Positions 1-32,536 of a DNA stretch of 32,536 bases are shown piece by piece. The notes under the pieces were generated by a model, which was given only the letters and a program-made list of their open reading frames with translations, was not told where the DNA came from and did no database searches. Position 1 is the stretch's first letter; each line of letters opens with the position of its first letter. This stretch comes from an uncultured Bacteroidales bacterium (GTDB lineage Bacteria; Bacteroidota; Bacteroidia; Bacteroidales; Paludibacteraceae): positions 1 through 32,536 of the forward strand of contig ONWR01000021.1 of assembly GCA_900321605.1 (NCBI GenBank). The letters are read 5' to 3'. Made by a program: the position numbers and the translations under genes.

Positions 1-1
1 C

Positions 2-3000
2 CTCACAGTCAACAAGCCGTACTACAACATCATCAAGGAGAACATCCTCGAAGGCAACTCCGTTGAGTTCTACGGTACAAGCTATAACACCTCCGGTACG
101 TACACGCACTACGCTCGTACACCGGAAGGATGCGACAGCACGACCGTTCTCCAACTCACCGTTCATCCGCTGGTAGATACCGTCATCAACGTCTGCGACA
201 ATGATCTGCCGGTTCTCTGGAGCAACAGATGGAGCGGTAACCAAGAGAGTTACTACACCTCCGGTCTCTATCGCAACGATACGACTATCAACGGAGAGAA
301 GATGTTCTACGGTATACAAGTCAATGTAAGCAAACAAGTCTTCGACACGACGAGAGCCGCTATCTGCGAGGGTTCGTTCTACCGCTTCAAAGAGATCAAT
401 CTCTATGAGCAAGGAATATACCGCGACACGTTGGTAGCAGCTAACGGTTGTGATAGTATCCATACGCTCGTATTGACAGTTAACAAGCCGTACTACAACA
501 CGATCCAAGAGGACATCCTCGAAGGCAGCTACTTCGTCTTCTACGGCGATACGCTCCGCGAGAGTACGACTCTCCACCACAGTGGACGTACACCGGAGGG
601 TTGTGACAGTACGACTATTCTCCAGTTGACCGTTCATCCGATGGTAGATACAGTAGTAACTATCTGCTCTAACGAACTGCCGTACGTATGGCATAACCGT
701 TGGAGCGGAGAGGAAGAGAAGTACTACCGCACAGGTCTGGTTCGCAACGATACCGTCATCGATGGCAAGAAGTTGTTCTATGGTCTCGACCTGCGTGTAA
801 GCGAGCAAGTATTCGACACCATCCGTCACGCGATGTGCGAAGGATCGAGCTACGAGTTTGCTAACCAAGTACTCTACGATGAGGGTATCTACCGCGATAC
901 GCTGGTAAGCAAAGCAACCGGCTGTGACAGCATCGTGACCTTGATCCTGACGGTTAACAAGCCGTACTACAATATCATCCGTGAGACGATCCTCGAAGGT
1001 CAGTACTACATCTTCTACGGCGACACAATCCGTGAGACCAAAGCGGTAACTCACAGTACCCGTACGCCACAAGGATGCGACAGTACGACGATCCTTGAGT
1101 TGACCGTACACCAACTGGTTGATACCGTCATCACGATCTGTTCGACCGACCTGCCGTACGTATGGACGAATAAGTGGAACGGAATGACGGAGACCTTCTA
1201 CAAAGAGGGTACCTACCGCAACGACACCTCAATGAACGGCGAACGCTACTTCTACGGAGTGAAACTTGTGGTTAATACTCCTGCATTCGACACCATCCGT
1301 CATACGATGTGCGAAGGCGACTACTACCTGTTCCAAGGTCAGCCGGTTTACGAGGCAGGTATCTATCGTGATACGCTCCAAGCGGCTAACGGATGTGACA
1401 GCATCGTTACTCATATCATCACGGTGAACAAGCCGTACTACAACTACCGCGTTGAGCATGTGCTCGAAGGTGACTCGGTTCTGTTCTTCAACGCATGGTA
1501 TAAGGAAACGGGCACGTACACGCATTATGGTCAGAAGATCGGTGGTTGCGACAGTACCAGCATCCTGCAACTCGTTGTTCACCAACTCGTGGATACGGTT
1601 GTGACCGTCTGCTCGACCGACCTGCCGTACACATGGATAAATAAGTGGACAGGTAGCACTACCCTCCTCTACGCAGCGGGTACGTATCGCAATGATACCA
1701 CCAATGTCAACGGAGAAAGGATGTTCTACGGTCTGCAACTAATCGTACGTCAGCCGAGCGATACCACTATCTATCGTGAGATTTGCGAAGGTAGCAGTTA
1801 TAAGTTCAACGGACGTGACCTGACTGTTGGCGGTGAGTACCGCGACACACTCATCAACACGATCGGTTGCGACAGTGTGATCATCCTCAACCTCAATGTA
1901 CTCAAGACCTACCACAATGTGGTTTATCATTCGATCTTTGAAGGCGATTCGGTTGAATTCCAAGGCAAGTACTACAAGACCGCCGGCAATTATCCGTTCC
2001 ACTTCACGAGCTCGTATGGTTGCGATAGTATCATTGAGTTGCAGTTGACGGTTAACCGCCTCTACGATGACTCCATCTCCATCTGTGCCAACGATCTGCC
2101 GTACGTATGGAACGGCAAGACCATCTACGAGTCCGGTATCTACCGCGACACCGTAGTCAATACACAAGGCAAGGAGACGGCTATCGGTCTGAAGGTAACT
2201 GTACTGCCGATTGCTCATGCACCGGAAGCGATTGTAGCTACCATCTGCGAAGGTGACTACTACAAGTTCGGTGATTCACTGTTGACCGTACAAGGTACGT
2301 ATTACGACACGCTCGTTGCTGTAAACGGTTGCGACAGTATCGTCATGCTCGCACTACAGGTAATGCCGACTAAGCATCAGTTAGATACCAAGACGATTTT
2401 CGAGGGCGACACCGTCATGTTCTACGGCGATACCTTGACTATATCGGGTATCTATACGCATAGCGATACGACCGAGAACGGTTGTGCTAACACGCACCAA
2501 CTCGTACTCACCGTACTGAAAGAGGCAAGAAGGGATACAACAGCATACGTCTGCGAGAATAAGTTGCCGTTCATCTGGCAAGGATACGAGTTCAATCAGT
2601 CGGGCGACTACGAAGTACCGACCGCTTGGACCGATTCCTCACGCGTTGTTACTACCCTCCACCTGATCGTACGCGAAGCTCCGTACAAAGAGTTGAATAT
2701 CTCCTTGTGTTACGGTAATATGTTTATTGTGAACAGAGATACGATCAAAGAGAGCGGTACGTACGACTATACCGTTCCGACGCCTCTGGGTTGCGACTCC
2801 TTGATACGTTATATCGTCAGCGTTCATAACCGATTCGAGCGTTGGGATACAGCTCATATCTCTGATCAGCAATATTATGAATTCCCTGCTGATGATGGAT
2901 CTTTGCGTCAACTGACTATACCGGGAGACTACGAGTACACCGGTAAGACTGAGGATACAGGATGCGACAGTATTATCCACCTCCACTTGGTAGTTCATCC

Positions 3001-5182
3001 GTCGTATTACTTCAAAGATTCGATAGAGATCTGTAAGTCTGATGCGAACTATCCGTACGTATGGAAAGATGGTCATGATTCAGTTATTACGACGATCTAT
3101 GAGTCCGGTACATACTTCAACAAGCACTTGACAGCACGTTACGGATTCGATAGTATCTATGAGCTGAAAGTAGCTGTTTACGATTCGTATCTGATTGAAG
3201 AGAAATACGAAATCGGAGTAGACGAACATCTGGATATTCATGGTCAGGATATCTCCAAGGCGGGTATCTACTATGACAGTCTGCTCTCGTCTCACGGATG
3301 TGACTCTATCTATAAGATTGTGGTGAACCCCAAACGCGTGAAAGAGTTCACATGGACCAAAGAGATCTGTCAGGGTGAATACTTCGAACTCCCGGACGGC
3401 AAAAAGCTCACGCAAACAGGTAACTACAAGTACATTTCTCCAACAAAAGATAGTGTGATCTATCTGAGTCTGAACGTCATCTCGGTATCTTACACCGAGG
3501 AGCGAATCGTCATTGCGAAAGCGTCCTTGCAGCCTTGCGGCGGAACCGACCCGAACTGTTATTCTTACCTCAACCCGACGAACGGCAAACTGTACACCGA
3601 TCTGCATGTAGGTTATAACATCTTCGATGAGCGTTCTGCAAGCGGTACGAAGTGCGATAATATCCATCGAATCATCATTATCGTTACGGAGCACTATAAC
3701 AAGACTTGGGATCAAATTCCATTGTGTCCGGACGGACAGATCGAGATCAACGGTACAGTGATCACTCAACCGGGTTCGTACCAGATCGAGTGTCTGAGTG
3801 ACTTGACCGGTGAGATGGATTCGCTATACCGCGTGAAGGTTTATCAGGCTAAGTCGTACAATATGCCGGCAGTCGATGTGACGATTTGTCAAAACGAGTT
3901 GCCGTACATCTTCGCCGGTGAGACTCTGAGACGTGCCGGAAGCTACACCTTCACCAAAGAGACCAGAGAAGGCTGCGACAGTATCGTACGCATCAACCTG
4001 TCCGTCAACCCGACTTACCACGAATATACGGATGTAACGATACCGGATTACGAGAAGTATCTGTGGAAAGATGGTATTGAATACAATCAGACCGGCGAAT
4101 ACGACTACGTACTGCCGACGATCAACAGCTGTGATAGTACGAATACCCTCCGTCTGACCGTTATTCCGACTCAGCGGTACACCTCCGTAGATACCATCTG
4201 CGAGGGACAAGAGTACACGTGGAGAGGCAAAACGTACAGAGAGAGCGGATATTTCACCGATACTGTTTATCGTCAGGAGTCCCTCTTCTCGGCTATCTAC
4301 ACGCTGCAACTGACCGTACTGAGTCCGACCTTCGTTAAGAATGCGACGGCAACCGACTTCTGTGCGGATGACAAAGAGTTCAATGTTTCGTTCTCGTACT
4401 CCGGTGCTAAACCAACCACGTACAGCATCTACTTCGATGCACAAGCAAAGAGCGTTGGATTCCAAGACATCATCAACAAACAGTTGCTCGGCGAAGATAA
4501 GATTGCTACTATCCCTGTTCCGCAGAGGAGCGATACCCTGCCGATGGGTCAGAACAACTACATCAAGCCGAACTGGTACACCATGCGTCTGGTATTTGAC
4601 AATGGTGCCTGCGCTCCGAGCAGCGTCGATAATATCAAGTTCTGCGTTAAGTATCCGAGCTGGATCATTGAGCAGAACTGGGACGACGTAGTAGCTCCGC
4701 TGAACAAGACGAACAACGGTAGATACGAGTTCTCGCAGGTAGAATGGCAAATCACACGTACCATTGGTACCTACACGGATGTGATCAGTATTCCGAACAA
4801 CGGTCAAGGTTACCTGCACTACGACGACCTGCGTGTGGGCGATGAAGTATTCATGATCGCTACCCGTAAGGGTGAGAACTACTCTATCCCGAGCTGTCCG
4901 ATTGTTATTCAGCCGTACGCTTCGAGCACTGGTAACGAACCGACCCTCGTAGATCCGATCTACGTATATCCGAAGATGGCTCCGCGTCATGCGCCGAAGA
5001 TCACCATCGAAGCTCCGCAAGGCTGCGAGTACACCATCTACTCGTCTATGGGTTCGTTCATCTCCAGCGGCTCTATGGAAGCTGGTAAGCAAGAAGTAAC
5101 CCTGCCCAATACCAACGGTATCTACTTCATCCGTACTGTACAAGGCAAGGAAGACACGACGCATAAGGTAGTCCTCTACTAA
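2..5182 (+). CDS. Giant secreted cysteine-rich repeat protein with T9SS type A sorting domain (5' end outside window)
   Basis: The frame is open from the first bases, so this is the last 1726 residues of a longer protein. It is built from tandem modules carrying recurring motifs: CEGxxYxF, YRDTL, GCDSI, NKPYYN, ILEG, FYGDT, GCDSTTIL and LPYVW. In the first part these form a three-part unit of about 157 residues; later modules are more divergent. Paired cysteines in each module (CEG or ICS, and GCDS) could form disulfides or bind metal; this is inference. The last 70 or so residues (IYSSMGSFISSG, then LPNTNGIYFIRTV, ending KVVLY) match the T9SS type A C-terminal sorting domain, so the protein is expected to be exported and anchored at or released from the cell surface. 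An adhesin or surface-filament role is likely but unproven. The signal peptide would lie upstream of the window. The TAA stop is followed by a strong terminator. Confidence 0.9.
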   Translation, partial: LTVNKPYYNIIKENILEGNSVEFYGTSYNTSGTYTHYARTPEGCDSTTVLQLTVHPLVDTVINVCDNDLPVLWSNRWSGNQESYYTSGLYRNDTTINGEKMFYGIQVNVSKQVFDTTRAAICEGSFYRFKEINLYEQGIYRDTLVAANGCDSIHTLVLTVNKPYYNTIQEDILEGSYFVFYGDTLRESTTLHHSGRTPEGCDSTTILQLTVHPMVDTVVTICSNELPYVWHNRWSGEEEKYYRTGLVRNDTVIDGKKLFYGLDLRVSEQVFDTIRHAMCEGSSYEFANQVLYDEGIYRDTLVSKATGCDSIVTLILTVNKPYYNIIRETILEGQYYIFYGDTIRETKAVTHSTRTPQGCDSTTILELTVHQLVDTVITICSTDLPYVWTNKWNGMTETFYKEGTYRNDTSMNGERYFYGVKLVVNTPAFDTIRHTMCEGDYYLFQGQPVYEAGIYRDTLQAANGCDSIVTHIITVNKPYYNYRVEHVLEGDSVLFFNAWYKETGTYTHYGQKIGGCDSTSILQLVVHQLVDTVVTVCSTDLPYTWINKWTGSTTLLYAAGTYRNDTTNVNGERMFYGLQLIVRQPSDTTIYREICEGSSYKFNGRDLTVGGEYRDTLINTIGCDSVIILNLNVLKTYHNVVYHSIFEGDSVEFQGKYYKTAGNYPFHFTSSYGCDSIIELQLTVNRLYDDSISICANDLPYVWNGKTIYESGIYRDTVVNTQGKETAIGLKVTVLPIAHAPEAIVATICEGDYYKFGDSLLTVQGTYYDTLVAVNGCDSIVMLALQVMPTKHQLDTKTIFEGDTVMFYGDTLTISGIYTHSDTTENGCANTHQLVLTVLKEARRDTTAYVCENKLPFIWQGYEFNQSGDYEVPTAWTDSSRVVTTLHLIVREAPYKELNISLCYGNMFIVNRDTIKESGTYDYTVPTPLGCDSLIRYIVSVHNRFERWDTAHISDQQYYEFPADDGSLRQLTIPGDYEYTGKTEDTGCDSIIHLHLVVHPSYYFKDSIEICKSDANYPYVWKDGHDSVITTIYESGTYFNKHLTARYGFDSIYELKVAVYDSYLIEEKYEIGVDEHLDIHGQDISKAGIYYDSLLSSHGCDSIYKIVVNPKRVKEFTWTKEICQGEYFELPDGKKLTQTGNYKYISPTKDSVIYLSLNVISVSYTEERIVIAKASLQPCGGTDPNCYSYLNPTNGKLYTDLHVGYNIFDERSASGTKCDNIHRIIIIVTEHYNKTWDQIPLCPDGQIEINGTVITQPGSYQIECLSDLTGEMDSLYRVKVYQAKSYNMPAVDVTICQNELPYIFAGETLRRAGSYTFTKETREGCDSIVRINLSVNPTYHEYTDVTIPDYEKYLWKDGIEYNQTGEYDYVLPTINSCDSTNTLRLTVIPTQRYTSVDTICEGQEYTWRGKTYRESGYFTDTVYRQESLFSAIYTLQLTVLSPTFVKNATATDFCADDKEFNVSFSYSGAKPTTYSIYFDAQAKSVGFQDIINKQLLGEDKIATIPVPQRSDTLPMGQNNYIKPNWYTMRLVFDNGACAPSSVDNIKFCVKYPSWIIEQNWDDVVAPLNKTNNGRYEFSQVEWQITRTIGTYTDVISIPNNGQGYLHYDDLRVGDEVFMIATRKGENYSIPSCPIVIQPYASSTGNEPTLVDPIYVYPKMAPRHAPKITIEAPQGCEYTIYSSMGSFISSGSMEAGKQEVTLPNTNGIYFIRTVQGKEDTTHKVVLY
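11..1900 (+). repeat. Four near-identical 471-474 bp tandem repeats inside the giant repeat gene
   Basis: The codons for the NKPYYN motif begin at 11, 482, 956 and 1427, and the aligned diverged copy (LKTYHN) begins at 1901, giving periods of 471, 474, 471 and 474 bases (157 or 158 residues). Long stretches of nucleotide identity are visible between copies, for example around aacaagccgtactacaac. Downstream of 1901 the same module pattern continues but with much lower identity and variable length. The high identity of the 5' copies suggests recent duplication or gene conversion. Confidence 0.85.
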
Positions 5183-5202
5183 GAGGGCTGCCTAACTACC
5201 AT

Positions 5203-5232
5203 AAAACCCCGCGAAATAGATCGCGGGGTTTT
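5203..5232. terminator. Strong bidirectional rho-independent terminator
   Basis: A perfect 12-bp stem (AAAACCCCGCGA at 5203-5214 with its complement at 5221-5232) closes a 6-base loop. It starts 20 bases after the stop codon of the giant repeat gene, and the GC core is flanked by A and T runs, so it can work for transcripts from either side. The convergent nrdDG transcript also ends here. Confidence 0.9.
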
Positions 5233-5242
5233 CTGGTTTTAG

Positions 5243-5300
5243 AAATTAAAAATTAAAAGTCGTTGGTCGTTGGTCGTTAGTCGATAGTCGTTAGTCCGAA
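5243..5300. repeat. Two adjacent heptamer arrays (AAATTAA)2 and (GTCGTTR)5
   Basis: Bases 5243-5256 contain two AAATTAA units. Bases 5259-5293 contain GTCGTTG, GTCGTTG, GTCGTTA, GTCGATA and GTCGTTA in exact 7-base register, followed by a degenerate unit to 5300. A small hairpin (TTAGTC-CGAA-GACTAA, 5291-5306) and an 18-bp AT palindrome (5312-5329) follow; the palindrome overlaps the nrdG stop codon. This is the spacer between the two convergent transcription units. Confidence 0.85.
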
Positions 5301-5327
5301 GACTAATTCCTAATTCAAAATTTTGAA

Positions 5328-5792
5328 TTATAAGCTTTTCTTCCAGAAAGTGGAAGTAATATCTTCCCATTGGTTCCCTACCCGTTTGTAGAGACGCTGA
5401 TTCGTTTTCTCACTCTTAAGACCTCCAAGGGATTCGATATACGGTCCGAACTTTATGAAGTTGAAAGTTGATAGTTGAAAGTTAAAAGAAGTTTCCGGAG
5501 TAGCGGGACGACCGGAATACCAAGCCGTTTTTAATCCCTGCACATGACTTGCCAAACGAACGACCTCCTCCGGATCGGCATCTCCGCCCATGAACGCTAC
5601 ACAGGTGATAAGACCCTTATAGCGTCCTGTCAGATCGTCTAAGAGTGCCTCGTTGAGTTCCTCTCCTATGTCTTCCCACAAATGCTGACTATGGCATCCC
5701 GGGCAATGACAAGGACAGTTAGAGAGATTAAGGGCGAGGGTTACCTCGCCCGGAATCTCTTGAAAGACTATGTCGAATGATGCTACTTTCAA
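5328..5792 (-). CDS. nrdG: Anaerobic ribonucleotide reductase activating protein (radical SAM)
   Basis: This 154-residue radical SAM activase would generate the glycyl radical on the class III reductase NrdD. The cluster-binding CxxxCxxC is visible as C26-PCH-C30-PG-C33, and the start of the chain (SFDIVFQEIPGEVTLALNLSNC) fits the Bacteroidetes NrdG pattern. It lies 28 bases after nrdD on the same strand. Two oddities stand out. The only upstream-compatible start is TTG at 5792, directly after an AT heptamer array, with no in-frame ATG before the stop at 5814-5816. Also, residues of the segment FNFQLSTFNF are encoded by a heptamer array (5460-5487), apparently a repeat insertion in a variable linker before the conserved FIKFGPYIESLGG segment. 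Confidence 0.9.
   Translation of the reverse strand: MKVASFDIVFQEIPGEVTLALNLSNCPCHCPGCHSQHLWEDIGEELNEALLDDLTGRYKGLITCVAFMGGDADPEEVVRLASHVQGLKTAWYSGRPATPETSFNFQLSTFNFIKFGPYIESLGGLKSEKTNQRLYKRVGNQWEDITSTFWKKSL
5460..5487. repeat. Heptamer array (GTTGAWA)4 inside nrdG
   Basis: Units GTTGAAA, GTTGATA, GTTGAAA and GTTAAAA run in exact 7-base register on the plus strand, in the coding region of nrdG. The same heptamer family, in the other orientation, forms the spacers at 14310-14365 and 15374-15408. Confidence 0.85.
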
Positions 5793-5816
5793 ATTAAAAA
5801 TTAAAATTAAAAATTA
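5791..5816. repeat. AT heptamer array between nrdD and nrdG
   Basis: Copies of AAATTAA and AATTAA fill nearly all of the 28-base spacer between the nrdD stop codon and the TTG start of nrdG. They occupy the place where a ribosome binding site would be expected. The same unit occurs at 5243-5256 and 22716-22753. Confidence 0.8.
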
Positions 5817-5820
5817 CGAA

Positions 5821-7920
5821 TTAGCACTGCGGTGCTTTCTGCTTCTCTGCGTAGTAACGCTGGGCTGCCTCTTTCTGACGCGCCTCTGAGAAGTTCGACA
5901 CACGCTTCATATAACCGATGACGCGGGTCAGATAGTCCACGTTCTTCGAGTGACAGCAAGGACACTCTTTGAGGTAACGCTTGTCAATATGACCACAGTC
6001 GTTGCAGACCGTATTCGGGATATTGAAGGTGAAGTAGTTACAGCCCTCTACAGCCGCTACGCGCAGCAGTTGACGGTATTGCTCTTTGCTGAGGTGCTCC
6101 TCTAAGTTGCAGTGCAGCGCACTACCACCGGTGAGGTGCTCGATGTATTTGCGTCCGTGCAGACGGAAACGATCCAATACGTTCAGGCTCTTGTCCTCTA
6201 CTACGTAGAAATAGCTGTTGTAGCAATCACGCGGTACTACATAGCCGTCCTCTTTGTCCCATTTAGCGTGCTTAACACCCACGTTCTCCGCAGGGATCAT
6301 CTCGCAGTTGAACATAACGTCCTTCGTGCGGTACTCTTTGTTCTTCTTCTCAATGATACCGAGCAGCTCCTGAACGAAGTGTGCGTATTCTGGTGTATCT
6401 TTGATCTCCAAGCCGAGGAATTCAGCAGCCTCCACCAAACCGTTCACACCGATGGTGAGGTATTGACGACCGATGTTGATATAACCGGCGTCGAAGAGCG
6501 GCAACATGCCTTTCTCCTGCAGGTTCTTGAGGTTCTCGTTGTAAGCCAACTGCACCTTGTGCATGAGATCTACTACATCCTCAATGTATGCTTGGTAAGG
6601 GATGTTATTACGAACAGCGTACTGGATAGAACGGTTGAGGTTGATGGTGAGCACCGATTTCGAGCCCGTAGAGATACCACCGGCACCGAGAGTATAGCTG
6701 AAGCTATTATCGGTGATTGCGTTACGCAAACGGCAGCACGAAGAGAGACTGTCGGCATTATCGGATACATAGGTGAAGAAAGAGTGACCTTTCGAATACA
6801 TCTCTGCGGTGAAATCGCCGTACTCTTTGTCCTTGATGTCTCCGTTCTCAGCCAAGAGCGCCATCGTCTCTACCGGGAAGGTCAGGACGCAACGGGTACG
6901 CTCTTCGTTGAACCAGTTCATGAAACGACGCTGCAACCAATCCAAGCTCTCCCAGTGAGGTGCCTCACCGTTCGGGAAACGGAAGTTATCGAACAGGCTC
7001 TTGAAATAGTAGCGGTCATAGTAGCTGATATTCCAGAAGACAGATTGGAAATTACGCGCACCCGAAGGCTGATTCAGGCTATACACCACCTGCTGGAAGT
7101 AGTCGGTAATGACCTTATCGATCGTACGACGCTTGAGGCTGAGATCGACTACCTCGTCCGCACGTTTGTAGTAATCCTCACCGAACTCCTGCTCAATGAA
7201 ATAGTTCATGTACATCAGGAACTCAGGCGTAGCGCAGGCACCGGAGAGCATGGAGGATACCATGAAGACCATGTTGATGAATCCGCCGCAGAACGACTTG
7301 AGGTTGTGAGGAGGCGTAGCGTTACCGCCAATGGATTTGGTACCACCGATGAGCCAAGGATACATGGTGATAGAAGCGCAGTAGTTCGCCAAGTTGGTCT
7401 CGTCATTCTTGTAGATAAAATGCTGATTCAAAAGCTGCATATAACGGTCGCTCAACTCCTTGCCGAACATCTCTTTGATGCGCTCGGTCAGCAAACGACG
7501 GTTCAGACGGATGAAGCCCTGCTTCGGCAGCTCGCCGATGAGCGTAGCAATGTTCTTGTGCTCCACGTTCGCATTCGCATCGAACTTACTACCCTCTGCC
7601 GCATTGGAAGCCTGCACGTAGTTCATCATGAAATCCAGACGCTGCTGGGTCTCACGATCCTCTGTGTGTCCCTGACGATAGAGGATGAACGCCTTAGCAA
7701 CCTGATAGTATCCTTCGCTCATCAAAGCGACCTCCACTTGGTTTTGGATCTCCTCGACCGTTACGCCGTTATGTACCCGCAGATGCGAAAGAATAGCACT
7801 GAGTGTTTCCTCTGTCGCAAATGCACCTACTGCCAAGAATGCCTTAGCAATCGCGTTTTTGATTTTGTCAATGGTAAAAAGTTCTTTTTTACCGTCACGT
7901 TTAATAATGTATGTTTCCAT
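5821..7920 (-). CDS. nrdD: Anaerobic (class III) ribonucleoside-triphosphate reductase
   Basis: The 699-residue NrdD reduces ribonucleotides to deoxyribonucleotides in the absence of oxygen using a glycyl radical. An ATP-cone regulatory domain opens the protein (METYIIKRDGKKELFTIDKI). The C-terminus carries a zinc-site pattern C639xxC642 with C653xxC656, followed by the glycyl radical motif RVIGYM with the radical glycine at G669. A Cys pair in the SLSSCCRLRN segment (C395-C396) lies where the finger-loop active-site cysteine is expected; that assignment is inference. The ATG start at 7920 fits the family N-terminus. A clear promoter lies about 140 bases upstream, and nrdG follows in the same unit. 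Confidence 0.96.
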   Translation of the reverse strand: METYIIKRDGKKELFTIDKIKNAIAKAFLAVGAFATEETLSAILSHLRVHNGVTVEEIQNQVEVALMSEGYYQVAKAFILYRQGHTEDRETQQRLDFMMNYVQASNAAEGSKFDANANVEHKNIATLIGELPKQGFIRLNRRLLTERIKEMFGKELSDRYMQLLNQHFIYKNDETNLANYCASITMYPWLIGGTKSIGGNATPPHNLKSFCGGFINMVFMVSSMLSGACATPEFLMYMNYFIEQEFGEDYYKRADEVVDLSLKRRTIDKVITDYFQQVVYSLNQPSGARNFQSVFWNISYYDRYYFKSLFDNFRFPNGEAPHWESLDWLQRRFMNWFNEERTRCVLTFPVETMALLAENGDIKDKEYGDFTAEMYSKGHSFFTYVSDNADSLSSCCRLRNAITDNSFSYTLGAGGISTGSKSVLTINLNRSIQYAVRNNIPYQAYIEDVVDLMHKVQLAYNENLKNLQEKGMLPLFDAGYINIGRQYLTIGVNGLVEAAEFLGLEIKDTPEYAHFVQELLGIIEKKNKEYRTKDVMFNCEMIPAENVGVKHAKWDKEDGYVVPRDCYNSYFYVVEDKSLNVLDRFRLHGRKYIEHLTGGSALHCNLEEHLSKEQYRQLLRVAAVEGCNYFTFNIPNTVCNDCGHIDKRYLKECPCCHSKNVDYLTRVIGYMKRVSNFSEARQKEAAQRYYAEKQKAPQC

Positions 7921-7957
7921 ATATATAATGTTATAAAATCACTTATCTCTCGAAGAT

Positions 7958-8007
7958 GGACCGACATTGGACCGATAACGGACCGACATTGGTCCGACAT
8001 TGACCCG
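7958..8007. repeat. 11-bp tandem repeats in the nrdDG leader
   Basis: Four and a half units of an 11-base repeat (GGACCGACATT, GGACCGATAAC, GGACCGACATT, GGTCCGACATT, then GACCCG) lie between the nrdDG promoter and the nrdD start, so they should be in the 5' untranslated leader. GGACC at 7980-7984 and GGTCC at 7991-7995 can pair into a small hairpin. It does not resemble the NrdR box known from other bacteria. Confidence 0.8.
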
Positions 8008-8058
8008 TTCAAGTCGAGGAATTTTCTTCCATCTAATAATAGCGGCGAAAATGCGGTG

Positions 8059-8090
8059 CAAAGGTACAACAAATTTTTGAATTGTGCAAA
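8059..8090 (-). promoter_or_regulatory. Promoter of nrdDG
   Basis: Read on the minus strand, TTTG (8087-8090) and TACCTTTG (8059-8066) are separated by exactly 20 bases, matching the Bacteroidetes -33/-7 consensus. Transcription would begin near 8052, giving a leader of about 130 bases. The remainder of the 7921-8305 gap up to 8235 is AT-rich and holds no convincing gene. Confidence 0.85.
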
Positions 8091-8246
8091 TTTTTTGACA
8101 AATATTTTTCAACAAAATTTCACAAAGTTATCCAAAACTTTCAGTCTTTTTACTCATTATCAGCGATTTACATTTTTTATTAACACAAAAAGTTTTCCAA
8201 AACATAAATTTGTTAATAAATCATGGTCACATAAAACAAAAAAGAA

Positions 8247-8265
8247 GGCTGCGCCCAGCGCAGCC
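8247..8265 (-). terminator. Rho-independent terminator of the 8306-10372 gene
   Basis: A perfect 8-bp GC-rich stem (GGCTGCGC with GCGCAGCC) and a 3-base loop lie 40 bases beyond the stop codon of the minus-strand gene. On the minus strand the stem is followed by a T-rich run (complement of AAAACAAAAAAG). Confidence 0.85.
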
Positions 8266-8305
8266 CTCATTTTTCCTATGTTTGACCTATAAAATGGTCG
8301 ATTTT

Positions 8306-10372
8306 TTACTTCACGATAGTACCCTGAGCGTTGAACTCTACACCATTCTTGATGATGATGAGTTTACCATCACGAACCACCTTCACAGCGGCAGCTTTAG
8401 CGTCGGTGTTCTCGATACCCTCCGGATACTCACCGAGGCGGCAGTTGATTGCACGACCCCAAGTGTTGGTAGCCTGTACCTCGATCACACCATTCTCCAA
8501 AACGGTTACGGTTCCGGCATTGAGCAACCACAGCGAAGTTAATGCTCCGCCTTCATTTAAAATACCAGCAACAGAACCATAGATACTTCCACTATTGACA
8601 TAACCAGCGTAAACGGTACCAGGTTCACCAGAAGCGTCAATATTATAAACACCGGTAGCCAACTCAGTAGCACCAGCCTCTACATTAAACTCAATAGCGA
8701 TCATGAAGTTCTCTGCATCTGTAGCTTCAGCAATCAATACATTATGTTCAGCCAAATACTGATCATCAATGGTGTACTCTGGGAAGTTGCGATTGAAGTC
8801 TTCGTCTTGTGCATCATACTCGTCACCACCCGGCTCGTAGTCCTCAACCGTAGCGGTGAGGTTCAGCGTGAACTCAATTACATCTGCGCTATTCACGTAG
8901 TTCTGTCCTCTTAATGTACCAGTGATGGTAGCGTTAGTACCAGAAACAGCTACGTTGATGTTAGCATCTACCATATCGTAGTACAAAGTATCTCCTCCTA
9001 CGAGTTTCATTACATAGGTGTAGTCAGCAGCCAAATCAGCAGGACCGTACGTATTCGGAATGGTAGCAGAATAAGCTGCGATAGTTAAGAAATTGTTACC
9101 AGCAACGCCTCTGAATTGCCAAGCGGTTCCGTAGTTAGTGATCACACCGCTCATGGTCAAAGTCTCCTGACTTGTAGGTTCCGGAGCCACATAACTCAGG
9201 TTAAGGATGTACTCAACACCGTCCATACTCAGTGCAGAACCGGTGATTACATAACCTCCATTAGAAACAGCAACAGTAACCGACCCCTCATAGAGTTCGA
9301 TCTCGCCGTTTGCATCCTTGATAGTCAGTTCAACCTCCTCTGCATCAAACGTACCTACATAGTCCTCAGCCGACAGATACATACTAACCGAATAATCATC
9401 ATTACTTGCGTTAGCTACGATGATACCAAACCAGCTTGCTAAGCTTTCATCCAGTACAAGGTTTGTACAGGTGATATTCTCCTGGCTTTGCGGAGTCGGG
9501 ATAGCAAAGAACATCGTAACATGATATACATTACCGTCCTTAGCAAGGATCCAACCTTCCAAGTTGAGATTACCATTGTCTTCCGTAACAACGCAGTGTG
9601 CCTCTTTAGCCTCCAAGTCGTTCACGAACGTGTAGGTCAGGTTCATATCAGCCTCAGAATAAATACCTGCGGCAGAACCCTCAGTAGCTACGTTGAACGT
9701 GAAAGCGATATCCATCGAGTCGTTCTTCGTACGCAACTGACACATATTCTGTGCAAAAATAGGCTTATCCATGTGCTCTTGGAAGAAAATATCAATGGTG
9801 TCACCCGTGATAATGAACGGAGCCTCTTCGTATGTCAGCATGTAGATATTTCCCAGTGAGTCAGCAAAAGCTGCATCAATGTGAACCAACTGCTGCTCCT
9901 CATATGCAACCAACGACTTCGTCAGCGATGCCGATGCATACACGGTTTTGTTGCCCAGAGAATCTTTCTTGTACGAATAGTTAGGCAGCATGTCAGCCAG
10001 CGTATACGCATGATTCAATTCCAACTCCTGCGAACCCTCTGCTACTACGATGTCGAAGTAGTAGGTGTTGCCATCTGCGTCATAAAGACGTACATACACA
10101 TCGTTGTCAGAAGCGTAGAATTTCTCAGCATACGACTCGATAGTGATGGTGTAGTCCTGTTGCTTTGCCTTCGGCGCACGCTTCAAAGAGGTAGCCAAAC
10201 GATCTGCTTTCATTAAACTTTTAGCAGGAAAAGCCTTAAATGGGCTGTCTGCCTTCACTGCCTTCATCTCCAAAGCCTCAGCATGCTTGGATTTACCCAA
10301 GATCTGAGCAGGAGCTGCACTTACGCTCAATACAATCGTCAGAGCGCAAAGAATAGAGAAAAATTTCTTCAT
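8306..10372 (-). CDS. Secreted multi-module beta-rich protein of unknown function with shared C-terminal tail
   Basis: This 688-residue protein begins with a clear signal peptide (MKKFFSILCALTIVLSVSAAPAQ). The mature part appears to be about five loosely repeated modules of 90-130 residues (roughly 73-180, 210-300, 305-395, 400-520 and 540-650). They share alternating hydrophobic and polar strands, with motifs such as GIYSEADMNLTY, GTFDAEEVELTI and GVYNIDASGE followed by DG(V/N)xYxxxxxF, which suggests a beta-sandwich or barrel fold. No catalytic motif was recognised. It ends in the short tail found on four other secreted proteins here (KVVRDGKLIII...AQGTIVK), suggesting export across the outer membrane or surface attachment. 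It has its own promoter and terminator, so it is monocistronic. A surface or ligand-binding role is only a guess. Confidence 0.85.
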   Translation of the reverse strand: MKKFFSILCALTIVLSVSAAPAQILGKSKHAEALEMKAVKADSPFKAFPAKSLMKADRLATSLKRAPKAKQQDYTITIESYAEKFYASDNDVYVRLYDADGNTYYFDIVVAEGSQELELNHAYTLADMLPNYSYKKDSLGNKTVYASASLTKSLVAYEEQQLVHIDAAFADSLGNIYMLTYEEAPFIITGDTIDIFFQEHMDKPIFAQNMCQLRTKNDSMDIAFTFNVATEGSAAGIYSEADMNLTYTFVNDLEAKEAHCVVTEDNGNLNLEGWILAKDGNVYHVTMFFAIPTPQSQENITCTNLVLDESLASWFGIIVANASNDDYSVSMYLSAEDYVGTFDAEEVELTIKDANGEIELYEGSVTVAVSNGGYVITGSALSMDGVEYILNLSYVAPEPTSQETLTMSGVITNYGTAWQFRGVAGNNFLTIAAYSATIPNTYGPADLAADYTYVMKLVGGDTLYYDMVDANINVAVSGTNATITGTLRGQNYVNSADVIEFTLNLTATVEDYEPGGDEYDAQDEDFNRNFPEYTIDDQYLAEHNVLIAEATDAENFMIAIEFNVEAGATELATGVYNIDASGEPGTVYAGYVNSGSIYGSVAGILNEGGALTSLWLLNAGTVTVLENGVIEVQATNTWGRAINCRLGEYPEGIENTDAKAAAVKVVRDGKLIIIKNGVEFNAQGTIVK

Positions 10373-10465
10373 AATTCCTTTTGTTTTTAGTTAATAATGT
10401 TTATTTTTGCTTTGAATTTTAGTCGAAATGTTTCTTTTTGATAAGTACACACAACAAAATCGGCA

Positions 10466-10497
10466 CAAAATTACTATTTTTATGGCAAATATGCAAA
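10466..10497 (-). promoter_or_regulatory. Promoter of the 8306-10372 gene
   Basis: On the minus strand TTTG (10494-10497) and TAATTTTG (10466-10473) are separated by 20 bases. The ATG at 10372 lies about 90 bases downstream. This promoter is divergent from the GH53 promoter at 10568-10599; the rest of the 10373-10627 gap holds only AT-rich sequence. Confidence 0.8.
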
Positions 10498-10567
10498 CTT
10501 TTGCTACACAAAAGGCACCAAAAGTTCATTTTGTAAAGTCCACTTTGCAAAAAAGCGACATTTTTTA

Positions 10568-10599
10568 TTTGCATATATCAAAAAAAAGCAGTACCTTTG
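10568..10599 (+). promoter_or_regulatory. Promoter of the GH53 gene
   Basis: TTTG (10568-10571) and TACCTTTG (10592-10599) are separated by exactly 20 bases, with an A-tract ending in GCAG immediately before the -7 box. The ATG at 10628 is 28 bases downstream of the box, leaving a leader of about 20 bases. Confidence 0.9.
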
Positions 10600-10627
10600 C
10601 AGCGCGAAATGAAAAATAACAGTACCA

Positions 10628-11950
10628 ATGAAAAAAATCATCTCCTTATTTATTATTGCGCTCGTGTGCGTGCACGCGCAAGCAGAAACCCGTTATGTCG
10701 GCGGAGACATCTCCGCACTGCCTTTGTATGAACAATACAACTCTCCTTACAAGGATGTCAAGGGCAATAACATCAGCAACCTGCTCACTTGGTTTGTGCA
10801 GGATTGCGGATGGAATACCTTCAGGGTTCGTATATTCGTCAACCCGACAAAAAAAGATCATGGCGGCACCTCTAATCCGACGGTGTGTCAGGATCTGGCT
10901 TTCGTTACCACTTTAGGCCAACGCATCAAAGATGCCGGCGCTTATTTCATGCTGGATTTTCATTATTCCGACACATGGGTCGATGCAACGCATATACAGG
11001 CTCCATCGGCTTGGCAGGGCGCTTCGGATGCCGCGATGGCGGATAGCATCAGCGTCTATACGCATCGCGTGCTGCAAACTCTCAAAGCATCGGGAGCTAC
11101 GCCAGATCTCGTACAAGTAGGAAACGAGATCATGTACGGTTTATGCGGTATTCAGGTGCATCCGTACGACAAGCCGGAAGATAACTGGGACGGCTATTTA
11201 GGGCTGCTCCATGCAGGCTGTAACGCCGTGCGGGAAGAGTGCCCCAATGCGCAGATCATCATCCACACCGACCGTCCTACCAACACCGGTTATAACTCCT
11301 ATTACTATAACAAGCTCAAGAACGCCAACGTGGACTTCGACATCATCGGTTTGAGTTACTATCCTTTCTGGCACGGATATTTGAATGCCGCGCAGGTAGC
11401 TTCCAAGACGGATAAGAACAACCTCGTCAATGCCATCAATAACCTGAGAACGCTTTTCCCGACCAAGCGCGTACACATCGTGGAGTGCGCCTATAATTTT
11501 CAATATTGGCCCACTACCGGCGTATCATTCGACACACAGGGCACTTGGTCTTGCTCTGTAGCGGGACAATACCAGTTTGTGAAGGATCTGGTAGATAATC
11601 TCAAGCCGCTTGAGAACGTAGATGGTATCTCGTATTGGTTCCCGGAAGAAGCAGGAAACGGCGATAAAGGAACAGTTATTCCGTCATGGCAGAACCGCGG
11701 TTTCTGGAACGAGAACAAATCCACAAGCGGACACGCTATCAATAAAACCGGAAACGTCTCCGGCACGAAAACAGCCGAAGACGTTTGTGCGCCGTATTAC
11801 ATGCGCAATTTCTATAATGATCCTTCAGAAGGACTCTCTACGGAACGTTCGTCGGAGGAAGCTCCGTGTCGGAAGATTCTGAAAGAAGGGCGGGTTCTGA
11901 TTCAGCGGCCTGACGGCTCTCAAGTTGCTCTTGACGGTAGCCTGCAATAA
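10628..11950 (+). CDS. Secreted GH53 endo-beta-1,4-galactanase (arabinogalactanase)
   Basis: The 440-residue protein begins with a signal peptide (MKKIISLFIIALVCVHAQA). GH53 hallmarks follow in order: GGDIS near residue 25, WFVQDCGWNTFRVRIFVNP (55-73), DFHYSDTWVD (110-119), the acid/base glutamate E167 in VQVGNEI, and the likely nucleophile E286 in HIVECAYN. The family cleaves beta-1,4-galactan, for example in pectin side chains. After the catalytic domain, roughly the last 35 residues contain the tail CRKILKEGRVLIQ shared with other secreted proteins in this window. It has its own promoter and no SusC/SusD neighbours. Its last 113 bases overlap the convergent ABC permease gene, so the tail-coding DNA is used on both strands. 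Confidence 0.92.
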   Translation: MKKIISLFIIALVCVHAQAETRYVGGDISALPLYEQYNSPYKDVKGNNISNLLTWFVQDCGWNTFRVRIFVNPTKKDHGGTSNPTVCQDLAFVTTLGQRIKDAGAYFMLDFHYSDTWVDATHIQAPSAWQGASDAAMADSISVYTHRVLQTLKASGATPDLVQVGNEIMYGLCGIQVHPYDKPEDNWDGYLGLLHAGCNAVREECPNAQIIIHTDRPTNTGYNSYYYNKLKNANVDFDIIGLSYYPFWHGYLNAAQVASKTDKNNLVNAINNLRTLFPTKRVHIVECAYNFQYWPTTGVSFDTQGTWSCSVAGQYQFVKDLVDNLKPLENVDGISYWFPEEAGNGDKGTVIPSWQNRGFWNENKSTSGHAINKTGNVSGTKTAEDVCAPYYMRNFYNDPSEGLSTERSSEEAPCRKILKEGRVLIQRPDGSQVALDGSLQ

Positions 11951-13121
11951 AGAGCATCGTCACCGCAAGCAGGAAATAGCCTCCTGTCAAAATCCATAAA
12001 GCAATATACTCGGTGCGCGTCGCCCAAAGCGATGCGCCCATTGAGTTGATATGTATGAACCCATGGGCAGCCCATGTATAAGGAACGAGGTAAGACAACC
12101 ATTTCCAACCCAGTGGTACCATCTCTTTCGGCCACGAGATACCGGCACCGAAGAGGAAGATAAGCGAGGTCGAAATGAGCAACACCATACCTGCCTCACG
12201 GTTGCGAACAAAGAAGCCCACACACATGGACATGAAGATGACCGAGAGGATGAAGGGCACGTTAAAACGCAGGATGTCTCCTATCTCGCCAATATGCGGT
12301 ATTTCGAACAAGCGAGGCAGCAGACCCAACAGGATAGCTGCTAAAGCGTAATAAATCATGAAATAAGCTGCCGCACGCGCCAAGGTAATACGGATAGCCG
12401 AATAGCCTCTCTTACGTCCCGGAATACGGAATAACTCTTTTTTCTCCTCACGAAGGGTACCTGCCATCATGCACATACCGAAGAAGAGCGTCTGATGGAG
12501 GATCATGACGAGGACAGCAGGGATGAGGAACGAACCGTAACCGCCGTTGGTAGTGTACAACGCTGTCTCGGTATAAGGAGCCTGCTGCACCAAAGCCCAT
12601 GACATCTCCGGTCCAATGCCCATGTTCTCATAGCGCTCGATCTGCACATTACGCATGGACTCTAACATGACTTGGTTACAACTCAGGTAAATACCTTTCA
12701 TATAGAGGAAGGACGACATATCGCAATAGAGCGAGATCGTTGCCTTACCCAGCGGATCAGCCAATTGGGAAGCATAGTCACGCGGGAAATAGATAATACC
12801 ATGGATCTTCTGATCCCGCAACAACTCCTCCGCTTCTGCCATGGACGCACAGGTATAAGCCAGTTTGATATCGGGAGCCGCACTCCATCGATGCAGGAAA
12901 TCACGGCTCTCTGGCGAATTGCTCATATCGACTACCGCCACAGGGATATTCTGAACCTGCTCATTCCAGTACATCGCTTTGTACAGGATCGGATATGCCA
13001 GCGAACCAAGGAAGAAGATGACCATCACGCCCGGGTCGGTGAAGACGCGACGCAACTCATCGACAGTTATCCAGCAGGCTTCCTTCAGCTGCAACCACCA
13101 TTGATATAATAAACGATACAT
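11838..13121 (-). CDS. ABC-2 type transporter permease (second of pair)
   Basis: This 427-residue membrane protein is of the YhhJ/YbhR type: an N-terminal transmembrane helix (VMVIFFLGSLAYPILY), a large periplasmic domain (about residues 55-210, starting NIPVAVVDMSNSPESRDF), then five or so C-terminal helices. It starts 5 bases after the preceding permease gene and should form a heterodimer with it. No nucleotide-binding domain is fused to it. The last 30 or so residues after the final helix (EQLESRQAAESEPALL...NVP) are hydrophilic and acidic, and they are encoded antisense to the 3' end of the GH53 gene, so this tail may be a product of overprinting. Confidence 0.9.
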   Translation of the reverse strand: MYRLLYQWWLQLKEACWITVDELRRVFTDPGVMVIFFLGSLAYPILYKAMYWNEQVQNIPVAVVDMSNSPESRDFLHRWSAAPDIKLAYTCASMAEAEELLRDQKIHGIIYFPRDYASQLADPLGKATISLYCDMSSFLYMKGIYLSCNQVMLESMRNVQIERYENMGIGPEMSWALVQQAPYTETALYTTNGGYGSFLIPAVLVMILHQTLFFGMCMMAGTLREEKKELFRIPGRKRGYSAIRITLARAAAYFMIYYALAAILLGLLPRLFEIPHIGEIGDILRFNVPFILSVIFMSMCVGFFVRNREAGMVLLISTSLIFLFGAGISWPKEMVPLGWKWLSYLVPYTWAAHGFIHINSMGASLWATRTEYIALWILTGGYFLLAVTMLFIAGYRQEQLESRQAAESEPALLSESSDTELPPTNVP

Positions 13122-13126
13122 ACTAT

Positions 13127-14302
13127 CTATTTAAGCGGATAATTCTGATAAATAAGCGCATGGTGCAGACGCGGTGCCACACAAAGCGCAGGGATAATAA
13201 AGGCAACCAACATCAGTGCCGCCGGGGTACTATTGATAGCCGGAGCGCCCATCAGTGCCTCGTTCACATAGATGACGTAGTAATGGCGCAGCGGTTCGAG
13301 CCAACTCAATGCCTGTACGGGCGGTAACATTCCCATCACCGGATACGTAAATCCGGAGAGCGAGAAGCCCAACATCGAGTACAAGGCACCGACGGAAATA
13401 GCATCACGCAGCGTCGGCAGCAAGCCGATGAGCACGATACCCATCACCTCCATTGCCATGATGAACAGCAGCAAGCCGAAGAGTAAACGCCAATGGCTGC
13501 CCAATACCGGGAAACCGAACATGCTAAACATCACCGCGTAGCAAACAACACCCAATGCCATATAAATCACTGTATAAGGTAGCAGTTTACCGATCATAGC
13601 GATGGTGTAGTTACCTCCGGCCGTACGAAGCCACTCCCGTGTGGTCTTGCTCTTGAGCTCAAATCCTACCGCAAAGACCGTCAGCATCAACGCAATCACG
13701 CCTAATATACCCGGCAGCACGGTGCTCACCAGATAAATGGTATAGTTACCCCAAGGGTTCGCTACCATATGCGCATCGATGCTCACGGGCTGAATACGAT
13801 GCATGATGATATCATCGGTCATACCTTTCTTACGCAATACCTCGCGCTGGAAAGCACCGGAGATGAGGTTCACGATCGTCAACATCTGCTTGTACGCCGT
13901 GTTTCCGCCCACCGTATAGGCATTGGTCACGTAGAAATCCACACGCGGACGTTTGAGGGAAGCCAAATTGCTATAGAAACCGTGCGGAACAACAAGGATA
14001 CCATAGATCTTACCCTGCTGCATCGCATCGCGTGCCTCTGCGTAGTTATTGGTAACGAGCTGGATATTCACCGAGGGCGTAGCCTGCATCTCATGCGCAA
14101 GGCGACGGGAGATAGAGGACTGATCCATATCCACCAACGCCACAGGCATCTCTTCCGCAGCGCCGGCCTTCATCAGCGTCATAAAGAAGAACAGGGAGAA
14201 CAGGAATGCTCCCACCGACGCCGTGAGGTACAAGGGACGAGAGACGATGCGCTGTAACTCACGCAGCGTGACCTGCCAAATATAATGGAAAATCTCTTTC
14301 AA
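13127..14302 (-). CDS. ABC-2 type transporter permease (first of pair)
   Basis: The 391-residue protein has the same architecture as its neighbour: an N-terminal helix (SVGAFLFSLFFFMTLM), a periplasmic domain starting EMPVALVDMDQSSISRRLA, and a C-terminal membrane domain with several helices. It probably forms the inner membrane pore of a tripartite exporter with the adaptor and TolC homologue encoded upstream. The start is TTG at 14302; the in-frame codons upstream reach a stop (14312-14314) without an ATG, and the next methionine is inside the first helix. The TTG lies within a heptamer unit (TTTCAAC on the plus strand, 14297-14303) next to the 14310-14365 array. Confidence 0.9.
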   Translation of the reverse strand: MKEIFHYIWQVTLRELQRIVSRPLYLTASVGAFLFSLFFFMTLMKAGAAEEMPVALVDMDQSSISRRLAHEMQATPSVNIQLVTNNYAEARDAMQQGKIYGILVVPHGFYSNLASLKRPRVDFYVTNAYTVGGNTAYKQMLTIVNLISGAFQREVLRKKGMTDDIIMHRIQPVSIDAHMVANPWGNYTIYLVSTVLPGILGVIALMLTVFAVGFELKSKTTREWLRTAGGNYTIAMIGKLLPYTVIYMALGVVCYAVMFSMFGFPVLGSHWRLLFGLLLFIMAMEVMGIVLIGLLPTLRDAISVGALYSMLGFSLSGFTYPVMGMLPPVQALSWLEPLRHYYVIYVNEALMGAPAINSTPAALMLVAFIIPALCVAPRLHHALIYQNYPLK

Positions 14303-14309
14303 CTTACAA

Positions 14310-14365
14310 ATTCAACTTTCAACTTTCAACTATCAACTTTCAACTCTCAACTATCAACTATCAAC
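14310..14365. repeat. Heptamer array of eight units (TWTCAAC) between the adaptor and permease genes
   Basis: Eight consecutive 7-base units (ATTCAAC, TTTCAAC twice, TATCAAC, TTTCAAC, TCTCAAC, TATCAAC twice) fill the spacer up to the stop codon of the adaptor gene. A further unit at 14297-14303 contains the TTG start of the downstream permease gene. Confidence 0.9.
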
Positions 14366-14367
14366 TA

Positions 14368-15363
14368 TTACTTCTTCTCCATCACCAGAGCTGTCATACC
14401 CGGACGCAATCCGTCGATGGGGGTAACAGGTCGGCATTTGACATCGAAGGTACGTACATCATAGCCACCGTTCTGTTTGGTGGTACGCCATGTAGCATAG
14501 GTACCCATCGCTTTGATATAGGTAACCACTACCGGGTAGGTCTTGTCCTCGCCCAGAGCCGGAATACGGACATCTATCTGGCTACCCTTACGGAAGCCTT
14601 CCAACATGTCTTCGCGCACGGAGAAGGTAAACCATACATCCGTCAGGTCAAGGATCGCCATGACAGGACTACCCTGTCCTACCAACTCACCTACTTTGGG
14701 GAAACACTCACTCACCTCACCATCGCAAGGCGACAGGAGATAGCGCTCTGCCTCAGCAGCTGCCAATTCCTTGAGCATTCCATCTACTCGCGCTACCTGA
14801 GCTCGTGCAGCCTCTTTGTCCTCAGCGCGAGCACCGGAAAGCGCCATGTCGTACTGACTCTTAGCAGCTTTGACGGTAGCCGAAGCAGCTTTGTACTGCG
14901 CCTCTACCTCATCGCGTTTCTGCTCACTGACCACACCTTTCTCGAACAGACGCTGTACACGCTCGTAGCTCTTACGATAGATCTCCTCACCTGCCAACGC
15001 TTTCTGGTACAACTCATAAGCGCCCTCGATCTGCTCGGGCTGTGCTCCGTTCTTGGCTTTGTCATTCACAGCCTCAGCCATACGACGGGCTGCCAAAGCT
15101 TGATCTTTCTTTGCCTCTACCTCCGGCGAATAGATGATCACTAAGGTGTCACCTTTGCGTACTTGTTCGCCCTCCTCGACGAGATACATCTCCACACGGC
15201 CGGGCACTTTACCGGACACACGGTACTCGGCAGCTTCCGCTTCGCCCTGCACCAGAATTTTCTCGGGTTCGAGCGCCAAGATACCTACCAGCGCTACAAT
15301 GATGATCACTGCCAACAGCGCTACAACGCCTAAGAGCAGACTTCCTTCTTTTTCCTTTTTCAT
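14368..15363 (-). CDS. HlyD-family periplasmic adaptor (membrane fusion protein)
   Basis: The 331-residue protein has one N-terminal transmembrane helix (about residues 9-31). A lipoyl-like half-motif follows (VSGKVPGRVEMYLVEEGEQV, about 49-68), then a long alpha-helical hairpin rich in Ala, Glu, Lys and Gln (about 80-205), then the second lipoyl half (LLSPCDGEVSECFPKVGELV) and a beta-barrel domain. Such adaptors bridge an inner membrane transporter to a TolC-type channel. It lies between the tolC and permease genes, as expected for a tripartite efflux or export operon. The substrate cannot be read from the sequence. Confidence 0.93.
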   Translation of the reverse strand: MKKEKEGSLLLGVVALLAVIIIVALVGILALEPEKILVQGEAEAAEYRVSGKVPGRVEMYLVEEGEQVRKGDTLVIIYSPEVEAKKDQALAARRMAEAVNDKAKNGAQPEQIEGAYELYQKALAGEEIYRKSYERVQRLFEKGVVSEQKRDEVEAQYKAASATVKAAKSQYDMALSGARAEDKEAARAQVARVDGMLKELAAAEAERYLLSPCDGEVSECFPKVGELVGQGSPVMAILDLTDVWFTFSVREDMLEGFRKGSQIDVRIPALGEDKTYPVVVTYIKAMGTYATWRTTKQNGGYDVRTFDVKCRPVTPIDGLRPGMTALVMEKK

Positions 15364-15373
15364 ATTGCTATAC

Positions 15374-15408
15374 TTTCAACTATCAACTTTAAACTTTCAA
15401 CTTTCAAC
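15374..15408. repeat. Heptamer array (TTTCAAC family, five units) between the tolC and adaptor genes
   Basis: Units TTTCAAC, TATCAAC, TTTAAAC, TTTCAAC and TTTCAAC run in exact 7-base register and end just before the stop codon of the tolC gene (15411-15413). The unit family is the same as at 14310-14365. Confidence 0.88.
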
Positions 15409-15410
15409 TA

Positions 15411-16901
15411 TCACTCCAACTCTCCCATATACCGTTTGAGGGTCGTTTCGGTGGTCTTAGCCTCCGTCTCGGCATCGATGCGGTCGGAAGCTGCGGACAT
15501 CCAATTGGTCTGCGCAGCCATGAGTTCGGACGAAGTGATCATTCCGGCGTCATACGACTCACGCGCCATACGGAGCACCTCATCAGCATTCGCTTCGTTC
15601 AAACGAGCCAACGCCACTTTCTGCTGCGCCTCCATCAGTTTCTGATTAGCCTGCGTGGTCTGCAGCGTCAGCAGTTCACGGGTCTCTTCGGTACGCAGGC
15701 TCGCTACTTTGGCTGCCTCTTTGGCGGCTTTGTAGCGCAAGATATCATCCGCATGAGCGATCGGCACGTTCACCACTACGCCCACCGAGAAGAAACCTTT
15801 GGCGTTCCACGTATGGCTGAAACCATTTTCCACATTGGGATTCGACCAGATATAGTTGGCAGAAGCAACCACATTCGGTTGCAGCCCTGCGGAAGCTATC
15901 TTAGCAGTACTCTTGGCAATTTTCTCTGCCTCCTCCACCATCTGAAGCTCATGACGACGCTCTACGTACAACTCCGCGTTGATACGAGGCGCAGCCAAAG
16001 AGGTCTCGTTCAGCCCGCTGTCATCTACTTCAAACTGATCCATCAGCGGCAGACCGCAGACCTGAGCCAAGGCCATACGGGAAAGGATCAGACCGTTCTC
16101 TGCTTGCAGTTTCTTCACCTCCGCTTCGCCGCGTTTGGCTGTCACTTTGAGCAGATCCGACTTGGTAGCCATACCTTCGTTCACCGCCTCATTGACATCG
16201 CTCTCCAGCTGTACGAGCAGGTTGTAATACTGCATCGCGAGTTCTTTCTTATGCTCCACGGAAACGACTCTCCAATAGGCCTCGTCCACCTTGCCGATGA
16301 TCTCATCGTGCTTGGCGTCCGAACGGAAACGTGCTAAATTCTCGACAGACTTGGAGATCTTGTACATCTGGATCAATCGTCCGCCGACCCAAATCGGTTG
16401 ACGAATACCCACTTGTGCCACTAAGATGTGCTGCATATCAAGGGTCAGCGCATCGTACAGATGTTTGTAAGTGTTTGCAAGGGTCTGACCGGCTTGGTTC
16501 GCGATATCCATCAAGGGCTTCTGCAAGATCGTACCCGAGGCCATGTCGATCAATCTACTCAGCGCTGTCGTGCTACTCCAATCGAACGAAGCCGAACCGT
16601 CGCCATGAACAGCTGCTGTACCAAGGGAAAACTCCGTCTGATCCGCCAGAAGGTGGGCTTGACGCGAATTCCACATATACCCACCGTTCGCACTCACATG
16701 AGGGAACATAGCGGCTAAGGCTGCCTGACGATTATACTTGGCAGCAAGGACAGAAGACTCCTGAGCACGCGAGCTTGCACTATTACTCAATGCCATCTCG
16801 CGACACTGCTGCAAGGTGTACCGCACGGTATCACCGGCAGACAAACTGACTGACATTGAGATGACAGTCAGAAGAGACAATAAATACCTTTTACTATTCA
16901 T
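15411..16901 (-). CDS. TolC-family outer membrane efflux protein
   Basis: The 496-residue protein begins with a signal peptide (MNSKRYLLSLLTVISMSVSLSAG) and the family start YTLQQCREMALSNSAS. Two related halves with long alpha-helical stretches follow, including ELQMVEEAEKIAKSTAKIA and ESYDAGMITSSELMAAQTNW, the latter being the typical end of the second half. It forms the outer membrane duct of the exporter encoded by this operon and is its first gene, directly behind a clear promoter. No transcriptional regulator gene is adjacent. Confidence 0.93.
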   Translation of the reverse strand: MNSKRYLLSLLTVISMSVSLSAGDTVRYTLQQCREMALSNSASSRAQESSVLAAKYNRQAALAAMFPHVSANGGYMWNSRQAHLLADQTEFSLGTAAVHGDGSASFDWSSTTALSRLIDMASGTILQKPLMDIANQAGQTLANTYKHLYDALTLDMQHILVAQVGIRQPIWVGGRLIQMYKISKSVENLARFRSDAKHDEIIGKVDEAYWRVVSVEHKKELAMQYYNLLVQLESDVNEAVNEGMATKSDLLKVTAKRGEAEVKKLQAENGLILSRMALAQVCGLPLMDQFEVDDSGLNETSLAAPRINAELYVERRHELQMVEEAEKIAKSTAKIASAGLQPNVVASANYIWSNPNVENGFSHTWNAKGFFSVGVVVNVPIAHADDILRYKAAKEAAKVASLRTEETRELLTLQTTQANQKLMEAQQKVALARLNEANADEVLRMARESYDAGMITSSELMAAQTNWMSAASDRIDAETEAKTTETTLKRYMGELE

Positions 16902-16942
16902 TATTCACTAATTGTTTTTCTACCCTATTACAAAATCAGCCA

Positions 16943-16974
16943 CAAAATTACTGCTTTTTTTTTATTTATGCAAA
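16943..16974 (-). promoter_or_regulatory. Promoter of the tolC-adaptor-permease operon
   Basis: On the minus strand TTTG (16971-16974) and TAATTTTG (16943-16950) are separated by 20 bases containing an A-tract ending in GCAG. The ATG at 16901 is about 40 bases downstream. Confidence 0.87.
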
Positions 16975-17053
16975 TAATTGCGACATTTTTTAGCAAATAT
17001 TCGCATATTTTAAGGTGTTCTGACTATTTCTTGTTCGACAAAAGTGCTCACTT

Positions 17054-17069
17054 CGGGTCATTTCACCCG
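17054..17069 (-). terminator. Possible weak terminator hairpin at the end of the endonuclease pair
   Basis: CGGGT (17054-17058) and ACCCG (17065-17069) can form a 5-bp stem around a 6-base loop that spans the stop codon of the downstream endonuclease gene. Only a short T-run follows on the minus strand, so function as a terminator is uncertain. Confidence 0.35.
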
Positions 17070-18755
17070 TTGACCGGTGATGGTGAAGATGCTCTCTCCT
17101 ACTTGGATGAACAACCGTCCCGAACGGAGATACTTACGCGCAGGAACGTCCATGGTGGTCGTTTCAATGCCCGTCGAACCGCAGGAGGTGAGGTAGTCCG
17201 AATAGGAGATGCCGGATCCGGTAGCGTTGATGACGACGCGGGTGAAGCCGATACCTTGACCTGTGTTGTAGTTCGTGGAGAAGGTCAGCGGCGCACGTCC
17301 GGAAAGCGGCTGCGTATTCGTCCATGTATAGTCGCTAAGGGTCTTACCGTTAGTAGCTACGATCGTGGCTATCTGCGTATCTCCGGCTTTGACATCGAGG
17401 TTGCAATACTGCGTACCGCCATACGTGCGGATATTCACTTCGATGGACGAGAGACCGGCAAGTTCTATCTCCGGCGAGGTCAGTTCTTTGCCTTTATCGA
17501 GCAACCAGTAAGAGCCGCTCATCGAAGCAGTGTTGATCCATCCCTCCGTATGATCCGCGTCGTAGGTATAAACCATAGGAGTGATGACACCTCCTTGTTC
17601 GCCATGAGCGAAGACAGCATAGAGGGTCATATCCGCTGAGACAGCAGGTACGTCAGAAGGCGTCTTATAGAGAACGGGCGCTTGATCGGTAGTGCCCTCG
17701 ATAGGCGCTGTGGTCCAACCCATGAAAGTGTCGCTGGTCTCAGAGCATGAGACAGGCTCCTGAGGGAAAGCGGTAAGGGCACGACCGGCGATGACCGAAT
17801 CCGTATAGAGCACCACACCGCAAACCGACCACGTCACACCGTATTTGGTGACGTGAGAGGGATCGTACCCTCCTCCCTCGCAAGTAGGCGTCATCGATGA
17901 CAGATCGACCGTCTGACCGACCTTATTGCCCCAGATATACTCAACGAGTTCAGGATAGTCAATGAACGGATTGCGATTATGCTGAATGCCGTACACCGCT
18001 TGGTTTCGGTCTATCTCTTTCTGCGAGACGGGATCCTGACGATGCCAATCCAGGAGGAAAGAGAGGCTATATGCGGTGAGGTTCGTAGGCGAAGAAGAGA
18101 ACATCTTCGACCCGTTGCCGGCATTGAGGCTATTGGAGCGGTATCGCGCTACCATATAAAAGAACGTGCGCGCGAAGTCACCTTTGTAGTTATCGTCCGG
18201 CTCATAGACGGTACCTACTCCACTGGTGATGGAGGTACCGAGTTTGCCTAAACCGTGGTGGTCGGGGTCTTTGGAGAAACCACTGAAAGAGCTGACGACG
18301 CCGTACGGATAATTAGAGCGCAGGTTATTGATACGCGCATCGGTGGGATAGACGTTGAAGAGATCAGAGACCATCGGTCCGGAGCCGAGCCAAGACTGAC
18401 AAACGACGTGTTCTTTGTTCCAACCGTCACAAACAGCTTTCTGCGGGGTATTGGCATCTGCCATCGTAAAATGACAGGTTGAATACATGTCCCACAAGGA
18501 GTCGGCGTAGAAATCCGTCTGCTCGTAATAGGGTTCCAAACCGTCATAGGAGATCACTGTATGGTTATCAATGATGTCGCATAGGGCATTGAGGATATTA
18601 TCGGCGGACTTCTTGGTATCCACACCGTCGTAATAATGCTCCGGAACAGCCGCTACTCCAATCACCACGTTAGCCCATGTGCTTAGTGAAAAAGCACATA
18701 AGGCAAACGCGATTATTGCAAATTTGATATTTGACATTTGATATTTGAAATTCAT
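17058..18755 (-). CDS. Secreted endonuclease I family nuclease, second copy, with C-terminal tail
   Basis: The 565-residue protein has a signal peptide (hydrophobic core FAIIAFALCAFSLSTWA). The endonuclease I domain follows, with the catalytic-region motif WNKEHVVCQSW (H116) and the later signatures DWHRQDPVSQKEIDRN and NRNPFIDYPELVEYIWG. After it come a short repeat-like segment (FMGWTTAPIEG), a beta-rich domain of about 130 residues, and the C-terminal tail ARKYLRSGRLFIQ...GQRVK shared with other secreted proteins here. It is a diverged duplicate of the upstream gene and overlaps it by ATGA. Residues 3-11 are encoded by a heptamer array, so the original start may have been Met7 (18737). Likely role: extracellular or surface DNA degradation for nutrients. 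Confidence 0.9.
   Translation of the reverse strand: MNFKYQMSNIKFAIIAFALCAFSLSTWANVVIGVAAVPEHYYDGVDTKKSADNILNALCDIIDNHTVISYDGLEPYYEQTDFYADSLWDMYSTCHFTMADANTPQKAVCDGWNKEHVVCQSWLGSGPMVSDLFNVYPTDARINNLRSNYPYGVVSSFSGFSKDPDHHGLGKLGTSITSGVGTVYEPDDNYKGDFARTFFYMVARYRSNSLNAGNGSKMFSSSPTNLTAYSLSFLLDWHRQDPVSQKEIDRNQAVYGIQHNRNPFIDYPELVEYIWGNKVGQTVDLSSMTPTCEGGGYDPSHVTKYGVTWSVCGVVLYTDSVIAGRALTAFPQEPVSCSETSDTFMGWTTAPIEGTTDQAPVLYKTPSDVPAVSADMTLYAVFAHGEQGGVITPMVYTYDADHTEGWINTASMSGSYWLLDKGKELTSPEIELAGLSSIEVNIRTYGGTQYCNLDVKAGDTQIATIVATNGKTLSDYTWTNTQPLSGRAPLTFSTNYNTGQGIGFTRVVINATGSGISYSDYLTSCGSTGIETTTMDVPARKYLRSGRLFIQVGESIFTITGQRVK
18722..18749. repeat. Heptamer array (ATTTGAY)4 in the signal-peptide coding region
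   Basis: Units ATTTGAT, ATTTGAC, ATTTGAT and ATTTGAA run in 7-base register and are translated as part of FKYQMSNIKF at the N-terminus of the second endonuclease. Confidence 0.85.
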
Positions 18756-20530
18756 TTCACACGCTGACCTTGAAGATTGAATAACTGTTCGTTATGCAGG
18801 ATATATATTTGACCGCCAACGAGGATCTTACGCGCAGCAGCCTCATCACAAGGAACGAGTTCCACTTCGGCGCCGGATTGGCAAGAGGTGATATAACGGC
18901 TGTAGGACGATCCGGAGCCGGTAGCATTGATGACCACAGACTGGATACCGATACCCTTATTAGCCGCACCATTGGAGCAAGCGAAAGTAAGCGTAGAGGT
19001 TCCGGCGATATAGAGATTGTTATTCCAGATATATTCGGTGATGGTAGAACCGCCGGTAGCCTGGATAGAAGTGAGTACACCTGATTCCTCCGAGATCTGC
19101 AGCATATCGTACTGCGTACCGCCAAAAGTACGCATCTTCACTACGATAGACTCGAGCCCCATGAGATCGATAGCCGGGGAGACAAGGGTCTTACCTTGGT
19201 CTAAGAGCCAGTACGAACCCTTATTAGCACCCGTATTGGCCCAACCTTCCTGATGATCGGCATCATAGGTATAGGTAGCCGGAGCCGCACCTTGCGTCAC
19301 GGTTTCTTTAGCGAAGACAGCGTAGTATGTTACGTCTGCAGTAACGGCGGGGAAGTCCGCAGGCTGCACATACAACGGCGATGGAGCATCGTCCAGCGTA
19401 CCATCGATAGGAGCCGTGGTCCAACCCATGAAAGTATTACTCTCGTTAGAACACGATGTCGGCGTTTGCGGCAGCACCTGGATAGGCACTTGTTCGGCGA
19501 TCGAATCAACATAAAGTTCTTCGCCGTTGACCGACCAGGTAACGCCATACATAGCGCCGGGGATAGGCGGCACGAACGTACGCGCACCATCGCTAACGCC
19601 GGGGATGAAGTCCGGATCGGTAGAAGGCATCAAGAGATCCATATCCACGGTCTCACCGGCATGTTCTCCCCAGATATACTCCGCCAGATAGGGATAATCG
19701 ATAAAGGGGTTGCGGTTTCCCTGCGTCTGCTGGATACCGTTATTACGGTCGATCTCTTTCTGCGACACCGGATCTTCGCGATGCCACTTCATGAGCAGCA
19801 CCACAGCTTTCTTGGTCAGACCGAAATAGCCGGAAGAAGTATATTCACCAGAAAAGAAATTATTGCCTGTCGTCAGATTCGACTGCTGCCACTTAACGAT
19901 CGTACCCATGATACCACGGGCCCAATCCCCCTTATATTGAGGTTTGGGTTCGAACACATTCCCCGAACCGTTGACCGACTCACCGGCAGCCGAAGCGATG
20001 GTTTTTTTGTCTGTGGACCAAGAACCGGCAGCGCCGTATTTATTGCCTCGCCAATTGGTACCGCCGTTCACCTCTCCGTACTCGTAGTTCGAACGCACAC
20101 CATTGATCTTACCGTCCGTAGGCAGCACATGGAAAATATCGTTTCCGATACCACTTGTTCCTCCACCCCACCAAGACTGCGGGATCGAGTGCTCACGGTT
20201 ATAACAATCGCAAACACCATTATAGTTACCGCAGGTATTGGAAGTAGCAAACACGCACTCACCGTACATGTCCCAAATCTTACCGGCTTTGCCAACCGAG
20301 TCCGCAGGATACACATCGGTCTTGAGATACGCCGAATACAAACCGTTGTAACCGATCGATTTGTAGTTCTTGCTGGTAGCAGCACTCACTGCTGACCAGA
20401 GGGTCGCACCCGACTTACCATCTACACTGGCCCAATACGCCGGAATATCTGCCGGTTTGGTCACCGTAGCAGCCAGCATCATCAGCGACGACATACATAG
20501 CGCCGCAAGAAAAAGAATATGTTTTTTCAT
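18752..20530 (-). CDS. Secreted endonuclease I family nuclease, first copy, with C-terminal tail
   Basis: This 592-residue protein has a signal peptide (MKKHILFLAALCMSSLMMLA). The endonuclease I domain carries the motif CDCYNREHSIPQSWWGGG (H114 as the likely catalytic histidine), then KWHREDPVSQKEIDRN and NRNPFIDYPYLAEYIWG. The rest matches the neighbouring copy: an FMGWTTAPIDG segment, a beta-rich domain beginning TYTYDADHQEGWANTG, and the tail ARKILVGGQIYIL...GQRVK. The family makes non-specific cuts in DNA or RNA. Its promoter is at 20584-20615, and its stop overlaps the start of the second copy (ATGA at 18752-18755), so the two are probably translated together. Confidence 0.92.
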   Translation of the reverse strand: MKKHILFLAALCMSSLMMLAATVTKPADIPAYWASVDGKSGATLWSAVSAATSKNYKSIGYNGLYSAYLKTDVYPADSVGKAGKIWDMYGECVFATSNTCGNYNGVCDCYNREHSIPQSWWGGGTSGIGNDIFHVLPTDGKINGVRSNYEYGEVNGGTNWRGNKYGAAGSWSTDKKTIASAAGESVNGSGNVFEPKPQYKGDWARGIMGTIVKWQQSNLTTGNNFFSGEYTSSGYFGLTKKAVVLLMKWHREDPVSQKEIDRNNGIQQTQGNRNPFIDYPYLAEYIWGEHAGETVDMDLLMPSTDPDFIPGVSDGARTFVPPIPGAMYGVTWSVNGEELYVDSIAEQVPIQVLPQTPTSCSNESNTFMGWTTAPIDGTLDDAPSPLYVQPADFPAVTADVTYYAVFAKETVTQGAAPATYTYDADHQEGWANTGANKGSYWLLDQGKTLVSPAIDLMGLESIVVKMRTFGGTQYDMLQISEESGVLTSIQATGGSTITEYIWNNNLYIAGTSTLTFACSNGAANKGIGIQSVVINATGSGSSYSRYITSCQSGAEVELVPCDEAAARKILVGGQIYILHNEQLFNLQGQRVK

Positions 20531-20583
20531 ACTATTAAATTTATTAAATGTCGTATTTCAACCGTTCCTTTTGAAACAATGTG

Positions 20584-20615
20584 CAAAAGTACTGCTTTTT
20601 TGCGACATACACAAA
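20584..20615 (-). promoter_or_regulatory. Promoter of the tandem endonuclease genes
   Basis: On the minus strand TTTG (20612-20615) and TACTTTTG (20584-20591) are separated by 20 bases with an AAAAAAGCAG run next to the -7 box. It lies just after the lpdA stop codon. I see no terminator between the two units, so read-through from lpdA is possible. Confidence 0.88.
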
Positions 20616-20629
20616 TATTTGAATATGTT

Positions 20630-22024
20630 TTACAGCAACTCGTGCAAAATCTCACTGACGGTGGGGTGCGGGAAGACCACTTGCCGGAAATCCGAAAGGG
20701 TGTATCCGTTGCGAACGGCACACGAAGCCGCAGCGATGAACTCCGAGCAGGGATTACCGATACAATGCACGCCTACAATCGTTTGCGTACGGCTGTCAAC
20801 GATCATCTTGCAAAGACCTGTCTCGCCTTCGTTCTCCGCCATGAAACGACCACTAAACGTCATCGGCAGTTTACGTACTTCTACAGGGATCTCCATGGAT
20901 TCGGCTTGGGTTTCCGTCAAACCGACAGACGCGATCTCGGGGTTGGTATAAACGACAGACGGAACCGCGTTATAATTTACCATCTGGGCATTTACCATTT
21001 GGTCATTTTCCATTTGGGCATTTACCATTTGGTCATGGAGCATATGTTCCACTGCTACTTCGGCTTGACGGGAAGCCACATGAGCAAGCATGATCTTGCC
21101 GGTGACATCACCGCAGGCATAGACCTTCGGCAGGTTCGTTTGGCAGAACTCATCAATGACAATCGCCCCGCGGTTCAACTCCAAGCCCTCCAATGCCTCT
21201 AATCCTTGCAGGTTAGCACGGCGCCCAACGCTCACCAGTATCCGCTCTGCGGAAACCTCTCCCTTGCTCTCCTCCGAAGAGAGGGAGGAATAATGCACCG
21301 TGTTGCCATCTATGGACTCCACCTTGGTCTGAGTGAGAATAGGAATACCGGCTTTCTTATATTTATCCAGCAGCACTTGAACGACCTCTTGATCAAGGTT
21401 CGGCAGGATCGTCGGCATCGCTTCGATGACCGTTACCGGCACACCGAGTTCGTGATAGAGGGTCGCAAACTCCATGCCGATTACTCCACCGCCTACGATG
21501 ACCATCGACTTCGGCAGTTCGGTAGCTGCCAAAGCGTCTGTCGAATCCCACACAGCAGGGTTGTCTTTTATGCCCGAGATCGGTGGCACGAAGTTCGTCG
21601 AGCCCGTACAGATCATCAGGTGCTCTGCCTCGTAGATCTCCCCGTTACACTCGATCCGCCAAACTTGGCGGATATTATCAAGTACTTTCGCTCCACCGCT
21701 CACCACCGTGCAGTGTTCGTTATTGAGGCGTTGTTTGATACCGGCTACGAGTTTGCGAACGACGATGGTCTTGCGTTTCTGCATGGCTGCAAAATCGAAC
21801 ACCACGTTTTCAGCCGTTACACCATATTTCTGTGCGTGCGTAGCGTTATAGTACTGTTTAGCGCCGTATAAGAGCGATTTGGTTGGAATACAACCTACGT
21901 TCAGGCAGGTTCCGCCCAACGCATTTTGCTCAAAGAGCACGACATCTTTTCCGGCTTTCGAAGCGATCTCCGCCGCAGTATACCCCGCAGGTCCGCCACC
22001 TACAATAGCTAAAAAGTAATTCAT
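20630..22024 (-). CDS. lpdA: Dihydrolipoyl dehydrogenase-like flavoprotein disulfide reductase
   Basis: The 464-residue protein has the FAD-binding GGGPAGY (9-15), the redox-active disulfide GGTCLNVGCIPTK (C40, C45), an NAD-binding GGGVIGMEFA segment, a second FAD motif ACGDVTGK and the C-terminal catalytic HPTVSE (H453). The ATG at 22024, 4 bases after the cysE stop, fits the family start MNYFLAIVGGG; an upstream extension in the same frame overlaps cysE and is unlikely. No lipoyl-dependent dehydrogenase subunits are nearby, so its partner is unknown. A block of about 20 residues (QMVNAQMENDQMVNAQ), encoded by a 15-bp repeat, is inserted between AVEHMLHD and the conserved YNAVPSVVYTNPEIASVG strand. 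Confidence 0.9.
   Translation of the reverse strand: MNYFLAIVGGGPAGYTAAEIASKAGKDVVLFEQNALGGTCLNVGCIPTKSLLYGAKQYYNATHAQKYGVTAENVVFDFAAMQKRKTIVVRKLVAGIKQRLNNEHCTVVSGGAKVLDNIRQVWRIECNGEIYEAEHLMICTGSTNFVPPISGIKDNPAVWDSTDALAATELPKSMVIVGGGVIGMEFATLYHELGVPVTVIEAMPTILPNLDQEVVQVLLDKYKKAGIPILTQTKVESIDGNTVHYSSLSSEESKGEVSAERILVSVGRRANLQGLEALEGLELNRGAIVIDEFCQTNLPKVYACGDVTGKIMLAHVASRQAEVAVEHMLHDQMVNAQMENDQMVNAQMVNYNAVPSVVYTNPEIASVGLTETQAESMEIPVEVRKLPMTFSGRFMAENEGETGLCKMIVDSRTQTIVGVHCIGNPCSEFIAAASCAVRNGYTLSDFRQVVFPHPTVSEILHELL
20975..21034. repeat. 15-bp tandem repeat (four units) inside lpdA
   Basis: Four consecutive 15-base units (ATTTACCATCTGGGC, ATTTACCATTTGGTC, ATTTTCCATTTGGGC, ATTTACCATTTGGTC) occupy an in-frame block of lpdA. 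Each unit contains two heptamer-like halves, and 15 bases keep the frame (five residues per unit). Confidence 0.92.
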
Positions 22025-22028
22025 GTAT

Positions 22029-22715
22029 TTATGCTTTGTTTTTAATTCGTATTTCGGGGGTCGATTGCAAAACGATACTATTAGCCGGAACATCTTGGGT
22101 CAACCAAATGTTACCGCCAACGACGGTGTCATGACCGATGGTGACACGACCGAGGATGGAGGTGTTGGAATAGACGGTGACGTGATCCTCCAAGATCGGG
22201 TGACGAGGAACGTCCATAGGACGACCTTCGGCATCGTACTCGAAGTTCTTCGCGCCGAGCGTCACACCTTGGTACAACACCACATGCGAACCGATGATAG
22301 CGGTCTCGCCGATGACCACACCCGTACCATGATCGATGCAGAAATGGTCGCCTATCTGTGCCGCAGGGTGAATATCGATACCCGTACGGCTATGCGCGAG
22401 TTCGGTTAACATACGCGGGATACGCGGCACGCCGAGTTGGTAAAGCACATGGGCAGCACGGTAATGGATCATCGCGTATTGCAGCGGATAAGAGAGGATC
22501 ACTTCGCCCCGATCGGTGACTGCAGGGTCATTATGGAGGACAGCATCCACATCGGTGTTGATGAGCCGTTTAATCTCGGGTATCTGCTCCCAGAACGCCT
22601 CCGGCAAGCACAGGTCTTTCGGTCTCTCCACTGCCGGATAATACTCCGGAAATACCTCGCCCTGCAGATGCAGCACAAGTTGTTTCAAATGCGCTATATT
22701 AATAAGTCCGTTCAA
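22029..22715 (-). CDS. cysE: Serine O-acetyltransferase
   Basis: The 228-residue protein acetylates serine to O-acetylserine, the first step of cysteine synthesis. The left-handed beta-helix hexapeptide region is clear (TGIDIHPAAQIG, DHGTGVVIGETAIIG, VVLYQGVTLG, HPILEDHVTVYSNTSILG), and DHGTGVVIGE contains the usual catalytic histidine. The N-terminal helical part is short compared with the roughly 300-residue Bacteroides enzymes I recall. The only start consistent with full length is TTG at 22715, next to an AT heptamer array and with a stop in frame four codons upstream, so truncation by the array is possible. It lies directly after cysK and 4 bases before lpdA. Confidence 0.92.
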   Translation of the reverse strand: MNGLINIAHLKQLVLHLQGEVFPEYYPAVERPKDLCLPEAFWEQIPEIKRLINTDVDAVLHNDPAVTDRGEVILSYPLQYAMIHYRAAHVLYQLGVPRIPRMLTELAHSRTGIDIHPAAQIGDHFCIDHGTGVVIGETAIIGSHVVLYQGVTLGAKNFEYDAEGRPMDVPRHPILEDHVTVYSNTSILGRVTIGHDTVVGGNIWLTQDVPANSIVLQSTPEIRIKNKA

Positions 22716-22753
22716 TTTTAATTCTTAATTTTTAATTTTTAATTTTTAATTTA
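22716..22753. repeat. AT heptamer array (TTTTTAA, five units) between cysK and cysE
   Basis: Units TTTTAA, TTCTTAA and three TTTTTAA in exact register fill the spacer. The end of the array includes the cysK stop codon (22751-22753), and its other end touches the cysE TTG start. Confidence 0.88.
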
Positions 22754-23638
22754 CAATACGGACAGGTATCGTTCACCTGTATCGGGTAAGAGGACGACGA
22801 TGTTTTTGCCCTGATAGTCGGGTTGTTGGCTCAGTTGCAAAGCAGCCGAATACGCAGCGCCGGAAGAGATACCGACGAGCAGTCCGTGGTCTTTGGCAAG
22901 CGAACGAGCGGCTGCAAAAGCGTCCTCGTTGGTAACGGTCATCACGCGGTCGATATACCCTGCCTGATAAGTCTCCGGCACGAAGTTCGCGCCTATACCT
23001 TGTATCTTATGCGGTCCGGCTTTTCCTTCGGAGAGCATAGGAGAGGAAGCAGGTTCAACGGCGATGCTCTCGACGAGCATGTTCTTCTCTTTGAGTGCGC
23101 GCCCTACTCCGCTGACCGTTCCACCTGTGCCGACTCCGGCGATGAACACATCGACCTGTCCGGCGGTGTCGTTCCAGATCTCCTGTCCGGTGGTAGCATA
23201 ATGGATAGCAGGGTTAGCAGGGTTGGTGAACTGTCCTAAGATCACCGCATTGGGGGTGTTGTCCCGCAGCTCTTCCGCCTTGGCAATCGCACCTTTCATG
23301 CCTTCTGCGCCCGGAGTGAGCACCAGTTCAGCACCATAGGCAGCCAAGAGGTTTCTGCGCTCCACGGACATCGTCTCGGGCATCGTCAGGATCACCTGAT
23401 AACCTTTGAGCCGACCGATCCACGCCAAACCGACTCCGGTGTTGCCGGAGGTAGGTTCGATGATTGTAGCGCCCGGTACTAAGACTCCTTTGCGTTCCGC
23501 ATCTTCGATCATCGCTAACGCGGTACGGTCCTTGACTGAACCACCCGGGTTAAAACGCTCTAACTTGAGCATCAGACCGGGTTGTATTTCAAGCATCGGC
23601 GTCTTGCCGATGAGTTCCAATAAGTTCTTAACTATCAT
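22751..23638 (-). CDS. cysK: Cysteine synthase (O-acetylserine sulfhydrylase)
   Basis: The 295-residue PLP enzyme joins O-acetylserine and sulfide to give cysteine. The PLP lysine is K36 in NPGGSVKDR. The substrate loop EPTSGNTG, the phosphate-binding GVGTGGT and the C-terminal SSGAA motif are all present. Length and start (ATG at 23638, MIVKNLLELIGKTPM) fit the family. Together with cysE downstream it makes the complete two-step cysteine branch. The spacer to the upstream C_GCAxxG_C_C gene is a heptamer array. Confidence 0.96.
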   Translation of the reverse strand: MIVKNLLELIGKTPMLEIQPGLMLKLERFNPGGSVKDRTALAMIEDAERKGVLVPGATIIEPTSGNTGVGLAWIGRLKGYQVILTMPETMSVERRNLLAAYGAELVLTPGAEGMKGAIAKAEELRDNTPNAVILGQFTNPANPAIHYATTGQEIWNDTAGQVDVFIAGVGTGGTVSGVGRALKEKNMLVESIAVEPASSPMLSEGKAGPHKIQGIGANFVPETYQAGYIDRVMTVTNEDAFAAARSLAKDHGLLVGISSGAAYSAALQLSQQPDYQGKNIVVLLPDTGERYLSVL

Positions 23639-23640
23639 AA

Positions 23641-23671
23641 TCGTTTAGTCGTTGGTCGTTAGTCGTTGGTC
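23641..23671. repeat. Heptamer array (GTCGTTR) before cysK
   Basis: TCGTTTA, then GTCGTTG, GTCGTTA, GTCGTTG and a partial GTC fill the spacer between the cysK start and the stop codon of the upstream gene (23672-23674). The unit is the same as at 5259-5293, about 18 kb away. Confidence 0.88.
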
Positions 23672-24136
23672 TTACAGCGCAGCGGTCTTCAAAAACACTC
23701 TCACAGCCTCAGCTACCATTTCGGAGCAAGGTCTTTTTTCGTAATACTGTTGTGTCCGCTCTTCGGGTTTGGGGTCTTGCGGTTTCGGTGCAAGACCTAA
23801 GAGTTCTGCGCAGATGAGCGAACCGTATTGGGCTTTGAACTCTCCGGCAAGCTGCTGCACAAACGCATAGTTCGCCATTTTACCTTCGTTGTCATGGGGT
23901 GTAGAGGAGCCGTTCTGCAGTCCTGCAAGCATGAACATGCCGGAGGCAGCACCGCAAACCATACGCATACGTCCCATACCGCCACCGAACGAGGCAGAGA
24001 GGCGGAGCGCCAATGACTCATCGGTGACACCATATATATCCGCGCACGAGGCAAACACCGCCTGCGAGCAGTTATACCCTTGTTTGAACAAATCCGTTGC
24101 TCGTTGAGCACGAGCTTCTATTTCTTCGTTTGTCAT
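23672..24136 (-). CDS. C_GCAxxG_C_C family protein
   Basis: This 154-residue protein has the conserved cysteines of the family: C23 in YNCSQAV, C61 in MVCGAASG, C109 in SLICAELLG and C137 in RPCSEMV, plus an additional C31. Family members are found in many anaerobes. A redox or metal-binding role is usually suspected, but none is established to my knowledge. The start is ATG at 24136, 5 bases after the cotH stop; a longer in-frame extension runs into cotH and is not credible. Its place just before cysK suggests a link to sulfur or thiol metabolism (inference). Confidence 0.9.
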   Translation of the reverse strand: MTNEEIEARAQRATDLFKQGYNCSQAVFASCADIYGVTDESLALRLSASFGGGMGRMRMVCGAASGMFMLAGLQNGSSTPHDNEGKMANYAFVQQLAGEFKAQYGSLICAELLGLAPKPQDPKPEERTQQYYEKRPCSEMVAEAVRVFLKTAAL

Positions 24137-24141
24137 AGTCG

Positions 24142-25920
24142 TTATTCTATTTTGCGTCCGAATAGGTCGTATACCTGCCCGTTGCGGAGGAGGAGCACTT
24201 GTCCGTGACGGATGATCTTGGTCGGTTGCGATGAAGGATCTTGGGTGTTCTCCGTGCCCCACGTAGCCGGACGGGTGCCTTCGCCCCATTGACGGTAGAG
24301 CCAGTTGATACGTCCGTTGAACTTATCGAGGAACGCATCGCGTTTGGCGTTCATGTTGCTGTTCTCGCAGTAGTTCTGTGTGCCGTTCCAGAGCTGCGCA
24401 TCGCGTTGGGCTGCTAAGGCTACCAGAGAGGCAAAAGTACTGATCTCGGAACGGACGTCGCTCTGCTGATCGTGGTAGAAGATCCACCAGTACTCTTTCA
24501 GTTTGGCTTGGAAAGCAGGCCATGTAGCGAGCTGTCCGATCCAGTACTGAGGGAAGGTCGGGTTGTCGTAGATCCACGTCTCCGAGCCTCGGTTATACGC
24601 ATTGCCGAAATCCCATACGGGTCCGAAGAACCACTTCTCGGCTATGCCGTTCCGGTCGCGGTCTTTGTAGAGGTAACAACTGCCGTGATAACTCTCACAG
24701 TCCTCCATGATCTCCTGCACGAGGTAGTATTTGACGGCTTCGTCAAGGTCAATCCGGTTCCAGACATCCGTCTCGTTAGAGCCCCAGATAGCGGTATTGA
24801 GTCCGTTGAGTTGGTTCTCGACATAGGTACGCTGCTCGCCGGAGAGGATCTCGGGACTCTTCATCGTGATCCACACCTGTTGACCGTTTCCTTCGTAGAG
24901 GGTGACGTTGCCCTCCTCGTAGTAGTTATCGATCTCCACGAGCCAACCTCCACTGACGGAGTCGATGGCGTTATCCTCCTGCTCGGTGACATCCACACGG
25001 TTGGAACCAACGCGAATCTGTTCGGTCAGAAAATAGATACCTTGGTACTGACCGTTCATCACCAGTTCCACCGGCACCAAACCCGGTGTCCATCTCAGAC
25101 CGATTGCTTCGCTGAGTTTGAAACCGATATAGTTCTTCAGATAACCGAGGTTATCGTCCGCTCCGGCTAAGAGACACCAGTGTTTGTTCTTGGGCATACC
25201 GAGCACTTTCTGTTTGGCGTCGAACTTGATGCGGTAGGGTTTCTTGTCAAAGCCGTTCCACGTCCAGTTGCCTCGTCCTTTGAACTGTCCGGTCACCGGT
25301 ATTTCGCTGCTGCCCAAGGCGTCGTAGCCCGTGTTGAGCGGATCGATATACAGCGAGCCGGTGATATACTCCTCTTTGCTGGTAATGGCTACGCCGTTGG
25401 TCGTATTGAGATAGACGATCGGCAGGTTGCCGCTGGGGGTAACCGAACCGGTCTGTCCGCTCTGCGTACTCTCCCAGACGGCAAGGTTCATCCATGTGCC
25501 TTGCGCCCAGTTATCGCCGTTCACAGGCACGAAGATCTCTCCTGCACTCATCTGTGCATCGGAGGTAGCGGTGCGGGTGATGTTGAGCGTATTACTGATA
25601 TAATCCTTGAAATCGCTGAACCGCTGGTCGTACGTACCGGCTTGGATATCTCCGCCCACGAACGTAAAGCGATAGATGTCATTGACGGTCTGAGCGATGG
25701 AGACCGCCCATTTCTGCCCGTCAAAACTCATATCCAACACATGAGTCTCGGAGACATCGTCTCTGCCATACACCATCTTGACCGTAGAATAGCCGGTCTT
25801 AGAGTTGTCAAAATAGAGCGATCCCTGCGGAATCGTCATCGCCTGCATGCCTGCACTAAATAGGAAAAACAGCAGAATACCTGTGTACCTTTCCATTTTC
25901 ATTTTCATTTTCATTTTCAT
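24142..25920 (-). CDS. Secreted CotH-like (spore coat protein H family) kinase-fold protein with C-terminal tail
   Basis: The 592-residue protein has an unusual N-terminus of (Met-Lys) repeats before a signal peptide core (GILLFFLFSAGMQA). After about 170 residues of beta-rich sequence the CotH domain begins: FKGRGNWTW, KKPYRIKFD, LGMPKNKHWCLLAGADD, later SYHGSCYLYKD and the DFG-like GPVWDFGNA. Some family members are atypical protein kinases; activity here is untested. The C-terminus carries the shared tail KIIRHGQVLLL...FGRKIE. The first ATG overlaps the sulP stop (ATGA at 25917-25920), implying translational coupling. A surface protein inside a sulfate/cysteine unit is unexpected. Confidence 0.88.
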   Translation of the reverse strand: MKMKMKMKMERYTGILLFFLFSAGMQAMTIPQGSLYFDNSKTGYSTVKMVYGRDDVSETHVLDMSFDGQKWAVSIAQTVNDIYRFTFVGGDIQAGTYDQRFSDFKDYISNTLNITRTATSDAQMSAGEIFVPVNGDNWAQGTWMNLAVWESTQSGQTGSVTPSGNLPIVYLNTTNGVAITSKEEYITGSLYIDPLNTGYDALGSSEIPVTGQFKGRGNWTWNGFDKKPYRIKFDAKQKVLGMPKNKHWCLLAGADDNLGYLKNYIGFKLSEAIGLRWTPGLVPVELVMNGQYQGIYFLTEQIRVGSNRVDVTEQEDNAIDSVSGGWLVEIDNYYEEGNVTLYEGNGQQVWITMKSPEILSGEQRTYVENQLNGLNTAIWGSNETDVWNRIDLDEAVKYYLVQEIMEDCESYHGSCYLYKDRDRNGIAEKWFFGPVWDFGNAYNRGSETWIYDNPTFPQYWIGQLATWPAFQAKLKEYWWIFYHDQQSDVRSEISTFASLVALAAQRDAQLWNGTQNYCENSNMNAKRDAFLDKFNGRINWLYRQWGEGTRPATWGTENTQDPSSQPTKIIRHGQVLLLRNGQVYDLFGRKIE

Positions 25921-25923
25921 TTT
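25894..25923. repeat. Hexamer array (CATTTT)5 at the cotH start
   Basis: Five perfect CATTTT units (ATGAAA in the coding sense) give a string of in-frame ATG-AAA pairs. The sulP TGA stop (25917-25919) lies inside the array. Because the unit is 6 bases, copy-number change would alter the Met-Lys count but not the frame. Confidence 0.92.
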
Positions 25924-27647
25924 TTATTTTTCACCTTCATCAAGTCTTCCGCGCGGCGGAGAGCGAAATGGATATTCGCGCAGATATTATGCGGATCCAT
26001 CTGCTGCTCGATACCGCCTTGCAGCAACTGTTTATGTACATGGTCGTTCACGCCGGAGAGGATGATCGTGATACCCTCTTTGTGCGAACGCTGAATGAGC
26101 ATAGCGAGGTTATGCATCGCCGTCGAATCGACGAACGGCACCTTACGCATACGGATGATACGCACCGGATAGTCCTTACCCGACACATGGCTCATGATCT
26201 CATCGAAACGGTTCGCTATACCGAAGAAATACGGACCGTCGATCTCGTACACCTCCACGCCCTCGGGAACGGTCAGGTGCTCGAGGTTGAGATTACTCTC
26301 GGTATCTTCGTTCGGGTCGATCTCGTTATGGAAGGTACGGATCTGCGTCTCTTCGTTGGTACGCATCAGGAACAGCACCATCGCCAACAGCAGACCTACC
26401 TCGATAGCTACTGTCAGATCGAAGATCACCGTCAGGAAGAAAGTGGTCATCAGCACCCAGAAATCACGGTTACGGTGTTTGAAAAGACCCACTATCGTCT
26501 TCCATCCGCTCATCGAGTAAGCCACCATGATCAGCACCGCTGCCAGACACGCCATCGGTATGAGACCCACAAGCTGACCTAAGAACAGCAGCACGAGCAA
26601 CAGCACCACTGCATGAATGATACCTGCTACCGGCGTACGACCACCGTTATTGATGTTCGTCATCGTACGAGCGATAGCACCTGTAGCCGGAATACCGCCG
26701 AAGAACGGCACCACTACGTTCGCTATACCTTGCCCGATAAGCTCGGTGTTCGAGTTATGCTTATCGCCTATCACACCATCTGCCACCATCGCACTCAGCA
26801 AGCTCTCGATAGCGCCGAGCATAGCGATCGTGAAGGCAGAGGGGAACAGTTTCTGTATGAGCGTGAAGAACGACTCACCTTCCGCCAACTCCATCTGGGG
26901 CAGATGAGGAGCCGGGATGCCGTGCGGCAAAGCGTAGAGGTCGCCGATGGTCTGCACCGACGCTACACCCCACGACTCAGGAGCGTAGGTCTTGAGCAGC
27001 CACAATGCAAAAGTGGCGAACACGATAGCCGCCAACGAACCCGGGATACGTTTCGTCAGCTTAGGCATGAAGATACATACGAACAGCGAGAAAGCACCGA
27101 TGGCCAAAGCCCACCGGTTGACGCTGAAATGCTGCGCGTAATAGATCCATTTATCCACGAAGTTTGCCGGCACATCGCTCAGACCGAGACCGAAGAAATC
27201 GTTCATCTGGGTAGAGAAGATCGTCACGGCGATACCTGCGGTGAAACCGACGATGACGGGGTACGGCACGAACTTAATGACCGAACCCAGATGCGCTATA
27301 CCCATCACAATAAGCAGAATACCCGCCATGATGGTAGCGATCATCAGACCGCTCAGACCGTACTGCTGGATGATCCCGTAGATGATGACGATGAACGCAC
27401 CTGTAGGACCGCCTATCTGCACCTTGCTTCCGCCGAACATGGAGATCAGCAGACCGGCGATGATAGCCGTCACCAAGCCTTCCGTCGGACCTACACCCGA
27501 CGATATACCGAAAGCGATGGCGAGCGGGATCGCTACGATACCTACGATGATACCTGCCAACGCATCTTGACCGAACTGCGCACGGTTATACTGACGAAGT
27601 GTCTGGAACAACTTCGGCGAAAAGACTTCTTTGATTGATTCTTTCAT
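25917..27647 (-). CDS. SulP-family anion (probably sulfate) permease with STAS domain
   Basis: The 576-residue protein has the SulP membrane domain with many hydrophobic segments. It opens with AGIIVGIVAIPLAIAFGIS, followed by GGPTGAFIVIIYG and the later FGGIPATGAIARTMTNINNG. A C-terminal STAS domain follows (about residues 450-570, with FVDSTAMHNLAML). SulP proteins carry sulfate, bicarbonate or other anions; the cysK-cysE genes in the same unit favour sulfate, as inference. The ATG at 27647 (MKESIKEVFSPKLF) is chosen because the promoter's -7 box is only about 55 bases upstream; the longer in-frame start would lie upstream of that promoter. Confidence 0.92.
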   Translation of the reverse strand: MKESIKEVFSPKLFQTLRQYNRAQFGQDALAGIIVGIVAIPLAIAFGISSGVGPTEGLVTAIIAGLLISMFGGSKVQIGGPTGAFIVIIYGIIQQYGLSGLMIATIMAGILLIVMGIAHLGSVIKFVPYPVIVGFTAGIAVTIFSTQMNDFFGLGLSDVPANFVDKWIYYAQHFSVNRWALAIGAFSLFVCIFMPKLTKRIPGSLAAIVFATFALWLLKTYAPESWGVASVQTIGDLYALPHGIPAPHLPQMELAEGESFFTLIQKLFPSAFTIAMLGAIESLLSAMVADGVIGDKHNSNTELIGQGIANVVVPFFGGIPATGAIARTMTNINNGGRTPVAGIIHAVVLLLVLLFLGQLVGLIPMACLAAVLIMVAYSMSGWKTIVGLFKHRNRDFWVLMTTFFLTVIFDLTVAIEVGLLLAMVLFLMRTNEETQIRTFHNEIDPNEDTESNLNLEHLTVPEGVEVYEIDGPYFFGIANRFDEIMSHVSGKDYPVRIIRMRKVPFVDSTAMHNLAMLIQRSHKEGITIILSGVNDHVHKQLLQGGIEQQMDPHNICANIHFALRRAEDLMKVKNKK

Positions 27648-27702
27648 ATTTACCTTTTGTTCATTTATGGGGATATTTAGCCATATTTCCCAATTTCGGG
27701 TG

Positions 27703-27734
27703 CAAAGGTACTGCTTTTTTGGCACATACGCAAA
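27703..27734 (-). promoter_or_regulatory. Promoter of the sulP-cotH-cysK-cysE-lpdA unit
   Basis: On the minus strand TTTG (27731-27734) and TACCTTTG (27703-27710) are separated by exactly 20 bases, with AAAAAAGCAG adjoining the -7 box. No further promoter of this type was seen before lpdA, and spacers are 4-35 bases, so six genes appear to share it. Confidence 0.9.
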
Positions 27735-27743
27735 TAAAAAGAG

Positions 27744-27770
27744 AAAAATCGCCCGATTTGAGCGATTTTT
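27744..27770. terminator. Rho-independent terminator upstream of the sulP promoter
   Basis: AAAAATCGC (27744-27752) and GCGATTTTT (27762-27770) form a 9-bp stem with a 9-base loop. It isolates the sulP unit from transcripts coming from the right. Confidence 0.75.
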
Positions 27771-27783
27771 CCTTTTTTCAATT

Positions 27784-27811
27784 CACAAATCACAAATTAC
27801 AAATCACAAAG
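27784..27811. repeat. Heptamer array (CACAAAT)4
   Basis: Units CACAAAT, CACAAAT, TACAAAT and CACAAAG run in exact 7-base register in the spacer upstream of sulP. Just beyond it, GTACGGACT occurs twice (27827-27835 and 27846-27854), and a palindrome TTTGTACAAA lies at 27861-27870. Confidence 0.85.
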
Positions 27812-27922
27812 GGCTCACGGAGTTTGGTACGGACTAAAAGAATACGTACGGACTTTTCAGTTTGTACAAAATCCGATAGGACGCCTTATTAATTATTATA
27901 GTTTCCATTTAGAAACGCAATT

Positions 27923-27950
27923 TTTAGACTAATATTAATATTAGTCTAAA
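27923..27950. promoter_or_regulatory. Perfect 28-bp palindrome, candidate operator
   Basis: TTTAGACTAATATT (27923-27936) is followed directly by its exact reverse complement (27937-27950). A loopless 28-bp palindrome in a long gene-free stretch (27648-28113) is a plausible site for a dimeric DNA-binding protein; no known regulator motif was recognised. Confidence 0.6.
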
Positions 27951-27973
27951 GTAACCGAAAAAAAGCCATATGA

Positions 27974-28004
27974 TTTGGTGGTTTCAAAAAAAGTTGTACC
28001 TCTC
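27974..28004 (+). promoter_or_regulatory. Possible plus-strand promoter of a short RNA
   Basis: TTTG (27974-27977), an A-tract, and TACCTCTC (27997-28004) resemble the window's promoters but with 19 bases between the boxes and two mismatches in the -7 box. A hairpin lies about 60 bases downstream. No plus-strand gene follows. Confidence 0.35.
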
Positions 28005-28063
28005 ACAATTTATTTCATTAAAACGCTCCCTTATCGCAAAATGTTTTTTGTAAAAAATACAAC

Positions 28064-28096
28064 AAACCTCGGCCGTTTTTTAGGCGGTCGAGGTTT
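28064..28096. terminator. Hairpin, probable terminator
   Basis: AAACCTCG (28064-28071) pairs with CGAGGTTT (28089-28096). The inner CCG/CGG pairs too, with a G-T position between (pairable only in plus-strand RNA) and a 9-base loop. On the minus strand, T-rich sequence follows a few bases later, so it may end the operon coming from the right; on the plus strand it could end a short RNA. Confidence 0.65.
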
Positions 28097-28113
28097 AATT
28101 TTGTGTGATTAAG

Positions 28114-28197
28114 TTACTTTTTGCGGTTTAGCCAGATAACCGGCACTACAAAAATGGCAACCATCAGCACACTAATGATAATTGTTGTACTATCCAT
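28114..28197 (-). CDS. 27-residue single-span membrane peptide
   Basis: An ATG-started frame encodes 27 residues: a short polar start (MDSTT), one strongly hydrophobic segment (IIISVLMVAIFVVPVIWL) and a basic end (NRKK). This is a typical small inner-membrane protein with a cytoplasmic C-terminus by the positive-inside rule. It follows the 28226-28624 gene and precedes a terminator-like hairpin. The sequence before its ATG nearly repeats that before the upstream gene's ATG (TTAAAATT, then AATTCATTATGGA), supporting translation. Function is unknown. Confidence 0.7.
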   Translation of the reverse strand: MDSTTIIISVLMVAIFVVPVIWLNRKK

Positions 28198-28225
28198 AAT
28201 GAATTAATTTTAAAGGTTGATATAT

Positions 28226-28624
28226 TTACAAGTCAAAAACTATAGCTGCGTGTTTGGCTGCGTCGCCTTGCAAGAAACGCACCTCGATAATCGGCTGGTA
28301 GTCTATCTGCGAAAAGTGTTTTAGTTGCAAAGCTACAAATTGTTTATCTGCGGACACGCAACATTCGACCAACAGATTGCCGTTCATCGCTTGTTCAAAG
28401 CGGTTCATCTTAGCCAGCCGCTTTTCCAAAACTTGATCTCCGAGCGCAAACAGTTCCTTCAGTTCCTCGCGCAGAATAGGTGCATAATAACGGCTGGTGA
28501 AGTTGAGACGGCTATCCGTCGGAGCATAAACCAAGCGGTTGATCAGACCGAAGAAGGTTGATTTACGAGTGATATACGGTTGCAGGGCTACTGATTCTTT
28601 CAGCCCTTGTGGTTGATTTTCCAT
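28226..28624 (-). CDS. Conserved-looking hypothetical protein (132 residues)
   Basis: I do not recognise this family. The protein is soluble-looking, without a signal peptide or membrane span. A helical middle contains ILREELKELFALGDQVLEKRLAKMNRF written here in parts: ILREELKELFALG and then LEKRLAKMNRF. A C-terminal half with beta-strand character follows (LLVECCVSADKQFVALQL, EVRFLQGDAAKHAAIVF). It starts 20 bases after the exchanger gene and is followed by the 27-residue membrane peptide, so the three are probably co-transcribed. Confidence 0.75.
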   Translation of the reverse strand: MENQPQGLKESVALQPYITRKSTFFGLINRLVYAPTDSRLNFTSRYYAPILREELKELFALGDQVLEKRLAKMNRFEQAMNGNLLVECCVSADKQFVALQLKHFSQIDYQPIIEVRFLQGDAAKHAAIVFDL

Positions 28625-28644
28625 AATGAATTGAATTTTAATTG

Positions 28645-29115
28645 TTAATACGTTAAAAGCCTATATGTCAGGTAACCGGCGTACAATACCAGGAGAAGAA
28701 CTCCGCCCCAACGGTTGATAGAGCGGTTCTTGTTGCAAAGCAAAAGCCAAACGGCTAATGCGCTGACGGCTACCAAGGCGGCATCTATCTCGATGCCGGG
28801 ATAAACAGGCAGATGTTTGATTATTGCACTTGTTCCCAAGATGAAGAACACGTTGAAGATGTTGCTTCCGACGACGTTGCCGATGGCTATGTCGTTATTG
28901 TGTTTGAATGCAGCCACGACGGATGTTGCCAGTTCCGGCAAAGAGGTTCCGAGCGCCACGATGGTCAGACCGATGACGATGTCGGTTACGCCCAAGCGTT
29001 TGGCAAGTTTGGATGCGCCATCTACAAGCCAGTCCGCGCCTTTGACCAAAAGCACTAAACCAACAACCAAGAAAAGTCCTAATAAAATAGGATTCGATAA
29101 ATAAGATGATACCAT
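28645..29115 (-). CDS. Half-size Na+/Ca2+ exchanger (CaCA family)
   Basis: The 156-residue protein holds one alpha-repeat of the CaCA exchangers: KGADWLVDGASKLAKRLG, then GLTIVALGTSLPELATS and GNVVGSNIFNVFFILG, followed by further helices ending GGVLLLVLYAGYLTYRL. Full-length members have about 320 residues with two inverted alpha-repeats; here only one is present. Neither upstream nor downstream sequence shows the other half. It could be a dimerising half-transporter or a truncated remnant; the intact frame and operon position favour a working gene. Confidence 0.85.
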   Translation of the reverse strand: MVSSYLSNPILLGLFLVVGLVLLVKGADWLVDGASKLAKRLGVTDIVIGLTIVALGTSLPELATSVVAAFKHNNDIAIGNVVGSNIFNVFFILGTSAIIKHLPVYPGIEIDAALVAVSALAVWLLLCNKNRSINRWGGVLLLVLYAGYLTYRLLTY

Positions 29116-29163
29116 TTTATTGTTTCTATTTGTGTTGTTAATATTCAGTTATTTCGCTGAAAG

Positions 29164-29562
29164 TCAACACAAAATGCGCCGGAGGAAGTACACATAGTAC
29201 GTGCTCCCGGCAGACGAACAGAAAGGACTTGTCTCAAGCCGTTCCTGACCGCGAAAAACAATAAAAACAGGTTGGTAATGATGAATCATTTTGCGCAAGA
29301 AAGCCGTTCGGGTTCTGTTCTTGCCGAAAGGCGTGCGCTCGGTATTTGCACTGAAATGAGTGGGTACAGAGGTGGTTATGTTTGAACCATTGTTGGCAAG
29401 GGTCAAGGGTTCGCCTTGTATCCCCACAAGCGTGTGATGGTCGGTTTGCTGCACTGCGCAACCGGACGTTTGAACCGGCTTCGCAGTGGGCTTATCCATC
29501 GGCTCAAACCACTGAACGCCGATGCTCACCAAGATCAACAATATGTACCAAAATCGTTTCAT
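29164..29562 (-). CDS. Small exported hypothetical protein (132 residues)
   Basis: The protein starts with a hydrophobic segment (FWYILLILVSIGVQWF) that is a signal peptide or anchor. A Thr/Asn-rich middle follows, and the end has two cysteines (SPFCSSAGSTYYVYFLRRILC). No family was recognised. The ATG at 29562 is chosen because the promoter lies just upstream at 29577-29608; the longer in-frame start at 29619 would begin inside or before the promoter. That leaves a leader of only about 8 bases. It is probably the first gene of the small operon with the half-size exchanger, 48 bases downstream. Confidence 0.65.
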   Translation of the reverse strand: MKRFWYILLILVSIGVQWFEPMDKPTAKPVQTSGCAVQQTDHHTLVGIQGEPLTLANNGSNITTSVPTHFSANTERTPFGKNRTRTAFLRKMIHHYQPVFIVFRGQERLETSPFCSSAGSTYYVYFLRRILC

Positions 29563-29576
29563 CTCAAAAGCGGCTG

Positions 29577-29608
29577 CAAAGTTACTACTTTTTTCTGACA
29601 TATGCAAG
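29577..29608 (-). promoter_or_regulatory. Promoter of the exchanger operon
   Basis: On the minus strand CTTG (29605-29608) and TAACTTTG (29577-29584) are separated by 20 bases containing an AAAAAAG run. It lies just upstream of the 29562 start, in the gap after the eamA-type gene. Confidence 0.8.
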
Positions 29609-29626
29609 TTTTTCGCCATTTTATTT

Positions 29627-30511
29627 TTACTTCTCGCTGAGGATCATGAAGAGGACGGCGGCAATGCAGATGACGATGCCGACGAGGATGTTGACCGTCA
29701 GCGGTTCGCCAAAGACCAGCGTACCGATCAAGATTGCCGTTACGGGTTCGAAAGCGCCCAAAACAGACGTTTTGGTCGGACCGATAAGGCGCGTGGAAAG
29801 GGCTATCGTCAGCATGGCTATCATAGTCGGGAAGATTGCCAAGCCGATGAGATTCAGCACATCCGGAGTGGTGTCTATGCCTTGCAGCACCGGTGTTCCG
29901 TCAATAAGCAGGTATGCCAGAAAAGCGACAGCGCCTACCACCAGACCATAGAACGTGAGCATATGCTCGGAGATATGTTTGATACGCTGCGAGCGGTTGA
30001 CGATCACCAGATAGACGGCGTAACTCAAAGCGGACATCGCCGCGAGAACAATGCCGAGCCAGTGAATCTCTGTTCCGGCGGCGGGCCAGCTGAGCAAGAC
30101 CACTCCCGTTACCGTGGCGGCTATAGACAGCCATACCTGCCATTTGGGATAGACATGCAGCCCGACCATGATAAGCGCCACAAAGACCGGATACAAATAA
30201 ACGAACGTCGTCGCCAGCCCCGAAGGAATGAACCGGTACGACTCGAAGAGAAAGACACTGCTGGCGGCGAACAGACAGCCGAGCACAACCAACAGCCGCA
30301 TTTCCCGCCCGTTGACGCGGAAAGACTCATGCCGGAACGTCATCCAGAGACCTAAGATCACCGCCGAGATGGCATAACGGAAGAACAAGAGCGACAACAC
30401 CGGCACACCGCCGTCCAAAAGCGGTTTGCCGAACAGCGGATTCAGACCGTACGAGACACCTGCCGCCACTCCGGCTGCAAAGCCGAGAACTGTTTTCTGC
30501 TTCTGAGTCAT
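29627..30511 (-). CDS. EamA-family (drug/metabolite transporter superfamily) permease
   Basis: The 294-residue protein has about ten hydrophobic segments in two repeated halves. Typical EamA features are ISAVILGLWMTF, GLATTFVYLYPVFVALIMV in the first half and IGPTKTSVLGAFEPVTAILIG followed by FGEPLTVNILVGIVICIAAV in the second. Family members export amino acids, metabolites or drugs; the substrate here is unknown. The ATG at 30511 follows a 150-base leader from its own promoter at 30667-30698. Confidence 0.92.
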   Translation of the reverse strand: MTQKQKTVLGFAAGVAAGVSYGLNPLFGKPLLDGGVPVLSLLFFRYAISAVILGLWMTFRHESFRVNGREMRLLVVLGCLFAASSVFLFESYRFIPSGLATTFVYLYPVFVALIMVGLHVYPKWQVWLSIAATVTGVVLLSWPAAGTEIHWLGIVLAAMSALSYAVYLVIVNRSQRIKHISEHMLTFYGLVVGAVAFLAYLLIDGTPVLQGIDTTPDVLNLIGLAIFPTMIAMLTIALSTRLIGPTKTSVLGAFEPVTAILIGTLVFGEPLTVNILVGIVICIAAVLFMILSEK

Positions 30512-30547
30512 ATCAACGGTTGGGCGGTGGCGTTATTCAAAATCTTC

Positions 30548-30616
30548 TCACACTCCTTTTTCGGGAGTTCCTGCCGTTTCCGGCGCATCGGTCTGAATTC
30601 CATTTTGATAAGTCAT
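30548..30616 (-). CDS. Possible 22-codon leader ORF before the EamA gene
   Basis: An ATG-started frame of 22 residues (MTYQNGIQTDAPETAG..., ending PEKGV) lies in the EamA leader. Its DNA overlaps two small hairpins: GCCG with a four-base loop (30573-30584, GAAA on the transcribed strand) and ACTCC/GGAGT (30552-30568). It could be a leader peptide or simply chance in a structured leader. Confidence 0.25.
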   Translation of the reverse strand: MTYQNGIQTDAPETAGTPEKGV

Positions 30617-30666
30617 GCTTATTGAGGGCTGCAAGATTATCTCGGCGACTCCTTCCAAAGCGGGTG

Positions 30667-30698
30667 CAAAGGTACACTTTTTTTTGCATATATGCAAG
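30667..30698 (-). promoter_or_regulatory. Promoter of the EamA gene
   Basis: On the minus strand CTTG (30695-30698) and TACCTTTG (30667-30674) are separated by 20 bases with an A8 run. The terminator at 30731-30758 is just upstream. Confidence 0.85.
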
Positions 30699-30730
30699 AA
30701 AAAAGAAATAAAAATGAAGAAAAACAACGA

Positions 30731-30758
30731 AAAAGAGCCCGTTAATTCGGACTCTTTT
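30731..30758 (-). terminator. Hairpin terminator overlapping the end of the 130-residue ORF
   Basis: AAAAGAG (30731-30737) pairs with CTCTTTT (30752-30758), and an inner CCG/CGG pair encloses TTAATT. The stop codon (30742-30744) of the gene is inside the hairpin. Confidence 0.65.
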
Positions 30759-31134
30759 CGCTTGCTAACACCGTGCGGATGAAGGGCAGGAACTGTTTGT
30801 AGGGATCGGGGTCGGAGAGTTGGGCTCGCCAACGATGATAGAGTTCCATAAAACGAGGATGAGACTTGTCACGATAGATAAGCTGCGCCTCACGGCAGGC
30901 CTCCTGCCAAATCCCGCGCTGCTTCGTTTCGCCCTCAGTAAGAGGGTGCTTGGTAAAGTCCCTTTTGTTCTGAAGAAAGATCTCGTTGGGACCGGTCGCA
31001 ACTACTTCTCCCGTGATGGGGTCACGGAAGCGTTTCTTTTTGGTAACTGTGATGTGGTTCACACCTTGTTCGGTAGTTTTCTTGAGGGCACCGGTGATCG
31101 TTTCGATGCCGTTACTGATAGTACAATGAGCCAT
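30742..31134 (-). CDS. Hypothetical protein (130 residues) next to a DUF3987 gene
   Basis: I do not recognise this family. The protein is charged and soluble. A basic segment holds VTKKKRFRDPITGEVVATGP, and a helical C-terminal half has tryptophan-rich motifs (RGIWQEACREAQLIYRD and ELYHRWRAQL). The mixture of basic and aromatic residues would suit nucleic-acid or protein binding, but this is a guess. It lies downstream of, and on the same strand as, the DUF3987 gene, separated by 340 bases rich in repeats. Confidence 0.75.
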   Translation of the reverse strand: MAHCTISNGIETITGALKKTTEQGVNHITVTKKKRFRDPITGEVVATGPNEIFLQNKRDFTKHPLTEGETKQRGIWQEACREAQLIYRDKSHPRFMELYHRWRAQLSDPDPYKQFLPFIRTVLASEKSPN

Positions 31135-31265
31135 AGTAGTATCGTTAATAATTAATGAATAAATAAGGAATATATAAAGAATAACTAAAGAATCGCATTC
31201 GGCAACAAGGTCGCAAAGGTCAATACCGCTCCGCTAAATTGACGGGCGACTTGTGCCTCTGCTCT

Positions 31266-31315
31266 CCCCAAAAATTAAAATTTTCGGGGGCCCCAAAAAT
31301 TAAAATTTTCGGGGG
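31266..31315. repeat. Perfect 25-bp tandem duplication, each unit nearly palindromic
   Basis: The 25-base unit (CCCCAAAAATTAAAATTTTC followed by GGGGG) occurs twice without a gap and is followed by CCCCA. Each unit can fold with CCCC pairing GGGG at its base, and the junction GGGGGCCCC is itself palindromic. It lies in the 31135-31474 gap, together with a hairpin TGTTGC-AAATAT-GCAACA (31333-31350). I see no convincing promoter or gene in this gap. Confidence 0.9.
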
Positions 31316-31423
31316 CCCCATTGAATGTTGGCTGTTGCAAATATGCAACAGAAATGCAAAATGCGGAGTGTCTGGATACAATTCCGACGCAAGGGACAAA
31401 GTAATTTTTTGCAGTGGCACAGT

Positions 31424-31477
31424 TGACACACTTGGCACAGTTTGTACGGAAGTGTGCCAACTATGCCAAGTGTGTCA
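31424..31477. repeat. 14-bp perfect inverted repeat overlapping the DUF3987 stop codon
   Basis: TGACACACTTGGCA (31424-31437) and its exact complement (31464-31477) are separated by 26 bases, which also contain a related TGTGCCAA. The right arm includes the stop codon of the DUF3987 gene (31475-31477). In plus orientation a T7 run follows; in the gene's own direction no T-run follows. Confidence 0.75.
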
Positions 31478-32536
31478 TGCAATTTTTTTATAGGTTCCAT
31501 ACTTGATTTGTTGCACGAGTCCTTGTTCTTGCCATGTGTCATTCCATCGGAGTGCAGTCCGGCGGGAGATGCCCTGTGAGGCGGCTTCGGCGACAAGGGT
31601 TTTGGACTCAAACTCGGGAGGAAGGAGAGAGAGGAGCATAGCGCGTTGGTCGAGGGGCTGAATCTTGGGAACAGAGGGTTGCTCAGCACCCTTGATCATT
31701 CGATAGGCGGCAGCCATATGGAGGATAAGCTTGTTGCCGATGAGTTCGGCGGTTTGGTAGTCAGAGTCGGAGCATTTCAGCCGAATGGTATTCGGCAAAA
31801 TAGACGAAGCTGCTCTCATCGCCGTGAGTATCATGGTGATGCGCTCGATGTGGACCGCCATACGGAGGACAACGGAGTGGAAATTCACGCCTAATAACTG
31901 CATCAGCGCAGGATACGCCGTTTCTAAATGTTGTCCCAAACGCGCTCGTTGCTCGCTCGTCAGGGAGAACTCCATCGGACGGCTCTTATAGAGCGCCTGA
32001 CAGAGATCATAGAGTTGCTGAGCCGCAGCACCCATGATGCCGTTAGAATCGCTGGCAGGCTCTACATAGCGGCTGCTGAACGCCTGTTGATCGTTGATGA
32101 TGAGCGTCAACAGACGCGAGAAATAGCCGTTCTCGATACTCGGCACAAGGGCTTTGTATTGGCTGAACGTACCGGTGAGCAGCACACTCAACTGCGGGCA
32201 CGCGATACTACTGTTATCCCGTGCGCGGTTACGCGTGATCGGTTCATGCTCCGCGGCTTTACGCAAGGCGGTATTGTAGTTCGCTACGGACGAACGCCAC
32301 ACGTCGGTAATGACCGACCCCTCGCTCTCGTGGATATAACCGCGACCGTTCTGACGTTCCAACTGCTTGTAGAATCCCGGGTACGAGGAGTCTCCGGCGA
32401 TGACCAGCGGAGCCGCTTCGTGTACTTTGCTGACAAGCTCCAAAGCCAAGTTCGCAATACCTTTTCCGCAAGCGGCAGAGCCAACGATGAAGCACTGGAG
32501 GTTAGCATAGTACTTCTTGCCCGTCAGTCCGTAGCG
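31475..32536 (-). CDS. DUF3987 family protein (primase/helicase-like), N-terminus outside window
   Basis: The frame runs off the window end, so only the C-terminal 353 residues are seen. Near the fragment's start is a P-loop-like VGSAACGKG (residues 18-26), then IAGDSSYPGFYKQL, NGRGYIHESEG, SVANYNTALRKAAEHEPI, LSVLLTGTFSQYKALV and ENGYFSRLL, all typical of DUF3987 as I recall it from Bacteroidetes. The end looks like a winged-helix or helix-turn-helix segment (LVAEAASQGISRRTALRW). Such genes are common in Bacteroidales, often near mobile or prophage-like regions, but no integrase, transposase or phage structural gene is visible here. Confidence 0.85.
   Translation of the reverse strand, partial: RYGLTGKKYYANLQCFIVGSAACGKGIANLALELVSKVHEAAPLVIAGDSSYPGFYKQLERQNGRGYIHESEGSVITDVWRSSVANYNTALRKAAEHEPITRNRARDNSSIACPQLSVLLTGTFSQYKALVPSIENGYFSRLLTLIINDQQAFSSRYVEPASDSNGIMGAAAQQLYDLCQALYKSRPMEFSLTSEQRARLGQHLETAYPALMQLLGVNFHSVVLRMAVHIERITMILTAMRAASSILPNTIRLKCSDSDYQTAELIGNKLILHMAAAYRMIKGAEQPSVPKIQPLDQRAMLLSLLPPEFESKTLVAEAASQGISRRTALRWNDTWQEQGLVQQIKYGTYKKIA

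Follow-up and report, generated by a model that had tools for sequence, protein, structure and literature searches.

A short C-terminal tail on secreted proteins of an uncultured Bacteroidales bacterium (Paludibacteraceae) is best read as half of a type A C-terminal domain (CTD), a signal of about 38 residues that has spread within one gut genus of the family. Sequence comparison indicates that it is probably a T9SS sorting signal matching the first half of the type A CTD, with a predicted PorU cut in the linker ahead of it. The window, the whole stretch of 32,536 nucleotides that was analysed (contig ONWR01000021.1 of assembly GCA_900321605.1), encodes five of these tails. Its genome is presumed to come from an animal gut, an origin taken over from its relatives.

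Four of the window's tails are encoded on the minus strand. They belong to an unknown secreted protein (gene 8306–10372, tail 8309–8389), to endonuclease I copy 2 (gene 17058–18755, tail 17061–17141) and copy 1 (gene 18752–20530, tail 18755–18835), and to a CotH protein (gene 24142–25920, tail 24145–24225). The fifth, on the plus strand, belongs to a GH53 protein (gene 10628–11950, tail 11867–11947). An independent profile was made from 50 tails found elsewhere in the genome, without any row from the window, and was searched against 355 frames. The first four tails were strongly recovered (E 7e-12 to 9.5e-9), ending within one residue of the stop. The GH53 tail is atypical and was matched at positions 1–14 only (E 0.007). 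All five C-terminal tails listed in the preliminary description are present; the end of the GH53 tail (GSLQ) departs from the residue pattern given there. The two endonucleases are homologous, being paralogues with 46% identity, and the window therefore holds four unrelated passengers and not the five that had been counted.

The residue composition of the tail was obtained from 84 copies (E ≤ 0.2, ending within seven residues of the stop; none dropped). Counted from the K that the tail-finding rule demanded, along with G/D/N/E five on and I/L/V/M nine on, columns 1–8 read K, V/I (53), L/I (69), R/I/K, D/N (69), G (75), Q/K (59) and L/V/I (80). Columns 9–16 read Y/L/F, I (72), L/I, R/K, G/N/D, G/E/D, K and x, and columns 17–24 read Y/F (81), N/D/T (71), A/V/L/I, x, G (81), Q/A, x and V/I/L (74). 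Of the 75 tails that extend to the last profile position, 50 have K or R there.

The tail is commoner than the preliminary description had seen. Its proposed search, with the five-tail alignment as a profile, was run against the window's own genome (2,315,634 bases in 64 contigs; assembly 94.9% complete) and gave 92 matches at E ≤ 10, of which 83 have E ≤ 0.1. The context was read for 90 of the 92, leaving out two at contig edges. The match ends within seven residues of the stop in all 83 at E ≤ 0.1 (48 exactly at the stop) and in 88 of 90 at E ≤ 1. By comparison, TIGR04183 is found at eight places at E ≤ 0.001, four of them over the cut-off. The 83 matches are all C-terminal and mostly on proteins with a signal-peptide-like start; scatter over cytoplasmic proteins, which had been named as the sign against a sorting signal, was not seen among the genome matches read.

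The count on signal-peptide proteins, also proposed earlier, points the same way. By a crude rule, a signal-peptide-like start is present in 68 of 80 full-length tailed ORFs versus 56 of 180 tail-less ORFs flanking endonuclease I (EndoI) loci. The same rule is positive for 28 of 29 other tailed ORFs around EndoI loci, and a laxer rule for 75 of 83 tailed proteins. Enzyme passengers named through Pfam or NCBIfam include thermolysin, M6 peptidase, alpha-amylase, pullulanase X25, pectate lyase, GH53, EndoI and an exo/endonuclease. Other named passengers include CotH, BspA-type LRR, cleaved adhesin/choice-of-anchor J and DUF4832 proteins. No Pfam match at E ≤ 1e-5 was found for 8 of the 20 tailed proteins in two Pfam scans. 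These names cover the scanned proteins, with about 50 of the genome's tailed proteins outside the scans.

Outside its genus the tail is sporadic in the family. A phylum-wide sample had a match at E ≤ 1e-4 in 1 of 395 genomes, the window's own. An order-wide sample had one at E ≤ 0.001 in 4 of 198, again including the window's own, with one copy in each of the other three. The family sample yielded a match at E ≤ 0.01 in 46 of its 150 genomes, with 9 to at least 56 copies in the 13 genomes of the own genus (own included) and 0 to 12 in other genera. In seven loci of other genera or families (L122–L124, L136, L140–L142), the match lies within eight residues of the stop in every case.

In the genus sample, where many assemblies are incomplete, the tail occurs in 71 of 71 genomes (own included) at 3 to 112 copies (median 60, E ≤ 0.01). 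TIGR04183 domains number 4 to 46 in the same 71 (median 12, E ≤ 0.01). Tails are the more numerous in 66 of them, the exceptions (tails/domains) being G296 (11/46), G306 (9/44), G360 (23/26), G387 (35/35) and G395 (3/10). Per Mb the two are inversely related across these related, non-independent genomes (Spearman −0.41, p 3.5e-4, n = 71; −0.52, p 0.002, n = 32 at ≥90% complete). The anticorrelation of raw counts, for genomes equally non-independent, is weak over all 71 (−0.21, p 0.07) and reaches −0.37 (p 0.04) in the 32 that are ≥90% complete; it was set aside.

The tail and the full type A domain are interchangeable on one enzyme. Where genomes are rich in tails, the EndoI nuclease ends in one; in other genera and in two congeners with few tails, it carries a full type A domain instead. 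This swap on the same protein at the same position argues that both signals are served by the same machine. Components of the T9SS are present in these genomes: SprA (TIGR04189) was found in 45 of 47 genomes tested, including 12 of 12 congeners, and PorV (NF033710) exceeded its cut-off in 17 of 17 tested. The two of the 47 in which SprA was not found are G227 and the window's own assembly, which is 94.9% complete. In the own genome, PorV, at positions 5305–6414 of contig C34, directly follows PorU (NF033707, 1041.9 bits), which retains a type A domain (32.4 bits).

It is distinctly improbable that the tail is instead a sorting or surface-anchoring signal for another outer-membrane machine, such as a PorV2/PorU2-type branch, with the T9SS merely coexisting. 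NCBIfam does hold PorU2 and PorV2 families, and the local proteins match them below the cut-off (PorU to PorU2, 137.7 of 450 bits; PorV to PorV2, 25.4 of 325 bits), but the exchange with type A CTDs on EndoI speaks against a separate machine. Co-adaptation of PorV was also considered. Six group-specific positions separate 11 tail-rich PorVs from 6 others; kinship may explain them, and they were dropped as evidence.

Decay of the CTDs is more improbable still. The tails would then be remnants without function on proteins that are now periplasmic, and the eroded look of the GH53 tail would fit this, as would the length of the tail, which is shorter than that of any functional CTD known to us. 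Across 32 tail-bearing EndoI proteins, however, the K, G, I and G of the tail are invariant or at least 90% conserved, and similar tails recur on unrelated passengers in every genome of the genus sample, at the median of 60 copies given above.

The correspondence between tail and CTD is centred on motif B. When 54 tails were compared by hhalign with 30 CTDs from the two tail-poor congeners, tail positions 17–26 aligned on motif B (score 18.6, P 3.3e-4). The match spans 10 columns. Permuting the columns 500 times gave a score as high twice (mean 8.3), and reversing the profile gave 7.3. The tail profile gave some match to 29 of the 30 CTDs, the best one lying at motif B in 26 of the 29, with all single matches weak (best E 0.017) and a collinear first-strand match in 5 of the 29 only. 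The congener CTD L287 reads IMCDGQLTI...IYDALGRLV and then motif D, which is close to tails such as KVIRNGQVYI...YNALGAEM. In the AF2 model of endonuclease copy 1 (P0005, 32 rows), the tail forms three short strands at residues 567–571, 574–579 and 582–584 (block pLDDT 59–78). The model of the CTD-bearing L257 (3 rows, mean pLDDT 41) was used for the CTD only (block pLDDT 67–82); it has strands at 277–279, 288–292 and 299–303 ahead of the motif B loop, which four further strands follow. On the basis of the motif B alignment, the L287 sequence and the AF2 strands, the tail is therefore read as the first half of a CTD, ending at motif B.

An unlikely alternative is a T9SS signal of another build: a mini-signal, arisen by rearrangement or convergence, in which the strands imitate motifs E, D and B in that altered order. 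The segments K-V-L, G-Q-L-Y-I and Y-N-x-x-G-x-x-V-K would be the three mimics, and the functions of D and E would therefore be kept. The tail start, K plus two hydrophobics, is indeed similar to motif E, as is GQ[LI]YI to motif D. Many tails also finish in V/I-K, as motif E does, and in some CTDs the tail profile has a second, weak match within the D/E region. The position of the best matches at motif B, with which hhalign agrees, and the appearance of L287 as a collinear intermediate both weigh against such a rearrangement.

A possible cleavage site precedes the tail. The pattern [GAD][IVLM][EDT][NDESATQ], picked after the tails had been viewed, is found ahead of the K in 53 of 84 tails versus 127 of 1420 control windows from the same proteins. 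It starts 12–15 residues ahead of the K in 47 of the 53, as in PTGIEDV and AQGIENV, and a like motif is present in 11 of the 30 type A CTDs of the two congeners. Within the window, a cleavage-like STGIETT lies in the linker of endonuclease copy 2 (17142–17186, minus strand) and PEGIENT in that of the unknown protein (8390–8434, minus strand). No such motif was found in the linker of copy 1 (18836–18898, minus strand), and residues 553–564 of this protein have pLDDT below 50. The TGIEN-like sequence ahead of the tails resembles a PorU cleavage site. According to PMC11969387, T9SS cargo of Prevotella intermedia is cut preferably at PT/GI, with the Ile conserved at +2.

The earlier suggestion that the tail sorts or anchors proteins, perhaps as a reduced T9SS-type domain, is supported by the signal-peptide bias, the strict C-terminal position, the T9SS components, the EndoI swap, the inverse abundance per Mb, the cleavage-like motif and the motif B match. 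Under the half-CTD reading, the tail would be made up of short strands, two or three in number, and would close with motif B (the beta3-beta4 loop, Y[ND]xxGxxV), directly followed by the stop. The precursor would pass the inner membrane by means of the signal peptide seen in its sequence. The SprA-PorV translocon may then bind the tail, and PorU may cut the linker at the TGIEN-like site, releasing or anchoring the cargo. In this genus, much of the cargo would now carry the tail in place of the full CTD, with PorU of the own genome retaining the full domain. Against this reading stand the shortness of the motif B match and the permutations that equal it, the few collinear first-strand matches, the presence of a cleavage-like motif in only 11 of 30 congener CTDs, the weak raw-count anticorrelation, and the failure to find SprA in the own assembly and in G227.

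Published work on the T9SS (passages of PMC11969387, PMC11285876, PMC10994853, PMC10202324 and PMC5831590) bears on this scheme. It places CTDs against PorV loops and SprA. The beta3-beta4 loop is needed in RgpB, as seen with its deletion and with G699R, while G699P has little effect. The C-terminal motif is needed as well, and the last 22 residues of HBP35, containing motifs D and E, are enough for export of GFP. PMC10994853 describes the conserved type A motifs as setting the fold without contact to the translocon, save for a Lys near the C-terminus, which weakens the case for a direct role of motif B. The tail, as far as its sequence indicates, retains motif B without the motifs D and E that are held necessary in P. 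gingivalis. The C-terminus right after motif B, often V/I-K, may act as a stand-in for the C-terminal motif.

If the half-CTD reading is true, prediction based on TIGR04183 misses much T9SS cargo in this genus, including many carbohydrases, proteases and nucleases, since each genome has a median of 60 tails against 12 TIGR04183 matches. The tail would also offer a natural experiment to see which portion of a T9SS signal is required: the published mutants implicate the C-terminus together with motifs D and E, yet the tail chain apparently stops at motif B. A wider proposal is evenly balanced between true and false. It holds that there is a minimal T9SS signal, about 38 residues long, which ends at motif B and works without D and E, and that it may have become the tag on most T9SS-type cargo in a single gut genus; this would suggest an essential core other than that of the P. 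gingivalis mutants, to which PorV and SprA would have adapted.

Known T9SS signals were compared through an NCBIfam scan of 14 tailed proteins (4 + 10; GH53 left out). Neither TIGR04183 (type A) nor TIGR04131 (type B), the two models named for comparison in the preliminary description, matched any of the 14 at E ≤ 1, the HMMER filters dropping most matches above 0.1. No ChiA-type (type C) NCBIfam match was found at E ≤ 1 in the same 14, such a model being present in NCBIfam to our knowledge.

The type A CTD shares with the tail its C-terminal position, the signal peptide of the cargo, the kinds of passenger, PorV, PorU and SprA in the genomes and motif B. Either can stand on EndoI, and 11 of 30 CTDs have a similar motif upstream. 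The type A CTD differs in having motifs D and E, a seven-stranded beta-sandwich and about 70–85 residues; the tail is without D and E, has three short strands in one AF2 model and, as noted at the outset of this work, is much shorter, at 27 residues. Despite its motif B, the tail was not assigned to TIGR04183, as the model match, motifs D and E and the seven-stranded sandwich are absent. The type A domain of the window's first gene (gene 302–5182, domain 4994–5173, plus strand) scores 26.4 bits in the whole-genome TIGR04183 search, over the cut-off, and 21.4 bits in a separate protein scan, under the cut-off of 23. Type B and type C (ChiA-type) CTDs are likewise C-terminal T9SS signals, with about 100 residues or more according to PMC10202324, against 27 in the tail; membership in TIGR04131 was ruled out by the lack of a match in the 14 proteins scanned.

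No published description of such a tail was recognised in the literature searched, most subscription papers lying outside that search. The nearest published signals found are the short CTDs of P. intermedia, known here by their description in PMC11969387. They too are reduced T9SS signals that occur beside long ones, with a predicted three-stranded sheet, and their PT/GI cleavage consensus with a conserved Ile is akin to the motif ahead of 53 of 84 tails. Their motif content differs: as described there, they run for 43–55 residues from the cleavage site in the order B-D-E, whereas the tail runs for about 37–40 and ends at B. Too little follows motif B for the tail to belong to that class.

The gene for the tailed GH53 protein (10628-11950, + strand) and an ABC-2 transporter gene on the − strand overlap at their 3′ ends by 113 bases (11838-11950). 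This overlap takes in the atypical tail of the GH53 protein, the sequence of which may be constrained by it. The two endonuclease I genes of the window are tandem paralogues, overlapping by 4 bases at 18752-18755. The first gene of the window (302-5182) is an open frame entering from the contig edge, with numerous GCDS-containing repeats and a type A domain at its C-terminal end; the frame has no match in Pfam at E ≤ 0.001.

Elsewhere in the assembly, a convergent gene pair (L050/L105, C58:49498-49646) lies with its ends back to back and carries the tail on both genes, the two tail matches meeting at base 49569 of contig C58. At C29:9018-9092 (L035), a 39-codon frame consists of an apparent short start fused straight to the tail, and is perhaps the deletion remnant of a cargo gene. 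Three giant frames of 3223-3555 codons (L091, L096 and L097) are closed by a closely similar tail, [IL]EN[ND]HVVIIRxxExYDVTGKxL, which scores weakly with the profile built from the five window tails (E 0.1-1).

SprA was not found in this assembly and is present in 12 of the 12 congeners tested; its absence is probably an assembly gap. Two congeners, G306 (L173) and G296 (L174), encode few tails and many full-length type A domains, and serve as a useful ancestral-like comparison.
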